Source: Cryobacterium sp. PAMC25264 | GTDB lineage: Bacteria; Actinomycetota; Actinomycetes; Actinomycetales; Microbacteriaceae | DNA: 64,000 bases | NCBI RefSeq assembly: GCF_019443325.1 | Contig: NZ_CP080383.1 | Span: 3,968,001 to 4,032,000, forward strand | Reading direction: 5' to 3' | Part shown: in pieces, positions 1-64,000 of the stretch | Layout of the letters: each line of letters starts with the position of its first letter | How positions within the stretch are numbered: position 1 is the stretch's first letter | Made by a program: the position numbers and the translations under genes | Notes under the pieces: generated by a model | Told to the model about the DNA's origin: nothing | The model's database searches: none | Seen by the model: the letters and a program-made list of their open reading frames with translations, nothing else

Positions 1-407
1 CCGTTGGTGGTCTCGAACTGGCCGCAATAGGGGCACAGGTAGTCCAGGTAGACCGTGATGTTCACCGTGTTGGTGAGCGCGCTCAGGTCGGTGGGGGTGG
101 GGTCGGCATCCGCAGCGGTGGCCGCGGTCGGCGCGGCGGTGATGCTCGTGCCGTCGCCCTGCATCAGCACGCCGTCGCTGGCCATGTTCAACGGGCCGGG
201 AGACGGCGGCTTGACGCTGCCCACCACGACCATCGCCACGATGACGGCCACGGCGATCAGGCCCACCCCGATGCCGCCACGCCAGTACCACCGCCGGCGG
301 GCCTCGCGCTTCTTCTGTTCCTCGCGCATCAGGCGGGCGCTCTCGCGTGCCACCTCGCGTCGATCCTTCTTGGGAGGGAGCGGCTGACCGGGGGTTCTAG
401 CATTCAT
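1..407 (-). CDS. Membrane-anchored DsbA-family thioredoxin-like protein (partial)
   Basis: The start ATG is at 407, and the C-terminal part lies beyond the window edge. The N-terminus is highly charged (KKDRREVARESARLMREE, then a run rich in R and K). One membrane segment follows at about residues 37-58, then a Thr/Ala/Pro-rich linker, then the beginning of a thioredoxin fold with a C-P-Y-C active site at residues 125-128. This matches the DsbA/DSBA-like oxidoreductases of actinobacteria, which are held in the membrane with the catalytic domain outside and form or isomerise disulfides in exported proteins. The substrate cannot be told from sequence, and the missing C-terminus prevents a check of the full fold. 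Confidence 0.8.
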   Translation of the reverse strand, partial: MNARTPGQPLPPKKDRREVARESARLMREEQKKREARRRWYWRGGIGVGLIAVAVIVAMVVVGSVKPPSPGPLNMASDGVLMQGDGTSITAAPTAATAADADPTPTDLSALTNTVNITVYLDYLCPYCGQFETTN

Positions 408-606
408 GGACTGTGTGCCGTTTCGTCGGGAGTGATTCGAGCCCGACGCTAGCGACCGCGCCTATGAAGTCGATTGCCGGGTGCTGTGAGGCTGCTGAGA
501 AGAGCCGGGACGGCGGGGCTGCCGTGCCGTATGCCCGGGACGAGCCTATTCGCACTCCCGGGCACGCCGGACCGCCGTTGGACCGGTCCGGCTGCCCCGA
601 ACGGGC

Positions 607-1932
607 CTAGAACCAGGTGCTCAGGTGCGGCGCGTAGGCAGAGTGCAGCGCCGTGTCCAGCCTCATGGCGGCATCCGGGCTCTGCTCGGTGATGCGGCCG
701 GCGCGGGCGAGATCGACCGCGCTGGTGCCGCCCAGGTACAGCGAGGCGAGGTCGGCCGCGGAGAGCGACACCTCCACGGCCCCCGCAGGTGCAGCGGCAT
801 CGGCGAGCGGATGCGCCTGCCCCGACCCGTCGGCCGCCACCGTGAGCAGGAACCGGCCGGCGGCGAAGCCGAGGTCGTCGCTGACGTCGAGCAGGTAGTG
901 CCCCGGGGCCGTGTACCGGCGTGCGGCCAGGGCGGCCGGCACGTCGAGGATCCGCAGCCAGAGGTGGTCGCGCTCGCCGGTCTTGCGCACGGCGCGGTGG
1001 TCGGCCACCTGCCAGGCCACGGGTTCGGAGACGCTGCGCAGCGGCGCGGCGATCTCGTCGACCATGTCCATCTCGACCAGGAATCGCCAGAGCGCCGCAT
1101 AGGCGTCGTCGGTTGCGGCGACGAGGTCGACCAGGGTGAGCTTGCCGGGGTGGCTCACGTTCTGCAGGGCGATCTCGTAGAGCGCGAAGCCGGCCATAGC
1201 ACCGTCGGCGTCGTCGTACCGCACCGCGCGGATGCCGCGCTTACGGGCCTCCGGTTCGTTGGGCAACAGGCCCAGGACGCGCTTCCACCAGATCTCGCGG
1301 CGGTCGACCTCGCCGGGGGAGCGGTCGCGGGTGCGTTCGAACACGGCGGGGCCGTCGGTCAGGAGCGATTCCGGGCTGACGAACTGTACCCGGCCGGCCG
1401 GTGTGCGTCCGGTCCAGCGGGCTCGGGCGGTGTCGACGCTGTAGGACGACTGCCGCGCGGACGGACCGAAGCCGTACCGGCCGTAGATGGTGGCCTCCGA
1501 CACGGTGAGCATCGCCATCGGCAGCCCGAGGCGCACGGCCGTGCGCAGTTCCGCCGTGAGCATGGCCCGGGCGATGCCCTGGCGGCGATGGGTGGGCGAG
1601 ACCGTCACCGAACTGATCGCGTAGGTGCTCAGGGCGGTGCCGCCGGGCACGGTGAGGTCCATCTGCCAGGACCGCACGGTAGCGACCGGGGTCTCGGGGT
1701 CGGCCTGGGAGGCATCCCAGACACCGGTGACCCGGTCGCTGGCGATGTCTTCGACCTGCACCTCGAGGGTGCCTTCCGAGGGGGTGATCTCGTGGAAGCC
1801 GCGGGCATCCGCCAGGAGCCAGCGCTTGAGGCCCGCCTCGTCGACGGCGTCGAGCACGGCCAGGCGGAGGCCGCGCTCCTGCAGGGCTGCGGCGGAATCG
1901 GGGTCGATGGGCACGGACGTGTAAGCATTCAC
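607..1932 (-). CDS. Eis-like GNAT N-acetyltransferase with SCP2-type C-terminal domain
   Basis: The protein has 441 residues. The acyl-CoA loop R116-R117-Q118-G119-I120-A121 and the following helix are typical of GNAT enzymes. Y150 in Y-G-R-Y-G-F-G lies where Eis proteins carry their catalytic tyrosine. A second GNAT-like half and a sterol-carrier-like C-terminal domain ending in a free Phe (STWF) complete the Eis architecture. Known Eis enzymes acetylate amines, including aminoglycosides in mycobacteria; the substrate here is unknown. The GTG start is supported by a -10-like TAGGCT exactly six bases upstream, so the mRNA is probably leaderless. It diverges from the glycerate kinase gene. Confidence 0.85.
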   Translation of the reverse strand: MNAYTSVPIDPDSAAALQERGLRLAVLDAVDEAGLKRWLLADARGFHEITPSEGTLEVQVEDIASDRVTGVWDASQADPETPVATVRSWQMDLTVPGGTALSTYAISSVTVSPTHRRQGIARAMLTAELRTAVRLGLPMAMLTVSEATIYGRYGFGPSARQSSYSVDTARARWTGRTPAGRVQFVSPESLLTDGPAVFERTRDRSPGEVDRREIWWKRVLGLLPNEPEARKRGIRAVRYDDADGAMAGFALYEIALQNVSHPGKLTLVDLVAATDDAYAALWRFLVEMDMVDEIAAPLRSVSEPVAWQVADHRAVRKTGERDHLWLRILDVPAALAARRYTAPGHYLLDVSDDLGFAAGRFLLTVAADGSGQAHPLADAAAPAGAVEVSLSAADLASLYLGGTSAVDLARAGRITEQSPDAAMRLDTALHSAYAPHLSTWF

Positions 1933-1938
1933 GATTCC

Positions 1939-1944
1939 AGCCTA
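1939..1944 (-). promoter_or_regulatory. -10 element TAGGCT of the Eis-like gene (leaderless)
   Basis: Read on the minus strand, TAGGCT is followed by six bases and then the GTG start at 1932, so transcription should begin at or next to the start codon. The same spacing recurs at five other genes in the window. Confidence 0.5.
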
Positions 1945-2049
1945 GTCACGCCTCCCCGGCCCTGCCTGGGCGTTCCGGACCGGCTAGGACGACCGTGCTT
2001 GACAGCCGGACCGGGCGGCGGTCAGGCTGGCCGGGGAGAGGCTTCGACG

Positions 2050-3153
2050 ATGACACGCACGCGGGTGGTGATAGCGCCGGACTCCTTCAAGGGCACCGCC
2101 GGCGCCGCCGAGGTGGCGCGGGCGCTCGCCGCGGGCTGGGCCTCGGTGCGGCCGGACGACGAACTGGTGCTGCTGCCCATGGCCGACGGCGGGGAGGGCA
2201 CCCTCGACGCCTTCGAACTGGCCGTGCCCGGCGCCCGACGGATGCCCGTGATCGTTCCCGGCCCCGACGACCGCCCGGTGGTGGCCTCCTGGCTGCTGCT
2301 GCCGGACGGCACCGGCGTGGTGGAGCTGGCCTGCACCAGCGGAATCACCCTGCTCGATCCGCTGCGCCCCCTCGACGCCCACTCGGCGGGCTTCGGCACG
2401 GCGCTCGCGGCCGCCCTGGCGCACGGCGTCTGGCGGCTCTATCTGGCGCTCGGCGGGAGCGCCTCCACCGACGGGGGAACCGGGGCGCTCACCGCGCTGG
2501 GCGCGATGTTCCTCGATGCCGCGGGGCGGCCGATCCGGCCCGGCGGCGGCTACCTGGTCGATCTGGCCACGATCGACCTGGACGGCTTGCCCGCCCTGCC
2601 GCCGGGCGGCGCGGTGATCCTCGGCGACGTCACCAACCCCCTGCTCGGCGCCGGCGGCGCGGCGGCGGTGTTCGGTCCGCAGAAGGGGGCGGATGCGGCA
2701 GAGATCGGCCGGCTCGACGCCGGACTGGCCCGGCTGGCCGCGCTGCTGCCCGCCGACCCGCAGACGCCGGGAGCGGGCGCGGCCGGCGGAACCGCGTTCG
2801 GCCTGCTGGCCTGGGGCGCCAACCTCGAGGCGGGCTCGGCCGCGGTGGGCCAGGCGCTCGGTGTCCCAGCCGCGGTGAGCGTCGCATCCGTCGTGATCAC
2901 CGGTGAGGGACGCTACGACAGTCAGTCCGCCGCGGGCAAGGTGCCGTCGTATCTGGCCGGGCTCGCGGCGGCCGTCGGTGCCCCGGCGCTGCTCGTGGCC
3001 GGCGGCATCGACGCCGGTGCCCTGGCGACCGCTCCCGCGCCGTTCGCCCAGGCCGTGGCGCTCACCGATCTCGCCGGCGAAACCGCGGCCGCCCTGGCCG
3101 ATCCGCTGGTGTGGCTCGAGGTCGCCGGCGCGCGGTTGGCGGGCTCGTTCTGA
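2050..3153 (+). CDS. glxK: Glycerate kinase (GarK/GlxK family)
   Basis: This is a 367-residue cytoplasmic kinase that phosphorylates D-glycerate, feeding glyoxylate or glycerate into glycolysis. The family signatures D-S-F-K-G-T near residue 11, A-D-G-G-E-G-T near 47 and G-G-S-A-S-T-D-G-G in the middle are all present, and the length fits the family. The frame stays open far upstream, but ATG 2050 is preceded by GGGGAGAGG at a good distance and begins the conserved N-terminal strand. It diverges from the Eis-like gene across about 117 bases. It has no evident link to the sugar cassettes downstream. Confidence 0.9.
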   Translation: MTRTRVVIAPDSFKGTAGAAEVARALAAGWASVRPDDELVLLPMADGGEGTLDAFELAVPGARRMPVIVPGPDDRPVVASWLLLPDGTGVVELACTSGITLLDPLRPLDAHSAGFGTALAAALAHGVWRLYLALGGSASTDGGTGALTALGAMFLDAAGRPIRPGGGYLVDLATIDLDGLPALPPGGAVILGDVTNPLLGAGGAAAVFGPQKGADAAEIGRLDAGLARLAALLPADPQTPGAGAAGGTAFGLLAWGANLEAGSAAVGQALGVPAAVSVASVVITGEGRYDSQSAAGKVPSYLAGLAAAVGAPALLVAGGIDAGALATAPAPFAQAVALTDLAGETAAALADPLVWLEVAGARLAGSF

Positions 3154-3205
3154 GGTTCTCTGCCGCATCCACTGACGCCACACCGGTGCCACCCCCGCGT
3201 GTGGG

Positions 3206-3222
3206 CTGCAACGTTGTAAACG
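3206..3222. promoter_or_regulatory. Operator upstream of LacI gene 1 (autoregulation)
   Basis: The site is centred on the 8-bp palindrome CAACGTTG at 3209-3216, extended to AACGTTGTAA at 3210-3219. The same decamer occurs at 4497-4506 and its complement at 4480-4489 before the transporter genes. A central CG in a palindrome is typical of LacI-family operators. It lies about 90 bases upstream of the regulator gene, so negative autoregulation is the simplest reading. Confidence 0.65.
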
Positions 3223-3310
3223 ACGCGGTAAGTTCACAGGTAGGAACGACGAGCGCGCGCCGCGGTGCGGCCTGCGTTCCCGGCGCCGAATGACCGACCA
3301 GGGGAGAGAA

Positions 3311-4345
3311 ATGGCCGCAACACTGCGCGATGTGGCGGCGCTGGCCGGGGTGTCGATCAAGACCGTCTCCAACGTCGTCCACGACTTCGAACACATTCGC
3401 CCGTCAACCCGACAGCGCGTGCTCGCGGCCATCGACGAGCTCGGCTACAAGCCCAACATCTCGGCGCGCAGCCTGCGCTCCGGCCGCACCGGCGTGATCG
3501 GCCTGGCCCTGCCCGAGCTCAGCCTGAGCTACTTCGCCGAACTGGCGGATGCCATCATCCAGGCTGCCGAGCGTCGCGGCACCTCCGTGCTCATCGAGCA
3601 GACCGGCGGTGACCGGCAGCGCGAGATTCAGCTGCTGACCAGCCCGCACCGGCAGTTCACCGACGGCCTGATCTTCAGCCCACTGGGCATGGGCAATGAC
3701 GACGCCGGCTACCTCAACGTGGACTATCCCCTGGTTCTGCTCGGCGAACGGATCTTCAACGGGCCCACCGACCACGTCACGATGCGCAACATCGAGGCGG
3801 CCAGGACGGCCACCGAGCACCTGCTCGCCTCCGGTCGACGACGCATCGCCGTGATCGGAGCGCACGAGGACGAGGTGATCGGCTCGGCCGGCTTGCGCCT
3901 CCGCGGCTACCGCGAAGCCCTTGACGCGGCCGGAATCGCGGTGGACCCGGCATTGATCGGCCACACGACGCTGTGGCACCGCGCCAACGGCGCGACCGCC
4001 ATGCGAGCCCTGCTCGATACCGGCGTGCAGTTCGACGCCGTGTTCGCGCTCAATGACACCCTGGCGCTGGGGGCGATGCGGGTGCTCCAGGAATCGGGGC
4101 GGCGCATCCCGCTGGATGTCGCGGTCGTCGGCTTTGACGACCTCGACGAATCCAGTTACTGCCTGCCGGCCCTGTCCACGATCAATCCCGGTCGGGACGA
4201 GATCGCCGACACGGCCGTACGGATCCTGCTCGAGCGCATCTCCGGAGGAGCTGCCGAGCAGGGGCCGCGCGAAATCGAGACGGAGTTCCGGCTGGTCCAG
4301 CGCGAATCGACCGACCCGGCCTCATCGCCGGCCTCCGCCGGGTAG
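3311..4345 (+). CDS. LacI-family transcriptional regulator of arabinoside cassette 1
   Basis: The protein has 344 residues from ATG 3311, chosen because GGGGAGAG lies just upstream and the helix-turn-helix begins at once (T-L-R-D-V-A-A-L-A-G-V-S-I-K-T-V-S-N-V). An in-frame start at 3290 would only add seven residues. The hinge helix P-N-I-S-A-R-S-L-R-S-G-R and a periplasmic-binding-protein-like effector domain follow. It probably represses the downstream importer and arabinofuranosidase until a sugar ligand, perhaps arabinose or an arabino-oligosaccharide, binds. Matching operators lie before this gene and before the binding-protein gene. Confidence 0.88.
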   Translation: MAATLRDVAALAGVSIKTVSNVVHDFEHIRPSTRQRVLAAIDELGYKPNISARSLRSGRTGVIGLALPELSLSYFAELADAIIQAAERRGTSVLIEQTGGDRQREIQLLTSPHRQFTDGLIFSPLGMGNDDAGYLNVDYPLVLLGERIFNGPTDHVTMRNIEAARTATEHLLASGRRRIAVIGAHEDEVIGSAGLRLRGYREALDAAGIAVDPALIGHTTLWHRANGATAMRALLDTGVQFDAVFALNDTLALGAMRVLQESGRRIPLDVAVVGFDDLDESSYCLPALSTINPGRDEIADTAVRILLERISGGAAEQGPREIETEFRLVQRESTDPASSPASAG

Positions 4346-4477
4346 CGGTCGGTCGCCCGCCGCCTGCGTCGTGCCGTCCGGCAGCCGAGCTCCGGCGCGC
4401 CCGCGGCGGTAGGGAAATTGTTATGCAGCACTTCGTGCGGATCGCTTGACAGCGGAGGACGCGGCTCGGCATGATGC

Positions 4478-4508
4478 ATTTACAACGTTTACCTATAACG
4501 TTGTAATT
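4478..4508. promoter_or_regulatory. Double LacI-type operator of arabinoside cassette 1
   Basis: TTACAACGTT at 4480-4489 and its exact reverse complement AACGTTGTAA at 4497-4506 form a 27-bp inverted pair. Each half is itself built round AACGTT. The block is AT-rich in a GC-rich genome and lies between the regulator and the importer genes. The likely reading is a pair of overlapping or adjacent sites for the LacI protein encoded just upstream. The stretch 4346-4477 before it shows no gene. Confidence 0.65.
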
Positions 4509-4597
4509 ATTGAAATCGGATACCGCCACGTCTCTTCGCCTCGAGCGAATCGACCGGCTGCAGCCGACTCGATGACGATTCGAATCAAGGAGGATTC

Positions 4598-4750
4598 GTG
4601 AAGGCCCTGTTCACTCACTGCGCATCGCCCTCGTCGCGAACCTTCTCGCACCTAACCCACAGCACCCGCTCCGACTTGGTCGCCGCCGGCGCCGGGTCGT
4701 GCACTGACACAACGGTGTTCCCACACCAGCGAGAGGAAGCAATTCAATGA
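4598..4750 (+). CDS. Possible 50-residue leader ORF coupled to the sugar-binding protein gene
   Basis: A GTG at 4598 follows a perfect Shine-Dalgarno AAGGAGG with a spacing of seven bases. The frame stays open for 50 codons and its TGA overlaps the ATG of the next gene (ATGA at 4747-4750). The peptide has no membrane segment or family I recognise; it is rich in Ser, Thr and His. The strong ribosome site and the overlap suggest a translated leader that couples to the binding-protein gene. Chance cannot be excluded, because third-position GC is lower than in the neighbours. Confidence 0.35.
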   Translation: MKALFTHCASPSSRTFSHLTHSTRSDLVAAGAGSCTDTTVFPHQREEAIQ

Positions 4751-6093
4751 AGACCAAATTCCTGGCATCGGTCGGCATCATCGCCGTCGCCGCGGCCGCG
4801 CTCACCGGATGCTCGGCCGGTTCGGAGTCGAGCGGCAGCAGCAAGGCATCCTGCACGAACAAGATCGTCAACGCCGACGCCCCGCAGGTCAGCGTGTGGG
4901 CCTGGTATCCGGCGTTCGAAGAGGTCGTCGACGTCTTCAACAACAGCCATGACGACGTTCAGGTCTGCTGGACCAACGCCGGCCAGGGCAACGACGAGTA
5001 CACCAAGTTCTCCACCTCGATCGAGTCGAAGTCGGGCGCCCCCGACGTCATCCAGCTCGAATCCGAGGTGCTCTCCAGCTTCAGCATCCGCAACGCCCTC
5101 GTCGACCTCACCGAGTTCGGTGCCAACGATGTCAAGGACAAGTACACCGAGGGCTCGTGGAAGGACGCCTCCAGCGGCGACGCCGTGTACGCCATTCCCG
5201 TCGACGGCGGGCCGATGGGCATGCTCTACCGCCAGGACCTCTTCGAGGCCGCCGGCATCGCCGTTCCGACCACGTGGGCCGAGTTCGCCACCGCCGCCGC
5301 CGCGCTCAAGGCGTCCGGCTCCGATGGCGTGCTGGTGAACTTCCCCACCAACGGCCGGGCCTTCAACCAGGCCCTGTTCGCCCAGGCCGGGTCGGTGCCG
5401 TTCGTCTACGACTCCACCAAGCCCACCGACATCGGCATCGATGTGAACGACCAGGGTGCAAAGGACGTGCTGGATTACTGGAACGGCCTCGTGCAGGACG
5501 GCCTCGTCACGACCGACGACGCCTTCACCGCCGACTACAACACCAGCCTCGTCGACGGCACCTACGCCGTCTACCTGGCCGCCGCGTGGGGCCCCGGCTA
5601 CCTGCAGGGCCTCTCGGATGCCGACGAGAACGCCGTCTGGGCTGTCGCCCCGCTGCCGCAGTGGGACGCGGCCAACCCCGTGCAGGTCAACTGGGGCGGC
5701 TCGACCTTCGCCGTGACCAGCCAGGCCGGCGACAAGGACCTGTCCGCCGAGGTGGCCATGGGCCTGTTCGGCACCGACGAGTCCTGGAAGATCGGGGTGG
5801 AAAAGGGCGCCCTGTTCCCGTCGTACAAGCCCATGCTCGACTCTGACTACTTCGCCAACCTCGAATACCCGTTCTTCGGCGGCCAGCAGATCAACAAGGA
5901 CGTGTTCCTCAACGCGGCCGCCGGCTACGCCGGAGCCACCTTCAGCCCGTTCCAGAACTACGCCTACGACCAGCTGACCGAGGAGCTCTACTCCATGGTG
6001 CAGGGCGAACAGGATGGCAGCCAGGCCCTGGACGACCTGCAGGACAGCCTCGTCACCTACGCCACCGAACAGGGCTTCACCGTCACCAAGTAG
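4747..6093 (+). CDS. Sugar ABC transporter substrate-binding lipoprotein (cassette 1)
   Basis: The 448-residue protein has a lipoprotein signal peptide ending in the lipobox L-T-G-C (Cys22), so it is held on the outer face of the membrane. The body is a family-1 solute-binding protein, with V-W-A-W near residue 49, G-A-P-D-V near 92 and P-T-T-W-A-E-F near 173. AGAGGAAG precedes ATG 4747. With the two permeases it forms an importer without its own ATPase, so a shared MsiK-type ATPase elsewhere is expected. The arabinofuranosidase downstream suggests arabino-oligosaccharides. It resembles the binding protein at 59151. Confidence 0.9.
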   Translation: MKTKFLASVGIIAVAAAALTGCSAGSESSGSSKASCTNKIVNADAPQVSVWAWYPAFEEVVDVFNNSHDDVQVCWTNAGQGNDEYTKFSTSIESKSGAPDVIQLESEVLSSFSIRNALVDLTEFGANDVKDKYTEGSWKDASSGDAVYAIPVDGGPMGMLYRQDLFEAAGIAVPTTWAEFATAAAALKASGSDGVLVNFPTNGRAFNQALFAQAGSVPFVYDSTKPTDIGIDVNDQGAKDVLDYWNGLVQDGLVTTDDAFTADYNTSLVDGTYAVYLAAAWGPGYLQGLSDADENAVWAVAPLPQWDAANPVQVNWGGSTFAVTSQAGDKDLSAEVAMGLFGTDESWKIGVEKGALFPSYKPMLDSDYFANLEYPFFGGQQINKDVFLNAAAGYAGATFSPFQNYAYDQLTEELYSMVQGEQDGSQALDDLQDSLVTYATEQGFTVTK

Positions 6094-6130
6094 CGACACC
6101 GGATCGCCGCCCGCGGCATCCGTTGACACC

Positions 6131-6150
6131 GTCGGCCGGTCTCCGGCCGG
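6131..6150 (+). promoter_or_regulatory. Intercistronic stem-loop after binding-protein gene 1
   Basis: GGCCGG at 6134-6139 and CCGGCC at 6143-6148 pair across a three-base loop, between the binding-protein stop and the first permease. No T-run follows. Such stems usually protect the upstream message or partly terminate transcription, giving more binding protein than permease. Confidence 0.55.
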
Positions 6151-6218
6151 CCGGCGGTGCCCTTTCGCTGATCGCGCCAGGCGCGACAGAAGAGCAGAAC
6201 CGTACGAAGGACACAGAT

Positions 6219-7175
6219 ATGGCACTCACTGAACTGGCACCGCCACCGGCGCCGGCTAAGCCGCGGCCCACTCGCCGGCCGCGCAGGCAGATCGACCGGA
6301 TGGACCGCAAGCGCCAGCGCTGGGGCTGGCTCTTCGTGGCCCCGTTCGCCCTCGTCTTCGTCACCTTCCTGGTGGCGCCCCTCGCCTACGCCTTCTGGAT
6401 GAGCCTGCAGACCAGCACCCTCGCCACGGGCACCTCGTTCACCTGGTTCGCCAACTACGCCAAGGCGTTCACCGACCCGATCTTCCTCGAGGGACTCGGC
6501 CGGGTCGCCTCGTTCGCGCTCATCATGATCCCCGCGCAGATGATCGTGGCCCTGGTCGCGGCGCTGGTTCTCGACAACCTCTCCACCGCGCTGTCGAAGT
6601 TCTCCCGGCTGATGATCTTCGTGCCCTATGCGATCCCGGTCGTCATCGGTGCGCTGATGTGGGGGTTCCTCTACAGCCCCCGGTTCGGACCGGCCACCGA
6701 CATCTTCGGCCTGGTCGGCCTCGCCGCCCCCGACTTCCTGTCGCAGGGCACCATCTTCGCCAGCCTGGTCAATATCGTCACCTGGCAATGGGCGGGCTAC
6801 TACATGATCATCATCTACGCAGCCCTCCGCGGCATCGACCCCGCCATCTACGAGGCTGCGCGCCTCGACGGTGCCAACGGTCGCCAGATCGCCCTGCGGG
6901 TCAAGGTACCCATGATCTCGTCCTCCATGGTGATGGTGCTGATCTTCGCCCTTATCGGCACCCTGCAGTTCTTCACCGAGCCGCAGGTGTTGCGTGCGGT
7001 GGCGCAGGGCGCCATCCCCGTCTCGTACACGCCCAATATGTACGCCTACTCGCTGGCGTTCTCCTACAGCCAGTTCAACTACGCCTCGGCCATCTCGTTT
7101 GCGCTCGGCATCGTGGTCTTCGCCGGCTCGTACCTGTTCCTCTTCCTCACCCGCAAGCAGAGCGGACTCAAGTAA
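6219..7175 (+). CDS. Sugar ABC transporter permease, MalF type (cassette 1)
   Basis: This is a 318-residue inner-membrane protein with a charged, Pro-rich N-terminus and about six membrane segments. The EAA loop that contacts the ATPase reads E-A-A-R-L-D-G-A-N around residue 213. ATG 6219 begins a typical permease N-terminus, although the frame is open upstream; CGAAGGA provides a ribosome site. It forms the translocation channel with the next gene, whose start overlaps its stop by one base (TAATG). Confidence 0.9.
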   Translation: MALTELAPPPAPAKPRPTRRPRRQIDRMDRKRQRWGWLFVAPFALVFVTFLVAPLAYAFWMSLQTSTLATGTSFTWFANYAKAFTDPIFLEGLGRVASFALIMIPAQMIVALVAALVLDNLSTALSKFSRLMIFVPYAIPVVIGALMWGFLYSPRFGPATDIFGLVGLAAPDFLSQGTIFASLVNIVTWQWAGYYMIIIYAALRGIDPAIYEAARLDGANGRQIALRVKVPMISSSMVMVLIFALIGTLQFFTEPQVLRAVAQGAIPVSYTPNMYAYSLAFSYSQFNYASAISFALGIVVFAGSYLFLFLTRKQSGLK

Positions 7176-8116
7176 TGGCCATTCTCACTCCCGGTGCCCC
7201 GGTCCCGGTCGACGCCCCCGACGACTCCAGCCCCCGCCGTCCCGCCCGCCGCGGCAATGCCGGCCGTGACGGCGGCCGCAAGATCGGCTCCCACGTGCTG
7301 CTGATCATCCTGGTCATCTACTTCATCACCCCGCTGTGGTGGCTCACCGTCGCAGCGACCAAGGACACCGCCGGCCTGTTCAGCGGCAGCGGCGGACCGC
7401 TCTGGTTCGACGGCGAGTTCAACCTGTTCAACAACATCGCCGGGCTCTTCGAGCACCAGGGCGGCATCTACTGGCGGTGGCTGGGCAACTCGTTCTTCTA
7501 TGCCCTCTCCGGCGGAGTCGGCGCCACCATCCTGGCCGTGCTGGCCGGCTACGGCTTCGCCAAGTACCGGTTCCGCGGCCGCAACGCTTTCTTCTCGGTG
7601 CTGCTGGGCGCCGTGATGGTGCCGATGACAGCCCTGGTGATTCCCACCTTCGTGCTGCTGAGCAACATGGGACTGGTCAACACCATCTGGGCGGTCATCC
7701 TGCCGTCACTGCTCAGCCCGTTCGGCGTCTACCTGATGCGGGTCTACACGCAGGACGCCGTTCCCGACGAGCTCCTCGACGCGGCCCGCGTCGACGGCGC
7801 GGGAGAGCTTCGCACCTTCTTCCAGGTGTCGTTGCCGCTGTTGCGCCCCGCGATCGTGACGGTGCTGCTCCTGTCCGTCGTGGGCACCTGGAACAACTTC
7901 TTCCTGCCGCTGGCAGTGCTCAGCGACCCGAACCTGCTCCCCGTCACGGTGGGACTGAACAACTGGCAGGCACTCTCTAACGCCGGGGCCGGAGGCGAGC
8001 AGGTCTGGAACCTCATCGTCACGGGCGCCTTCGTGTCGGTGCTGCCGTTGATCATCGCCTTCCTGTCCCTGCAGAAGTACTGGCAGGGCGGCCTCTCGCT
8101 CGGAGCCCTGAAGTAA
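7175..8116 (+). CDS. Sugar ABC transporter permease, MalG type (cassette 1)
   Basis: The protein has 313 residues and about six membrane segments. Its EAA loop D-A-A-R-V-D-G-A-G-E is near residue 203. The start at 7175 is fixed by the TAATG overlap with the preceding permease, which implies translational coupling. It is the second channel subunit of the same importer. The frame is open far upstream, but only as the shadow of the previous gene. Confidence 0.9.
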   Translation: MAILTPGAPVPVDAPDDSSPRRPARRGNAGRDGGRKIGSHVLLIILVIYFITPLWWLTVAATKDTAGLFSGSGGPLWFDGEFNLFNNIAGLFEHQGGIYWRWLGNSFFYALSGGVGATILAVLAGYGFAKYRFRGRNAFFSVLLGAVMVPMTALVIPTFVLLSNMGLVNTIWAVILPSLLSPFGVYLMRVYTQDAVPDELLDAARVDGAGELRTFFQVSLPLLRPAIVTVLLLSVVGTWNNFFLPLAVLSDPNLLPVTVGLNNWQALSNAGAGGEQVWNLIVTGAFVSVLPLIIAFLSLQKYWQGGLSLGALK

Positions 8117-8202
8117 CCGTGTTGCCGCCAGAGCCACCACGGCGGCCCCTGGCGAAACGCATCTCCTCTCCACTTGTCTAGAAAAGAAAAGAAAGACTTC
8201 CA

Positions 8203-9708
8203 ATGAGCACCGCACGCATCGACATTGACCGCACGAACGTGGTCGCCCCGCTGAACCGGCGTATCTTCGGCTCCTTTGTGGAGCACTTGGGTCGCTGTGT
8301 CTACGACGGCATCTACGAACCCGGCCACCCCACCGCCAATGAGGACGGTTTTCGCCTCGACGTGGTCGAGTTGGTCAAGGAGTTGGGCTCCACCACCATC
8401 CGTTACCCCGGCGGTAACTTCGTCTCGGGGTACAAGTGGGAAGACGGTGTGGGTCCGCGCGACCGCCGTCCGGTGCGGCGCGATCTGGCCTGGCACTCGT
8501 TGGAGACCAACCAGGTGGGCCTGGAGGAGTTCGGCCGTTGGTGTGAGCTCACCGGCTCCGAATTGATGATGGCCGTGAACCTTGGCACCCGGGGCATCGA
8601 GAATGCCCTGGACCTGCTCGAGTACGCCAACGGCGAGGCCGGCACGGAACTGGCCGACGAGCGTATCCGTAACGGCCGCACCGAGCCGTACGACATCCGC
8701 ATGTGGTGCCTGGGCAACGAGATGGACGGCCCGTGGCAGATCGGCCACATGTCCAGCGCCGACTACGGCAAGATCGCCGCCCGCACCGCCTCGGCCATGA
8801 AGACCGCCGACAAGGACCTCGAGCTCGTCGTCTGCGGCTCCTCGGGCTCGGCCATGCCCACCTTCGGCGAGTGGGAGCGGGTGGTGCTTGAGGAGAGCTA
8901 CGACTACGTCGACTACATCTCCTGCCACGCCTACTACCAAGAGCGTAAGGGCGATCTGGGCTCCTACCTGGCGTCGTCGGTGGAGATGAAGTACTTCATC
9001 GACACCGTCGTCGCCACGGCCGACCACGTCAAGCACAAGCTGCGCAGTAAGAAGACCATCCAGCTCTCCTTCGACGAGTGGAACATCTGGTACCTCGACG
9101 AGCACCAGGCCTCGGAGGAGGTCAACGACGAGTGGCGCATCGCGCCCCGCCAGCTCGAAGACGTCTACTCGGTGGCGGATGCGGTGGTGCTGGGCAACCT
9201 GCTGATCACCCTGCTGCAAAACCACGACAGGGTCACCTCGGCCTCGCTCGCGCAGCTGGTGAACGTGATCGCGCCGATCATGACCGAACCCGGAGGCGAC
9301 TCCTGGCGCCAGACCACGTTCTTCCCCTTCTCGGTCACCTCGCGGCTGGCCCGCGGCGAGGTCGTGCGCGCCCGGATCGACGCGGGCACCTACGACACCG
9401 CCGTGTACGGTGCCGCCCCGCTGATCGACTCCGTCGTCACCGCGGATGCCGAGACCGGCGACTCGGCCGTGTTCCTGGTCAACCGCAGTCAGACCGAGTC
9501 GATCGAGGTGACCATCGACGTCTCCGGCCTGGGCGCCACCCGCATCGTCGAAGCCGTCACCCTGCACGACGCCGACCCCTACGCCAAGAACACCCTCTCC
9601 GACCAGAACCGCGTGGGCCTGTCGCCACTGGCCGGGGCAGTGCTCGCCGACGGCATCCTCACCGTGACACTGCCGCCGGTGTCTTGGTCGGCCGTCGCCT
9701 GCGCTTGA
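8203..9708 (+). CDS. abfA: Alpha-L-arabinofuranosidase, GH51 (first copy)
   Basis: This 501-residue enzyme has no signal peptide, so it should cleave imported arabinosides in the cytoplasm. The GH51 acid/base is E173 in W-C-L-G-N-E-M-D-G-P-W and the nucleophile is E292 in S-F-D-E-W-N, both at the expected spacing. The C-terminal beta domain is complete. It closes cassette 1, 86 bases after the second permease. A weak stem (GCCGCC 8124-8129 with GGCGGC 8141-8146) and a purine-rich AAGAAAAGAAAG lead precede the ATG. A paralogue with its catalytic residues at identical positions lies at 60585. Confidence 0.95.
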   Translation: MSTARIDIDRTNVVAPLNRRIFGSFVEHLGRCVYDGIYEPGHPTANEDGFRLDVVELVKELGSTTIRYPGGNFVSGYKWEDGVGPRDRRPVRRDLAWHSLETNQVGLEEFGRWCELTGSELMMAVNLGTRGIENALDLLEYANGEAGTELADERIRNGRTEPYDIRMWCLGNEMDGPWQIGHMSSADYGKIAARTASAMKTADKDLELVVCGSSGSAMPTFGEWERVVLEESYDYVDYISCHAYYQERKGDLGSYLASSVEMKYFIDTVVATADHVKHKLRSKKTIQLSFDEWNIWYLDEHQASEEVNDEWRIAPRQLEDVYSVADAVVLGNLLITLLQNHDRVTSASLAQLVNVIAPIMTEPGGDSWRQTTFFPFSVTSRLARGEVVRARIDAGTYDTAVYGAAPLIDSVVTADAETGDSAVFLVNRSQTESIEVTIDVSGLGATRIVEAVTLHDADPYAKNTLSDQNRVGLSPLAGAVLADGILTVTLPPVSWSAVACA

Positions 9709-9994
9709 TCTCAGCTCGACAGGCGCGAGGGTTGCGACAGGCGCGACCCGAACGCTGATCGAGCCTGTCGAGATCCCGGGAGCCGAACACGTTCGCGACA
9801 ACACTCACCTGGTCTCCTAAGGAAGTGCGCTTCCGCCGACCACCCGGGCGCGAAGCGCCCCCACAGCTCGACAGGCTCGACCGACGAGACGGGAACGACC
9901 GCAGACAAGGTCACGAGGTCTCGACAAACTCGACCGGCGCGAGGGTTGCGACAGACGCGACCCGGGCACGCGCACCGACCGAGCGAGCCCCGGA
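9709..9994. repeat. Intergenic block of CTCGACAGGCTCGACC-type repeats
   Basis: This 286-bp gap between convergent genes carries at least four degenerate copies of the dispersed repeat, in both orientations, near 9713, 9768, 9866 and 9927. No ORF or promoter stands out. Opposed copies can fold into hairpins and could act as a bidirectional terminator. Confidence 0.65.
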
Positions 9995-11407
9995 TCAGGC
10001 GCGGTGCGCTGCGTACTGGGCGCGGATCACCGGGTGGAAGTCCGGCGTGGGCTGCGTGGCGATGGCCACCGACCAGGCCGGGCGGGTGCCCGTGAGCGAC
10101 CAGGCGGCCTGCGTCGCTCCGCCGTCGGCCACGTATTCGCCCGGCGTCGGCACGGCCACGGGCACCTCGAACACCTGCGCGGCGATGAGCTGCACGGCCT
10201 CGTTCTGGGCGGCCCCGCCGATCAGTAGGATCCGCTCGACCGTGACGCCCTGGGCGCGCACCGCGTCCAGGCCGTCGGCCAGACCGCAGAGCAGCCCCTC
10301 GATCGCGGCGCGGGCGAGGTTGGGTCGGGTGGTCGAACCGAGGGTCATCCCGAACAGCGAGGCGGTGGCATCCGGCAGGTTGGGGGTGCGTTCACCCTCG
10401 AAGTACGGCTGGAGCACGAGACCGTCGGCGCCCGGCTGCGCCTCGAGCGCCAGCGTGCCGAGCTCCGTGTGGTCCACACCGAGCAGGCCCGCGATCGAGT
10501 CCAGGATGCGCGCGGCATTGAGGGTGGCGATCAGCGGCAGGTGCAGCCCGCTGGCGTCGGCGAACCCGGCCACGGTGCCCGAGGCGTCCTCACTGGGCTG
10601 CTCGGTCACGGCGAACACAGTGCCGCTGGTGCCGATGGAGACGATGACGTCGCCGGCCGCGGCGCCGAGGCCGAGGGCCGCACCGGCGTTGTCGCCGGCG
10701 CCGACGCCCACGACGAGCCCGGCGGGAACGCCGGGCAGCGCCACCGTGGTGCCTGCGGTGTCGCCCGGGCCGAGCACCCGGGGGAGCACGGCGTCGTGGC
10801 CGAGCCCCAAGGCGAGCAGCTCGCGGTCGTACTCGCCGAGCGCGGCCGAGTAGTAGCCGGTGCCGCTGGCATCCGACCGGTCGGTGCTGAGCTGGTCGAG
10901 CTGCGGGCCCAACTCGCTCTCGCCGGCGGGGCCGTAGCCGCGCAGGCGCCAGCTGAGCCAGTCGTGCGGCAGGGCCACCGCGGCGACCCGGGCGGCGTTG
11001 GCCGGTTCGGCGTCGCGCAGCCAGCGCAGTTTGGTGACGGTGAACGAGGCCACCGGCACAACGCCGGTGCGACGGGCGTATTCGGCGGCGCCGACCTCGT
11101 CGATCAGGTCGGTCGCGGCCTGGGCGCTGCGGGTGTCGTTCCAGAGCAGGGCGGGGCGGATGACGCGGCCGTCCTCGTCGAGCACGACCATGCCGTGCTG
11201 CTGCGCGGCCACCGAGACGGCGGACACGTCGTCCAGTCCGCCCGCTTCGCGGATCGCGACGAGCAACGCATCCCACCAGGCGGCCGGGTCGACTTCGGTG
11301 CCGGCCGGGTGGCTGGCCTTGCCGGTGCGCACGAGCGCTCCTGTCTCGGCGTCCCGAACGACCACCTTGCAACTCTGTGTCGACGAGTCGACTCCGGCAA
11401 CCAGCAT
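9995..11407 (-). CDS. xylB: Xylulokinase
   Basis: This is a 470-residue FGGY-family kinase that converts D-xylulose to D-xylulose-5-phosphate. The N-terminus [13 protein letters not shown] is the FGGY phosphate motif, and G-D-N-A-G-A and I-G-T-S-G-T follow in order. ATG 11407 is chosen over upstream in-frame starts because TTTGGAG lies seven bases before it. It lies downstream of xylA on the same strand but is separated from it by an insertion block (IS110, ice-binding protein, MarR). It has its own leader with a large stem and a candidate ROK operator. Confidence 0.94.
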
Positions 11408-11435
11408 GATGAACTCCAAACTAGAAAAAGCGGCG

Positions 11436-11543
11436 GTGGGTGGACATAACTCCTGCAATTTCTGCCCGGGCCGGATGCCTGCCCCGGTTGTGCGGGGAGG
11501 GGCAGCGCGGGTGGAGGAAAGTGCAGGAGTCATGCCACCACCC
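11436..11543 (-). promoter_or_regulatory. Nested inverted repeat in the xylB leader
   Basis: The arms 11436-11462 and 11517-11543 are imperfect inverted repeats sharing ACTCCTGCA and flanking bases. Inside them CTGCCCC and GGGGCAG form a second stem. In the xylB mRNA this would fold into a long two-level hairpin ending about 30 bases before the start codon. It could be a cis-acting RNA switch, an attenuator or a processing site. No known riboswitch class is recognised. Confidence 0.45.
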
Positions 11544-11592
11544 ACGGGCTGGGCGGCGTCTTCGCCGCCGGTGCCCGGGGTGGTTCACAATA

Positions 11593-11615
11593 AAATGTTC
11601 TGGGTCTAAACATAT
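11593..11615. promoter_or_regulatory. Candidate ROK-type operator upstream of xylB
   Basis: AAATGT at 11593-11598 and ACATAT at 11610-11615 are separated by exactly 11 bases. The same architecture occurs upstream of xylA, LacI gene 3 and the second ROK gene. It is an AT-rich island in GC-rich DNA. The rest of 11408-11880 holds the leader stem and an AT-rich tract near 11790-11820 at the edge of the insertion sequence. Confidence 0.6.
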
Positions 11616-11880
11616 TCGGTCGGGGGTGGATGTTCAAACCTTCCGATGGTCGTTTCGCCGCGGATTCCCGGTGCAGCGGGGCCGGCCCGGCGGCGCCCTG
11701 CCTGCCGCATCGGCTGGTCCGCAGACGCGGCGCCCGGAGTTCCAGCGGTACCGCTCCCGCATAGTGTGAGGGCCCGCTGGCCGATTGTCGTTTAATTTAT
11801 GAGGTACTTTCTCCTTTTGTCACCCGTTCTGGGGTAGCTTGGCGTGACGGGGAACACGGGGGGGTGCCCCTATGTTCTTG

Positions 11881-13080
11881 TCAAGCGGCGAGCTGATGGT
11901 CGGCTTGGTAGAGGGTGCCGTCGCGGAGCATGGCGTAGAGAACGTCGCAGCGTCGGCGAGCGAGGGCGATGAGGGCTTGGTTGTGGCGTTTGCCTTGGGC
12001 GATTTTGCGGTCGTAGTAGGCGCGTGAGAGCGGGTCGCGGAGCGCGGCGAAGGCGGAGAGGAACAGGGCTCGTTTCAGGATCTTGTTCCCGCGTCGGGAG
12101 GGGTGCTCGCCGCGGATGGAGCTGCCGGAGCGGCGGGTGACCGGTGCGAGGCCGGCGTAGGCGGCGAGGTGGCCGGCGGTGGCGAAGTCCTTGCCCGAGA
12201 CTTCGGTGAGGAGTCTGGCGGCGGTCCTGATCCCGACTCCGGGCATGCTGATCAGGACGGGGTGAAGAGGGTGAGCCTCCACGAGCCGTTCTACTTCGAC
12301 CGCGATCTCGTCCCGTTGCCGGCGGAGTGCTGCGAGTTGTTCGGCGAGTCTGGGGAGCACAATGCTGCTGGCATTCGTGCCAGTGACCACGACGGTCTGC
12401 TCGCTCAGGGCCCGGGTGATTTCGTCTGCGAGGCGGCGGCCCATGCGTGGTGCCAGCTTCACGAGCCGGTTGCCAAGGCGGGTCGTGCCGGCCGCTTTCA
12501 TCGCAGCTGGCGTGGGGTAGCGCTGCAGCAAGTCCAACACCGCGGGATGGTCCAAGTGCGGGCCGAGAACACGCTCCAACGCGGGGTGGATCTGGGTGAG
12601 GAGGCCCCGGATGCGGTTACTCGTGGCGGTGATCTGGCCGACAACGTCGTCGTCGAAGCCGCAGAGCATCGAGAGCTCAGCAACCTGCTCATCAGCCAGC
12701 TGTAGCGACCGCAGGGCGTGCGGGAGGCTCCTCGCGGCTTGGGCGATGATTGCCGCGTCGCGGGCATCGGTCTTGGCTTCACCGGCGTGCAGGTCCGCGA
12801 TGCGGCGCATTGCCAGACCGGGCAGGTAGCCCACGAGCACGCCTTCGGCCTGGGCCACGGCGATCGGTAAGGCACCAATAGTCGCCGGCTGATCAACGAC
12901 GAACAAGACTTGGCCGTGTCGTTTCAGCTGCCCGATCAGCTCGCGCAGCTTCGCCTCATCGTTGGGTAAAGCCTTGTCGAAGAGTTGCTTGCCGGCCCGG
13001 TTGAGGGCGACCGCGTGGTGTTCTCCCTTGCCGACGTCCACGCCGATGAAGACGTCGACGCTGTCGTAGTTCTCGATCAT
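11881..13080 (-). CDS. IS110-family transposase (DEDD/serine recombinase)
   Basis: The protein has 399 residues. The N-terminal RuvC-like domain shows D15 (G-V-D-V-G-K), D63 (V-V-D-Q-P) and D105/D108 in K-T-D-A-R-D-A. A coiled middle part follows, then the Transposase_20 domain starting S-M-P-G-V-G and continuing to G-L-A-P-V-T-R-R-S-G-S-S-I-R-G. Both domains appear complete, so the copy may be active. Enzymes of this family recombine a circular intermediate with target DNA using a bridge RNA encoded in the element. Confidence 0.92.
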   Translation of the reverse strand: MIENYDSVDVFIGVDVGKGEHHAVALNRAGKQLFDKALPNDEAKLRELIGQLKRHGQVLFVVDQPATIGALPIAVAQAEGVLVGYLPGLAMRRIADLHAGEAKTDARDAAIIAQAARSLPHALRSLQLADEQVAELSMLCGFDDDVVGQITATSNRIRGLLTQIHPALERVLGPHLDHPAVLDLLQRYPTPAAMKAAGTTRLGNRLVKLAPRMGRRLADEITRALSEQTVVVTGTNASSIVLPRLAEQLAALRRQRDEIAVEVERLVEAHPLHPVLISMPGVGIRTAARLLTEVSGKDFATAGHLAAYAGLAPVTRRSGSSIRGEHPSRRGNKILKRALFLSAFAALRDPLSRAYYDRKIAQGKRHNQALIALARRRCDVLYAMLRDGTLYQADHQLAA

Positions 13081-13300
13081 GAATCCTCCGTCTCAGGTTC
13101 GACAAAGTTGGCCTGAATCGCGGCATCAAGTCTCGGCATCCACGTTACGAACGGCCTGGGACATGTCCCGGTCCAGCCCCTATCAGCGATCACCTGATAC
13201 CAGTCAGGCCCGGTGACAACACCCCCCGGATCATGGGCGACTGGGGGCAAGAACCATGCCGGGCCTGACAGGCCAACACCCTCACATAACTACACGATCA
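13081..13300 (-). ncRNA. Possible IS110 bridge-RNA region (left end)
   Basis: About 220 non-coding bases lie directly upstream of the transposase, the place where IS110-group elements such as IS621 encode their guide RNA. Within it GTCAGGCCCGG (13203-13213) pairs perfectly with CCGGGCCTGAC (13259-13269), and CCCCC/GGGGG arms lie between them, so the transcript can form long stems with internal loops. The limits and the guide loops are not determined. Confidence 0.4.
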
Positions 13301-13371
13301 AGGGCTACGAAGAAAGTAACGGGGGCGTCGACGTCCCAGCGAGTGGCTCTCCCTCGCAGTCAGGCACCTCA

Positions 13372-14685
13372 ATGGCCATAACGTCCCCTCGACGCTCCCT
13401 GGTGCGAACGGTGAGTGGCCTCGGCCTCACCGCAGCCCTCGTCTTCGGCGCCGCTTCGTCAGCGTCCGCGGCCGTCACCACCGACGGGCCGATCAACCTG
13501 GGCACCGCGGCCAGCTACGGCGTCCTCGCCGCCAGTGCCGTCACCAACACCGGCCCGACGGTCGTCAACGGCGACCTGGGTATCTCGCCCGGCACCGCTA
13601 TCACCGGGTTCGGCGCCGCGCCCAACGGCATCGTCAACGGCACCGTGCACGCCACCGATGCCGCGGCGCTCCAGGCTCAACGCGATACCACCACGGCCTA
13701 CAATGTCGCCGCAGCGCTCACGCCCACCACCACGGGCATCAGCGAGCTGACCGGCCTCTCCCTGACCCCCGGTGTCTACACCGGCGGCGCACTGGCGCTG
13801 TCGAACAACGGCTCCCTCACCCTGGCGGGCGCCGCGAACTCCGTCTGGGTCTTCCAGGCCGCCTCGACCCTCACCATCGGGTCGGCGACCCAAATCATCA
13901 TCACCGGTGGCGCGAACGCCTGCAACGTCTTCTGGCAGGTAGGCAGCTCAGCCTCGATCGGCACCGGTGCCGCCTTCCAAGGCACCATCCTGGCCCAGCA
14001 ATCGATCACCGCCACCACGAGCGCCACCGTTGTGGGCCGGTTGCTCGCCCGCTCCGCCGCGGTCACCCTCGACACCAACACCATCACCGCTCCCACGGGC
14101 TGCGCCGCCCCGGGCACACCGGTCGGCACGACGGCACCCACCATCACCTCGGGCGCACCGGCGAACGCGACGGAAGGCACGCCCTACTCGCACACCGTGA
14201 CGGCCACGGGCATCCCGACGCCCACCTTCACCGTGACCGCCGGCACGCTGCCGGCCGGCCTCACGTTGGACGAAACCTCCGGCACCATCTCCGGCACCCC
14301 CACGACGCCAGGTTCGACGACCTTCACGGTCTCGGCCGGCAACGGCACCGCCCCGGATGCGACGGCCGACTACACCGTGACGACCACGCCGGCCGCCGTG
14401 GTCACGCCGACGCCAACGCCGACAGCAACGCCCACGGCGACGCCAACTCCGACTGCCACGCCGACTCCCACCAGCACCCAGCCCGCGCCCCTGGTGCCCA
14501 CGCCCACCACCAGTGCCGCCCCCGGCGGCGGTGGCGGCCGCGGTGCCGGCCAGGGCATGCTGGCCGAGACCGGCGCCAATGTCACCCCGGTTCTGCTGGT
14601 CGGCGCACTGGTCGTTCTGGCCGGCATCGCCTTGGTGACGTTCGTCGGCCTGCGTCGCCGCCACGCACGCACGCACAACCAGTAG
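13372..14685 (+). CDS. Ice-binding-like protein (DUF3494) with sortase-E anchor
   Basis: The 437-residue protein starts at ATG 13372, which opens a classical signal peptide (A-I-T-S-P-R-R-S-L to A-S-S-A-S-A-A). Residues of about 36-240 form a DUF3494 ice-binding domain (N-L-G-T-A-A-S-Y-G-V-L-A, later F-W-Q-V-G-S-S-A). An Ig-like domain near 255-345 and a Pro/Thr repeat stalk follow. L-A-E-T-G at 397-401 precedes a membrane segment and a basic tail, so cell-wall linkage by a class E sortase is likely. Known members bind ice and limit its regrowth. No clear ribosome site is seen, and the IS110 left end lies just upstream. Confidence 0.88.
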   Translation: MAITSPRRSLVRTVSGLGLTAALVFGAASSASAAVTTDGPINLGTAASYGVLAASAVTNTGPTVVNGDLGISPGTAITGFGAAPNGIVNGTVHATDAAALQAQRDTTTAYNVAAALTPTTTGISELTGLSLTPGVYTGGALALSNNGSLTLAGAANSVWVFQAASTLTIGSATQIIITGGANACNVFWQVGSSASIGTGAAFQGTILAQQSITATTSATVVGRLLARSAAVTLDTNTITAPTGCAAPGTPVGTTAPTITSGAPANATEGTPYSHTVTATGIPTPTFTVTAGTLPAGLTLDETSGTISGTPTTPGSTTFTVSAGNGTAPDATADYTVTTTPAAVVTPTPTPTATPTATPTPTATPTPTSTQPAPLVPTPTTSAAPGGGGGRGAGQGMLAETGANVTPVLLVGALVVLAGIALVTFVGLRRRHARTHNQ

Positions 14686-14691
14686 CGCACC

Positions 14692-14718
14692 GGGTGCCGC
14701 CGGCTCTCGGCGGCACCC
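14692..14718 (+). terminator. Stem-loop after the ice-binding protein gene
   Basis: GGGTGCCGCC at 14692-14701 pairs perfectly with GGCGGCACCC at 14709-14718 around a seven-base loop, seven bases after the stop codon. No T-run follows. It probably ends or stabilises the transcript. Confidence 0.6.
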
Positions 14719-14858
14719 GCATCCACTCTCATACGAGCGGGCCGTGAGGCGAGTTGCGTCCAACTCGCGACGTGGGCAGCCCCGGTGTGCTTCTATGAGT
14801 ACCCTGCGGATGTTCATCGTTTATATCGGATGCTCGCGGACCCACTCGAAAGGTCCTC

Positions 14859-15356
14859 ATGAGCGGCTCTTCATCCGCCGTCGAATCCGGCGATATCCAG
14901 TCGGCACCCGTGCCCAACGGTGTCATCGACGCGTTCTACCTGCTGCAGAACGCCGAGGCGCTGCACCAGTCCCGACTGCGGGAGCGGCTCAACCTCGGTG
15001 CCAATGAGCTCGGCGCTCTGCAGTTCATCTCCCGCCTGGCAATTCTCGGCCGGGACGTGCGCGCCCTGGACGTCGCGCACAGTCTGGGCGTGACGAGTGG
15101 TGCCACCTCGGTCATCCTGTCGCACCTGGTGAAGCTGGGCTATCTCACCCGCACGGCCAACCCTCGGGACGGCCGGGGCAAGCTGCTGCACCTCAGCCCC
15201 GCGGCCACGATCGCCGTGAGTCACACCCTGGACGACAGCAAGTCCGTGCTCAGCCTGCTGGTGTCCGGGATGTCGCTGCGCGAGGCCAAGCGGGTCGTGG
15301 TGCTGCTCACGGCGGTGACATCCGCGCTCGACGACAGCGCGCGCCCCGCCGCGTAG
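14859..15356 (+). CDS. MarR-family transcriptional regulator
   Basis: The protein has 165 residues. A winged helix lies at about residues 50-115 (A-L-D-V-A-H-S-L-G-V-T-S-G-A-T-S recognition helix, then a wing with N-P-R-D-G-R-G-K), flanked by helices that form a dimer interface. D-x-R-D-G-R in the wing is the hallmark of MarR proteins. AAAGG lies before the ATG. It is the only regulator next to the ice-binding protein gene, but no operator is seen and the target is unknown. Confidence 0.85.
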   Translation: MSGSSSAVESGDIQSAPVPNGVIDAFYLLQNAEALHQSRLRERLNLGANELGALQFISRLAILGRDVRALDVAHSLGVTSGATSVILSHLVKLGYLTRTANPRDGRGKLLHLSPAATIAVSHTLDDSKSVLSLLVSGMSLREAKRVVVLLTAVTSALDDSARPAA

Positions 15357-15368
15357 CTGCCCTCACTC

Positions 15369-15626
15369 TTCGCGCGGGTCGGGCGCCGCTGCGCCCCTGG
15401 CGTGCCACCCGCGTTGTGGCGCGGTCCCCGCGCGTCGTGGATGGGGCGGCCGGGTCGCCCGCGGAGCGGCGTCTTGCCTGCGAAGCGGCGTCTTGCCCGC
15501 CCTGTCGCCCGTATTGTGACCGGTGAGACTCCTTCGCGCGGGTCGGGCGCCGCTGCGCCCGTGGCGTGCCGCCCGCGTTGTGGCGCGGTGCCCGCGCGTC
15601 GTGGATGGGGCGGCCGGGTCGCCCGC
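15369..15626. repeat. Pair of about 95-bp direct repeats
   Basis: The block starting near 15369 (CTTCGCGCGGGTCGGGCGCC) recurs near 15532 with only about three differences over roughly 95 bases. A further half copy of GTCTTGC-type sequence lies between them. Reading frames run through it in several registers, but none has a family match or codon bias I trust. This is the first half of the gene-free stretch 15357-15832. Confidence 0.7.
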
Positions 15627-15690
15627 GTTGAGGCGTGCTGCCCGCGCGTCGGGGACGCGGCATCCGTCGGATGCGGCGGCCGGCCCGCAC

Positions 15691-15778
15691 GCCGGTGCCG
15701 CACACGAAGAACCTCGGCGCCGCACACGCAGAACGCCGGTGCCGCACACGAAGAACCTCGGCACCGCATACGCCAAAC
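15691..15778. repeat. Four tandem 22-bp repeats (two 44-bp units)
   Basis: Four consecutive 22-bp units share the core CCGCACACG and end in AAC. Units 1 and 3 are identical; units 2 and 4 differ from them mainly in the first five bases, so the pattern is a duplicated 44-mer. There are no spacers, so it is not a CRISPR array. It lies just past the 3' end of xylA. Confidence 0.75.
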
Positions 15779-15832
15779 CCCGGCCAGGGAAACCTGGCCG
15801 GGGTGGTGGTGTGAGTGATGGAGCGGGTGCGG

Positions 15833-17023
15833 TTAGCGGGCGCCCAGCAGGTGCTCGAGGGCGAGCTGCTGCAGGCGCACGAAGCCGAAGCCCTTGCCGC
15901 CGAAGTACTCCTCGGGGGCGAAGTCCTCGTAGGCGCTGGTGTCGGCGAGGAAGTCGTCGTAGCTCTCACCCTCGGACAGGGTCGGCACCGACAGTTCCGG
16001 AACGCGCGAGGCGGCGAGCTGCTCCTGCACCTCGGGGTCGGCGCGGAAGGCCGCGGCGCGTTCCTTGAGGAGGAGGTAGGTGCGCATGTTCGCGGCGGCG
16101 GAGTCCCAGACGCCCGTGATGTCCTCGGTGCGGCTCGGCTTGTAGTCGAAGTGGCGCGGGCCGTCGTAGGACGGTCCACCGTTCGGGCCGCCGTTTTCGA
16201 GCAGGTCGACGAGGGAGAACGCGTTCTGCAGGTCGCCGTGGCCGAAGACCAGGTCCTGGTCGTACTTGATGCCGCGCTGGCCGTTGAGGTCGATGTGGAA
16301 CAGCTTGCCCTGGTAGAGCGCCTGGGCGATGCCGGCCGTGAAGTTGAGCCCGGCCATCTGCTCGTGGCCGACCTCGGGGTTGACACCGACGAGTTCGGGG
16401 CGCTCGAGGGTGGTGATGAACGCCATCGCGTGGCCGACCGTGGGCAGCAGGATGTCGCCGCGGGGTTCGTTGGGCTTGGGCTCGATGGCGAAGCGGATGT
16501 CGTAGCCCTTGTCGGTGACGTAGTCTCCGAGCAGGTTGACGGCCTCGCGGTAGCGGTCGAGGGCCGAACGGATGTCCTTGGCTGCGTCGTACTCGGCGCC
16601 CTCGCGGCCGCCCCACATGACGAAGGTCTTGGCGCCGAGCTCGGCGGCGAGGTCGAGGTTGCGCAGCACCTTGCGGAGGGCGAACCGGCGCACGGAGCGG
16701 TCGTTGGAGGTGAAGCCGCCGTCCTTGAAGACGGGAGCGCTGAAGAGGTTGGTGGTGATCATCGGAACGATCACGCCGGTGTCGGCGAGAACCTGCTTGA
16801 GACGGTCGATCTCTTTCTGGCGGGCGGCATCCGTGGAGCCGAAGGCGAAGAGGTCGTCGTCGTGGAAGGTGAGGCCGTACGCGCCCAGCTCGGCCAGTCG
16901 GGTGACGGCCTCGACGGTGTCCAGGTGCGGGCGGGTGGGCCCGCCGAACGGGTCAGCCCCGTTGTAGCCGATGGTCCACAGGCCGAACGAGAACTTGTCG
17001 GCGGGGGTGGGGGTGAGGGACAT
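15833..17023 (-). CDS. xylA: Xylose isomerase (class I)
   Basis: The 396-residue cytoplasmic enzyme converts D-xylose to D-xylulose. All active-site residues of the Streptomyces-type enzyme are at the usual numbers: H54 and D57 for ring opening, K183, and metal ligands E181, E217, H220, D245, D255, D257 and D287. The length fits the compact class I form of actinobacteria. It diverges from the monosaccharide importer operon. A candidate ROK operator lies 31 bases upstream of its start. Confidence 0.96.
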
Positions 17024-17053
17024 GGTCGGTGCTCCGATTCAGCTTCATTGGCG

Positions 17054-17076
17054 ATTTGTTGCAATTACCAACATAT
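17054..17076. promoter_or_regulatory. Candidate ROK-type operator upstream of xylA
   Basis: ATTTGT at 17054-17059 and ACATAT at 17071-17076 are separated by 11 bases, the same layout as at 11593, 22954 and 32450. Its position close to the xylA start would let a bound repressor block xylA and possibly the divergent importer operon. Confidence 0.62.
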
Positions 17077-17242
17077 TACACACGGCGAGAGCATTCGTAC
17101 AGACGCTCGTCTGCATCGTTGGAAAATGCCCGGCCACAACTTATTCGCCCAAACGCCGAGTGTCCCTCAGGAATGGCCATCGAGCCGTCGAACGGTTTCG
17201 ACGATTAACACCACTAATAGACCGGGAGGCCAGGGAGGCAGT

Positions 17243-17291
17243 GTTTCACACCCCCCAAAGGTGGGCATTTCAGATTTGCCCCTTGTGAAAC
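17243..17291. promoter_or_regulatory. Inverted repeat in the xylA-chvE intergenic region
   Basis: GTTTCACA at 17243-17250 and TGTGAAAC at 17284-17291 are perfect inverted repeats whose centres lie about four helical turns apart. They could be paired half-sites for an activator or repressor of the importer operon. The remaining 17077-17498 also holds ATTA-N7-TAAT near 17205 and a hairpin in which GTTAC and GTAAC enclose an AAGGAG ribosome site at 17365-17380. No separate gene is supported. Confidence 0.35.
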
Positions 17292-17498
17292 AACGGTGGC
17301 CTGAGATAAGTTCTGTCCGTCAACAAAGGCCGCTTTAGCGGTGGGTCAATCACAGCGATGTCCCGTTACAAGGAGGTAACCCTGACACGCGTTTTTCCCA
17401 ATGCCGGGGGAGCGCGGGACAAGATTTCCTCCTCTGGCAGGTACCGGTCTACCGGTGTCTGTGGTGACTGGCAGCTCTCAGAGAGGAAAGCTCCAACA

Positions 17499-18626
17499 AT
17501 GTCCAAGACCAAGAAAATTCTCGCCCTCGCGGCGGCCGGCGTCTTCGCGCTGACGCTCGCATCCTGTTCAAGCAGTGGATCCACGTCGGGAAGCTCCGAC
17601 GCTGCCGGCGCCGGAGGGGCCGACTGCAACGTCGGTATCTCGATGCCCACCCGTTCACTCGAACGCTGGATCAACGACGGCGACCAGCTCAAGAAGCTGC
17701 TCGAAGACGCCGGCTGCACGGTCGACCTGCAGTACGCAGACAACAAGACCGACCAGCAGATCAGCCAGATCCAGAACCAGGTCGCCGGCGGATCGAAGAT
17801 CCTCGTCGTGGCCGCCGTCGACGGCAAGGTGCTGGCCCCCGTGCTCGCCGAGGCCAAGAAGCAGGACGCGACCGTCATCGCCTACGACCGCCTGATCAAC
17901 GGCACCCCGGACGTCGACTACTACGCGACCTTCGACAACTACAAGGTGGGGCAGCTGCAGGGCCAGTTCATCGAGAAGGAACTCGACCTCGCCAACGCGA
18001 CCGGGCCGATCAACCTCGAACCGTTCGCCGGCAGCCCCGACGACAACAACGCCAAGTTCTTCTTCTCCGGCGCGTGGGATGTTCTGCTGCCCTACGTCGA
18101 GAAGGGCGTGCTCGTGGTTCCGAGCGGCCAGTCGCCCGCCTCCGACGACGACTGGGCCTCGATCGGCATCCAGGGCTGGGCCAGCGACAAGGCACAGTCC
18201 GAGATGGACAACCGTCTGTCGTCCTTCTACACCGGCGGCGACAAGGTCGACGTGGTGCTCTCCCCGAACGACAGCCTGGCCATCGGCATCGAGGCCTCGC
18301 TGAAGTCCGCCGGATACGCACCGGGCGCCGACTACCCGATCATCACCGGACAGGACGCCGACAAGGCCAACGTTAAGGCGATCCTCGACGGTGAGCAGTC
18401 CATGACTGTGTGGAAGGACACCCGCACGCTCGGCAAGCAGGTCTTCGACATGATCCAGGAGATCGTGGCCGGCAATGACGTCACCGTCAACGACACCAAG
18501 ACCTACGACAACGGCGACCACGTGGTGCCGTCGTACCTGCTCGACCCCGAGGTCGTCGTCAAGGACGATGTGCAGTCCAAGCTCATCGACTCCGGCTTCA
18601 TCAAGGCATCGGACGTCGGCCTCTAA
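17499..18626 (+). CDS. chvE: Monosaccharide ABC transporter substrate-binding lipoprotein (ChvE type)
   Basis: The protein has 375 residues. The signal peptide ends at the lipobox L-A-S-C. The body is a family-4 sugar-binding protein (I-S-M-P-T-R-S-L-E-R-W, Y-D-R-L-I near 130, S-P-N-D-S-L-A-I-G). ATG 17499 is preceded by GAGAGGAAAG; a longer in-frame start at 17358 would spoil the signal peptide. Related ChvE/XylF proteins bind xylose, arabinose, glucose or galactose. Divergence from xylA points to xylose as one substrate. Confidence 0.92.
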   Translation: MSKTKKILALAAAGVFALTLASCSSSGSTSGSSDAAGAGGADCNVGISMPTRSLERWINDGDQLKKLLEDAGCTVDLQYADNKTDQQISQIQNQVAGGSKILVVAAVDGKVLAPVLAEAKKQDATVIAYDRLINGTPDVDYYATFDNYKVGQLQGQFIEKELDLANATGPINLEPFAGSPDDNNAKFFFSGAWDVLLPYVEKGVLVVPSGQSPASDDDWASIGIQGWASDKAQSEMDNRLSSFYTGGDKVDVVLSPNDSLAIGIEASLKSAGYAPGADYPIITGQDADKANVKAILDGEQSMTVWKDTRTLGKQVFDMIQEIVAGNDVTVNDTKTYDNGDHVVPSYLLDPEVVVKDDVQSKLIDSGFIKASDVGL

Positions 18627-18677
18627 CGAGCCGATCGGGGCCGGCTCGTCCAGCCAGGGCGGGCCGGCCCATCCGAC

Positions 18678-18701
18678 GGGCACCCGGGAAACCGGGTGCC
18701 C
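18678..18701 (+). promoter_or_regulatory. Intercistronic stem-loop with GAAA loop after chvE
   Basis: GGGCACCCGG and CCGGGTGCCC form a perfect 10-bp stem closed by a GAAA tetraloop, 27 bases before the ATPase start. No T-run follows. It is suited to protecting the chvE message from 3' decay. Confidence 0.65.
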
Positions 18702-18728
18702 GGTCCATCAGCAAACCAGGAGAGCGTA

Positions 18729-20261
18729 GTGGAGCATTCGATCATCCTCAGGATGAACAACATCGTGAAGGACTTCAATGGGGTGAAGGCCCTCGACGGC
18801 GTGTCCCTCGAGGTCACGAGGGGGCAGGTGCACGGCATCTGTGGGGAGAACGGCGCGGGCAAGTCCACGCTGATGAAGGTGCTCAGCGGCGTATACCCGG
18901 TCGGGAGCTTCGACGGGACCATCGAGTTCGAGGACCACGAGGTGGCTTACAAGTCAATCAACGACAGCGAACACGACGGCATCGTCATCATCCACCAGGA
19001 ACTGGCGCTGAGCCCGTACCTGTCCATCGCCGAGAACATCTTCCTCGGCAACGAGAACGCCACCCGCGGGGTGATCGACTGGAACAAAACCAACCGTGAG
19101 GCCGCCCTGCTGCTGGCCCGGGTGGGCCTGGACGAGAACCCGGCCACCAAGATCCTCGAGCTCGGTGTGGGCAAGCAGCAGCTCGTGGAGATCGCTAAGG
19201 CGCTCTCCAAACGGGTCAAGCTGCTCATCCTCGACGAGCCCACCGCCGCCCTGAACGACGAAGACTCCACGCACCTGCTGGGCCTGATCGATCACCTGCG
19301 CACGCAGGGCATCACGTGCATCATCATTTCCCACAAGCTCAAGGAGATCAAACGCATCGCCGACACCGTCACGGTGATCCGGGACGGCAAGACCATCGAG
19401 ACCATCCCGATGGACGGACCGGATGCGACCGAGGCGCACATCATCCGCGCCATGGTCGGCCGCGACCTCAATAACCTGTTCCCGCCGCGGGAACCCGCCA
19501 TCGGCGCCGAGGTGCTGCGGGTGGAGAACTGGACCGTGCACCACCCGGTCGACGTGGCCCGCAAGGTCGTCGACGGCGCATCCTTCACCGTCAACGCCGG
19601 TGAGATCGTCGGGTTCGCCGGCCTCATGGGCGCCGGGCGCACCGAACTGGCGATGAGCCTGTTCGGCCACTCCTACGGCACCAACATCTCCGGCCAGGTC
19701 TTCAAGGACGGCACTGAGATCCACATGCGCACGGTGGGGGAGGCTATCGAGCACGGCTTCGCTTACGCCACCGAGGACCGTAAGCGCTACGGCCTCAACC
19801 TCATCGGCGACATCACCGTGAACGTGTCGGCTGCGGCCCTGGCCAAGCTCGCCAAGTACGGCGTGATCGACCGGCACCGCGAGTACAAGGTCGCCGACTC
19901 GTACCGCCAGAAGATGAACATCAAGGCGCCGTCGGTCGGATCGATCACCGGCAAGCTCTCCGGCGGAAACCAGCAGAAGGTGGTGCTGTCGAAGTGGATC
20001 TTCTCCGGCCCCGACGTGCTGATCCTCGATGAGCCCACCCGCGGCATCGACGTGGGCGCCAAGTACGAGATCTACGGCATCATCAACGAACTCGCGGCGC
20101 AGGGCAAGGCGGTCATCGTGATCTCCTCCGAGCTGCCCGAGCTGATCGGCATCTGCGATCGCATCTACGCGATCTCGGAAGGAAAACTCACCGGCGAGGT
20201 CGCCAAGGCCGACGCGTCGCAGGAAACCCTCATGCATTACATGACCGCAGGAAAGGACTGA
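18729..20261 (+). CDS. mmsA: Monosaccharide ABC transporter ATP-binding protein (tandem domains)
   Basis: This is a 510-residue protein with two fused ABC domains. Domain 1 has Walker A G-E-N-G-A-G-K-S at 39-46, Q-loop H-Q-E-L, signature L-G-V-G-K-Q-Q and Walker B L-L-I-L-D-E-P-T. Domain 2 has a degenerate Walker A (G-L-M-G-A-G-R-T) but an intact signature L-S-G-G-N-Q-Q and Walker B, as usual in this family. The GTG at 18729 is taken as the start because CAGGAGAG lies before it. It energises uptake through the next gene's channel. Confidence 0.93.
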
Positions 20262-20266
20262 GCGCG

Positions 20267-21487
20267 ATGACCACCACCACGCCAGCGAGCAGCAAGGCGC
20301 CCACAGAACCACCCGTGAAGCGACGGATGCCCAAGCTCTCGATCAACCTTCGCCAGTACGGCATCGTCGCGGCCCTAGCCGTGATCGTCATCCTGTTCCA
20401 GATCCTCACCGACGGGCGCCTCCTGCTGCCCGGCAACGTGAACAACCTCATCCAGCAGAACGCCTACGTGCTGATCCTCGCGATCGGCATGGTCATCGTG
20501 ATCATCGCCGGGCACATCGACCTCTCGGTCGGATCCGTCGTGGCCATGGTCGGCGCCGTCGCCGCGATCAGCATGAACAACTGGGGCCTGCCCTGGTGGG
20601 CCGCGGTCATCGTGTCGCTGCTGGTCGGCGCCCTGGTCGGCGCCTGGCAGGGCTACTGGGTGGCCTTCGTGGGCATCCCGGCGTTCATCGTCACCCTGGC
20701 GGGCATGCTCATCTTCCGCGGGCTCACCCTCGTGCTGCTCACCGGTGGCACCATCAGCGGCCTGCCGCCGGAGTTCACCGCGATCGGCGCCGGCTGGCTG
20801 CCGTCGTACCTGGGCGAACTGGGCGGGCGCGACGTGCTCACCCTGGCGCTGGGCATCCTCACCGCCGTGGCCCTGATCGTCTTCCAGCTGCGCACCCGGG
20901 CCACGCTGGCCCGGCTCGACCTGCCGCGCGAACCTGCCGCATCGATGTGGACCAAGAACGGCATCGCCGCGGTGGCGATCATCTGGTTCGCCTGGTTGCT
21001 CAGCGACTACAGCGGCACCCCGATCATCCTGATCGTGCTGGCCGCGCTCATCCTGATCTACAACTTCGTGCTCAACCGCACGGTGTTCGGCCGTCACGTC
21101 TACGCCATGGGTGGCAACCTCTTCGCCGCCGTGATGAGCGGTGTGAAGACCAAGTGGGTCAACTTCTACATCTTCGTCAACATGGGCGTGCTCGCGGGCC
21201 TGGCCGGAGTGGTCTCGACCGCCCGGGCCGGCGGCGCCGTCGCCTCGGCCGGACAGAACTACGAGCTCGACGCCATCGCGGCCGTCTTCATCGGCGGCGC
21301 GGCAGTGCAGGGCGGCGTGGGCACCGTGGTCGGCGCCGTGGTCGGTGGCCTGGTGATGGGCGTGCTCAACATGGGCCTGTCCATCCTCTCGGTGGATGCC
21401 GCCTGGCAGATGACGATCAAGGGGCTGGTGCTGCTGCTGGCCGTGGCGTTTGATATCTTCAACAAGCGGCGCGCTGGGGGACGATAG
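20267..21487 (+). CDS. mmsB: Monosaccharide ABC transporter permease
   Basis: This 406-residue membrane protein of the BPD_transp_2 family has about ten membrane segments and the conserved G-H-I-D-L-S-V-G-S and A-A-V-F-I-G-G-A-A-V-Q-G-G-V-G-T motifs. It starts five bases after the ATPase stop, so the genes form one operon. It is longer than RbsC-type permeases, as is normal for the XylH/GguB/MmsB branch. Confidence 0.92.
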   Translation: MTTTTPASSKAPTEPPVKRRMPKLSINLRQYGIVAALAVIVILFQILTDGRLLLPGNVNNLIQQNAYVLILAIGMVIVIIAGHIDLSVGSVVAMVGAVAAISMNNWGLPWWAAVIVSLLVGALVGAWQGYWVAFVGIPAFIVTLAGMLIFRGLTLVLLTGGTISGLPPEFTAIGAGWLPSYLGELGGRDVLTLALGILTAVALIVFQLRTRATLARLDLPREPAASMWTKNGIAAVAIIWFAWLLSDYSGTPIILIVLAALILIYNFVLNRTVFGRHVYAMGGNLFAAVMSGVKTKWVNFYIFVNMGVLAGLAGVVSTARAGGAVASAGQNYELDAIAAVFIGGAAVQGGVGTVVGAVVGGLVMGVLNMGLSILSVDAAWQMTIKGLVLLLAVAFDIFNKRRAGGR

Positions 21488-21504
21488 TACTGAACCCGTC
21501 GGGA

Positions 21505-22779
21505 GTGCCTGTCGACGCAGCCACCCGGCAGGCTTCCACCCGAGAGGACAGTGACCCACCCGTGACCTATGCGCCACCCACCCTCGGCACGCGGGGTGGC
21601 ACCAGCAACGACCAGCTCCGGCGGTACAACCTGTCGATGGTGATGACGATGTTGCACCACGCCGGCGGATGCTCACGGGCCGAGCTGACCCGCCGCACCG
21701 GGCTGAACCGTTCCACGATCGCGGCCCTCGTGGCCGAGCTCGTGGAGCTGGGCATGGCGTTCGAGGTGGAACCCGAGAGCGTGGTGGGCCGGGTGGGCCG
21801 GCCGAGCCCGCAGGTGGTGCCGAACCCGGGGCTGGCCGCGATCGCGGTCAACCCCGACATCGACGCCATCACGGTGGGGCTGGTGGGGCTCGGCGGCGAG
21901 GTGATCCGGCGCATCCGGTTCGACACCACCCGAGTGCCCACGGTGGCCGAGGCCATCAACGCCGTCAAGGCCATCGTCGACGGCATGCGCGGCGAGATCG
22001 ATCAGAGCTACAGCATCGCCGGCGTGGGGGTGGCGGTGCCGGCGCTGGTGAACTCGGCCGACGGCCGGGTGCTGATCGCCCCGCACCTGGGCTGGCGGGA
22101 CGCCAACCTGGCCCGCGACCTGGCTCGGGTGCTGGACTACCCGGTCTTCGCCGGCAACGACGCGAGCCTCGGCGCCATCGCCGAAAGCATGTTCGGCGCG
22201 GCCCGCGGCATCAACGACCTCGTCTACCTCAACGGCAGCGCCAGCGGCATCGGCGGCGGCCTCATCATCGGCGGCTCGCCGCTACGCGGCACGAGCGGCT
22301 ACGCGGGGGAGCTCGGCCACACCCTGGTGAACAGTCAGGGGGTGCGCTGCCACTGCGGCCGCATCGGCTGCCTGGAGACCGAGGTGAGCATGGGCCGGCT
22401 GCTCGCGGTGCTGGGGCTGCCCCGCGCCGACCAGGACGAACTCGACATCGCCCTCGGCGTCTCCCGCGACCCGGCCGTGCTGGCCGAGGTGCGCCGGCAG
22501 ATCGAGCTGCTCTCCGAGGCCATCTCCAACTTCGTGAACATGTTCGACCCCGAGATGGTCGTGCTCGGCGGGTTCCTCGGCTCCCTGCTCTCGGTGGGCC
22601 GCGAGCAGCTCACGGCGGCCATGATCGTGCGCTCGATGAGCAGCATCGGCCACACCGTCGCCATCGAACGCGCCAGCCTGGGCTCGCGCCTGATGATGGT
22701 GGGCGCCGCAGAGCTGGCGTTCGCCGGCCTGCTCGACGACCCCGCCGGCTTCGTGCGCGGCCGCGCCGGCCGCCGCTGA
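21505..22779 (+). CDS. xylR: ROK-family repressor, XylR-like (Zn motif intact)
   Basis: The protein has 424 residues from GTG 21505; a GTG at 21562 would give a shorter form that still begins before the DNA-binding domain. The winged helix carries T-G-L-N-R-S-T-I-A-A-L-V as recognition helix. The sugar-kinase-like domain keeps the ROK zinc motif C-H-C-G-R-I-G-C-L-E. It is the last gene of the importer operon, 17 bases after the permease. Candidate sites of one type lie upstream of xylA, xylB and other pentose genes. The ligand is presumably xylose, by analogy with known XylR proteins. Confidence 0.85.
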   Translation: MPVDAATRQASTREDSDPPVTYAPPTLGTRGGTSNDQLRRYNLSMVMTMLHHAGGCSRAELTRRTGLNRSTIAALVAELVELGMAFEVEPESVVGRVGRPSPQVVPNPGLAAIAVNPDIDAITVGLVGLGGEVIRRIRFDTTRVPTVAEAINAVKAIVDGMRGEIDQSYSIAGVGVAVPALVNSADGRVLIAPHLGWRDANLARDLARVLDYPVFAGNDASLGAIAESMFGAARGINDLVYLNGSASGIGGGLIIGGSPLRGTSGYAGELGHTLVNSQGVRCHCGRIGCLETEVSMGRLLAVLGLPRADQDELDIALGVSRDPAVLAEVRRQIELLSEAISNFVNMFDPEMVVLGGFLGSLLSVGREQLTAAMIVRSMSSIGHTVAIERASLGSRLMMVGAAELAFAGLLDDPAGFVRGRAGRR

Positions 22780-22925
22780 CCCCGTCACGTCGGTCGAGGC
22801 CCCCGGTGACCCGGATCCTGCCTCGGCGGTCGAGCTTGTCGAGAGCTGGTGACGTGGGTGGGTCGGCTCGCGGGGTCTCGACAGGCTGGATCGACGAACG
22901 GGTCGCGGTGCGTCGACGAGTTCCG
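22780..22925. repeat. Intergenic copies of the dispersed TCGAC repeat
   Basis: Two opposed copies (GGTCGAGCTTGTCGAG near 22829 and GGTCTCGACAGGCTGGATC near 22875), plus a partial copy near 22794, fill the space after the ROK gene. They may fold as a hairpin and separate this operon from the next. Confidence 0.6.
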
Positions 22926-22953
22926 CCGGAGCCGCTGGCGCCCCTGATCGGGC

Positions 22954-22976
22954 ATTTGTAGACAATCACCACAAAT
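22954..22976. promoter_or_regulatory. Candidate ROK-type operator upstream of LacI gene 3
   Basis: ATTTGT at 22954-22959 and ACAAAT at 22971-22976 are perfect inverted repeats with an 11-base spacer. It is the most symmetric of the four sites in the window. It lies 130 bases before the LacI gene of the xyloglucan-type cassette, so xylose-responsive control of that cassette is plausible. Confidence 0.62.
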
Positions 22977-23020
22977 TACTTGCGGAACCGTGGATGCGTG
23001 TCGTAGGCTCCTAGAGCAGC

Positions 23021-23036
23021 AGTCGAAACGTTTAGC
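23021..23036. promoter_or_regulatory. LacI-type operator before LacI gene 3
   Basis: TCGAAACGTTT at 23023-23033 repeats 11 bases of the strong palindrome at 24149-24172; the right arm is degenerate. The location suggests weak autoregulation. Confidence 0.55.
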
Positions 23037-23105
23037 CGAACGGCCGCTGAATGGGTGCACCACCGCATCCCACCGCGCTTGAACCGATACGACGATGGAG
23101 TCCCG

Positions 23106-24119
23106 ATGGCCAACATTCACGACGTTGCCCGCGTCGCCGGGGTGTCCATCAGCACGGTCTCCTACGCCCTGAGCGGCAAGCGCTCCATCGCCGCCTCCAC
23201 CAAGCAGCGCATCGACGAGGCCGTTCTCGAGCTCGACTACCGGGCCAACGCCGGTGCGCGGATGCTCAAGGGCGCGCGCACCAACATCCTCGCGTTGAGT
23301 GCCCCGCTGCACGCCGGAACCCACGCTCCGGCGCACATGACCTTCGTGCTCTCGGTGGTCACGGCCGCCCGCAAGTACGACTACGACGTGCTGCTGCTCA
23401 CCCAGGACGAAGCCACCAGCGGCCTCCGCCGGGTGGTGCGCAGCTCCCTGGTGGATGGCATCGTGCTGCTGGACGTCTCCACCGCCGATCCCCGCACCGA
23501 CCTGGTTCGCGAGCTCGGCCTGCCGGCCACGGTGATCGGCATCCCCACCGACACCGACGGCCTCACCTGCGTCGACCTCGACTTCGAGCAGGCTGCCGTG
23601 ATGGCCGTGCGTCGGCTGGTCGACCTCGGCCACCGCGAGATCGGCCTGATCGGCCAGGCCCCGCTGATCTACGAGCGCGGATCGAACTTCCCGCCGCGTT
23701 TCCGCGACGCCTTCCTGGCCGAGGCCGCCCGCCTCGGCGTCACCACGGCCTTCACCCCCGCTGCCGAGGAATCGGCCGGGGTGCGCGCCGCGCTGGACGG
23801 CCTCACCGCGTCGCTGCCCGGCATGACCGGCCTGGTGCTGCACTGCAACGAACCCGTGCAGTCCATGGTGCTCGACCTGCTCACCCAGCGCGGCATCAGC
23901 GTGCCGAACGACCTGTCGGTCGTCTCGGCCTGCTCCAGCTTCTCCACCGACCATCTCAATCCGCCCCTCGACGTGATCCCCCTGCCTGCTGACCAGTCCT
24001 GCACTCGCGCAATCGAGCTCACGATGGCCCAGCTGAGCGGGAACGCCGAGCCGCACGTCGAGTTCATCGAACCGACGTACGTCGAGCTAGGCTCGACGAC
24101 CGCCCGCCGCCGCCACTAG
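23106..24119 (+). CDS. LacI-family regulator of the xyloglucan-type cassette
   Basis: The protein has 337 residues. The helix-turn-helix starts at once (N-I-H-D-V-A-R-V-A-G-V-S-I-S-T-V-S-Y-A-L), with hinge R-A-N-A-G-A-R-M-L-K-G. ATG 23106 has GGAG five bases upstream; an in-frame ATG at 23055 adds 17 unconserved residues. The effector domain is of the usual length. It should repress the downstream importer and glycosidase genes through the palindrome at 24149. Confidence 0.88.
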   Translation: MANIHDVARVAGVSISTVSYALSGKRSIAASTKQRIDEAVLELDYRANAGARMLKGARTNILALSAPLHAGTHAPAHMTFVLSVVTAARKYDYDVLLLTQDEATSGLRRVVRSSLVDGIVLLDVSTADPRTDLVRELGLPATVIGIPTDTDGLTCVDLDFEQAAVMAVRRLVDLGHREIGLIGQAPLIYERGSNFPPRFRDAFLAEAARLGVTTAFTPAAEESAGVRAALDGLTASLPGMTGLVLHCNEPVQSMVLDLLTQRGISVPNDLSVVSACSSFSTDHLNPPLDVIPLPADQSCTRAIELTMAQLSGNAEPHVEFIEPTYVELGSTTARRRH

Positions 24120-24148
24120 GACCCGGAAAGGAAGTTTTTTCGCGGGCC

Positions 24149-24172
24149 AACTATCGAAACGTTTCGAAAGTT
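24149..24172. promoter_or_regulatory. LacI operator of the xyloglucan-type cassette
   Basis: This 24-bp palindrome has one mismatched pair. Its perfect core TCGAAACGTTTCGA lies at 24154-24167 with the central CG typical of LacI-family sites. It lies between the regulator stop and the binding-protein gene. A partial copy precedes the regulator itself. Confidence 0.75.
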
Positions 24173-24270
24173 GCCCGCCGCCCAACGTTCCACCGCACCG
24201 TGCTCCACCGCACCACAGCCCCATCACCCCGTGCATCATCACCCGTGCATCACTACAAGGAAGTAGAACA

Positions 24271-25569
24271 GTGAAGAAAACCAAGAGAAGCCTCGCCGGC
24301 ATTGCCGTGCTGGGCGTCAGCGCCCTCCTCCTCTCCGGCTGCTCGGCCGGCGGATCCGGTGGGGGCGACGAGAACACCCTCAAGCTCTGGCACTTCGAGA
24401 GCGACACCAGCGCCATGGGCATCGCCTGGGACGAAGCCATCAAGGTCTTCGAGGAAGAGACCGGCGCCACGGTCGAATTCGAGGAGAAGAGCTTCGAACA
24501 GATCCGCTCCACGGCCAGCCAGGTGCTCAACTCCGACCAGGCGCCCGACATCCTCGAGTACAACAAGGGCAACGCCACCGCCGGCCTGCTTGCGAGCCAG
24601 GGCCTGTTGACCGACCTCGACGACGCCTACGCCGAATACGGCTGGGACGACGCGCTCGCCCCGTCACTGCAGACCACCGCCCGGTATGACGAAGACGGCA
24701 TCATGGGCTCCGGCGCGTTCTACGGGGTGCCCAACTACGGCGAGTTCGTGGAGATGTACTACAACAAGGACATGTTCGCGGCTGCCGGCCTCGAGGTGCC
24801 CACCACGGTCGCCGAACTCGAGAGCGTCATGAAGGCGTTCACCGACCAGGGCATCACCCCGCTGGCCGAGTCGGCCGCGGAATACCCGCTTGGCCAGCTC
24901 TGGTACCAGCTCGCGCTGACCAAGGCCGACCGCAGCTTCGTCGACGACTACCAGCTCTACACCGGCGACGTCGACTGGAGCGGCCCCGAGCTGAGCTACG
25001 CGACCGAGACCATCAAGGACTGGACCGACGCCGGCTACATCTCCACCGACGCCAGCGGCTTCAAGGCAGAGGATGCCGGCACCGCGTTCATCAACGGCAC
25101 CTACCCGATCTTCTTCTCGGGTTCGTGGTGGCACAACCGGTTCACCACCGAGGCCACCGGCTTCGACTGGGGCACGTTCCTCTTCCCCGAGGCCGAAATG
25201 TCGCCCGGCTCCGCCGGCAACATGTGGGTTATCCCGGAGAAGGCCAAGAACAAGGACCTCGCCACCCAGTTCATCGACATCACGATGCGCCCGGAGATCC
25301 AGGCCCTCATCGGCAACAACGGCGGTATCCCCGTCGCGGCGAACACCGCAGACATCACCGACCCGAAGAGCCAGGAACTGATCGGCAACTTCAACGCGCT
25401 GACCGAGAAGGACGGCATCGCGTTCTACCCCGACTGGCCCACCGCCACCTTCTACGACCAGCTGAACGCCGGCCTGCAGGAGCTCATCAACGGCACCAAG
25501 TCGCCGGCTGACGTCAACGAACAGCTCGGCGGTCAGTACCAGTCTGGCGTCGACGACATCGTCGGCTAA
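24271..25569 (+). CDS. Sugar ABC transporter substrate-binding lipoprotein (xyloglucan-type cassette)
   Basis: The protein has 432 residues from GTG 24271, with ACAAGGAAG upstream. The signal peptide K-K-T-K-R-S-L ends in the lipobox L-S-G-C, and the mature part is a family-1 solute-binding protein (L-K-L-W-H-F-E-S, N-Y-G-E-F-V-E-M-Y-Y-N-K-D). It delivers an oligosaccharide to the two permeases. The alpha-xylosidase in the same operon suggests xylosylated glucosides such as isoprimeverose or xyloglucan fragments. Confidence 0.9.
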   Translation: MKKTKRSLAGIAVLGVSALLLSGCSAGGSGGGDENTLKLWHFESDTSAMGIAWDEAIKVFEEETGATVEFEEKSFEQIRSTASQVLNSDQAPDILEYNKGNATAGLLASQGLLTDLDDAYAEYGWDDALAPSLQTTARYDEDGIMGSGAFYGVPNYGEFVEMYYNKDMFAAAGLEVPTTVAELESVMKAFTDQGITPLAESAAEYPLGQLWYQLALTKADRSFVDDYQLYTGDVDWSGPELSYATETIKDWTDAGYISTDASGFKAEDAGTAFINGTYPIFFSGSWWHNRFTTEATGFDWGTFLFPEAEMSPGSAGNMWVIPEKAKNKDLATQFIDITMRPEIQALIGNNGGIPVAANTADITDPKSQELIGNFNALTEKDGIAFYPDWPTATFYDQLNAGLQELINGTKSPADVNEQLGGQYQSGVDDIVG

Positions 25570-25628
25570 CACTCCACCGAGCCCGGCTCGACCGGTACCA
25601 CCCCCCCCGGTACCACCCCGCAGTACCC

Positions 25629-25654
25629 GGCCGGGGGCCTCACGGCCCCCGGCC
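25629..25654 (+). promoter_or_regulatory. Intercistronic stem-loop after binding-protein gene 3
   Basis: GGCCGGGGGCC (25629-25639) and GGCCCCCGGCC (25644-25654) form a perfect 11-bp all-GC stem with a TCAC loop, just before the first permease. Next to it is a direct repeat of CCGGTACCACC. A role in favouring binding-protein expression is likely. Confidence 0.65.
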
Positions 25655-25691
25655 ACCACTGACAGACAGAGACAGAAGAGAAGGAAAGCGC

Positions 25692-26681
25692 ATGACGACA
25701 GCATCCGTGCTCCATGCACCCGGCGATGCATCCGGCGATGCTCCGTCGACAGGCAACCGCCCTGTCCGGCAGAGCCTCATCCCGGGAAGCAACCCCCAGA
25801 AATTCTGGATCTATCTCATTCCGGGACTGGCGCTGCTCACGCTGATCATCGTGATCCCGCTGGTGTGGAACGTGTACCTCACCTTCACCGACTACCGCGG
25901 CATCAAACCGCCGGAATGGGTGGGCCTGAAGAACTGGGCCAAGCTCGCCGGCGACACCACCTTCTGGACCTCGTTCGGCAACTCGATCGCCATGATCGTA
26001 GCCATGGTCGTCGTGCCCACCCTGCTCGGCCTGGTGCTTGCCGCCATGCTCTTCGACCTGATCGGCAAGAAGTTCGGCGGCAAGATCGCCAGCTTCCTGC
26101 GCGCCACCTACTACCTTCCGCAGATCCTGCCCGGCGTCGTCGCCGCGATCGTGATCGGCTGGATCCTGCGCCCGCAGAACGGCGCCCTCAACCAGGTGCT
26201 CGAGGGTGTGGGCCTGGGCGGCCTCACCCACAACTGGCTCGGCAGTCCCGACACCGCTCTGCCCAGCATCATGGTCATCATGATCTGGGTGCAGCTGGGC
26301 TACCCGATCGTCATCTTCATGGCCGCCCTGCAGCGGGTCGACCCCGAGCTCTATGAGGCGGCGGAACTCGACGGCGCCAACTGGATCCAACGATTCCGCG
26401 CCATCACGGTCAGCATCATCCGCCCCGAGATCTTCGTGGTCACCCTCACCTGCACGATCGCGGCACTCAAGGTCTTCGGCCCGATCTACACCCTCACCGG
26501 CGGCGGGCCCGGAACCTCCACCATCGTGCCCGCGTACTACGCGTACAGCGAGTTCTTCCAGTCCCAGCAGGTGGGCTACGGCGCGACCATCGCGACCGCC
26601 CTCACCATCGTCATCGCCGCCGTCTCGGTCGTCTTCCTCCTCGCCCAGACCCGACTCGAGCGTAAAGAAGAGGAACGCTAA
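25692..26681 (+). CDS. Sugar ABC transporter permease, MalF type (xyloglucan-type cassette)
   Basis: The protein has 329 residues and six predicted membrane segments. The EAA loop E-A-A-E-L-D-G-A-N lies near residue 222. AGAAGGAAAG precedes the ATG. The stop overlaps the next start by one base (TAATG), so the two channel subunits are translated together. Confidence 0.9.
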   Translation: MTTASVLHAPGDASGDAPSTGNRPVRQSLIPGSNPQKFWIYLIPGLALLTLIIVIPLVWNVYLTFTDYRGIKPPEWVGLKNWAKLAGDTTFWTSFGNSIAMIVAMVVVPTLLGLVLAAMLFDLIGKKFGGKIASFLRATYYLPQILPGVVAAIVIGWILRPQNGALNQVLEGVGLGGLTHNWLGSPDTALPSIMVIMIWVQLGYPIVIFMAALQRVDPELYEAAELDGANWIQRFRAITVSIIRPEIFVVTLTCTIAALKVFGPIYTLTGGGPGTSTIVPAYYAYSEFFQSQQVGYGATIATALTIVIAAVSVVFLLAQTRLERKEEER

Positions 26682-27604
26682 TGTCACACTCCACCATCCT
26701 CGAGGACGCCGTTCCGGCCAGTGGCACTGTCGTGCGATCCGTGCGTCCCCCGGCCAAGCGGAAGAACCGCAGCAGCACCACCCGCAAGACCCTCGGCGAC
26801 TGGATGATCCTGCTCGTCGCCATCCTGATCGGCCTGCTCATCGCCGTGCCGTTCTTCCTGATCCTGATCAACTCGTTCAAGTCGCCGGCCGACTACAACG
26901 CCGCGGGCCCCCTCACCCTGCCCACCAATCTCTACTTCGACGGCATGGTCAACTTCTGGGAGCGGGTGAACTTTCCGGAGAAGCTCTGGAACAGCTTCTT
27001 CATCTCCAGCATCGTGGCCATCCTCGCCGTGGTGATCTCGCTGCTGAACGCGTTCGCGCTGGGCATCGGGCGGGTGCGTGGCCGCACCTGGATCGTGCTG
27101 TTGATCCTGCTCGCCAACATGCTGCCGCAGGAAGTGCTGCTCTACCCGCTCTACTTCATGTTCAAGTCGGTGGGCCTCTACGACAACCAGTGGGCCGTCA
27201 TCATCATCTTCGTGGTGATCCAGAGCGCCTTCGGCACCTACCTGCTGGCCAGCGTGCTGGGCACGTTCCCCAAGGAGATCCTCGAGGCCGCGTCGCTCGA
27301 CGGCGCGAGCCGCTGGACGATCCTTTACCGGGTGGTCTACCCGATCACCAAGCCCACCCTGAGCGTTCTGGTGATCTTCTTCTTCATCTGGACCTGGAAC
27401 GAGTTCCTCATCCCGCTGACCTTCCTGGTCAGCAACGCCAGCCAGACCGTGCCCGTTTCCATCGCGGTGCTGCAGGGTGACCGGCTCATGGACGTCACCA
27501 CCACGAGCGCGTCGGCCCTGCTGGGCCTGCTGCCCACCCTGATCTTCTTCCTCATCTTCCAACGCACCCTCACCAGAGGCATCACCGCAGGAGCAGTCAA
27601 GTAG
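26681..27604 (+). CDS. Sugar ABC transporter permease, MalG type (xyloglucan-type cassette)
   Basis: The protein has 307 residues and six membrane segments, with the EAA loop E-A-A-S-L-D-G-A-S near residue 205. It is the second channel subunit and ends two bases before the alpha-xylosidase start. As in the other family-1 importers here, no ATPase gene is nearby. Confidence 0.9.
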   Translation: MSHSTILEDAVPASGTVVRSVRPPAKRKNRSSTTRKTLGDWMILLVAILIGLLIAVPFFLILINSFKSPADYNAAGPLTLPTNLYFDGMVNFWERVNFPEKLWNSFFISSIVAILAVVISLLNAFALGIGRVRGRTWIVLLILLANMLPQEVLLYPLYFMFKSVGLYDNQWAVIIIFVVIQSAFGTYLLASVLGTFPKEILEAASLDGASRWTILYRVVYPITKPTLSVLVIFFFIWTWNEFLIPLTFLVSNASQTVPVSIAVLQGDRLMDVTTTSASALLGLLPTLIFFLIFQRTLTRGITAGAVK

Positions 27605-27606
27605 TC

Positions 27607-29946
27607 ATGAAATTCACCGACGGTTTTTGGCACACCCGCCCCGGCGTCACCGCGCTGTACGCGCAGGAGGCGTACGACATCGAGCAGGTCGGCTCCGCCC
27701 TGCGGGTGTCGGCGCCGACCAAGACGATCGAACGCCGCGGCGACGTGCTCAACCGGGCCCTGCTCACGGTGACGCTGTCCTCGCCGTTGGAGGGCATCAT
27801 CCGGGTGCGGGTCGAACAGCACACCGGCGGCACGGCCAACCCGGGTTTCGACCTGGTCGGCGCCGAGCCGGATGCCGGCACGATCGTGATCGACGAGACC
27901 GGCGGCACCCTCACGGCCGGTGCGCTCACCGCCCGGATCGAACAGGGCAGCCCGTGGAACCTCTCCTTCGAGGCCGACGGACGCACCCTCACCTCGAGCG
28001 GACACAAGTCGATCGGGCACATGGACCTCGCCCCGCACGCGCCGATCGCCGCCGAACCGGCCGGAGTGGCCGGGGTCACGACCACGGGCCTGGCACCGGC
28101 CTGCGCCTACACGCACGCGCAGCTCTCGCTCGGCGTGGGCGAACTCGTGTACGGGCTCGGCGAGCGTTTCGGCCCGCTGACCAAGAACGGCCAGACCGTC
28201 GACATCTGGAACGCCGACGGCGGCACCTCCAGCGAGCAGTCCTACAAGAACGTGCCGTTCTACCTCACCAACCGCGGCTACGGCGTGCTCGTCAACCATC
28301 CCGAGCACGTCTCCTTCGAGCTGGGCACCGAGGCCGTGGAGCGCGTGCAGTTCTCCGTCGCCGGACCGGCCATCGAATACCTGGTGATCTACGGTCCGAC
28401 CCCCAAGGACGTGCTCGAGCGCTACACCCGGCTCACCGGCCGCCCCGCCAAGGTGCCGGCCTGGTCGTACGGCCTCTGGCTGTCGACCTCGTTCACCACC
28501 CAGTACGACGAAGCCACCGTCAACAGCTTCATCGACGGCATGGCCGAGCGCGACCTGCCGCTGTCCGTCTTCCACTTCGACTGCTTCTGGATGCGCGAAT
28601 TCAACTGGACCGACTTCGAATGGGACCCGCGGGTGTTCCCCGACCCCGAGGGCATGCTCGCCCGGCTGCACGAGAAGAACTTGCACGTGAGCGCCTGGAT
28701 CAATCCGTACATCGCCCAGCGGGCCGGCATCTTCGCCGAGGCCGCCGAGGCCGGCTACCTGGTGAAGAAGGCCAACGGCGCAATCTGGCAGTGGGACCTC
28801 TGGCAGGCCGGCATGGCCCTGGTCGACTTCACCAACCCGGCGGCCACCCGCTGGTTCCAGGACAAGCTGCGCGGCCTCTTCGCTCAGGGGGTCGACGCCA
28901 TCAAGACCGACTTCGGCGAACGCATCCCCACGGATGTGGTCTGGCACGACGGCTCCTCGCCCGACGTGATGCACAACTGGTACACCCAGCTCTACAACAA
29001 GGCCGTCTTCGAGGTGCTCCAGGAGCACCGCGGCGAGGGCGATGCCGTGCTCTTCGCCCGGTCGGCCACTGTGGGCGGGCAGATGCAGCCCGTGCACTGG
29101 GGCGGAGACAACTCCTCGTCGTTCGAGTCGATGGCCGAGACCTTGCGCGGCGGGCTCTCGCTGGCCTTCAGCGGCTTCGGTTACTGGAGCCACGACATCG
29201 GCGGCTTCGAAGGCATGCCGGATGCCGCCGTGTTCAAGCGCTGGCTGGCCTTCGGTCTGCTCTCCAGCCACTCCCGGCTGCACGGCTCCACCAGCTACCG
29301 GGTGCCGTGGCTCTTCGACGACGGCACGGAGGAACCCGGCCAGAGCGCCGTGGACGTGACCCGGTTCTTCACCAAGCTCAAGCTCGCCCTGATGCCCTAC
29401 CTCTATCGGGTGGGCCTGGAGGCGCACGCCACCGGCACGCCGTTCATGCGGCCCATGCAACTCGAATTCCCCGACGACCCCGCCGTGGACTATCTCGACA
29501 AGCAGTACCTGCTCGGCGGCGACCTGCTGGTGGCACCGGTGTTCAGCGCCACGGGTGACGTGCAGTACTACCTGCCCGCCGGCACCTGGACCAACTACCT
29601 GACCGACGAAGTCGTCACCGGCCCTCTCTGGCGCCGGGAGACCCACGCCTTCGACAGCATCCCGCTGTGGGTGCGCGAAGGCGCCGTGCTCGTCACCGGA
29701 TCCCGCGACGACCGGCCCGACTACGACTACACCGACGAGCCCCTCATCACCGTTTATCCGGGCGGCGACGGAGCGGACCGGGTTGTGTTCATCGACAACC
29801 CGCTGGACGGCAGCCACCGCACTGTCCACATCAGCACCGAACTCGACCAGACTGTCCTTACCGGCGATTCGGCGGTGCCGTTCCGCGCCCGCCTGGCCGG
29901 TGGCACTACCGTGGTCGCTACCGACCGAAAGGCACTTCTCCGATGA
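27607..29946 (+). CDS. yicI: Alpha-xylosidase, GH31 (YicI type)
   Basis: The 779-residue protein has no signal peptide, so it is cytoplasmic. The GH31 nucleophile is D435 in I-K-T-D-F-G-E and the acid/base is D501 in H-W-G-G-D-N. The K-T-D-F-G-E form and the 66-residue spacing are those of YicI-type alpha-xylosidases rather than alpha-glucosidases. It removes alpha-1,6-linked xylose from xyloglucan oligosaccharides. Its TGA overlaps the ATG of the GH1 gene. Confidence 0.93.
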
Positions 29947-31399
29947 CCAGCACCACCGCCCCCTCCGCGTCCGCGGGCAACCCCGACTACCGCGACTCCG
30001 GGCTCGTGTTCCCCGAGTCGTTCCTGTTCGGTTCCGCCACCGCCAGCTACCAGATCGAGGGCGCCTTCGACGAGGACGGTCGCGGGCCCTCCATCTGGGA
30101 CACCTTCAGCCACACCCCCGGCAAGGTCTGGAACGGTGACACGGGCGATGTCGCCGCCGACCACTACCACCGGCTCGAGGAGGACCTCGACCTGATGACA
30201 TCGCTGGGCCTGGCCGCGTACCGTTTCTCGATCGCCTGGTCGCGCATCCAGCCCACCGGCCGCGGCCCGGCCAACCAGGCCGGACTCGACTTCTACGGGC
30301 GTCTGATCGACGGCCTGATCGCCCGCGGCATCCGCCCGATCGTCACCATGTACCACTGGGACCTGCCGCAGGCGCTCGAGGATGAGGGCGGCTGGACCAA
30401 CCGGGCCACGGCCTACGCGTTCGCGGACTACGCGCGGATTCTTGGGCTCGCCTTCGGCGACCGGGTCGACACCTGGACCACGCTGAACGAGCCCTGGTGC
30501 TCCGCCTACCTGGGCTACGGCTCCGGCGCGCACGCGCCCGGCCGCACCGACGGCGCCGAGGCGCTCACCGCCGTGCACCACCTCAACCTGGCCCACGGCC
30601 TGGCGATTCAGGCGTTGAAGCCCGTGGTGACCAACGACCCCGACTTCTCGATCACGCTCAACTTGCACGTCATCCGCGGCGAGGGCGAGACCGGGCCCGA
30701 GGCCGTGCGCCAGATCGACGCGCTGGCCAACCGGGTGTTCCTCGGCCCGCTGCTGACCGGCGAGTACCCGGCGGATGTCTTCGAAGACACCGCGGGCATC
30801 ACCGACTGGGCGTTCGTCCTGCCCGGCGACACCGAGATCATCCACCAGCCGCTGGACGTACTCGGGTGAACTACTACTCCACCACCCTGGTGCGCATGTG
30901 GGACGGAGTCTCGCCCCGCGAGAACTCCGACGGACACAAGGACGTCGGCGCATCACCGTGGCCCGGCGCCGACCAGGTCGAGTTCCTCGCCCAGCCCGGC
31001 CCGTATACCGAGATGGGCTGGAACATCGAACCGTCCGGCCTCGAGGACCTGCTCGTGGCGTTGCACGAGGAGTTCCCGAACCAGCCGCTGATGGTCACCG
31101 AGAACGGTGCCGCATTCGCGGATGAGGTTGTGCCGACCGAGGACGGCCCCCGCGTGCACGACGTGGAGCGCACCGACTACCTGCGCCGGCACTTCACCGC
31201 CGCGCACCGGGCGATGGCCCGCGGCGTGGACCTGCGCGGCTACCAGGTGTGGTCGCTGATGGACAACTTCGAGTGGGGCTACGGCTACTCCAAGCGGTTC
31301 GGCATCATCCACGTGGACTACGACACCCTGGTGCGCACCCCCAAGGACAGCGCGCACTGGTACGCCGCCCTGGTCGCCACCCACACCCTCCCCGCCTAA
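29943..31399 (+). pseudogene. GH1 beta-glucosidase interrupted by a -1 frameshift
   Basis: The first frame (29943-30869) encodes the barrel up to L-D-V-L-G with acid/base E183 in T-L-N-E-P-W. It then meets TGA at 30867. The +1 frame continues without loss as V-N-Y-Y-S-T-T and carries the nucleophile in V-T-E-N-G. One extra G in the run at 30864-30866 would restore a normal enzyme of about 485 residues. Either this is a real lesion or a base was missed in sequencing. An intact enzyme would remove glucose after alpha-xylosidase action. Confidence 0.85.
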
Positions 31400-31411
31400 C
31401 CCCCTCCCGTT

Positions 31412-31474
31412 CCGCGAACTGTGAGTTAAGCCCCAAAAATCCCCGGATTTTGGGGCTTTTCTCACAGTTCGCGG
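31412..31474. terminator. Bidirectional terminator between convergent genes
   Basis: An outer perfect 14-bp stem (CCGCGAACTGTGAG with CTCACAGTTCGCGG) encloses an inner 11-bp stem (AAGCCCCAAAA with TTTTGGGGCTT). The inner stem carries A and T runs on both strands, so it can act as an intrinsic terminator either way. It lies between the GH1 gene and the epimerase gene. Confidence 0.8.
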
Positions 31475-31479
31475 GAGGG

Positions 31480-32340
31480 TCAGCGGGGGTCTTGCCAGGA
31501 GTGGGCGGGGGAGAAGCCCAGGAGGCGGCGGGCCTTGTCGATGCCGAGCAGTGTCTCGGTCCCGGTGACCTCGCGGGTGAGCTGCACATCCGGGAACACC
31601 TCGGAGGCCAGCTCGGCGCTCGGCCGCCGCATCACGGTGTCGGCGGCGGCGATGATGAAGCGCTCGAAGCCGGGCGGAGCGGTCTGCAGGGCCTTGAGCA
31701 CCGCCTGCGCGCCGTCGCGGCCGTCGATGTAGCCCCAGAGGTTCCACTTGCGCAGCGTCGCATCCGCCTGGAACGCCTCGAAACCGTCGTAGTCCTCCGG
31801 GTCCATCACGTTGGAGAAGCGCAGCGCCGTGATCGAAAGCGTCGGGTCCCAGCGCACCAGCTCAATGGCCATCTGCTCCTCGAGGTGCTTCACCAGTGAG
31901 TAGGTGCTCTCCGGGCGGGCCGGGTACTCCTCGTCGACCGGGATATAGGGCGGGTCGGTGTCGAACGGCAGACCGAGCACGGTCTCGCTCGACGCGTAGA
32001 CGATGCGACGGATGCCCGCACGGCGGGCCGCCTGGAACACGTTGTAGCTGGAGAGCATGTTGTTGTGGAAGGTGGCGACGTCGGGAGCCAGTCCCGGTGC
32101 GGGGATCGCGCCGAGATGCACGACGGCGTCGAAGCCGTCGATCTGGTCGTTGACGCCCGTGAACGCGTCGGCCACCTGACCGTAATCGGTCAGGTCGATG
32201 CGCACGAAGCCCGGTCCGCGACTGCCGGCCAGGTCGAAGTTGATCACCTGGTGGCCCTCGGCCCTGAGCCGGGCGAGGACGGTCTTGCCGAGTTTGCCGC
32301 TGCCGCCGGTGAGGGCGATTCTCATGCTGGGGGATTCCAT
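31480..32340 (-). CDS. NAD(P)-dependent epimerase/dehydratase (extended SDR)
   Basis: About 286 residues. The Rossmann motif G-G-S-G-K-L-G-K opens the protein, and the catalytic Y-S-L-V-K follows at mid-length with A-S-S-E-T before it. The ATG at 32340 has AAGGA six bases upstream; ATGs at 32346 and 32325 are alternatives. The layout resembles sugar epimerases and uronate dehydrogenases, but the substrate is not clear. It diverges from a ROK regulator with a candidate ROK operator between them, which suggests a role in sugar use. Confidence 0.78.
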   Translation of the reverse strand: MESPSMRIALTGGSGKLGKTVLARLRAEGHQVINFDLAGSRGPGFVRIDLTDYGQVADAFTGVNDQIDGFDAVVHLGAIPAPGLAPDVATFHNNMLSSYNVFQAARRAGIRRIVYASSETVLGLPFDTDPPYIPVDEEYPARPESTYSLVKHLEEQMAIELVRWDPTLSITALRFSNVMDPEDYDGFEAFQADATLRKWNLWGYIDGRDGAQAVLKALQTAPPGFERFIIAAADTVMRRPSAELASEVFPDVQLTREVTGTETLLGIDKARRLLGFSPAHSWQDPR

Positions 32341-32449
32341 GGACATCCTTGTCGTCGATCGGGTGTGCCGGAAGCGGCCCTGGCTGAGCCAGGTTGCGCT
32401 CCCGGGTTTCTCCGCTTAATTGTGCCCGTGTCGAAAAGGACTCCGGGCC

Positions 32450-32472
32450 ATTTGTGGCGATGTGCAACGTAT
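32450..32472. promoter_or_regulatory. Candidate ROK-type operator between SDR and ROK genes
   Basis: ATTTGT at 32450-32455 and ACGTAT at 32467-32472 with an 11-base spacer match the pattern upstream of xylA with one change. It lies in the 265-bp divergent region and could serve both genes. Confidence 0.5.
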
Positions 32473-32605
32473 CACGCCGCCCCGGGAGTTCTGCCGGGTA
32501 TTCTGAGGTCCACGGCGAAGGACGCCCGGCGCGCGGGGGAGCACCCTGCCGCAGCCAGTCGGTCGCCCGCGGGCATCGACTGGGAACCAGTCAGACGGAG
32601 GAAGC

Positions 32606-33793
32606 GTGCAGGGCAGCAGCCATGACGACGTGCGCCGGCACAACCTGTCGGTGGTGCTGCGACTCGTGCACCGCAGCGGCGCCGCCTCCCGGTCTCAGCT
32701 CACCAAGGTGACGGGGCTGAACCGTTCCACCATCGCCGCCCTCGTGTCCGAACTGGCCGAGCGCGGACTGGTCGTCGAGAGCGAGCCGAGCGCGACCAAC
32801 CAGGTCGGCCGGCCCAGCCCCATCGTGAGCGTGAGCGAGCGGGTCGTGGCGCTCGCCGTGAACCCCGAGATCGACGCCGTGACGATCGGTATCGTGGGCC
32901 TGGACGGCCAGGTGCACCGCCGGGTGCGCTACCCCACCGACCAGTCACCGAGCGTGCTCGAGGCCGTCAACATCGCCGCCGCCGTGATCGACGGAATGCG
33001 CGGCGAACTGGACGCCAAGTTCACCGTCGTGGGCGTCGGTGTGGCCGTGCCTGGACTCGTGCGCGCGCACGACGGCCTGGTGCGGCACGCGCCGCACCTC
33101 GGCTGGGTCGACGAGCCGCTGGCCGAGATGCTCGAGGCGGCCACCGGCTACCCGGTGCTGGCCGCCAACGACGCCAGCCTTGGTGCCATGGCCGAGCGCT
33201 TCTTCGGGGCCGGCAAGGGCATCACCGACCTCATCTACCTCAACGGCGGCGCCAGCGGTATCGGCGGCGGCATGATCGTGGGCGGGGCACCCGCAGGAGG
33301 CATCGCCGGCTACGCGGGCGAGTTCGGCCACACCCGGGTCAGCGACAGTGACCGGGTCGACTCGGCGGGCATCCGCGGCACCCTCGAGGCCGAGGTGACC
33401 CGGCGCGAGCTGCTCGAGGTGCTCGACCTGGCCGGGGCGGATGCCGACGAGCTCGAGCAGGCGCTGCTGGCCTCCACGTCGCCGGCCGTGCGCGCGGAGG
33501 TAAACCGCCAGATCGACCACCTCGCGGTGGCGCTGGCCGGGGCCATCAATATCCTGAACCCCCAGGTGGTGGTGCTCGGCGGTTTCCTCGCGGCGCTGCT
33601 GGCGGTGGATGCCGAACGGTTGCGTTCGGCCGTTGCCGCGCTGTCGCTCGGGGCCGCGTTCGGCAGCGTGCGGCTCAGTGCCGCCGAACTGGGCTCGAAC
33701 CTGCTCATGATCGGTGCCGCCGAACTGGCCTTCGAGGGCCTGCTCGACGACCCGGCCGCATTGCCCACCGGGGTGGCCGGCCCGTCAGTCTGA
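32606..33793 (+). CDS. ROK-family regulator lacking the zinc motif
   Basis: The protein has 395 residues. GTG 32606 has GGAGG six bases upstream. The winged helix contains T-G-L-N-R-S-T-I-A-A-L-V, the same recognition helix as the ROK protein at 21505, and the rest aligns throughout. At the expected zinc site C-x-C-G-x-x-G-C the sequence is S-D-R-V-D-S-A-G-I-R-G-T-L-E, with no cysteine. Ligand binding or domain coupling may therefore differ from its paralogue. The divergent SDR gene is its most likely target. Confidence 0.85.
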   Translation: MQGSSHDDVRRHNLSVVLRLVHRSGAASRSQLTKVTGLNRSTIAALVSELAERGLVVESEPSATNQVGRPSPIVSVSERVVALAVNPEIDAVTIGIVGLDGQVHRRVRYPTDQSPSVLEAVNIAAAVIDGMRGELDAKFTVVGVGVAVPGLVRAHDGLVRHAPHLGWVDEPLAEMLEAATGYPVLAANDASLGAMAERFFGAGKGITDLIYLNGGASGIGGGMIVGGAPAGGIAGYAGEFGHTRVSDSDRVDSAGIRGTLEAEVTRRELLEVLDLAGADADELEQALLASTSPAVRAEVNRQIDHLAVALAGAINILNPQVVVLGGFLAALLAVDAERLRSAVAALSLGAAFGSVRLSAAELGSNLLMIGAAELAFEGLLDDPAALPTGVAGPSV

Positions 33794-33983
33794 CGCCCGC
33801 CGCGCCCCGGTTACGGCCCGCGACCCGGCTCCTGGGCGGCAAGTTGCAGGAATTCACGCATCCGCGCAATCTTTGCCCGGATGCCCCGGCGGGGGAATAG
33901 AACCGGGTCCGGAACGCTTTTCGCAATTGGGCCCGCGCGCCCACCCCTCCCCACCGTACGATTCCGACCGAGGACTCTTTCAC

Positions 33984-35261
33984 GTGACTACCGCCGTCAT
34001 CCCCGTCATCACCGATGCACAGTTGCACTCGACCGCCCGGCACCCGGGTGACGCGCTCTCCCGGGGACAGCGCATCGTCTACATCATCATCCTGGGCGCG
34101 CTGACCGCACTCGGCCCGTTCACGATCGACCTGTACCTGCCGGCGTTCCCCATCCTGGAAAGCGAACTCGGGGTCTCCGCCGCAGCTATCCAGCTCACCC
34201 TCACCGGAACCATGATCGGCTTCGGCTTCGGCCAGCTCATCGTCGGACCGTGGAGCGACAAGATCGGCCGCCGGCTTCCGTTGCTGCTGGCCACCGGGTT
34301 CCACGTGCTGGCGTGTGTCGGTGCGGCGTTGTCCAGCGACATCGTCACGCTCGGGATCTTCCGGGTGCTGCAGGGCTTCGGCGCCGCGGCCGGTGCCGTC
34401 GTGGCCATGGCCATGGTGCGCGACCTGTTCGGCGGCAAGCCGCTGGTGAAGATGCTCTCCCGCCTCGCCCTGGTCAGCGGCCTCGCGCCCGTGCTCGCGC
34501 CGGTGATCGGCTCGCAGCTGCTGCTCGTGATGCCCTGGCGCGGCATCTTCTGGGTGCTCGCCGGTTACGGCATCGTCGTCATGGTCGCCGTCGCCATCTG
34601 GATCGTGGAAACCCTGCCCAAGGAGCGCCGCACGGTTCCCGGCCACTCCAGCCTCGGCCAGCGCTACCGCGCGGTGCTGGGCGACCGCACCTTCGTGGGC
34701 GTCGCCATCATCGGCGCCATGACCTTCACCGGGCTGTTCTCCTACCTCTCCTCGTCGCCGTTCCTGTTCCAGCAGGTCTACGACTTCAGCGCCCAGCAGT
34801 ACGGCGTGCTCTTCGCGATCAACTCCCTCGGCATTGTCGTGGGGGTGCAGACCAGCTCCCGGCTGATGCACCGCTACAACGTGGGCCCGCAGAACATCCT
34901 GATCGGCGCCACGGCCGTGCTGGTGCTCACCTCGGCCGCCATCTTCACTCTCGATCTGCTGGGCGCCGGCCTGTGGGGCACGCTCATCCCGCTCTGGTTC
35001 TTCATCGCCGGCTGTGGATTCACCTTCCCCACCGTGCAGGTCATCGCCCTCAACTCACACGGCAGCGAGGCCGGCACCGCCGCCTCGCTCTTGGGCGCGG
35101 CCAACTTCGGCATCGCCGGCCTGATCTCCCCGGTCGTGGGCCTGCTCGGCGTGGGAACCGCCGTTCCGATGGCCTCGGTGATGGGCGTGTGCGCGATCAT
35201 CTCCGTGCTCAGCCTCTGGCTCATCGTGCGCCCGCGCACAGTGGCCGCGCTCGGCCACTGA
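33984..35261 (+). CDS. MFS drug-efflux transporter, Bcr/CflA type
   Basis: The protein has 425 residues and twelve predicted membrane segments. The N-terminus L-G-A-L-T-A-L-G-P-F-T-I-D-L-Y-L-P-A-F and motif A G-P-W-S-D-K-I-G-R-R are those of the Bcr/CflA multidrug exporters. GTG 33984 is preceded by GAGGA; longer in-frame starts run into the previous gene. Substrate unknown. The 190 bases before it show no clear operator. Confidence 0.87.
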   Translation: MTTAVIPVITDAQLHSTARHPGDALSRGQRIVYIIILGALTALGPFTIDLYLPAFPILESELGVSAAAIQLTLTGTMIGFGFGQLIVGPWSDKIGRRLPLLLATGFHVLACVGAALSSDIVTLGIFRVLQGFGAAAGAVVAMAMVRDLFGGKPLVKMLSRLALVSGLAPVLAPVIGSQLLLVMPWRGIFWVLAGYGIVVMVAVAIWIVETLPKERRTVPGHSSLGQRYRAVLGDRTFVGVAIIGAMTFTGLFSYLSSSPFLFQQVYDFSAQQYGVLFAINSLGIVVGVQTSSRLMHRYNVGPQNILIGATAVLVLTSAAIFTLDLLGAGLWGTLIPLWFFIAGCGFTFPTVQVIALNSHGSEAGTAASLLGAANFGIAGLISPVVGLLGVGTAVPMASVMGVCAIISVLSLWLIVRPRTVAALGH

Positions 35262-35351
35262 CCCGGTGAACACACCGGCGCGGCCGGGGCGGCGCCGGAC
35301 CGGGCGATTCTCGTCACCTCTGCGACGCCCCGGTATGGAAGAATCTCGAAC

Positions 35352-36191
35352 GTGACATCCACTCAGCCCGACGACTCGACCATCCGCGAGAGTTCGTCGG
35401 TCGACGTGCTCACCCGCAACGGAGTAACGGTGTTGGGCGACCCGGCCGGGCAGCCCGTGGTCTTCGGACCCGGCTACGGCACCAGCCAGAACATGTGGCG
35501 CCTGGTGGCGCCGCAATTCGCCGACGAACTCCGCGTGGTGCGCTTCGACCACGTCGGCTCGGGCGACTCCGACGTCTCGGCCTACGACCGGCGCAAATAC
35601 GATTCGCTGCGCGGCTACGCGGCCGACCTGCTCGAGATCCTGCGCGCTCTCGATCTGCACGATGTGGTTTTCGTGGGCCACTCGGTGAGCGCCATGATCG
35701 GTGCCCTCGCCGCCGTGGAGGAGCCGGAGCGCTTCGCCCGGCTGATCATGCTCGGTCCGTCTCCGCGCTACCTCAACGACGAGGGCTACCTGGGCGGCTT
35801 CGAACGCGCAGACGTCGACGCCCTCCTCGACGCCCTCGAGGTCAACCATGTGAGCTGGGCCGCCGAGATGGCGCCGACGCTGATGAAGAACGCCGACCGC
35901 CCCGAGCTGGCCGCCGAGCTGGCCGAGAGCATCGCCCGCACCAACACCATGGTCGCGCAGCACTTCGCCCGGGTCACCTTCCTCTCGGACTGGCGGCGCT
36001 TGCTCAAGAACATCACGACACCCACGCTGATCTTGCAGTCCTCCGACGACCTCATCGCCCCGCTCGAGGTGGGCGCGTACCTGCACAAGCACATTTCCGG
36101 CAGCGAACTCGTGGTGCTCAACGCCGCCGGGCACTACGCCCACCTGTCCGATCCCGGCGAGATCGAACGCCAGATCCGGCGCTTTCTGTGA
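35352..36191 (+). CDS. rsbQ: RsbQ-like alpha/beta hydrolase (signal-sensing)
   Basis: The protein has 279 residues. The nucleophile elbow G-H-S-V-S-A holds S111, the acid is in S-S-D-D (D232/D233) and the base is H261 in A-A-G-H-Y-A-H. The pattern matches RsbQ, which with the PAS phosphatase RsbP signals energy stress in Bacillus, and is related to the plant D14/KAI2 receptors. Its stop overlaps the start of a PAS diguanylate cyclase (GTGA), so the pair is co-translated. Direct control of the PAS domain is inferred from this arrangement. Confidence 0.82.
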   Translation: MTSTQPDDSTIRESSSVDVLTRNGVTVLGDPAGQPVVFGPGYGTSQNMWRLVAPQFADELRVVRFDHVGSGDSDVSAYDRRKYDSLRGYAADLLEILRALDLHDVVFVGHSVSAMIGALAAVEEPERFARLIMLGPSPRYLNDEGYLGGFERADVDALLDALEVNHVSWAAEMAPTLMKNADRPELAAELAESIARTNTMVAQHFARVTFLSDWRRLLKNITTPTLILQSSDDLIAPLEVGAYLHKHISGSELVVLNAAGHYAHLSDPGEIERQIRRFL

Positions 36192-37603
36192 CGGATGCGG
36201 GCGGCACGACGGACCACATCACCCGCGCCCTCTTTCACCATGCGCCGGCCGGCCTGTTCGCCATGACGGCGGACGGGGTCATCCGTTCGGCCAACGACAC
36301 GTTCTGCGAGTGGACCGGCTACCCCCGGGAGGACGTGGTGGGCCGGTACTTCCTGGCCCTGCTCTCCCGCGGCAGCAAGCTCATCTTCGAGACCCGGTAC
36401 ATGCCGCTGCTGCAGACGCAGAGCCGGTTGAACGAGATGATGCTCACCCTCACCACCAGCGCCGGCGGCACCCGCGACGTGCTGGTCAGCTCGGTGCTGG
36501 ACGACTCCGGCACCGAGCCGCTGGTCTACGCCGCGGTCTTCGCCGCCGGGATCCGGCTCAAGTACGAGCGCGACCTGTTGGACGCCCGGCGCACGGCCGA
36601 GACCGCCGTGGCCCGGGTGCGCATCCTGCAGGCCGCCGCGGCCGGCCTGGCACCCGCATCAACCCTCGCCGCGTTCGGTTCGGCCTTGCGGGTCTCGGCC
36701 GAGATGGCCACGGATGCCGCGCACGTCTCGGTGATCGTCATCGGCCCCGGCGGCACCCTGGAGCTGGTCTCCGGGGCCCGGCCGCTCGAGAAAACCGTCG
36801 CGCTGGCCGACCTGCTGCCCGTGGGCGCGGCGTTGGCCTCCGGCCTGCCGGTGCTGTGCCGGAGCGCCGCCGACATCGCGGAGAGCTTTCCGGGGCTGGC
36901 GGCCTCGCTCGATGCGGAGGGCGTCGAGTCGCTCTGCGTCGTGCCCATCATCGACAACGGCACCGTCAGCGGAGCCATCGCCTGCTGGTTCCAGCGGCAG
37001 CGGGTGCTCGACGAGAACCTGCTCGACCTGCTCGGAGCGCTCGCCACGCAGGCGGCGCCGGTGCTCGAACGCATCCACCTCCAGCACCAGATGGAGCACC
37101 AGTCCCTGCACGATTCGCTCACCGGCCTGCCGAACCGGCGAGCGCTGCAGAACCGGCTGCGGCGGCTGCTCGGCGACGCGGAGCGCCACGGGCGAGCGGT
37201 CGTGGTGCTGTTCCTCGACCTCGACGGTTTCAAGGCGATCAACGACGACTTCGGCCACGAGGCCGGTGACCAGGTGCTGCAGCAGGTCGCGCTGCGGCTG
37301 CGACGGGTTCTGCGAGAGGATGACACTCCGAGCCGGTTCGGCGGTGACGAGTTCGTGATCGCGTCGGACCGCATCGACCAGACGAGCGCCCTCGAGGTCG
37401 CCCAGCGCATCCGCCAGGCTGTGCGGGAACCGCTCGACGGGCTCGCGCAGGGCCAACGTGTCTCGGCCAGCATCGGCATCAGCGTGTACACCCCGGGCAG
37501 CACCACCCCGCTGACCCCGGACGACCTGATCGCCCTCGCCGACGAGGCCATGCTCACCTCTAAGCGGGCCGGCAAGGGCCGCGACACGCTGCTCACCGCC
37601 TGA
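36188..37603 (+). CDS. PAS-GAF-GGDEF diguanylate cyclase coupled to the RsbQ-like protein
   Basis: The protein has 471 residues from GTG 36188. It contains an N-terminal PAS domain (about 8-115, F-H-H-A-P-A-G-L-F), a helix with Y-E-R-D-L-L-D-A-R-R, a GAF domain (about 140-290) and a GGDEF domain (about 305-470). The active site is G385-G386-D387-E388-F389, and an inhibitory R376-E-D-D379 site lies five residues before it. Both catalytic and feedback sites look intact, so it should make cyclic di-GMP. The PAS-linker resembles that of RsbP-type phosphatases, which supports RsbQ as its partner. Confidence 0.87.
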   Translation: MTDAGGTTDHITRALFHHAPAGLFAMTADGVIRSANDTFCEWTGYPREDVVGRYFLALLSRGSKLIFETRYMPLLQTQSRLNEMMLTLTTSAGGTRDVLVSSVLDDSGTEPLVYAAVFAAGIRLKYERDLLDARRTAETAVARVRILQAAAAGLAPASTLAAFGSALRVSAEMATDAAHVSVIVIGPGGTLELVSGARPLEKTVALADLLPVGAALASGLPVLCRSAADIAESFPGLAASLDAEGVESLCVVPIIDNGTVSGAIACWFQRQRVLDENLLDLLGALATQAAPVLERIHLQHQMEHQSLHDSLTGLPNRRALQNRLRRLLGDAERHGRAVVVLFLDLDGFKAINDDFGHEAGDQVLQQVALRLRRVLREDDTPSRFGGDEFVIASDRIDQTSALEVAQRIRQAVREPLDGLAQGQRVSASIGISVYTPGSTTPLTPDDLIALADEAMLTSKRAGKGRDTLLTA

Positions 37604-37655
37604 ACGGGTGCTGTCGGGTTCCGCGGGTCCAAGCCTGTTCCTATCCGCGCCGATC

Positions 37656-37661
37656 TAGCAT
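37656..37661 (+). promoter_or_regulatory. -10 element TAGCAT of the PAP2 gene (leaderless)
   Basis: TAGCAT is followed by six bases and the ATG at 37668, as in the other leaderless candidates. Confidence 0.5.
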
Positions 37662-37667
37662 GGGCTG

Positions 37668-38426
37668 ATGGACCCCTCCCGATCAGACGAGACTGAGCCC
37701 ACCAGACCCGATTCGCCCACCCCGGCCACAGCGGAAGCCGCGGCGGATGCACCGTCGCGCCGCATCGCCCGCCGCTGGCCGCTGATCAGCGGGGCGATCG
37801 CGGTCCTCTTCGCCTTCCTGCTCGGCGCCCTGATCCTCACGCGAGGCAGCGGGCGCCCGATTGAGGCCGATCTGGAGTGGATGGAAGAGATCCTCGAGCA
37901 CCGGTCGCCGGTCTGGGAGGTCCCGGCACTGGTGATGAACTTCCTCGGCGCCGGTATCGCCGGGGTGGTCGTGATCCCGATCGCGATCGTCGTGACCTTG
38001 TTCGTGCTGAGGCGCCCGTGGGCGGCGCTGTACTTCGTGCTCGCCACCGTCGCCAGTGCCGGCCTGGTGCAGCTGCTGAAGACCCTGTTCGGTCGCGCCC
38101 GCCCCGAAGACATGCTGGTCACCTCCGACTTCGGGTCGTTCCCATCCGGCCATGTGGCGAACGCGGCAACCATGGCGGTGCTGCTGGGCATCATCTTCCC
38201 CCGGCTGTGGGTCTGGATCGCCGGCGCGGTGTACACGGTGGCGATGATGGTCAGCCGCACCTACCTCGGCGCGCACTGGCTCACCGACACCATCGGTGGC
38301 CTGCTGCTCGGTGTGGGTGTGGCCGTGGTCTTGTGGGCGCCGCTGGCGGCCAAGCTCGACGGTGAGAACACCCTCGCCAGACGCCGGGCGGTGTCGAAGG
38401 CCGCCGAAACCGCAAAACGAGGATGA
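37668..38426 (+). CDS. PAP2-family membrane phosphatase
   Basis: The protein has 252 residues. An acidic cytoplasmic N-terminus is followed by about six membrane segments. The three PAP2 signatures are present: K-T-L-F-G-R-A-R-P, P-S-G-H, and S-R-T-Y-L-G-A-H-W-L-T-D with the catalytic His. Such enzymes dephosphorylate lipid phosphates such as undecaprenyl diphosphate or phosphatidate, with the active site outside. It stands alone with its own promoter. Confidence 0.88.
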   Translation: MDPSRSDETEPTRPDSPTPATAEAAADAPSRRIARRWPLISGAIAVLFAFLLGALILTRGSGRPIEADLEWMEEILEHRSPVWEVPALVMNFLGAGIAGVVVIPIAIVVTLFVLRRPWAALYFVLATVASAGLVQLLKTLFGRARPEDMLVTSDFGSFPSGHVANAATMAVLLGIIFPRLWVWIAGAVYTVAMMVSRTYLGAHWLTDTIGGLLLGVGVAVVLWAPLAAKLDGENTLARRRAVSKAAETAKRG

Positions 38427-38475
38427 CAGCGCACGGATGTCGGCTTCGGGGCTGACATTCGCGGCGGCCGCGCGC

Positions 38476-38481
38476 TAGCGT
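38476..38481 (+). promoter_or_regulatory. -10 element TAGCGT of the saccharopine-dehydrogenase-like gene
   Basis: TAGCGT lies six bases before ATG 38488, which implies a leaderless mRNA. Confidence 0.5.
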
Positions 38482-38487
38482 CGGGTC

Positions 38488-39774
38488 ATGAGAATTCTCC
38501 TCGTAGGTGCTGGTGGCGTCGGTGACGCCTTTGCGAAGATCGTTGCCCGCCGTTCGTTTTTCGAGCAGGTGGTGGTGAGTGACTACGACCTGAGCCGGGC
38601 GGAGCGCACCATCGAGGCGATCAAGGCCCGGCACGGCGCCGAGACCGCCGACCGGTTCACGGCGGCGCAGATCGACGCATCCGACCCGGAGGTGGTGGCC
38701 CGGGTGGCGCGCGAGCACGGTGCCAGCCACGTGATGAACGCCGTGGAGCCCAAGTTCGTGCAGAGCATCTTCGCGGGAGCGCTCGCCGCGGGCGCCGACT
38801 ACCTCGACATGGCGATGAGCCTGAGCGAACCGCATCCGACCGACCCGCACTCGAAGACCGGCATCAAGCTCGGCGACGACCAGTTCGAGCAGGCGCCCGA
38901 TTGGGAGACCAGCGGAAGCCTGGCTCTCGTGGGGATGGGTGTGGAGCCCGGGCTCTCCGACGTGTTCGCCCGGTACGCCGCCGACCACCTGTTCAGTGAG
39001 ATCGACGAGCTGGGCACAAGGGACGGCGCCAACCTGGTCGTGCGCGACGAGGCCGGCAACGAGATCTTCGCGCCGTCGTTCAGTATTTGGACCACCATCG
39101 AGGAGTGCCTGAATCCGCCGGTGATCTTCGAGAAGGATCGCGGCTGGTTCACGACGCCGCCGTTCAGCGAGCCGGAAGTGTTCGACTTCCCCGAGGGCAT
39201 CGGCCCGGTGGAGTGCGTGAACGTGGAACACGAAGAGGTGCTGCTGATGCCGCGCTGGCTGGACGCGAAGCGGGTCACCTTCAAGTACGGCCTCGGCGAG
39301 GAGTTCATCGGGGTGCTGAAGACCCTGCACCTGCTCGGCCTGGACAGCACCAACCCGGTGAAGGTGCGCACCGCGGACGGCCCGGCGATGGTTGCGCCGC
39401 GGGATGTGGTGGCCGCGAGCCTGCCCGACCCGGCCACGATCGGGCCGCGCATGACGGGCAAGACCTGTGCGGGCGTGTGGGTGACCGGCACCGGCACGGA
39501 TGGGGCGCCCCGCGAGGTCTACCTGTATCACGTGAGTGACAACGAGTGGACGATGGCCGAGTACGACGCCCAGTGTGTGGTCTGGCAGACCGCCCTCAAC
39601 CCCGCGATCGCCCTGGAGCTGCTCGCCACCGGCGTGTGGACCGGCACCGGGGTGCTCGGCCCGGAGGCCTTCGACGCCAAACCCTACCTCGACCTGATGG
39701 CCGCCCCCGAGCCCGCCGGCTACGGCCAGCCCTGGGGCCTTCAGGAGCGCACCCCCGCTGCCCGACCCTCCTAG
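38488..39774 (+). CDS. Saccharopine dehydrogenase family protein
   Basis: The protein has 428 residues. An N-terminal Rossmann domain (I-L-L-V-G-A-G-G-V-G-D-A-F) is followed by A-G-A-D-Y-L-D-M-A and G-M-G-V-E-P-G-L-S-D, typical of the LYS9-like branch. The length fits. In bacteria such proteins act in lysine or polyamine routes or on other amino-acid adducts. The FAD oxidoreductase 1 kb downstream is not clearly linked. Confidence 0.8.
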   Translation: MRILLVGAGGVGDAFAKIVARRSFFEQVVVSDYDLSRAERTIEAIKARHGAETADRFTAAQIDASDPEVVARVAREHGASHVMNAVEPKFVQSIFAGALAAGADYLDMAMSLSEPHPTDPHSKTGIKLGDDQFEQAPDWETSGSLALVGMGVEPGLSDVFARYAADHLFSEIDELGTRDGANLVVRDEAGNEIFAPSFSIWTTIEECLNPPVIFEKDRGWFTTPPFSEPEVFDFPEGIGPVECVNVEHEEVLLMPRWLDAKRVTFKYGLGEEFIGVLKTLHLLGLDSTNPVKVRTADGPAMVAPRDVVAASLPDPATIGPRMTGKTCAGVWVTGTGTDGAPREVYLYHVSDNEWTMAEYDAQCVVWQTALNPAIALELLATGVWTGTGVLGPEAFDAKPYLDLMAAPEPAGYGQPWGLQERTPAARPS

Positions 39775-39777
39775 GTC

Positions 39778-40040
39778 GTCTCGCGGGGTCTCGACAGGCT
39801 CGACCAGCGTGTCGATCGCGCCCCGCACGTCGGTCGAGCCTGTCGAGACCGGGTGGGCCGGCCTCGGGTTCGCGCCCCCACGGTGGTCGAGCTTGTCGAG
39901 ACCGGGTGGGCCGGTCTCGCGATCGCGCCCCCACGGTGGTCGAGCTTGTCGAGACCGGCTGACGTGCGGGTGTGTCGGAGCGGCGCGCGTTCGTTGGTCG
40001 TCTCGCGTGGTCTTGACCGGCTCGACCGCTGAGCACGACT
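39778..40040. repeat. Cluster of five dispersed TCGAC-type repeats
   Basis: Copies at about 39784 (GGTCTCGACAGGCTCGACC), 39830, 39885 and 39936 (reverse orientation) and a degenerate one near 40006 fill the stretch 39775-40084. Two neighbouring copies share long identical flanks, which indicates local duplication. No gene is visible before 40085. Confidence 0.75.
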
Positions 40041-40072
40041 GGCACGCACAGCCCGCTCCCTAGCCGCTTCGA

Positions 40073-40078
40073 TAGAGT
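40073..40078 (+). promoter_or_regulatory. -10 element TAGAGT of the 48-residue protein gene
   Basis: TAGAGT is six bases before ATG 40085, the same spacing as at the other leaderless candidates. This is the main support for the small gene. Confidence 0.5.
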
Positions 40079-40084
40079 CGCCCC

Positions 40085-40231
40085 ATGCATGACTACGACG
40101 ACTACGACGGCCGCCCAGTGGGATTCATGGGCAAGCTCCGCGGGATTAAGGGACTCACCTGGATCCTGATCCTGTCGTTGGTCGCTATCACCGTCGGAGC
40201 CACGACCCTGCTGTTTCTTTTCCAGAGCTAG
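40085..40231 (+). CDS. Small single-span membrane protein (48 residues)
   Basis: The N-terminus is acidic and tyrosine-rich (M-H-D-Y-D-D-Y-D-G-R), followed by a short basic segment (G-K-L-R-G-I-K) and one hydrophobic helix from T-W-I-L-I-L to T-L-L-F-L-F. No family is recognised. The consistent -10 position, G/C-rich third codon positions and one clear membrane helix argue that it is real. The next gene also encodes a small membrane protein. Confidence 0.6.
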   Translation: MHDYDDYDGRPVGFMGKLRGIKGLTWILILSLVAITVGATTLLFLFQS

Positions 40232-40364
40232 GAGCCGCGCCGGAATCGTCGCGCCGGGACCGCGCCGCCGGGCGGCGCCGCACCCGGACCCGGTAGCCTG
40301 ATCGCGGGGGTGCACGGCCTCCGTCGGCCTGCGCCGACTCACCAGAGCCGACGAAAGAGGCCCC

Positions 40365-40802
40365 ATGCTGACCCCCACCGCGGCCATCGCATCCGTTTTT
40401 CGCAAGTACGCCGACTTCAGCGGGCGGGCATCCCGCAGCGAGTACTGGTGGTTCGCCCTGCTGCTCTGGGTGGTACTCGGAGGGCTCCAGCTGCTGCAGC
40501 TGATCCCGACCGGAACAACGAGCTACGGTTACACCTCGTACAACTTCTCGATCGTCACGATGATCGTGGCCCCGCTCTTCGCGATCGGCGTGCTGCTGCC
40601 CAGCCTCGCGGTGCTCGTGCGCCGGCTGCACGACGCGAACTTCTCCGGCTGGTTCGTCTTCCTGGCCCTCATCCCGGGCGTGGGCGCGATCATCCTGCTC
40701 GTCTTCACGCTGCTGCCGAGCAACCCCGCGGGCACCCGGTTCGATGTCACCCGGCTGCCGAAGGCGCCCGGACTGTCGTTCCAGGGATCCAACCTGGGCT
40801 GA
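40365..40802 (+). CDS. DUF805 family membrane protein
   Basis: The protein has 145 residues and four membrane segments. The signature F-S-G-R-A-S-R-S-E-Y-W-W-F near residue 18 and R-R-L-H-D-A-N-F-S-G-W define DUF805. GAAAGAGG lies before the ATG. The function of the family is unknown. Confidence 0.9.
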   Translation: MLTPTAAIASVFRKYADFSGRASRSEYWWFALLLWVVLGGLQLLQLIPTGTTSYGYTSYNFSIVTMIVAPLFAIGVLLPSLAVLVRRLHDANFSGWFVFLALIPGVGAIILLVFTLLPSNPAGTRFDVTRLPKAPGLSFQGSNLG

Positions 40803-40854
40803 AGGCTTCGCAACCCGGGCCCGGATGCGCCATGATCGCGATACGGCGATCGAC

Positions 40855-42246
40855 ATGGGAAGCGGTGCGGGCATGATCAACGGGGACGTCTCCTTCTGGT
40901 GGAACCAGGTCGGCCGCCCCGCTCCGCGCCCGGCGCTGCCCGGTTCCACCCGCGCCGACGTCTGCATCGTGGGCGCCGGCTACACCGGCCTGTGGGCCGC
41001 CTACTACCTTAAGAAGGCGGCGCCCCAGCTGCGCGTGGTCATCCTCGAGCAGCGGTTCGCCGGCTACGGCGCCTCCGGGCGCAACGGCGGCTGGCTCACC
41101 AACTCGGTCACCGGCGGGCGCGACCAGTACGTCCGCAGCCACGGCCGAGACGCCGCCAGCGCCTTCCAGCTGGCCATGAACGACACCGTCGACGAGGTCA
41201 TCCGGGTCGCCGCGCTCGAGGGCATCGACGCCGACATCGTCAAGGGTGGCGAGTTCACCGTCGCCTACGACCGGCCGCAGCAGCGCCGGCTCGAGGAAGC
41301 GGTGCGGGGCGAGCAGGCCTGGCCGCACACGGATGTGGAGCTGCTGAGGGCCGCCGACGCCACCGCGCAGATCAACGTGGTCGGCTCGACCGGGGCGATG
41401 TGGCACCCGCACTGCGCGCGCATCCAGCCGGCCAAGCTCGTGGCCGGGCTTGCCCGGGCGGTGCTGGCGCTCGGCGTGGAGATCTACGACGACACCCGGG
41501 TGACCGAGATCACCCCGCACGCCGCCCGCACCGCGCGCGGCACGGTGGAGGCCGAGTTCATCGTGCGCGCCACCGAGGGATTCACCGCGGGCCTGGCGGG
41601 CCTGCACCGGGCCTGGCTGCCGATGAACTCGTCGCTGATCGTCACCGAACCGCTCGGCGCCGACGCATGGGCCGGCATCGGCTGGGCCAATCGCGCCACC
41701 CTGGGCGACATGGCGCACGCCTACATGTACGCGCAGCGCACCGCCGATGACCGCATCGCCATCGGCGGCCGCGGGGTGCCGTACCGGTTCGGGTCGCAGA
41801 CCGACTCCGACGGGCACACTCCAGCGAGCACTGTCGAGGCGCTCCGCAACATCCTGCACCGGTTCTTTCCGGGCACGACGGATACCGCCATCGCGCACGC
41901 CTGGAGCGGCGTGCTGGGCGTGCCCCGCGACTGGGCCGCAACCGTGGGCCTCGACCGGCGAACCGGGCTCGCCTGGGCCGGCGGGTACGTGGGCACCGGG
42001 GTGGCCACCACCAACCTGGCCGGCCGCACCCTGACCGACCTGATCCTCGGCCGGGCGAGCCTGCTCACTGAACTGCCCTGGGTGAACCACCGGGTGCGCA
42101 ACTGGGAGCCGGAACCGCTGCGCTGGCTGGCCGTGACCGCCCTGTACCAGGCGTACACCCGCGCCGACCGCGCCGAGCTCACCCGGCGCGAGCGCACCTC
42201 GCCGCTGGCGACCCTCGCCGACCGCGTCTCGGGTCGAGGCCACTAG
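40855..42246 (+). CDS. FAD-dependent oxidoreductase (DAO family)
   Basis: About 463 residues from ATG 40855; ATG 40873 is an alternative. The FAD-binding motif V-C-I-V-G-A-G-Y-T-G-L-W-A-A-Y lies near residue 36, followed by G-Y-G-A-S-G-R-N-G-G-W. A C-terminal G-Y-V-G-T-G-V-A-T-T-N closes the cofactor site. This is the PuuB/OrdL type that oxidises amines such as gamma-glutamyl-putrescine or related amino compounds. No partner enzyme is adjacent, so the substrate is open. Confidence 0.83.
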   Translation: MGSGAGMINGDVSFWWNQVGRPAPRPALPGSTRADVCIVGAGYTGLWAAYYLKKAAPQLRVVILEQRFAGYGASGRNGGWLTNSVTGGRDQYVRSHGRDAASAFQLAMNDTVDEVIRVAALEGIDADIVKGGEFTVAYDRPQQRRLEEAVRGEQAWPHTDVELLRAADATAQINVVGSTGAMWHPHCARIQPAKLVAGLARAVLALGVEIYDDTRVTEITPHAARTARGTVEAEFIVRATEGFTAGLAGLHRAWLPMNSSLIVTEPLGADAWAGIGWANRATLGDMAHAYMYAQRTADDRIAIGGRGVPYRFGSQTDSDGHTPASTVEALRNILHRFFPGTTDTAIAHAWSGVLGVPRDWAATVGLDRRTGLAWAGGYVGTGVATTNLAGRTLTDLILGRASLLTELPWVNHRVRNWEPEPLRWLAVTALYQAYTRADRAELTRRERTSPLATLADRVSGRGH

Positions 42247-42425
42247 AAGCGCCTCGCCCGCCTGCGGAACACACGTTTCTGAGGACATCGGCGGCAAAAA
42301 AGGACCCTATGTGCGATTCCGTCCTAGCAAACTCACTTTTTCCCTCTAACCCGGCTACGGCCGCGACATCCGTGTGGCCGGATCGCACTCTCGATCTCGG
42401 GCCCCCGGTGTGGTTCACTCGTCCC

Positions 42426-43250
42426 ATGAGCGTTGATCCAGCGGCCGTGGCCGAGGCCTACCGGAGGTACGACGAGGCCGCCCTGGCGGCCGGCGTAAGC
42501 GTGCGGATGGCCGAACCGCGCGACCTGGCCAGCATCATCGGGCTGTTCGAACGCACCTGGGGTGTCGGCCGCAGCCCGGACCGGGCCATGCTGCTGGCGC
42601 TCGACTACGCGGGCAACACCGTGCTGCTCGCCACCCAGAAGGGCAAACCGGTCGGGGCGACACTGGGGTTCCTGGGCTGGACCAACGGTGTGCACCTGCA
42701 CTCGCACATGGCCGCGGTGGTGCCGTGGCAACGCGGCGGCGGGGTGGGCTTCGCGCTCAAGCTCTTCCAGCGCGCCGTCTGCCTGGAGCAGGGCGTCACC
42801 GAGATGCGCTGGACCTTCGACCCGCTGATTCGCCGCAACGCGCACTTCAACCTGGCCAAGCTCGGCGCCGAGGTGACCGGGTTCCTGCCGGACTTCTACG
42901 GCCGGCTGGACGACGTGATCTCGGGGGCCGACCGCAGCGACAGGTTCGAGGCGCGGTGGGCGCTGGGCTCCGCGCGAGTGCGGCGCGCGCTCGACGGTCG
43001 ACCGGCGCCGCACTGGCGGGCCGAGGGCTCCTGGGCGCTCGACGCGGACTTCGAACGGCTGCGCGGCGATGATCCGGCCGCGGCCACGGTGCGCCGTGAG
43101 GAGTCCCGGGCCGTGTTCGCCGACGCGTTCCGGCGGGGGCTCCGGCCCGAGGTGACCGGCCACCACGACTACGTGTTCACGGCGGATCCGGGCGACCGGG
43201 AGCCGACCGACGCAGGCATCGGGCGCCGCGACGGCGACGCATCCGTCTAA
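42426..43250 (+). CDS. GNAT-fold acetyltransferase-like protein (COG3375 type)
   Basis: The protein has 274 residues from ATG 42426; the frame is open upstream but unconserved in character. Residues of about 25-170 resemble the GNAT core, with the V-V-P-W-Q-R-G-G-G-V-G-F-A-L-K acyl-CoA loop and T-F-D-P-L-I-R-R-N-A-H-F-N-L. The C-terminal part is Arg- and Asp-rich. The substrate is unknown. The 179 bases before it carry short A and T runs but no recognised site. Confidence 0.7.
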   Translation: MSVDPAAVAEAYRRYDEAALAAGVSVRMAEPRDLASIIGLFERTWGVGRSPDRAMLLALDYAGNTVLLATQKGKPVGATLGFLGWTNGVHLHSHMAAVVPWQRGGGVGFALKLFQRAVCLEQGVTEMRWTFDPLIRRNAHFNLAKLGAEVTGFLPDFYGRLDDVISGADRSDRFEARWALGSARVRRALDGRPAPHWRAEGSWALDADFERLRGDDPAAATVRREESRAVFADAFRRGLRPEVTGHHDYVFTADPGDREPTDAGIGRRDGDASV

Positions 43251-43259
43251 CGCGCGAGA

Positions 43260-43859
43260 CTAACTACCCAGGTCAGCGCTCAGATCCGCATCGGGCATCG
43301 GCTGCCGGGTGCGCCCGGTGAGCCGGCGTTCGAACCAGTAGAGCAGCTCGGGGCGCAGCCGGTTGAGCTCGGACAGCGTCATCGGGTCCGGCACGCGTAC
43401 GATCGGCACGCCCAGCTCGTCGGCGACGATGTCCATGGCGCCGCGAGAATAGAACTGGCCGCGCATCCGCACCAGCAGCTCACCGCTCTGGCCGGTGACG
43501 AAGAGCTGCGGTTGGCTGTCGACCGTGCCGCTCTGGTAGAGCTCGAGCAGCACAACGCTGGAGATCTGTTCGGACGGAAAGCTGGTGTTCCGGCCGAAGA
43601 ACCCGCGCTCGGAGACGCCGGTGTCGTCGACCCAGATGCAGGTGCGGAGGAATCCGATGATCCCGACCAAGGCGGTGAGCATGACCGCCAGCTGGGCGGC
43701 GGCCACGGGAAGCCATTCGCCGATGGGGATCGTGAGCCAATAGAGAACCGCGAAGACGGGCGCGAAGAAGGCGATGATCGAGAGGGTCGTCTGGCGCAGC
43801 AGATGGCCGTGCGGCCGCAGCACCTGCGCGCGCACAGGTCGGCCCGTGATTTTCCCCAC
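43260..43859 (-). CDS. Two-span membrane protein with PH-like cytoplasmic part
   Basis: The protein has 199 residues from GTG 43859, chosen because GAGGGGGAACAAGG lies just upstream; an ATG at 43922 would add 21 residues. Two adjacent hydrophobic helices lie near residues 26-70. The remainder alternates beta-strand-like stretches (I-W-V-D-D-T-G-V-S-E-R-G-F-F-G), resembling bacterial PH-like membrane proteins. No function is assigned. It diverges from the potassium transporter genes. Confidence 0.65.
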   Translation of the reverse strand: MGKITGRPVRAQVLRPHGHLLRQTTLSIIAFFAPVFAVLYWLTIPIGEWLPVAAAQLAVMLTALVGIIGFLRTCIWVDDTGVSERGFFGRNTSFPSEQISSVVLLELYQSGTVDSQPQLFVTGQSGELLVRMRGQFYSRGAMDIVADELGVPIVRVPDPMTLSELNRLRPELLYWFERRLTGRTRQPMPDADLSADLGS

Positions 43860-43990
43860 CCTTGTTCCCCCTCGCCGGTGTCTTGTTGAGTATGCCCCAT
43901 GACCCGGCACCCCAGTAGACACCGTTCGGGGGGCATTCGGGGCCGCGACAAGCCGCAGTCGGTCGGGCTCCCTCTCAACCGCGCGGCCCG

Positions 43991-43996
43991 TAGAGT
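43991..43996 (+). promoter_or_regulatory. -10 element TAGAGT of the potassium transporter operon
   Basis: TAGAGT lies six bases before GTG 44003, implying leaderless transcription of the operon. Confidence 0.5.
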
Positions 43997-44002
43997 GTCA
44001 GA

Positions 44003-45370
44003 GTGAACCAGCAGATGACGAATGGCCGGCGCCCAGCCCGGCCCCGATTCCGTCTGCATCCGGCCCAGGCCGTGGCAACCGGCTTCGCACTGACCGTGCT
44101 CATCGGGTCCGGGCTGTTGTCCTTGCCCGTCGCCAAGGCGGGTCCAGGCGGTGCGTCCTTCGCTGAAGCGATCTTCACGGCCACGTCGGCCGTGTGCGTG
44201 ACGGGTCTCACTGTGGTGGACACCGCCACGTATTGGACCCCCTTCGGCCAGGTTGTGATCCTGCTGCTCATTCAGGTGGGCGGGTTCGGCGTGATGACGT
44301 TCGCGTCGGTGATCGGGTTGGCCGTGGTGCGCCGCCTGTCCCTGCGCTCCCGTGTGACCGCGGCATCCGAGGTGCGCAGTGTGGGCCTGGAGGACGTGAA
44401 GGGCCTGGTCCTGGGCGTGGTCACGATCTCCCTGGCGGTCGAGCTGGTGGTCGCGGTTCTGCTCAGCCTGCGGTTCCTCGTCGGATACGGCGAGCCGATC
44501 GGCCGGGCAGTGTGGCTCGGGGTGTTCCACGCGGTGTCGTCGTTCAACAACGCCGGGTTTGCGCTGTTCGCCGACAATCTGATGGGCTACGCCGTCGACC
44601 CGTTCATCTGCCTGCCGATCGCAGCTGCCGTGATCCTGGGCGGGTTGGGATTCCCTGTCATCGTGCAGCTGCGCAAGCACTTCCGGTCTCCGCGGCAGTG
44701 GACCATGAACACCCGCATCGTGCTGGCCGGCACGGTGACCCTGTTGGTTGCGGGCACCGTGTACATCACGGCCGTTGAGTGGTCGAACCCCGCCACGCTC
44801 GGTCCGCTCGACTGGCCGGCGAAGGTGTTGGTCGGGTTCTTCCAGTCGGTGCAAACCCGCACGGCCGGATTCAACAGCATTGACGTCGGAGCGATGGACT
44901 CGGCCAGTCTGCTCGGCATGGACGTGCTCATGTTCATCGGTGGCGGCCCCGCCGGCACCGCTGGCGGTATCAAGGTGACGACGTTCGCCGTGCTGTACTT
45001 CATCCTGGTTGCCGAGATCCGCGGCGATGGGGTCGTGAACGTCTTCGGCAAGCGGCTCTCCCGGGCCGTACACCGGCAGGCCATCACCCTGGTGCTCCTG
45101 GCCGTTTTTGTCGTCACGGCGTCCACGGCGGCACTGATGCTGATCACCGACATCGGCCTGGACGCCCTGCTGTTCGAGGCCATCTCGGCCTTTGGCACCG
45201 TCGGCCTGTCGACGGGGATCACGGCCGGGCTACCGCCGGCCGGTCAGGCGATCCTGATCCTGCTGATGTTCATCGGACGGCTCGGCCCCATCACCTTCGC
45301 CTCGGCGCTCGCCCTGCGTGAGCGCCCACCCGCGTACGAACTTCCCAAGGAGAGGCCGATCATTGGCTAA
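44003..45370 (+). CDS. ktrB: TrkH/KtrB-family potassium channel subunit
   Basis: The 455-residue integral membrane protein is made of four M1-P-M2 repeats. The filter segments are visible as T-S-A-V-C-V-T-G-L, S-S-F-N-N-A-G-F, R-T-A-G-F-N-S and S-A-F-G-T-V-G-L-S-T-G. The length is that of KtrB rather than TrkH. It takes up potassium with the next gene product, whose start overlaps its last codons. Confidence 0.92.
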   Translation: MNQQMTNGRRPARPRFRLHPAQAVATGFALTVLIGSGLLSLPVAKAGPGGASFAEAIFTATSAVCVTGLTVVDTATYWTPFGQVVILLLIQVGGFGVMTFASVIGLAVVRRLSLRSRVTAASEVRSVGLEDVKGLVLGVVTISLAVELVVAVLLSLRFLVGYGEPIGRAVWLGVFHAVSSFNNAGFALFADNLMGYAVDPFICLPIAAAVILGGLGFPVIVQLRKHFRSPRQWTMNTRIVLAGTVTLLVAGTVYITAVEWSNPATLGPLDWPAKVLVGFFQSVQTRTAGFNSIDVGAMDSASLLGMDVLMFIGGGPAGTAGGIKVTTFAVLYFILVAEIRGDGVVNVFGKRLSRAVHRQAITLVLLAVFVVTASTAALMLITDIGLDALLFEAISAFGTVGLSTGITAGLPPAGQAILILLMFIGRLGPITFASALALRERPPAYELPKERPIIG

Positions 45371-46076
45371 ATTCAGATCGTCAGCGTTCTCAATGTTCAA
45401 CCAACGCCAACCGGCGCGGATGGCGGAGGAAGACTCCGTTGTCGTGATCGGCCTCGGCCGGTTCGGCAGCGCACTCGCCCTCGAGCTCATGGCCAGCGGC
45501 ACCGAGGTGCTCGGCATTGATGGCAACGAGGAGATCGTGCAGGCGCACAACCGCCTCCTCACCCACGTCGTGCGCGCCGACTCCACCAAGGAGGAGACGC
45601 TACGGCAACTCTCCGTCCCTGAATTCAGCAGCGTGGTGGTCGCTATCGGTGGCGATATCCAGGCGAACATCCTCACGGCGTCGCTGCTGCTCAAGCTCGG
45701 CATCCCCAACATCTGGGCCAAGTCGGTGAGCGAGCCGCACGGTGAGATCTTGCGCCAGTTGGGGGTGAACCACGTGATCTACCCGGAGAAGGACATGGGC
45801 AAGCGCGTCGCGCACCTGGTGCGCGGGGTGATGCAGGACTACATCGACATCGGCGAGGATTTCGCCCTGGTGAAAACGGCTCCGCCACGGGAGATCCTCG
45901 GTCTGCCGCTCAGCCAGACCAAGGTGCGCACCGTCCACGGGGTCACCGTCACCGCGTATCACCGCCAGGGCCAGGGCTGGAGCTACACCACCATGGAGAC
46001 CGTGATCGAGGAGGGCGACATCATCCTGGTCGCCGGGTCCACCGAGCGGGTCGAGTCATTCAGCCGGTTGCGATGA
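45363..46076 (+). CDS. ktrA: KtrA/TrkA-type RCK regulatory subunit
   Basis: The protein has 237 residues from TTG 45363, chosen because AAGGAGAGG lies just before it and it overlaps the ktrB stop by eight bases. The Rossmann motif V-V-V-I-G-L-G-R-F-G and the RCK-N fold are followed by a C-terminal RCK-C domain (E-E-G-D-I-I-L-V-A-G). It gates the channel in response to nucleotides or cyclic di-AMP in known systems. Its stop overlaps the next start (ATGA). Confidence 0.9.
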   Translation: MAKFRSSAFSMFNQRQPARMAEEDSVVVIGLGRFGSALALELMASGTEVLGIDGNEEIVQAHNRLLTHVVRADSTKEETLRQLSVPEFSSVVVAIGGDIQANILTASLLLKLGIPNIWAKSVSEPHGEILRQLGVNHVIYPEKDMGKRVAHLVRGVMQDYIDIGEDFALVKTAPPREILGLPLSQTKVRTVHGVTVTAYHRQGQGWSYTTMETVIEEGDIILVAGSTERVESFSRLR

Positions 46077-46312
46077 CGATCCCCGCCTGCGACTTCCTGG
46101 CCGGCGCCGACCTCGGCACCCGCGTCGTCGTGCGGACGCGCATCGAGGGCGGGTACACGGATGCGCTCGGCTACCTGCGTTCCTGCGACCTCACACACTG
46201 CACCGTGGAGACCAAGCGGGGTACGGTGTCGCTCGCGCTCGCCGATGTCGTCGCGGCCAAAGAGGTTCCGCCGCCTCCCGCGCCGCGCCCGCGCCGCCAC
46301 GTCGGCGAGTAG
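46073..46312 (+). CDS. Small SH3-like domain protein coupled to ktrA
   Basis: The protein has 79 residues. The segment G-T-R-V-V-V-R-T-R-I through G-T-V-S-L-A-L-A-D-V-V-A-A-K-E-V-P-P resembles the N-terminal SH3-like domain found before the GNAT part of Rv0428c-type acetyltransferases, but no acetyltransferase part follows. The tail is Pro/Arg-rich. The ATGA overlap puts it in the potassium operon. The function is unknown, and the domain match is from memory of the family. Confidence 0.65.
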   Translation: MTIPACDFLAGADLGTRVVVRTRIEGGYTDALGYLRSCDLTHCTVETKRGTVSLALADVVAAKEVPPPPAPRPRRHVGE

Positions 46313-46324
46313 CCCTACTCAGCC

Positions 46325-46382
46325 ACGACTGGTCCCATTGCGGACATATGCACCCGGCGCACCGGGACCAGTTGTCCGCCTG
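46325..46382. repeat. Palindromic repeat, left copy beside the MFS gene
   Basis: ACTGGTCCC (46328-46336) pairs with GGGACCAGT (46364-46372), while GCGGACA (46340-46346) pairs with TGTCCGC (46373-46379); the two stems exclude each other. A 38-bp segment at 46341-46378 recurs in the same orientation at 47938-47975 with five changes. It lies between convergent genes and may terminate both. Confidence 0.65.
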
Positions 46383-46402
46383 GGGTGCAGTTGGGCGTGG
46401 GG

Positions 46403-47833
46403 TCAGGCGGGAGCGGCCTCGGTGGCGGGAGCGTCGAGCGCGGGGGTGTCGCGACCGACCCGGCCGGACAGGAGCAGGCCACCGATCGCCAGCAGCGCGG
46501 AGAGGGTGAACGAGGCCGTGTAGGTGGCCGTGCCGCCCAGCGGGGTGACCGCCACGAACACCACGGCGGTGGCCGCGAGCGCCAGCGCGGCGCCGATCGA
46601 GTCCGCGATGAGCAGCGCGGAGGAGTTGAAGCCCTGCTGGTCGGGCGCCGAGAGCCGCAGCACCCGCCCGCTCTGCCGGGGCACGAGCGTGCCCATCCCC
46701 GCTCCGGCGACGGCCCAGCCGCCGATGGCCAGCGCCGGCGGCAGGCCGAACGCCGCCGTCAGCGCGGATGCCACGATCGCCACAAGCAGCAAAGCGCTCC
46801 CCAGCCGCATACTGCCCTGGTCGCTCAGCACCGTGGCGTAGCGGCCCTGGAGCCACGACGCGGTGGCCCAGCTGAGGCCTGCGCAGCTCAGCGCGAGTCC
46901 GGCCAGCACGGGGGAGAGCCGGTACTCCCCGGTCAGCAGTGCCGGTAGGTACACCTCGGTGGAGAGGAACGCCCCCGAGACCAGGCCCCGGATGCTCATC
47001 ACGACGGGCAGGCCGCGGCGGCCGCTCAAGGTTCCAGCGGGCAGCAGCGGCCGGAGCGCCACCCCCGCGAGCACAAACGCCAGCCCGGTTCCCGCCCAAA
47101 GCAGGGCGCCGGGCAGCTGAGCCGCCAGGGATGCACAGAGCACCGCCGCCGCCGCGCCGAGCGACCATAGCGTGCGGGACAGGCGCCAGGGCGCCCGCAC
47201 CGTCGTCGGCCGCTCCCGTTCGGCCGCCGCGACGGCGACCAGGCCGGGCCGCAGCATCACCAGGGCGGCCAGGACGAGCACCACCACGCCCAGGAACACC
47301 CAGCGCCAACTGGTGAACTCGACCACCACGCCCGCAATGAACGGGCCGATCAACGACGGAATCACCCAGGCCCCGGCGAAGGCGCCGAAGATGGCCGGAT
47401 GCATCCGCTGCGGGTAGACCCGCGCCACGACGACGTACAGCGACACGCTCAGGGCGCCGCCGCCGAGGCCGTGCACCAGCCGGCCCACGATGAGGGCGGG
47501 CATGGATGCGGCGGTGCCGGCGATCACCAGGCCCACGACGAACAGCGCCACGGCCGTGATCACCACGGGCACCGGCCCGGAGCGGTCGGCCCAGTTGCCC
47601 GCGGCGACCATGCCCACGACCCCGACGGCGAGCGGGCCGGAGAACGCCAGGGCGTAGAGGGATTCGCCGTCGAGAGCGGCGCTGATGGTTGGCATCACCG
47701 TGGTCACCGCGAGGGCCTCGAAGGCGGCGAGGAAGATCAGCGCGAGGATTCCGACGGTGACCCAGATGAACTCCCGGCCGAAGATGGAGGGCGTTCGCGG
47801 CAGCGCGGAGGGGCTCGGTCGGGGAAGTGGCAC
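46403..47833 (-). CDS. MFS transporter, drug-efflux type
   Basis: The protein has 476 residues and about fourteen hydrophobic segments, with motif A as G-N-W-A-D-R-S-G-P-V-P-V and the motif-C-like segment G-A-W-V-I-P-S-L-I-G-P-F near residue 155. The GTG start at 47833 has TACGAT seven bases upstream, close to the leaderless spacing. Near-identical palindromic repeats flank the gene. Substrate unknown. Confidence 0.82.
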   Translation of the reverse strand: MPLPRPSPSALPRTPSIFGREFIWVTVGILALIFLAAFEALAVTTVMPTISAALDGESLYALAFSGPLAVGVVGMVAAGNWADRSGPVPVVITAVALFVVGLVIAGTAASMPALIVGRLVHGLGGGALSVSLYVVVARVYPQRMHPAIFGAFAGAWVIPSLIGPFIAGVVVEFTSWRWVFLGVVVLVLAALVMLRPGLVAVAAAERERPTTVRAPWRLSRTLWSLGAAAAVLCASLAAQLPGALLWAGTGLAFVLAGVALRPLLPAGTLSGRRGLPVVMSIRGLVSGAFLSTEVYLPALLTGEYRLSPVLAGLALSCAGLSWATASWLQGRYATVLSDQGSMRLGSALLLVAIVASALTAAFGLPPALAIGGWAVAGAGMGTLVPRQSGRVLRLSAPDQQGFNSSALLIADSIGAALALAATAVVFVAVTPLGGTATYTASFTLSALLAIGGLLLSGRVGRDTPALDAPATEAAPA

Positions 47834-47925
47834 GAGTGTGATCGTAGAACCTCAACCGCCCTTGAGGTCAACCCGGGCGGATGCCGCCTCCTGCCCCGCT
47901 CCCCGCCGCCGCCCGCCCGCGGTAG

Positions 47926-47988
47926 CTGTTGCCCGTCCGGACAATTGCGCCCGGCGTACCGGGACCATTTGTCCGTTTCGGCAACAAG
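47926..47988. repeat. Palindromic repeat, right copy beside the MFS gene
   Basis: An outer stem CTGTTGCC with GGCAACA and an inner stem CGGACAA with TTGTCCG surround CCCGG/CCGGG. The core 47938-47975 matches the left copy at 33 of 38 positions. It lies between the divergent side of the MFS gene and the tRNA. Confidence 0.65.
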
Positions 47989-48004
47989 TGGCGGGTTAAA
48001 GCGG

Positions 48005-48030
48005 AAACGCCCGCACGGTGGCGGGCGTTT
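48005..48030 (-). terminator. Terminator of the tRNA-Ser gene
   Basis: AAACGCCCGC and GCGGGCGTTT form a perfect 10-bp stem with a six-base loop, four bases past the tRNA 3' end, ending in a short T-run on the minus strand. Confidence 0.75.
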
Positions 48031-48033
48031 CAC

Positions 48034-48121
48034 TGGCGGAGAATGGGGGATTCGAACCCCCGAGGGCTTTCACCCAACACGCTTTCCAAGCGTGCGCCAT
48101 AGGCCACTAGGCGAATTCTCC
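48034..48121 (-). tRNA. serT: tRNA-Ser (anticodon GGA)
   Basis: The acceptor stem GGAGAAT/ATTCTCC is followed by G and an encoded CCA. The D arm is G-C-C...G-G-C, the anticodon stem CACGC/GCGTG encloses TTGGAAA, a long variable arm fits a class II tRNA, and the T arm has GGGGG-TTCGAAT-CCCCC. The total is 88 bases including CCA. It reads UCC and UCU serine codons. Confidence 0.95.
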
Positions 48122-48232
48122 TGAACCGGTCGATTCGTCAAGACAACGACCAGGGAAAATCTTACCTGCTTCTGCGAGCTCCCGCTGACACGTCGATCGG
48201 CAGCCGGGTTTGGGCGCTGGCCCGAGACGCCC

Positions 48233-48238
48233 TAAACT
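48233..48238 (+). promoter_or_regulatory. -10 element TAAACT of the SRP RNA gene
   Basis: TAAACT ends about seven bases before the first base of the SRP RNA stem, the right place for its promoter. Confidence 0.55.
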
Positions 48239-48244
48239 GGCAAT

Positions 48245-48336
48245 GGCTCCTCGCGTGGCGCTATCTCAGCCAACTCCCCCAGGACGGAAACGTAGCAAGG
48301 GTAACTGGGCTCTGGTGGGTGCGCGAGGAGTTTTAC
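48245..48336 (+). ncRNA. ffs: Signal recognition particle RNA, small bacterial type (4.5S)
   Basis: The terminal stem GGCTCCTCGCG pairs with CGCGAGGAGTT. The conserved SRP54-binding tip reads CCAGGACGGAAACGTAGCAA, with the GGAA tetraloop-like core and the symmetric loop AGCA. The length of about 92 bases fits the small bacterial form. It binds Ffh and directs membrane proteins to the translocon. A T-rich TTTTAC follows the last stem. Exact ends are approximate by a few bases. Confidence 0.88.
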
Positions 48337-48541
48337 TTTGCCCGCAGCGGGCACCTCGGTGGGCACCGCAGCCGGGCCCCATCCGGCCCCGCAACCCGCC
48401 CACCGCGCAGGCCGCAGGCGAATCGCTCAGCCTAGCCCTCTCCAGCCTCCTCATGCGGGACTAACGTCCCCTGCGCGGCATCCGGGCGCTTCCTAGACTT
48501 GAACAGCGCCAGTGGCGCCCATAGAGCACCTGGAGTCCGTG

Positions 48542-51016
48542 ATGGTTCAGTCGTCCAACGCCACCTCATCATTCACCTGGCCCAGCCGCCTTCCGCACAG
48601 CCTGAGCGCCGAAGCTCTCGCCAGTGTGGATGCCTGGTGGCGCGCAGCCAACTACCTCTCGGTCGGGCAGATCTATCTGCTCGACAACCCGCTACTGCGC
48701 GAACCCCTCACCCGGGAGCACATCAAGCCGCGCCTGCTCGGCCACTGGGGCACCACCCCGGGCCTCAACTTCCTCTACGCGCACCTGAACCGGGTCATCC
48801 GCGAACGCGAGATCAGCACCCTCTACATCACCGGCCCCGGCCACGGCGGGCCCGGCATGGTCGCCAACGCCTACCTCGACGGCACCTACTCCGAGATCTA
48901 CTCCGGCATCGACCAGTCCGTCGACGGCGTCAAGGGCCTGTTCCGCCAGTTCTCCTTCCCGGGCGGCATCCCCAGCCACGCCTCACCCGAGACCCCCGGT
49001 TCCATCCACGAGGGCGGCGAGCTCGGCTACGCCCTCAGCCACGCCTACGGCGCCGCGTTCGACAACCCCGACCTGCTCGTCGCGGCCGTCATCGGCGACG
49101 GCGAGGCCGAGACCGGCCCGCTGGCCACCAGCTGGCACTCCAACAAGTTCGTCAACCCGCTCGAAGACGGCGTCGTGCTGCCGATCCTGCACCTCAACGG
49201 GTACAAGATCGCCAACCCCACCGTGCTCGCCCGCATCCCCGAGCACGAACTGCTCGACCTCATGCGCGGCTACGGCCACAACCCGCACATCGTCTCCGGC
49301 GGTTTCGACGGCGAAGACCCCCTGGCCGTGCACCAGCGCATGGCGCAGACCCTCGACGAGGTGCTCAACGAGATCGCCGCGATCAAGCGCGCCGCCCTCG
49401 CCGGCAGCACCGACCGGCCGCGCTGGCCGATGATCATCCTGAAGACCCCCAAGGGCTGGACCTGCCCGCCGGTCATCGACGGTGTGCAGGTGGAGGACTC
49501 CTGGCGCTCGCACCAGGTGCCGCTCGTGAACGCCCGCGACACCCAGTCGCACACCGATGTGCTCGAGTTCTGGCTCAAGTCGTACCGGCCCGAGGAACTC
49601 TTCGACGAGGCCGGTGCCCCGGTGGGCATCATCTCCGCCCTCGCCCCGCACGGCGACCTGCGCATGAGCGCCAACCCGGTCGCCAACGGCGGGCTGCTGC
49701 GCCGCGATCTCAAGCTGCCCAACTTCCGCGAGTACGCGGTGGATGTGCCGTCCCCCGGCGCCACCGTCGACGAGGCCACCAAGGTGCTCGGCACCTGGCT
49801 GGCCGACGTCATCCGCGACAACCCCGACAACTTCCGCATCTTCGGACCCGACGAGACCGCATCCAACCGGCTCGCGCCGGCCGTCTACGCCGCCACCGAC
49901 AAGCAGTGGAACGCTGAATACATCCCCGAAGACACCAACCTCGCCCGCGCCGGCCGGGTCATGGAGATGCTCAGCGAGCACCAGTGCCAGGGCTGGCTGG
50001 AGGGCTATCTGCTCACCGGGCGCCACGGCCTGTTCAACTGCTACGAGGCGTTCATCCACATCATCGACTCGATGTTCAACCAGCACGCCAAGTGGCTCAA
50101 GGTCACCCGGGAGATCCCGTGGCGCCGCTCGATCTCGAGCCTGAACTACCTGCTCTCCTCTCACGTCTGGCGCCAGGACCACAACGGCTTCAGCCACCAG
50201 GACCCGGGGTTCATCGACCATGTCGTGAATAAGAGCGCGGATGTCGTGCGGGTGTACCTGCCGTTCGATGCGAACACGCTGCTGTCGATCTACGACCACT
50301 GCCTGCGCAGCGTGGACTACGTCAACGTGGTGGTGGCCGGCAAGCAGCCGGCCCCGAACTGGCTCACCATGGACCAGGCCGTCGCGCACTGCGAGCGGGG
50401 CCTGGGTATCTTCGAGTGGGCCGGCACCGAAGAGCCCGGCACCGAACCCGATGTGGTGCTCGCCGCCGCCGGCGAGGTGCCCACCCTCGAGGTGCTCGCC
50501 GCCGCCAAGATCCTGCGCGAGGCCATGCCCGACCTCAGCGTGCGCGTGGTCAACGTGGTCGACCTGATGCGCCTGCAGTCCGAGGACGACCACCCGCACG
50601 GGCTGAGCGACCGCGAGTTCGACGCCTACTTCACCGCCGACAAGCCCATCGTGTTCGCATACCACGGGTACCCGTGGCTGATCCACCGGCTCACCTACAA
50701 GCGCCACGGCCACTCCAACCTGCACGCCCGCGGGTACAAAGAGAACGGGACGACGACGACGCCGTTCGACATGGTCATGCTCAACGACCTCGACCGGTAC
50801 CACCTGGTGATGGATGTCATCGACCGGGTGCCCGGACTCGGAGCCCGTGCCGGACTGCTTCGCCAGCAGATGCAGGATGCCCGCCTGCGTGCCCGGCAGT
50901 ACACCCGCGACCACGGGGAAGACATTCCCGAGGTCACCGACTGGGTATGGGCTGGGAACGATGCCGCGGCAGCCGCCGCGCGCGCACTAGACACCACCGG
51001 CGGGGATAACGTATAA
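48542..51016 (+). CDS. xfp: Phosphoketolase (xylulose-5-P / fructose-6-P)
   Basis: The 824-residue thiamine-diphosphate enzyme splits xylulose-5-phosphate to acetyl-phosphate and glyceraldehyde-3-phosphate, and often fructose-6-phosphate too. The cofactor motif G185-D-G-E-A-E-T-G-P and the phosphoketolase signature [12 protein letters not shown] are present, and the length is normal. ATG 48542 follows CTGGAG; a GTG at 48512 is in frame, and TAGACT at 48494 could serve as the -10. It leads the xfp-pta-ackA operon and would consume the product of XylB. Confidence 0.95.
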
Positions 51017-51018
51017 CC

Positions 51019-53235
51019 GTGGCTCGAAGCATTTACATCACCTCCGCCGAGGGAAATACCGGCAAATCTACTATCGCGCTCGGCGTTCTCGACACCCTGT
51101 TGCACTCCATCGAGCGCGTGGGCGTCTTCCGCCCCATCGCCCGGTCCAAGCACAAGCCCGACTACGTTCTCGAGCTGTTGCTGAACCACCTGCAGGCCGG
51201 TAAGCCCGCAGGAACCAACCCGGCCGCCCAGCCGGCGCTCACCTACGACGAGTGCGTCGGCGTCACCTACGACGACGTGCACGCCGACCCGGATGCCGCA
51301 CTCGCCCGCATCGTGGCCCGCTACAAGGCCGTCGAAGCGCAGTGCGACGCCGTCGTGGTGATCGGCAGCGACTTCACCGACGTCGGCAGCCCCACCGAAC
51401 TGGCCTACAACGCCCGCATCGCCGCCAACCTCGGTGTTCCGGTGCTGCTCGTGCTCGCCGGCCGGGTGGGCTTCGGCCAGGGTGAAGGCCTCAGCCAGAG
51501 CGATCAGCTCGGCCAGAGCGAACCGCGCACCAGCGACGACATCCGTCAGCTCACCGATGTGGCGCTGACCGAACTGCAGTCCGAGCATGTGTCGCTGCTC
51601 GGCGTCGTGGTCAACCGCGCCGACCCCGCCAACCTCAACGGCCTCATCGCCGCGGTGCGCGAGGGCGTCGACAACCTGCCCGACGCACCGGATGCGATGC
51701 ACGCTGCCGTCGTGCCCGTCTGGGCGATCCCCGAAGACGCGTTCCTCGTGGCCCCGAGCATGAAGACGATCCTCGAAGCCACCCACGGCACCCTGGTGCA
51801 GGGTGACCCGGAGCTGCTCTCCCGCGAGGCGCTCAGCGTGGTCGTTGCCGCCATGTCGATGGTCAACGTGCTGCCCCGTCTCACCGAGGGCGCCGTCGTC
51901 GTGATCCCCAGCGACCGCCCCGAGGTGCTGCTGGCCGCCCTGATGGCCAACTCCTCCGCGACCTTCCCGTCGCTGGCCGGTGTTGTGCTCGTCGGCGGTT
52001 TCCCGCTGCCCGAGTCGATCGAACAGCTCATGAAGGGCCTCGCCCCGTCGGTGCCGATCATCCGCACCGACCTGGCCTCCTACGAGGCGGCGCTGCGCAT
52101 CACGCACACTCGCGGCCGCCTGGCCGCCGACTCGCAGCGCAAGCACGACACCGCCCTGGCGCTGTTCGAGCAGCACGTCGACGGCGGCGCCCTGCTCGAC
52201 CGTCTCAAGGTGAGCCGCGCCGACGTGGTCACCCCGCTCATGTTCGAGTACACCCTGCTCGAGCGCGCCCGCCAGAACCGCATGCGCATCGTGCTGCCCG
52301 AGGGGGACGACGATCGCGTGCTCCGCGCCGCCGCCACCCTACTGGCCCGCGACGTGGCCGACCTGATCATCCTCGGCGAGGAATTCGAGGTGCGTTCGCG
52401 CGCCATCGGCCTGGGCCTGGATATCGCCAAGGCCACCGTCGTTAGCCCGTTCGACGACGTGCTGCGGATGCGTTTCGCCGAGGAATACGCGCGCCTTCGC
52501 GCCCACAAGGGCGTCACCATCGATCAGGCCCGCGACGTCGTCACCGACGTCTCGTACTTCGGCACGATGATGGTGCAGCTGGGCCTGGCCGACGGCATGG
52601 TCTCCGGCGCGTCGCACACCACGGCGCACACCATCCGCCCGAGCTTCGAGATCATCAAGACCCGCCCCGGCGTGTCCGTGGTCTCCAGCGTGTTCCTGAT
52701 GGCCCTGGCCGACCGGGTGCTCGTCTACGGTGACTGCGCGGTCAACCCCGACCCCACCGCCGCGCAGCTGGCCGACATCGCCATCTCGGCATCGGAGACG
52801 GCTGTCGAGTTCGGCATCGAGCCGCGTATCGCGATGCTGTCGTACTCCACCGGCGGCTCCGGCAGCGGTGCGGATGTCGAAAAGGTGCGGGAGGCCACCG
52901 CCATCGTGCGCGAACGGCGCCCCGACCTGGCCGTGGAGGGCCCGATCCAGTACGACGCCGCCGCTGACGCAGCCGTGGCCGCGGCGAAGATGCCAGACTC
53001 CGCCGTGGCGGGCAAGGCGAACGTGTTCATCTTCCCCGACCTCAACACCGGCAACAACACCTACAAGGCGGTCCAGCGCAGCGCTGGCGCCGTGGCGATC
53101 GGCCCCGTCCTGCAGGGCCTGCGCAAACCCATCAACGACCTTTCCAGAGGAGCACTCGTGCAGGACATCGTGAACACCGTGGCGATCACCGCCATCCAGG
53201 CCGCATCGCTGGCCGCAGTGGAGGCAGCCGTATGA
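51019..53235 (+). CDS. pta: Phosphate acetyltransferase (long form)
   Basis: The protein has 738 residues from GTG 51019, two bases after xfp. The N-terminal P-loop-like domain (S-A-E-G-N-T-G-K-S-T near residue 9) and the DRTGG-type middle domain precede the catalytic PTA domain from about residue 400 (V-L-P-E-G-D-D-D-R-V-L-R; S-Y-S-T-G-G-S-G-S-G). It interconverts acetyl-phosphate and acetyl-CoA. The operon position fits acetyl-phosphate made by phosphoketolase. Confidence 0.95.
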   Translation: MARSIYITSAEGNTGKSTIALGVLDTLLHSIERVGVFRPIARSKHKPDYVLELLLNHLQAGKPAGTNPAAQPALTYDECVGVTYDDVHADPDAALARIVARYKAVEAQCDAVVVIGSDFTDVGSPTELAYNARIAANLGVPVLLVLAGRVGFGQGEGLSQSDQLGQSEPRTSDDIRQLTDVALTELQSEHVSLLGVVVNRADPANLNGLIAAVREGVDNLPDAPDAMHAAVVPVWAIPEDAFLVAPSMKTILEATHGTLVQGDPELLSREALSVVVAAMSMVNVLPRLTEGAVVVIPSDRPEVLLAALMANSSATFPSLAGVVLVGGFPLPESIEQLMKGLAPSVPIIRTDLASYEAALRITHTRGRLAADSQRKHDTALALFEQHVDGGALLDRLKVSRADVVTPLMFEYTLLERARQNRMRIVLPEGDDDRVLRAAATLLARDVADLIILGEEFEVRSRAIGLGLDIAKATVVSPFDDVLRMRFAEEYARLRAHKGVTIDQARDVVTDVSYFGTMMVQLGLADGMVSGASHTTAHTIRPSFEIIKTRPGVSVVSSVFLMALADRVLVYGDCAVNPDPTAAQLADIAISASETAVEFGIEPRIAMLSYSTGGSGSGADVEKVREATAIVRERRPDLAVEGPIQYDAAADAAVAAAKMPDSAVAGKANVFIFPDLNTGNNTYKAVQRSAGAVAIGPVLQGLRKPINDLSRGALVQDIVNTVAITAIQAASLAAVEAAV

Positions 53236-54425
53236 CCGCCATCCTCGTCATCAACAGCGGTTCGTCCTCGTTCAAGTACCAGCTGATCGACATCGACACC
53301 GAGACCGAACTGGCCGGCGGACTCGTCGAGCGCATCGGCGAGGGCACCGGACACGCCCGCCACACCAACACCGCCTCGGACGCGGGCCGCCAGGAGCAGA
53401 ACCTGCCGATCCCCGACCACACCGCGGGCTTCGCGCTCATGGTCGCCGCGTTCGCCGAGCACGGCCCGCAGCTGGCCGACGCCAACCTCATCGCCGTGGG
53501 CCACCGCGTCGTGCAGGGCGGCAGCATCTTCACCGGTCCCACCGTGATCGACGATGTCGTTCAGCAGCAGATCACCGACCTGGCCGACCTCGCCCCGCTG
53601 CACAACCCCGCGCACGTGCAGGGCATCATCGCGGCTCGCTCGAACTTCCCCGACGTGCCGCACGTGGCCGTCTTCGACACCTCGTTCCACCAAAGCATGC
53701 CGGCCGCCGCGTACACCTACGCGATCAACACGGCCCTCGCCGCGGAGCACAGCATCCGCCGGTACGGCTTCCACGGCAGCTCGCACAAGTTCGTCTCCGA
53801 GGCCGCAGCCGAGTTCCTCGGCCGCCCCCTCGCCGAGCTGAAGACCATCGTGCTGCACCTCGGCAACGGTGCGTCGGTCTGCGCCGTCGACGGCGGCAAG
53901 TCCATCGACACGTCGATGGGCCTCACCCCGCTGCAGGGCCTGGTGATGGGCACCCGCTCCGGCGACATCGACCCCGCGGTGCTGTTCCACCTGCACCGCA
54001 AGGCGGGTATGTCGATCGAACAGCTCGACACCATGCTCAATAAGGAGAGCGGCATGCTCGGCCTCACCGGCAACGGTGACATGCGCGACGTCGAAGACGC
54101 CGCCGTGGCCGGCGACGCTGTGGCTCAGGCCGCGCTCGACGTGTACTACCACCGCATCAAGGGCTACGTGGGCAACTACATCGCCCAGCTCGGTGGCCTC
54201 GACGTGATCGTCTTCACCGCCGGTGTCGGCGAGAACTCCGGCATCATCCGCGAGGGTGCCTTGCGCGGCCTCGAGGGTCTCGGCATCGAGATCGACCCGG
54301 CCAAGAACGACCCGTTCTCCCGGGTCGCCCGCGTCGTGTCGACGGATGCCTCGCGTGTCACCGTGCTCGTCATCCCCACCAACGAGGAGCTCGAGATCGC
54401 CCGCGAAACCCGCGCGGTCATCTAA
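53232..54425 (+). CDS. ackA: Acetate kinase
   Basis: The protein has 397 residues. All family motifs are present: I-N-S-G-S-S-S-F-K-Y, P-L-H-N-P-A-H-V, F-D-T-S-F-H-Q-S-M, R-Y-G-F-H-G-S-S-H and H-L-G-N-G-A-S. ATGA overlaps the pta stop, so the genes are translationally coupled. It makes ATP and acetate from acetyl-phosphate, completing the phosphoketolase route. Confidence 0.96.
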   Translation: MTAILVINSGSSSFKYQLIDIDTETELAGGLVERIGEGTGHARHTNTASDAGRQEQNLPIPDHTAGFALMVAAFAEHGPQLADANLIAVGHRVVQGGSIFTGPTVIDDVVQQQITDLADLAPLHNPAHVQGIIAARSNFPDVPHVAVFDTSFHQSMPAAAYTYAINTALAAEHSIRRYGFHGSSHKFVSEAAAEFLGRPLAELKTIVLHLGNGASVCAVDGGKSIDTSMGLTPLQGLVMGTRSGDIDPAVLFHLHRKAGMSIEQLDTMLNKESGMLGLTGNGDMRDVEDAAVAGDAVAQAALDVYYHRIKGYVGNYIAQLGGLDVIVFTAGVGENSGIIREGALRGLEGLGIEIDPAKNDPFSRVARVVSTDASRVTVLVIPTNEELEIARETRAVI

Positions 54426-54438
54426 CTCCCTCGCAGCA

Positions 54439-54505
54439 GTACCTCATTTGCGGACATCCCGCCTTCGCGACACAAGCGCAGGCCGGATGTCCGCATTTCA
54501 GTACC
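54439..54505. repeat. Palindromic element after ackA
   Basis: TGCGGACATCC (54449-54459) and GGATGTCCGCA (54485-54495) are perfect 11-bp arms with weaker GTAC pairing outside. They share the GCGGACAT core with the palindromes flanking the MFS gene. The location just after the operon suggests a transcript end. Confidence 0.6.
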
Positions 54506-54559
54506 AGGGCCGCCGTGTGTGTCGCCCCCACGCCGGTCGTGACCGCGGTCGCGAGCGGC

Positions 54560-54690
54560 GTCCACGGGTCGTCTCGCGGGGTCTCGACAGGCTCGACCAG
54601 CGAATGGGTTGCGTCGCGCTGTCGGGTTCGGGTGGGTGCGTGTGTGTCGTGCCCCCCGCGGTGGTCGAGCTTGTCGAGACCGGGTTCGTG
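54560..54690. repeat. Dispersed TCGAC-type repeats between ackA and the YccF gene
   Basis: GGTCTCGACAGGCTCGACC near 54578 and the opposed GGTCGAGCTTGTCGAGACC near 54661 form an inverted pair. With the palindrome they account for the gap 54426-54730; no ORF there is convincing. Confidence 0.7.
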
Positions 54691-54718
54691 AACACAGGAG
54701 CACCCCGAGCACCGCGAG

Positions 54719-54724
54719 TAGAAT
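54719..54724 (+). promoter_or_regulatory. -10 element TAGAAT of the YccF gene (leaderless)
   Basis: TAGAAT lies six bases before GTG 54731. Confidence 0.5.
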
Positions 54725-54730
54725 TCCGGC

Positions 54731-55141
54731 GTGCGCACCCTTCTGAACATCATCTGGCTCGTGCTGTCGGGTTTCTGGCTGTTCCTCGGCTACCTGGCCG
54801 CCGGTGTTGTGCTCTGCATCCTGATCATCACGATTCCGTGGGGCATCGCCTCCTTCCGCATCGGCGCCTACGCGCTCTGGCCATTCGGCCGCACCGTGGT
54901 CGCCAAGCCCACCAGCGGCGCCTTCTCGTTCCTCGGCAACGTGATCTGGGTCATTCTCGCGGGCTGGTGGCTGGCCCTGGCGCACATCGTCTCGGGTATC
55001 GCGCTGTGCGTCACGATCATCGGCATCCCGATGGGCATCGCCGACTTCAAGCTGGTCCCGGTCTCGCTGGCCCCGCTGGGCAAGGTGATCGGGCCGACCG
55101 GCGGCGGCGAGTTCGACCAGGCCCGCGCCGCTCGGTCCTGA
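54731..55141 (+). CDS. YccF domain-containing membrane protein
   Basis: The protein has 136 residues. Two repeated YccF units are visible: L-L-N-I-I-W-L-V-L-S-G-F-W-L-F-L...I-P-W-G-I-A-S-F and N-V-I-W-V-I-L-A-G-W-W-L-A-L...I-P-M-G-I-A. Each has two hydrophobic helices, giving four spans. The family function is unknown. Confidence 0.9.
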   Translation: MRTLLNIIWLVLSGFWLFLGYLAAGVVLCILIITIPWGIASFRIGAYALWPFGRTVVAKPTSGAFSFLGNVIWVILAGWWLALAHIVSGIALCVTIIGIPMGIADFKLVPVSLAPLGKVIGPTGGGEFDQARAARS

Positions 55142-55285
55142 CCGCCGTTTCGCCAATCGGGGCCGCGCTGCCCTGGGCAGAGACGAAAACGGCTGCAAAC
55201 GTGACATTTCCGCGCGCCGACTCGTCTTAGGTGCAAGTCGGCGGACAGACTGCCCACTTCGACTATTTCTCAGTGTGGAGGAAAA

Positions 55286-55333
55286 ATGTCCAGAGTAGCT
55301 GTTCGCGGGCCGACCCTCGGGGTGACGAGATGA
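55286..55333 (+). CDS. Possible 15-residue leader ORF before the CinA-like gene
   Basis: GTGGAGGAAAA lies directly before an ATG at 55286. The frame encodes 15 residues (M-S-R-V-A-V-R-G-P-T-L-G-V-T-R) and its TGA overlaps ATG 55330 of the next gene. This suggests translational coupling, since the next gene has no ribosome site of its own. It may also be chance. Confidence 0.3.
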   Translation: MSRVAVRGPTLGVTR

Positions 55334-55841
55334 TGCCCAGTCTTCGAACAATCATGTCCACCGGGGCTGAGCACGAAGACGCCCAGATCTCCGCGTTGGC
55401 GCGTCAGATCGGACAACTCGCCGCGGCCGACCGAATGACTGTCGTTGTCGCGGAATCCCTCACCGCCGGCCGGATAGCCCAGGCTCTGAGCGCGGCACCG
55501 GAGTCCTCTGGCTGGTTCGGTGGCGGCGTGGTCGCGTACCAGCCCCACACCAGGTATCGGCTGCTGAACGTGCATCCGGGGCCGGTCGTGTCGGCGGAAT
55601 GTGCGGAGCAGATGGCCAAGGGCGTGCTGGAAAACGTGGGTGCAGACGTGAGCGTGGCAGTGACGGGTGTGGTGGGCCCCGCCCCCGAAGAGGGCCACCC
55701 GGCCGGCACCGTGTTCATCAGCGTCGCTACCCGGTGTTCGGTGCGGTCCTTCCCTACCGGTTCGACGCGTCGCCGGAAGACGTCATCGCCCTCAGCACGA
55801 GTCGTGCCCTGGCGCACCTCAAGGATGTGCTCCTGGACTAG
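55330..55841 (+). pseudogene. CinA-family C-terminal (PncC-like) protein, frameshifted
   Basis: The first frame encodes V-V-V-A-E-S-L-T-A-G-R-I-A-Q-A-L, G-W-F-G-G-G-V-V-A-Y and A-V-T-G-V-V-G-P-A-P-E-E-G-H-P-A-G-T-V-F-I-S-V-A-T-R, all CinA_C hallmarks of nicotinamide-nucleotide amidases. After about 55734 the match moves to the other frame (V-F-G-A-V-L-P-Y-R-F-D-A ... H-L-K-D-V-L-L-D stop at 55841). One G missing from a run at 55733-55734 explains the shift. Restored, it would be a protein of about 170 residues. Confidence 0.78.
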
Positions 55842-55950
55842 GGCGTTGTTGCGTCCAGTCGCGAAAGCGCGCACGTTGTTGCTTCGCGAGCGTTCAGGCA
55901 GACGTATGACCGATTTCGTGGGAGGGACACCGGGGCGCCGGGGTCGTCGG

Positions 55951-57027
55951 TCAGCGCGCGGGCGGGGGAGCGGTGCTAGCGCGCACCACGAGGTGGGTGG
56001 GCACGATCGTGGTGCCGGGGCCCACGGCGGCGGGGGAGTCGATCTGGCGCAGCAGCTTCTCGATGCAGAGCCGTCCGACCTGGCCGAAGTCCTGGTGCAC
56101 GGTGGTCAGCGGCGGCCAGAAGGCATCCGCCTCGCGCATGTCGTCGAAGCCGACCACGCTCACATCGGCCGGCACCGAGCGCCCGGCCTCGTGCACGGCG
56201 CGCATGACGCCGAGGGCCATCTGGTCGTTCGAGGCGAAGATCGCGGTGACCGACGGGTCGGCGGCCAGCGCCACGCCGTGCCGGTAGCCGCTTTCGGCGT
56301 TCCAGTCGCCCTCGAGCACGGGCGGCACCGGCGCGCCGGCCGCCTTGAGGGTGGCGCGCCAGGATGCCGTGCGGCGCCCGGCCGAGAATGACGACTCGGG
56401 TCCGGCGATGTGCCAGACCGTCTTGTGCCCGAGGTCCAGCAGATGCTGGGTCGCCAGCCGGGCGCCCTCGGTCTGGTCGGTGTCGACCACCGTGTAGCGC
56501 TCGCCCGCGTCGGAGTCGACGATCACGACCGGCAGCCCGGTGGGCACGGTCACGTCGATGCGATCCAGGATGTGCGCCTCCATGATGATCACGATGCCGT
56601 CGACCGCCTGCTCGGCGAGCCGATTCACCGCTCCGGCGACCGCGCCCTGGGTGGGCAGCGCCACGGGGATCAGGGTGATCGAGTAGCCGGCCTGGGCGGC
56701 GGCCGTGGCGACGGCGTCGAGGGTACGCATGTTGCCGAAGCTGGAGAGGGTGAACATGATCACGCCGATGGTGCTGAACTTGCCCGACTTGAGCGCGCGG
56801 GCGGCGCTGTTGGGCCGGTAACCGATCTCTTCCATGGCCGCGAGCACCCGGTCCCGGGTGTCGGCGTCGACGTTGCTGCGGGCGTTGACCACCCGGGAGA
56901 CGGTCTGGGAGGAGACGCCGGCCAGCGCCGCCACATCCGCCATCGACGGCAACCGAACCGCCCGCGCGGGCGAGGCCTGGCGCACGTCGTCGGAACCCGT
57001 GCCGGCGGTGGGGCGGATCGTTGCCAC
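55951..57027 (-). CDS. LacI-family regulator of arabinoside cassette 2
   Basis: The protein has 358 residues. A 25-residue polar N-terminus precedes the helix-turn-helix S-M-A-D-V-A-A-L-A-G-V-S-S-Q-T-V-S-R-V and the hinge P-N-S-A-A-R-A-L-K-S-G. The effector domain is full length. It is divergent from the importer operon, with two identical operators between them, and should repress both directions. Arabinose or a galactose-containing arabinoside is the likely inducer, given the GH51 and GH42 genes. Confidence 0.88.
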   Translation of the reverse strand: MATIRPTAGTGSDDVRQASPARAVRLPSMADVAALAGVSSQTVSRVVNARSNVDADTRDRVLAAMEEIGYRPNSAARALKSGKFSTIGVIMFTLSSFGNMRTLDAVATAAAQAGYSITLIPVALPTQGAVAGAVNRLAEQAVDGIVIIMEAHILDRIDVTVPTGLPVVIVDSDAGERYTVVDTDQTEGARLATQHLLDLGHKTVWHIAGPESSFSAGRRTASWRATLKAAGAPVPPVLEGDWNAESGYRHGVALAADPSVTAIFASNDQMALGVMRAVHEAGRSVPADVSVVGFDDMREADAFWPPLTTVHQDFGQVGRLCIEKLLRQIDSPAAVGPGTTIVPTHLVVRASTAPPPAR

Positions 57028-57058
57028 GTGCTCTCCAGAGTCCCGGAAAAATTTCCGT

Positions 57059-57109
57059 ATGTTTACGTAAACATGCTAGCGTGCTTACACGTTATGTTTA
57101 CGTAAACAT
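57059..57109. promoter_or_regulatory. Twin LacI operators of arabinoside cassette 2
   Basis: The perfect 16-bp palindrome ATGTTTACGTAAACAT occurs at 57059-57074 and again at 57094-57109, 35 bases apart. A TAGCGT -10-like hexamer at 57077-57082 lies between the two, so bound repressor would cover the importer promoter. Confidence 0.82.
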
Positions 57110-57162
57110 GATTCCCGAGTTTCACCATCCACCGCATCACCTCCCGAGTCAGAGAAACAGGC

Positions 57163-58089
57163 ATGACGACGCTGTCAACACTCCCCCCTAGTGGCCAGAC
57201 ACTGCAGAGTTCCCGCAAGCACGTGCAGAAGCGCGACTGGACCGGCTGGAAGTTCATCGGCCCGTTCATGATCGTCTTCGCCCTCGTGCTCATCGCCCCG
57301 GTGCTCTACTCGATCTACCTCAGCTTCTTCAAGGACCAGCTCGTCGGCGGCAACTCCTTCGTCGGCTTCGAGAACTACGGCCAGGCGCTGTCGGACCCCA
57401 AGTTCTGGGAGTCCATGGGCCGGGTCACCCTGTTCTTCGTCGTGCAGGTGCCGATCATGCTCGGCATCGCCCTGTTCGCCGCCCTCGCCATCGACAGTGC
57501 CCGCCTGCACCTGTCCAGCTTCTTCCGCATCGCGATCTTCCTGCCCTACGCGGTTCCCGCCGTGGTCGCCACCCTCATGTGGGGTTTCATGTACGGCACC
57601 AAGTTCGGCCTGGTCGGCAACCTCAACGACTTCTTCAGCCTGTCCATCCCCGACCCGCTCTCCGGCAGCTGGGTGCTCGCGTCGATCGGCAACATCGTCA
57701 CGTGGGAGTTCATCGGCTACAACATGATCCTGTTCTATGCGGCCCTCCGGGTGATCCCCACCGACCTCTACGAGGCCGCGTCTCTCGACGGCGCCAACGC
57801 GTTCCGCATCATCCGCAGCATCAAGATGCCGGCCCTGCGCCCCGCGATCGTGATCGGCGGCATCTTCAGCGTCATCGGCAGCTTCCAGCTCTTCAACGAG
57901 CCGAGCATCCTGCAGTCGCTGGCCCCCAACACCATCTCCACCTACTTCTCGCCAAACATGTACGCGTACAACCTGTCCTTCTCCGGCCAGCAGTACAACT
58001 ACTCGGCAACCATCGCGATCATCGTCGGCCTCATCACCGCTGTCATCGCCTACATCGTGCAGAACTCCGGTTCCAGGAAGGAGGCCTGA
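57163..58089 (+). CDS. Sugar ABC transporter permease, MalF type (cassette 2)
   Basis: The protein has 308 residues and six membrane segments, with EAA loop E-A-A-S-L-D-G-A-N near residue 205. It heads the operon here, unlike in cassette 1 where the binding protein is first. It closely resembles the permease at 6219 (S-P-N-M-Y-A-Y-N-L-S-F-S versus T-P-N-M-Y-A-Y-S-L-A-F-S). Confidence 0.9.
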   Translation: MTTLSTLPPSGQTLQSSRKHVQKRDWTGWKFIGPFMIVFALVLIAPVLYSIYLSFFKDQLVGGNSFVGFENYGQALSDPKFWESMGRVTLFFVVQVPIMLGIALFAALAIDSARLHLSSFFRIAIFLPYAVPAVVATLMWGFMYGTKFGLVGNLNDFFSLSIPDPLSGSWVLASIGNIVTWEFIGYNMILFYAALRVIPTDLYEAASLDGANAFRIIRSIKMPALRPAIVIGGIFSVIGSFQLFNEPSILQSLAPNTISTYFSPNMYAYNLSFSGQQYNYSATIAIIVGLITAVIAYIVQNSGSRKEA

Positions 58090-58090
58090 G

Positions 58091-59038
58091 ATGTCGACGA
58101 CTGACCAGACCCACGCACCCGTCGAGAAGGCGAAAGCCCCGCGGATGTCGCGCTACACCAGCGAGAAGAAGGCCGGCAAGTCCAACCAGGGCCTGCACAC
58201 CAAGAAGTCGATCCTGCTCACGGTGATCATGGGCGCGCTGCTCATCTACAGCCTGCTGCCGCTGTTCTGGCTGTTCGTGAACTCCACCAAGACCCAGGCC
58301 GAGCTGCTCAGCTCGTTCGGACTCTGGTTCTCCGGCCCGAACGCGCTGTGGGACAATATCGTCGCCACGCTGACCTACAACGACGGCGTTTTTGTGCGCT
58401 GGTTCGGCAACACTCTGCTCTATGTCGTCGTCGGCGCCGGCGGAGCCACTTTCCTGGCCGCCCTCGGCGGTTACGGCCTGGCCAAGTTCAACTTCCCGGG
58501 TAAGAAGGCGGTTTTCGCGGTCGTCCTCGGCGCCGTCGCCATCCCCGGTACGGCCCTTGCGGTGCCGACCTTCCTCATGTTCAGCCAGATGGGCCTCACG
58601 AACACCCCGTGGGCGGTCATCCTGCCGTCGCTGATCAGCCCGTTCGGTCTCTACCTGATCTGGACCTACGCGCTCGACGCCGTGCCCACCGAGGTTCTCG
58701 AGGCCGCCCGAATGGATGGCGCGGGCGAGTTCCGCACCTTCTTCACCATCTCCCTCAAGCTGTTGGCCCCCGGCCTCGTCACGGTGCTGCTCTTCACGCT
58801 CGTGGCGACCTGGAACAACTACTTCCTGCCCCTTATCATGCTCAGCGAACCCACCTGGTACCCGCTCACCGTGGGGCTCAAGCAGTGGAGCGCGCAGGCC
58901 CAGACCGTGGGCGGTGACGTCATCTACAACCTCGTCATCACCGGGTCGCTGCTCACGATCGTTCCGATCATCGTGGCGTTCCTGTTCCTGCAGCGCTACT
59001 GGCAGTCCGGACTCGCCTCCGGCAGCGTCAAGGCGTAA
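58091..59038 (+). CDS. Sugar ABC transporter permease, MalG type (cassette 2)
   Basis: The protein has 315 residues and six membrane segments, with EAA loop E-A-A-R-M-D-G-A-G-E, matching the permease at 7175. It begins one base after the previous stop, with AAGGAGG in the end of that gene as ribosome site. It is the second channel subunit. Confidence 0.9.
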   Translation: MSTTDQTHAPVEKAKAPRMSRYTSEKKAGKSNQGLHTKKSILLTVIMGALLIYSLLPLFWLFVNSTKTQAELLSSFGLWFSGPNALWDNIVATLTYNDGVFVRWFGNTLLYVVVGAGGATFLAALGGYGLAKFNFPGKKAVFAVVLGAVAIPGTALAVPTFLMFSQMGLTNTPWAVILPSLISPFGLYLIWTYALDAVPTEVLEAARMDGAGEFRTFFTISLKLLAPGLVTVLLFTLVATWNNYFLPLIMLSEPTWYPLTVGLKQWSAQAQTVGGDVIYNLVITGSLLTIVPIIVAFLFLQRYWQSGLASGSVKA

Positions 59039-59150
59039 CCCCAGACTTCTCCGACCGCATCACCGCTTACCCGCACCACCCGCTCCACCACCCGCACCAT
59101 CCGTACCCGCATCACCGAACACCCATTTACAAGGAAGTGAAAGGCATCCC

Positions 59151-60500
59151 ATGAAAGCAACACACAGCACCCTGCGCCGCACCGCGGTCGCCGTGGCCAC
59201 CGGCCTCGCCCTCAGCCTGTCCCTCGCCGCGTGCTCCGCGGCCGGCGGCGGCTCGGCCGAGACCGGCACCGCCGACGACATCGCCGCGGCGCTCAAGGAG
59301 AAGTCGACCATCACCGTTTGGGCCTGGGCCCCTGCGGTGGAAGACATCGCCAAGGCGTTCGAGAAGGAAAACCCGAACGTGACAGTCAAGGTCGTCAACG
59401 CCGGAACCGGCAACGACCAGTACATCAAGCTGCAGAACGCGATCAAGGCAGGCTCCGGCGCTCCGGACGTCGCCCAGATCGAGTACTACGCCCTCCCGCA
59501 GTTCGCGCTCTCCGACGCACTGGCCGACCTTACCGACTTCGGGTTCGACCAGTACGCCTCCGAGTACACCGACAGCACCTGGGGTTCCGTCAACCTCGGC
59601 GACGGCATCTACGCGCTGCCGCAGGACTCCGGCCCCATGGCCATGTTCTACAACAAGGCCGTCTTCGACCAGTACGGCATCGAGGTGCCGACCACGTGGG
59701 ACGAGTACGTCGCCGCCGCCGAGAAGCTGCACACCGCCAACCCGAACGCCTACATCACCAACGACACCGGCGACGCGGGCTTCACCACCAGCATGATCTG
59801 GCAGGCCGGCGGCCAGCCGTACACCACCAAGGACTCGACCGACGTCACGCTGAACCTGCAGGACGAGGGCTCGAAGAAGTTCGCCGACACCTGGAACCAG
59901 CTGCTCGACAACGACCTCCTCGCCCCCACCCCGAGCTGGAGCGACGAGTGGTACAAGGGCCTGGGCGACGGCACCATCGCCACCCTCAACATCGGCGCCT
60001 GGATGCCCGGCAACCTGGAGTCCGGCGTGCCGGAAGCCTCCGGTGACTGGCGTGTAGCGCCGCTGCCCACCTACACGGCCGGCGTCACCGCCAGCGCCGA
60101 GAACGGTGGTGGTGGCGACGCCATCCTCAAGCAGAGCAAGAACAAGCTCGTTGCTGCCGGCTTCCTGCAGTACATGAACGAGGGCAAAGGCACCCAGATC
60201 TCCATCGACGCCGGCGGCTTCCCGTCCACCGTCGCCGACCTCGACTCCGACGAATTCCTCGGCTACGAGAGCGAGTACTTCGGCGGCCAGAAGATCAACG
60301 AGGTGCTCGTGCAGTCGGCCAAGGACGTTGTTCCCGGCTGGAGCTACCTGCCGTTCCAGGTCTACTCGAACAGCATCTTCTCCGACACCGTCGGCCAGGC
60401 GTACGCCAGCAAGGGCGACATCAACGAGGGCCTGACCGCGTGGCAGAAGGCCACCGCCAGCTACGGCAACGAGCAGGGCTTCACCGTCACCGAGAAGTAA
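59151..60500 (+). CDS. Sugar ABC transporter substrate-binding lipoprotein (cassette 2)
   Basis: The protein has 449 residues. ATG 59151 has AAGGAAGTGAAAGG upstream. The signal peptide ends at the lipobox L-A-A-C. The mature part (I-T-V-W-A-W-A-P-A, N-A-G-T-G-N-D-Q-Y, P-T-T-W-D-E-Y) is similar throughout to the cassette 1 binding protein, so the two bind related sugars. It lies after the permeases and is followed by a strong stem-loop before the GH51 gene. Confidence 0.9.
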   Translation: MKATHSTLRRTAVAVATGLALSLSLAACSAAGGGSAETGTADDIAAALKEKSTITVWAWAPAVEDIAKAFEKENPNVTVKVVNAGTGNDQYIKLQNAIKAGSGAPDVAQIEYYALPQFALSDALADLTDFGFDQYASEYTDSTWGSVNLGDGIYALPQDSGPMAMFYNKAVFDQYGIEVPTTWDEYVAAAEKLHTANPNAYITNDTGDAGFTTSMIWQAGGQPYTTKDSTDVTLNLQDEGSKKFADTWNQLLDNDLLAPTPSWSDEWYKGLGDGTIATLNIGAWMPGNLESGVPEASGDWRVAPLPTYTAGVTASAENGGGGDAILKQSKNKLVAAGFLQYMNEGKGTQISIDAGGFPSTVADLDSDEFLGYESEYFGGQKINEVLVQSAKDVVPGWSYLPFQVYSNSIFSDTVGQAYASKGDINEGLTAWQKATASYGNEQGFTVTEK

Positions 60501-60520
60501 ACACCCGCACCACCACCGAA

Positions 60521-60550
60521 GGAGGGTGGGTCTAGGCAGACCCACCCTCC
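60521..60550 (+). promoter_or_regulatory. Intercistronic stem-loop after binding-protein gene 4
   Basis: GGAGGGTGGGTCT (60521-60533) and AGACCCACCCTCC (60538-60550) form a perfect 13-bp stem with an AGGC loop, 20 bases after the stop. No T-run follows. It would reduce read-through or protect the upstream message. Confidence 0.7.
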
Positions 60551-60584
60551 TGCTGTACCTATCTACTTAAAGAGGATCTCTCCC

Positions 60585-62123
60585 GTGTTGCACGCCCGGC
60601 TCAGCATCTCCCGCGACGACGTGGTCGCCCCCGTCTCGCCCCGGCTCTTCGGCTCGTTTGTCGAGCACATGGGCCGCGCCGTGTACACCGGGATCTACGA
60701 GCCCGGCCACCCCACCGCCGACGCGGACGGCTTCCGCCAGGACGTGCTCGACCTCGTGCGCGAGCTGAACCCCAGCCTGATCCGCTACCCGGGCGGCAAC
60801 TTCGTCTCCGGCTTCCGCTGGGAAGACAGCGTCGGCCCGCGCGAGGAACGCCCCACCCGGCTCGACGTGGCCTGGCACTCCGTGGAGACCAACGAGGTGG
60901 GCCTGCACGAATTCGCCGGCTGGGCCGAAAAAGCCAACGTCGAGGTGATGCAGGCCGTGAACCTGGGCACGCGCGGCATCGCGGATGCCGCGGCCCTGCT
61001 CGAATACAGCAACCACCCGACCGGCACTGCTCTTAGCGACCAGCGCCGAGCCAACGGACAGACCGAGCCGTTCGGCATCCGGGTCTGGTGCCTGGGCAAC
61101 GAGATGGACGGCCCGTGGCAGATCGGCCACAAGACCGCCGAGGAGTACGGCCGGCTCGCCGCCGAGACCGCCCGCGTGATGAAGTGGGTCGACCCCACCA
61201 TCGAGCTCGTCGTGGCCGGCAGTTCCAACGCCGAGATGCCCACCTTCGGCAGCTGGGAGCGCACCGTGCTCGAGCACACCATCGAGCTCGTCGACCACAT
61301 CTCGCTGCACGCGTACTACGAAGAGAAGCCCGGCGATCTGGGCAGCTTCCTCGCCTCCGGCGTGGGCCTGGACCGGTTCATCGGCGACGTCGCCGCGGTC
61401 ATCGACGAGGTGGCCGTGAGCCAGGGCGTCGACCGGTTCATCGGCATCAGCGTCGACGAATGGAACGTCTGGTACCAAACCCGGTTCAACGAGGTCGACA
61501 AGGACCCCCTGTTCAGCGGCGAGTGGAACACGCATCCGCGTCTGATCGAAGACGAATACAACGTAAGCGATGCCGTGGTGGTGGGCTCGCTGCTCATCGC
61601 GCTGCTGCGCAACAGCGACCGCGTCTCGATGGCCAACCTCGCCCAGCTCGTGAACGTGATCGCGCCCATCCGCTCCGAGCCGAACGGCCCGGCCTGGCGG
61701 CAGACCACCTTCTTCCCCTTCGCCCGCACCGCCGCCGCCGCACGCGGCGAGGTGCTGGCCGCCACGATCCACTCCGACAGTTACGAGAGCGCCCAATACG
61801 GCACCGTCGACCTAGTGGATGCCGCGGTGACCGCCACCGACGACGAGATCGTGTTGTTCCTGGTCAACCGGTCCGCCAACGACCCGCTGACCCTCGAGGT
61901 GGACCTGGCCGGCGCCCCCGCCGGCTCGGTGCTCTCGGCCGAGAGCCTGTTCGCGCCGGAGGACGGCGACCGATTCTCGACGAACGCCGTGGATCACCAG
62001 GACACCGTGCATCCGGTGCCGCTCACGGAGGTGACGCTCGCCGCCGACGGCGAGCTGGCCGCTGTTGTGCTGCCCGCGCTGTCGTGGTCCATCGTGCGCC
62101 TGGCCGCGAAGGCCACAGCATGA
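60585..62123 (+). CDS. Alpha-L-arabinofuranosidase, GH51 (second copy)
   Basis: The protein has 512 residues from GTG 60585, with AAAGAGG upstream and no signal peptide. The acid/base is E173 in G-N-E-M-D-G-P-W and the nucleophile is E292 in S-V-D-E-W-N, the same numbers as in the first copy at 8203. The two are paralogues. It should free arabinose from imported arabinogalactan or arabinan fragments. Its stop overlaps the start of the GH42 gene (ATGA). Confidence 0.94.
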   Translation: MLHARLSISRDDVVAPVSPRLFGSFVEHMGRAVYTGIYEPGHPTADADGFRQDVLDLVRELNPSLIRYPGGNFVSGFRWEDSVGPREERPTRLDVAWHSVETNEVGLHEFAGWAEKANVEVMQAVNLGTRGIADAAALLEYSNHPTGTALSDQRRANGQTEPFGIRVWCLGNEMDGPWQIGHKTAEEYGRLAAETARVMKWVDPTIELVVAGSSNAEMPTFGSWERTVLEHTIELVDHISLHAYYEEKPGDLGSFLASGVGLDRFIGDVAAVIDEVAVSQGVDRFIGISVDEWNVWYQTRFNEVDKDPLFSGEWNTHPRLIEDEYNVSDAVVVGSLLIALLRNSDRVSMANLAQLVNVIAPIRSEPNGPAWRQTTFFPFARTAAAARGEVLAATIHSDSYESAQYGTVDLVDAAVTATDDEIVLFLVNRSANDPLTLEVDLAGAPAGSVLSAESLFAPEDGDRFSTNAVDHQDTVHPVPLTEVTLAADGELAAVVLPALSWSIVRLAAKATA

Positions 62124-64000
62124 GCGCCGGCGTCTCGAACAGCGGAGTGGGCGCGACCGATCGTTGGTCGGGCGAGCGGGCACCTCACGAGGTCTCGACA
62201 AGCTCGACCACCGACGCGCCCCGCTGGGTGCGCTGGCCCGCGGCGCACACCCTCGCCGACGGCACCGAAAGCCTGCCCGCCGACGCCGCCCGCATCGGCT
62301 ACGGCGCCGACTACAACCCCGAGCAGTGGCCCGAAGAGGTCTGGGCCGACGACATGCGCCTCATGCGCGAGGCCGGCGTCAACATCGTCTCCGTCGGCAT
62401 CTTCTCCTGGGCGCTGCTGCAGCCCACGCCTGACAGCTGGGATTTCGGCTGGCTCGACCGTGCCATCGACCTGCTGCACGCCAACGGCATCGCCGTGGAC
62501 CTGGCCACCGCCACCGCCAGCCCGCCGCCGTGGCTCACCGAACTGCACCCCGAGGTGCTGCCGGTGAACCGCCTCGGCGAGACCATCTGGCCCGGCGGCC
62601 GCCAGCAGTGGCGCCCCACCTCGCCCGTCTTCCGTCGGTACGCGCTCGCGCTGGTCGAGAAAATGGCCGAGCGCTACGCCGACCACCCGGCCCTGTCGAT
62701 GTGGCATATCAGCAACGAGCTCGGCTGCCACAACGTCTACGACTATTCGGATGACGCCGCGCGCGCCTTCCGCACGTGGCTCGAAGCCCGCTACGGCACA
62801 CTCACCGAACTCAACCGGGCCTGGGGAACGGCGTTCTGGTCGCAGAACTACTCGTCCTGGAACCAAATTCTGCCGCCACGGCTGGCCGCGACACATCCCA
62901 ACCCCACCCAGCAGCTCGACTTCGCCCGGTTCTCCAGCGACGCGCTCAAGGATTACCTTGTCGCCGAGCGGGAGATCCTGCGCCGGGCGACCCCGGAGGT
63001 GCCGATCACCACGAACTTCATGGTGATGGGCGAGACCCGCGGCATGGACTACGCCGACTGGGCCGCCGAGGTGGACCTGGTCTCCAACGACCACTACCTG
63101 CTCGTGGCCGACCCGACCGCGTTCGAAGAACTCTCCTTCTCGGCCAACCTCACCGGCCAGATTGCCGGGCGGGAACCGTGGTTCCTCATGGAGCACTCCA
63201 CCAGCGCCGTCAACTGGCAGCCGGTGAACCAGGCCAAGACCCCGGGGCAACTGCGCCGCGACAGCCTGACCCACCTGGCGCACGGCGCCGACGCGATCTG
63301 CTTCTTCCAGTGGCGCCAGTCCCTGGCCGGCGCCGAGAAGTTCCACTCCGCGATGCTGCCGCACGCGGGGGAGGACAGCTCGGTGTTCCGGAGCGTGTCC
63401 CGCTTCGGCGGCGAGCTCGGGCGGTTGGCCGAGGTGGCGGGCAGTCGCACGAAGCAGGCGCGCATCGGCATCCTCTTCGACTGGGACTCCTGGTGGGCGT
63501 CCGAGCTCGACTCGCACCCCACCGAGCTGCTCCGCTACAAGGCCGAGGCCATGGCCTGGTACACCGCGGCGCTGGCCAACGGCCTGCAGGCCGACATCGT
63601 GCCGGCCCGCTCGGTGCTTAACGGCCAAGGGCTCTCCGGTTACGACCTGGTGATCGCGCCGATGCTCTACATCGTGCCGCAGCCGCTGGCGGATGCGCTG
63701 GCCGACTACACCCGTACCGGCGGCCACCTCGTGGTCGGCGTGTTCTCCGGCATCGCCGACGCCGACGACCACATCCACCGCGGCGGCTACCCGGGCGCGT
63801 TCCGCGACCTGCTCGGCGTGCGCGCCGAGGAATTCGGCGGACTGCTCGCCGGCCAGACCGTGGCCCTGTCCGGCGACCTGCCGGCCGGCTCCACCGGATC
63901 GCTGCTCACCCACGACGTGTCTGTCGCCGCGGACGTCGACGTGCTCGCCCGCTTCGACGACGGCCCGTTCCCCGGCGTGCCCGCCATCACCGGCCGCACC
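62120..64000 (+). CDS. Beta-galactosidase, GH42 (partial, runs off the window)
   Basis: At least 627 codons are open to the window end. The GH42 core begins G-Y-G-A-D-Y-N-P-E-Q-W-P-E-E-V-W near residue 62. The acid/base is E200 in H-I-S-N-E-L-G-C-H and the nucleophile is E358 in F-L-M-E-H-S-T-S. There is no signal peptide. ATG 62120 overlaps the GH51 stop; a GTG at 62228 is an alternative. The first 38 or so residues include a copy of the dispersed intergenic repeat. With GH51 it points to arabinogalactan-derived oligosaccharides. Confidence 0.92.
   Translation, partial: MSAGVSNSGVGATDRWSGERAPHEVSTSSTTDAPRWVRWPAAHTLADGTESLPADAARIGYGADYNPEQWPEEVWADDMRLMREAGVNIVSVGIFSWALLQPTPDSWDFGWLDRAIDLLHANGIAVDLATATASPPPWLTELHPEVLPVNRLGETIWPGGRQQWRPTSPVFRRYALALVEKMAERYADHPALSMWHISNELGCHNVYDYSDDAARAFRTWLEARYGTLTELNRAWGTAFWSQNYSSWNQILPPRLAATHPNPTQQLDFARFSSDALKDYLVAEREILRRATPEVPITTNFMVMGETRGMDYADWAAEVDLVSNDHYLLVADPTAFEELSFSANLTGQIAGREPWFLMEHSTSAVNWQPVNQAKTPGQLRRDSLTHLAHGADAICFFQWRQSLAGAEKFHSAMLPHAGEDSSVFRSVSRFGGELGRLAEVAGSRTKQARIGILFDWDSWWASELDSHPTELLRYKAEAMAWYTAALANGLQADIVPARSVLNGQGLSGYDLVIAPMLYIVPQPLADALADYTRTGGHLVVGVFSGIADADDHIHRGGYPGAFRDLLGVRAEEFGGLLAGQTVALSGDLPAGSTGSLLTHDVSVAADVDVLARFDDGPFPGVPAITGRT
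62186..62213. repeat. Dispersed TCGAC-type repeat inside the GH42 coding sequence
   Basis: GGTCTCGACAAGCTCGACC lies in frame in the N-terminal extension and is translated as E-V-S-T-S-S-T-T. The flanking CCTCACGA is also like the context of intergenic copies. Confidence 0.7.

Follow-up and report, generated by a model that had tools for sequence, protein, structure and literature searches.

XylR regulons of the ROK family have been described in Bacillus, Clostridium, Anaerocellum bescii and Thermotoga maritima and, like the locus described here, they combine a ROK regulator with a palindromic operator. In the excerpts of the literature cited here, the targets of ROK-type XylR in Firmicutes and Thermotogae are xylA, xylB or xylose transport genes, and xyloside hydrolases (PMC12285236, PMC2873477, PMC3750489). 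Among actinobacteria, Rok7B7 of Streptomyces coelicolor is a ROK regulator that influences xylose use; according to the excerpted account, specific DNA binding by this protein was undetected in EMSA, and there is therefore no Rok7B7 operator to compare (PMC4856308). A XylR has been predicted as an actinobacterial sugar regulator in Bifidobacterium, where it is tabled for xylose (PMC4746261). For Cryobacterium or Microbacteriaceae, no XylR operator was described in the titles and abstract openings listed from the open-licence PMC articles.

The window analysed here (the whole stretch of 64,000 nucleotides from Cryobacterium sp. PAMC25264) carries a predicted regulon of this already known ROK/XylR kind. 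Computation showed conserved sites in defined positions and gene context, as well as two ROK lineages with an identical helix. The sites are read as putative operators of XylR-type ROK regulators, shared by both ROK proteins, with repression relieved by xylose; a probability of roughly 0.8 is given to this reading, which was reached from sequence comparison.

Gene content of the cluster

The cluster includes xylB on the minus strand (xylulokinase, 9995–11407), for which TIGR01312 scores above cutoff with the longer frame 9995–11545; the start codon (ATG, 11405–11407) was picked by homology. It also contains xylA (xylose isomerase, 15833–17023, minus strand; TIGR02631 above cutoff) and, on the plus strand, a xylFGH-type sugar ABC transporter of the ChvE-GguA-GguB type (17358–21487; NF040907, NF040905 and NF040906 above cutoff), whose first gene probably starts further downstream than annotated. 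ROK1 (21505–22779, plus strand) is a XylR-like ROK regulator, identified by PF00480, an HTH alignment and the zinc motif CxCGxxGC. A cassette on the plus strand (23106–29946) encodes a LacI regulator, a sugar-binding protein, two permeases and a GH31 alpha-xylosidase (NF007940 above cutoff). An SDR or NAD-dependent epimerase-dehydratase family gene (31480–32346, minus strand; PF01370) has no NCBIfam match at E 1e-15 and is divergent from ROK2 (32606–33793, plus strand; PF00480), a zinc-less XylR-like ROK regulator which is 54% identical to ROK1.

Operator sites and promoter geometry

The first-pass annotation listed four sites sharing one half-site and an 11-base spacing (ATTTGT-N11-ACAWAT). 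The spacing holds at all four, giving a 23-bp geometry, and all four are intergenic. The half-site is exact at the predicted operator of xylA (17054–17076, minus strand) and at the candidate site in the promoter of the LacI/alpha-xylosidase cassette (22954–22976, plus strand; 20.2 bits), with one mismatch (ACGTAT) in the predicted operator between the SDR gene and ROK2 (32450–32472, not assigned to either strand); at the predicted operator of xylB (11593–11615, minus strand) it is not shared, there being two mismatches (AAATGT...ACATAT). The list was also incomplete, as a fifth site on the xylF side, the predicted operator of xylFGH-ROK1 (17306–17328, plus strand), had been overlooked. This site scores 19.1 bits with a matrix built from 12 xylA sites of relatives, including one with the same sequence as that of this genome. 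With the same matrix, the xylB site scores 25.3 bits (rank 2 in the window); among the scored pattern matches only the xylA and xylB sites exceed 21 bits, and three window sites score 18.7–20.2 bits.

At xylA, xylB, xylF and SDR the expected -10 box coincides with one of the half-sites, which points to repression. The -10 position is occupied by TATGTT at xylB (11609–11614, with TTGAAC at 11632–11637, 17 bp upstream) and at xylA (17070–17075) and by TACGTT at SDR (32466–32471), and the xylF site has TAAGTT at 17307–17312. Among the 48 xylA sites of the named loci, TATGTT is exact at this position in 42, and hexamers with at least 4 matches to TTGACA peak at spacers of 16 and 17 (8 and 9 of 48), compared with 0–3 of 48 at the other 21 spacers. 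NagR of Bifidobacterium, a characterised ROK regulator, has operators that overlap the -10/-35 region in 10 of 11 cases, and the excerpted study inferred repression likewise from this overlap, backed by a knockout transcriptome (PMC9599254).

Motif specificity and matches outside the cluster

When up to 2 mismatches were allowed, the window contained 13 strand-wise matches to the pattern against 0.45 expected. Genome-wide, 44 forward matches were obtained versus 7 in the reversed control. This raw count was rejected as proof because it is inflated by a dispersed 60-bp repeat, and the pattern ATTTGT-N11-ACAWAT is insufficiently specific. The repeat has TGTTNCC...CGGACAA ends, with the TGTTNCCNNNNCGGACAA ends inverted and 42 bp apart, and two identical copies of one repeat match were left unscored. 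Its only listed copy in the window is 47927–47986, and the match at 47967–47989, considered as an operator of phosphoketolase (xfp) and pta, is one end of this element. The match was rejected: among 20 xfp loci fetched (xfp was matched in 53 genomes), one of at least 12 bits occurs only in this genome and in G053, and tRNA-Ser and SRP RNA genes lie between it and xfp.

An order-3 Markov sequence of genome length yielded 0–2 matches of at least 18 bits in 4 runs with the trained matrix. Besides the five window sites, the real genome contains eight non-repeat pattern matches of at least 18.0 bits, the matrix having been applied outside the window to pattern matches only. Since the real genome thus exceeds the Markov expectation elsewhere too, the case depends on conservation in relatives and not on score alone. 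Two matches are predicted members of the regulon: 3612742, a conserved second LacI-cassette site of the genome, and 2555172, just upstream of the coding start of a maltose-acetyltransferase-type gene (PF12464), which first looked like chance and is counted because, of 5 other genomes searched, 3 have a matching site.

Six further non-repeat matches are unexplained, namely 2796990 (20.6 bits), 2086461 (20.0), 2947443 (19.8), 3183017 (18.8), 216177 (18.3) and 2373959 (18.1), four of them in low-GC stretches (0.45–0.57). On reading, none of the six has a pentose context: 2086461 falls where an ABC-ATPase (ftsE-like) frame starts, 2373959 adjoins genes for a solute-binding protein and a TetR regulator, and 3183017, at a distance of 104 bp from a further ROK gene, may be the operator of that gene. 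A weak match in the window, 57092, scores 10.0 bits. All seven are thought to be chance occurrences. Because the six score alike, single matches of 18–20 bits, those at three window sites included, prove little without conservation. The first-pass annotation had set occurrence of the motif at similar frequency in random intergenic regions against its proposal, and part of this was observed, in the form of matches of similar score away from pentose genes.

The 47967 look-alike, the many pattern matches that belong to the 60-bp element and the six matches without pentose context are what would be expected if the whole pattern had arisen by chance or from dispersed palindromic repeats. Such an origin is highly improbable for the five pentose-gene sites, as they lack the sequence of the 60-bp element, are not on the list of its copies and are found again in relatives at the same genes, whereas 2947443, the one unexplained match traced in relatives, was present in 0 of the 7 examined.

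Conservation in relatives

A conserved operator, ATATGTT-N9-AACAWAT, precedes xylA in 48 of the 51 named loci of Cryobacterium and other Micrococcales, and at 17 of 20 xylA loci (including that of this genome) the best site upstream agrees in 9 or more of the 12 half-site letters. Across 80 named loci, mostly of Micrococcales, 97 sites scored 16 bits or more, compared with 2 using the reversed matrix and an average of 2.0 (maximum 11) over 20 column-shuffled matrices; some training species also occur among these loci. Of the 97 sites, 90 are near a gene of the 13-gene query set, and 21 of the 80 loci lack a site of this strength. A site is found at 13/13 named xylF loci. An xylB operator (14 bits or more, no further than 400 bp from the gene) was identified at 11 of the 12 closest xylB loci, that of this genome included (L271–L282); it is absent from the remaining one and from each of the 18 scanned loci that are more distant. 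Three genomes of the same genus (G004, G002 and G011) have all five window sites at the same genes. This conservation at the xyl genes of relatives contradicts an origin by chance or repeats there.

Presence of xylA and of a XylR-like ROK is also correlated: among 18 same-genus relatives, 13 have both, none has xylA only, one has the ROK only and four have neither (Fisher P = 0.0016, at a cut of E < 1e-90 picked after the tables were seen). The small pentose regulon suggested by the first-pass annotation, predicted to be read by ROK proteins, is thus well supported by phylogenetic footprinting and by this co-occurrence.

The two ROK regulators

ROK1 and ROK2 both contain the ROK domain (PF00480; E 2.3e-48 and 4.5e-39, respectively), and the helix TGLNRSTIAALV was confirmed to be common to them. 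In ROK1 this stretch, which we take to be the recognition helix of ROK proteins, can be aligned to the N-terminal part of Lmo0178 and of further PDB ROK regulators; the matches of ROK2 to PDB ROK regulators start at residue 2–8. LNRST occurs at 69 of the 80 named loci; of the other ROK paralogs of this genome, eight of twelve were fetched, and the four with a readable HTH all lack it.

ROK1 carries the zinc motif CxCGxxGC and the sugar motif ExGH (GELGHTLVNSQGVRCHCGRIGCLE). In ROK2 the zinc motif is missing (the sequence reads GEFGHTRVSDSDRVDSAGIRGTLE) and the whole protein has zero cysteines; it was therefore filed as a zinc-less ROK regulator, not a canonical XylR, although it probably works like XylR. 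In a tree of 97 rows, from which short or stop-containing ROK matches, G002 duplicates and the rows of G029 and G014 (9532) were omitted, the motif is kept in 47/47 rows on the side of ROK1 and lost in 50/50 rows of the ROK2 clade. ROK1 and ROK2 are two XylR lineages in one genome.

The zinc motif is one of four ROK signature motifs, and cysteine changes within it compromised the Mlc repressor in the excerpted account (PMC5458393). One of the two proteins alone might then regulate the xyl genes, the other having drifted to another role; ROK2 would be the likelier drifter because its zinc motif is lost, while a remnant of ROK1 in G007 implies that ROK1 is dispensable there. This division is doubtful given the genomes with a single type: nine of the same genus have only the zinc-less XylR-like ROK (G001, G005, G006, G009, G010, G014, G015, G017 and G018) and keep xylA operators of 28–37 bits, and two of the same order (G023 and G027) have only the zinc type and keep xylA operators of 33.1 and 21.5 bits. 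The presumed recognition helix is, moreover, identical in both proteins. The first-pass suggestion that both ROK proteins could read the sites gains indirect support in this way, and ROK1 and ROK2 are probably both able to read the same operators.

The LacI/alpha-xylosidase cassette site

The first gene of the cassette (23106) encodes a LacI-family regulator with an HTH (PF00356) and a sugar-binding domain (PF13377), and probably has its own CG-centred operator. Site 22954–22976 is located 3 bp upstream of a -35-like TTGCGG (22980–22985). It is followed on the plus strand (23004–23035) by a -10-like TAGGCT (23004–23009) and a LacI-type palindrome, AGTCGAAACGTTTAG (23021–23035), both identified by direct reading and from orthologous promoters. 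The palindrome is probably the operator of LacI itself; among 12 orthologous promoters, 11 carry GTCGAAACGTTTAG and one carries ATCGAAACGTTTAG.

Against membership of the regulon stands a systematic difference at position 17 and in promoter placement. Cassette sites have C at position 17 in 14/14 (10 distinct) and T at position 7 in only 2/14, in contrast to A and T, respectively, each in 45 of 46 xylA sites; in this comparison 5 of 80 loci lack a usable ROK, lineage was judged from the fetched stretch only, and C. arcticum, with both types, was counted as zinc type. The orthologous sites also lie invariably 3 bp ahead of the -35 hexamer, not on the -10 box. The sites 22954 and 3612742 could accordingly belong to another regulator whose preference is related but not the same, leaving xylB, xylA, xylF and SDR/ROK2 as the XylR regulon of the window. 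This is possible, if unlikely: the 12 orthologous cassette sites still score 15.7–23.1 bits, in G066 the start of the orthologous lacI is preceded, at 212 bp, by a second site that resembles those of xylA (29.3 bits), A occupies position 17 in the sites of related lacI genes (G031, G035, G041 and G005), and no alternative candidate regulator was identified. Four further LacI genes, 57–58% identical, have no site of at least 8 bits. A CRP/GlxR site was set aside because of its spacing. The LacI-cassette site, here retained under XylR-type control, is the least certain member of the regulon.

Proposed mechanism

Binding, repression, xylose as effector and sharing of the sites by both proteins are what we infer for this locus. 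In the absence of xylose, a ROK dimer on ATATGTT-N9-AACAWAT would cover the -10 box of xylB, xylA, xylFGH-ROK1 and SDR and so block transcription; xylose or a close derivative would release it. The cassette would receive, besides that of its own LacI operator, a second input from the variant site just upstream of the -35 hexamer, which would couple xylose release from alpha-xylosides to xylose use. ROK1, with its zinc motif kept, is encoded at the end of the xylFGH operon, and ROK2, with this motif lost, is encoded divergently from SDR. A more elaborate and rather improbable scheme has one operator set serving two non-equivalent regulators, zinc ROK1 in the transporter operon and zinc-less ROK2 tuning its own locus, which would integrate two signals or affinities, with positive ROK action 3 bp upstream of the cassette -35. 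In that scheme a whole clade of ROK sugar regulators would work without the zinc site whose cysteines Mlc needs.

The proposed mechanism would provide a xylose/xyloglucan switch, with named target genes, for Cryobacterium and many other Micrococcales, and a natural test of the role of the ROK zinc site, with related regulators with and without this site in one genome and probably on the same DNA.

Comparison with known regulons

A. bescii likewise pairs a LacI-family regulator, XynR, with a ROK XylR (PMC12285236), and two XylR paralogs are also reported in the excerpted account of Lactobacillus brevis (PMC2873477). Unlike the regulons of Firmicutes and Thermotogae, that of the present genome has two coexisting XylR lineages, one without the zinc motif. 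RokB of S. coelicolor is an actinobacterial ROK regulator with similar, TTTGTT-type half-sites; it differs in its inverted repeat, TTTGTTC-N11-GAACAAA, with cores 13 bp apart, and in a regulon that, in the excerpt, hints at amino-acid metabolism (PMC4856308). The operators of A. bescii are also 23 bp long but read tagtttgtttaataaacaaacta, with TGTT cores 5 bp apart (PMC12285236), whereas in the Cryobacterium operator, ATATGTT-N9-AACAAAT, the cores are 9 bp apart, giving it a half-site spacing of its own.

Organisation of the pentose locus

In the window, which covers bases 3968001-4032000 of the 4.06-Mb chromosome, xylB (9995-11407) and xylA (15833-17023) are both encoded on the minus strand, followed by the genes of a ChvE-GguA-GguB type transporter (17358-21487) and of ROK1 (21505-22779), a XylR-like ROK regulator with a zinc motif. 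A cassette encoding LacI, a binding protein, two permeases and a GH31 alpha-xylosidase (23106-29946) precedes an SDR gene on the minus strand, which is divergent from that of ROK2 (32606-33793), a zinc-less XylR-like ROK regulator. An IS110-family insertion (about 11864-13320; transposase 11881-13080) lies some 250 bp upstream of the xylB operator and is absent from the relative G004. Between this operator and the ATG, the xylB leader contains a large palindrome at 11449-11530 (ACTCCTGCA ... TGCAGGAGT, with longer flanks) and then a T-run. Of the 12 closest xylB loci, 9 contain its core as an exact pattern match and L275 lacks it; similar palindromes occur three more times in the genome, and the structure may be an attenuator or a mobile repeat.

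Operator pattern and conservation

The operator set described here is conserved, and its reader is probably a ROK/XylR-type regulator. The first-pass annotation had described one half-site with fixed spacing (ATTTGT-N11-ACAWAT) at four promoters: the spacing is exact, but half-site identity is not, since mismatches number 0 at 17054 (xylA) and 22954 (LacI cassette), one at 32450 (SDR/ROK2) and two at 11593 (xylB). A matrix trained on 12 xylA sites, one of which (common to G004, G007 and G011) has the same sequence as the xylA site of the window, scored the latter at 36.1 bits, xylB at 25.3, the LacI cassette at 20.2, a further site at 17306 (xylF) at 19.1 and SDR/ROK2 at 18.7; the remaining hits were 47967 (17.2 bits) and 57092 (10.0 bits).

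Upstream of xylA in relatives the element reads ATATGTT-N9-AACAAAT, and 17 of 20 loci, our own included, keep 9 or more of the 12 half-site letters (L035, L037 and L038 fall below). G004, G002 and G011 each carry all five pentose-gene sites at the corresponding genes; G007 has kept four and is missing that of xylF. The transporter genes of G007 seem to be gone, as a ROK1 remnant (G007:C1:356985-357188; 79% identical over 68 residues) sits a few hundred bases from the xylA site. Its LacI gene looks broken at the start (L086, about 9275-9480), and ROK1 and the LacI cassette seem to be decaying together in this genome.

Among 80 named loci (surroundings of related ROK genes, 1,093,209 bases), 97 sites scored 16 bits or more. 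A pentose context is expected here, given that the loci were picked for their similar ROK genes; the controls were a reversed matrix (2 sites) and 20 column shuffles (mean 2.0, largest 11). The site is present in 48 of the 51 loci with a xylA start (misses: L187, L200, L246) and in 13/13 named loci with xylF. Of the xylB loci scanned, 11 of the 12 closest and 0 of the 18 more distant ones have the xylB operator, which is therefore a local feature. By reading, the gene facing the conserved ROK2 operator in L095 and L097 (G009 and G015) appears to encode an aldo/keto reductase (MEFRYLGNSGLKVSE...) and not an SDR. L235, from a record titled Sporosarcina beigongshangi, has a xyl locus and a ROK protein clustering with that of Arthrobacter sp. 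HY1533, which, given the Bacillota species title, suggests contamination or transfer.

Specificity and extent of the predicted regulon

Scoring of our own genome covered all distinct pattern hits rather than every position. Eight hits of at least 18.0 bits were found outside the window and a 60-bp repeat, with 3612742 and 2555172 taken as members. The genome scan proposed in the first-pass annotation thus had a mixed outcome: the pentose sites are kept on conservation, but six matches elsewhere (18.1-20.6 bits) are unexplained. For this reason, window sites of 18.7-20.2 bits are believed on conservation and not on score. A Markov model trained on the window, which is GC-rich, predicted 0-2 hits, but four of the six unexplained hits lie in low-GC stretches. 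An 18.8-bit hit at G000:C1:3183017 (L324), in a low-GC gap, is 104 bp away from where another ROK gene starts and also precedes a large reading frame on the opposite strand; it is perhaps the own operator of the adjoining ROK protein.

The 2555172 site is located at the coding start of a maltose-acetyltransferase-type gene. It is present in four of the six genomes searched (in two of these directly followed by an ATG) and was not found in G066 and G011 with up to 3 mismatches. Counting this site and the second LacI cassette (3612742), the regulon is predicted from sequence to comprise seven operator sites.

Dispersed repeats

Position 47967 was rejected as an operator, being part of a 60-bp palindromic element that occurs at window 47927-47986 and many times elsewhere in the genome. 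The element is bounded by 18-bp ends in inverted orientation, TGTTNCCNNNNCGGACAA and its inverse, whose starts are exactly 42 bp (about four helix turns) apart. These ends gave 47 plus and 50 minus matches, versus 0 and 0 in the control; with up to 1 mismatch there are 23 complete pairs at exactly 42 bp and 51 single ends. At G000:C1 796229-797833 (L266), 1717682-1719286 (L268) and 3811792-3813396 (L267) the halves are 1604 bp apart instead. The inserts are 99.4-99.5% alike over 1584 bases and carry an IS3-family transposase (NF033516, 160.6 bits, cutoff 160); as three copies are split by such near-identical inserts, the IS3-family element seems to target the 60-bp element. Another dispersed repeat, ATTTGAACCCTTCGGGGTCAAAT, has three identical copies (G000:C1 212858, 829019 and 3701450).

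Promoter layout and direction of control

The left half-site at xylA is probably the -10 box, as it is exactly TATGTT at 42 of 48 sites and hexamers with at least 4 matches to TTGACA peak at spacers of 16 and 17 (8 and 9 of 48, versus 0-3 at the other 21 spacers tried). By reading, the half-site has the same orientation at xylB (TTGAAC-N17-TATGTT), xylF and SDR.

At the LacI cassette, all 12 orthologous promoters, our own included, have exactly 3 bp between the end of the site and a TTGC -35. Each also has TCGAAACGTTTAG downstream (one form in 11, a variant in one), which is probably LacI's own operator. The 3-bp gap is also readable before the second LacI gene (3612742), whose cassette likewise has an alpha-xylosidase gene as well as one for a GH42 beta-galactosidase, in the G004 counterpart (20.6 bits) and in Labedella. 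Position 17 is C in 14/14 cassette sites (10 distinct) versus A in 45/46 xylA sites. Three LacI relatives (64-66% identity) lack a site close to the gene but have one of 33.2 bits 743-770 bp upstream, and four at 57-58% identity have no site. We lean towards assigning the cassette site to XylR. Its fixed spacing upstream of the -35 would fit an activator, and the ROK protein NagC is stated to both activate and repress glmUS (PMC10634360); the conserved gap could also stem from descent alone.

Two ROK lineages and comparison with known systems

ROK1 and ROK2 are 54% identical. In a 97-row tree, built by a quick method with no bootstrap and with several long branches, ROK2 falls in a 50-row clade (SH-aLRT 96) and ROK1 is placed elsewhere, with Agreia and more distantly Arthrobacter. 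The zinc motif CxCGxxGC is found in 0/50 rows of the ROK2 clade and in 47/47 others. In nine genomes of the genus the only XylR-like ROK is zinc-less, and xylA operators scoring 28-37 bits are retained; in G023 and G027 the single XylR-like ROK has the motif, with operators of 33.1 and 21.5 bits. The xylA consensus is identical for both types (named loci: 25 zinc-type and 21 zinc-less sites).

ROK/XylR regulons are of a known kind; in searches of the open-licence PMC literature, neither this member nor its operator spacing nor the zinc/zinc-less pair was found described. The -10/-35 overlap is the layout of Bifidobacterium NagR operators, from which a repressor role was inferred (PMC9599254). 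According to PMC5458393, changes to the cysteines of the zinc motif compromised Mlc, and some NanK kinases are without the motif. The most unusual part is that an entire regulator clade has lost this motif and retained its operator.
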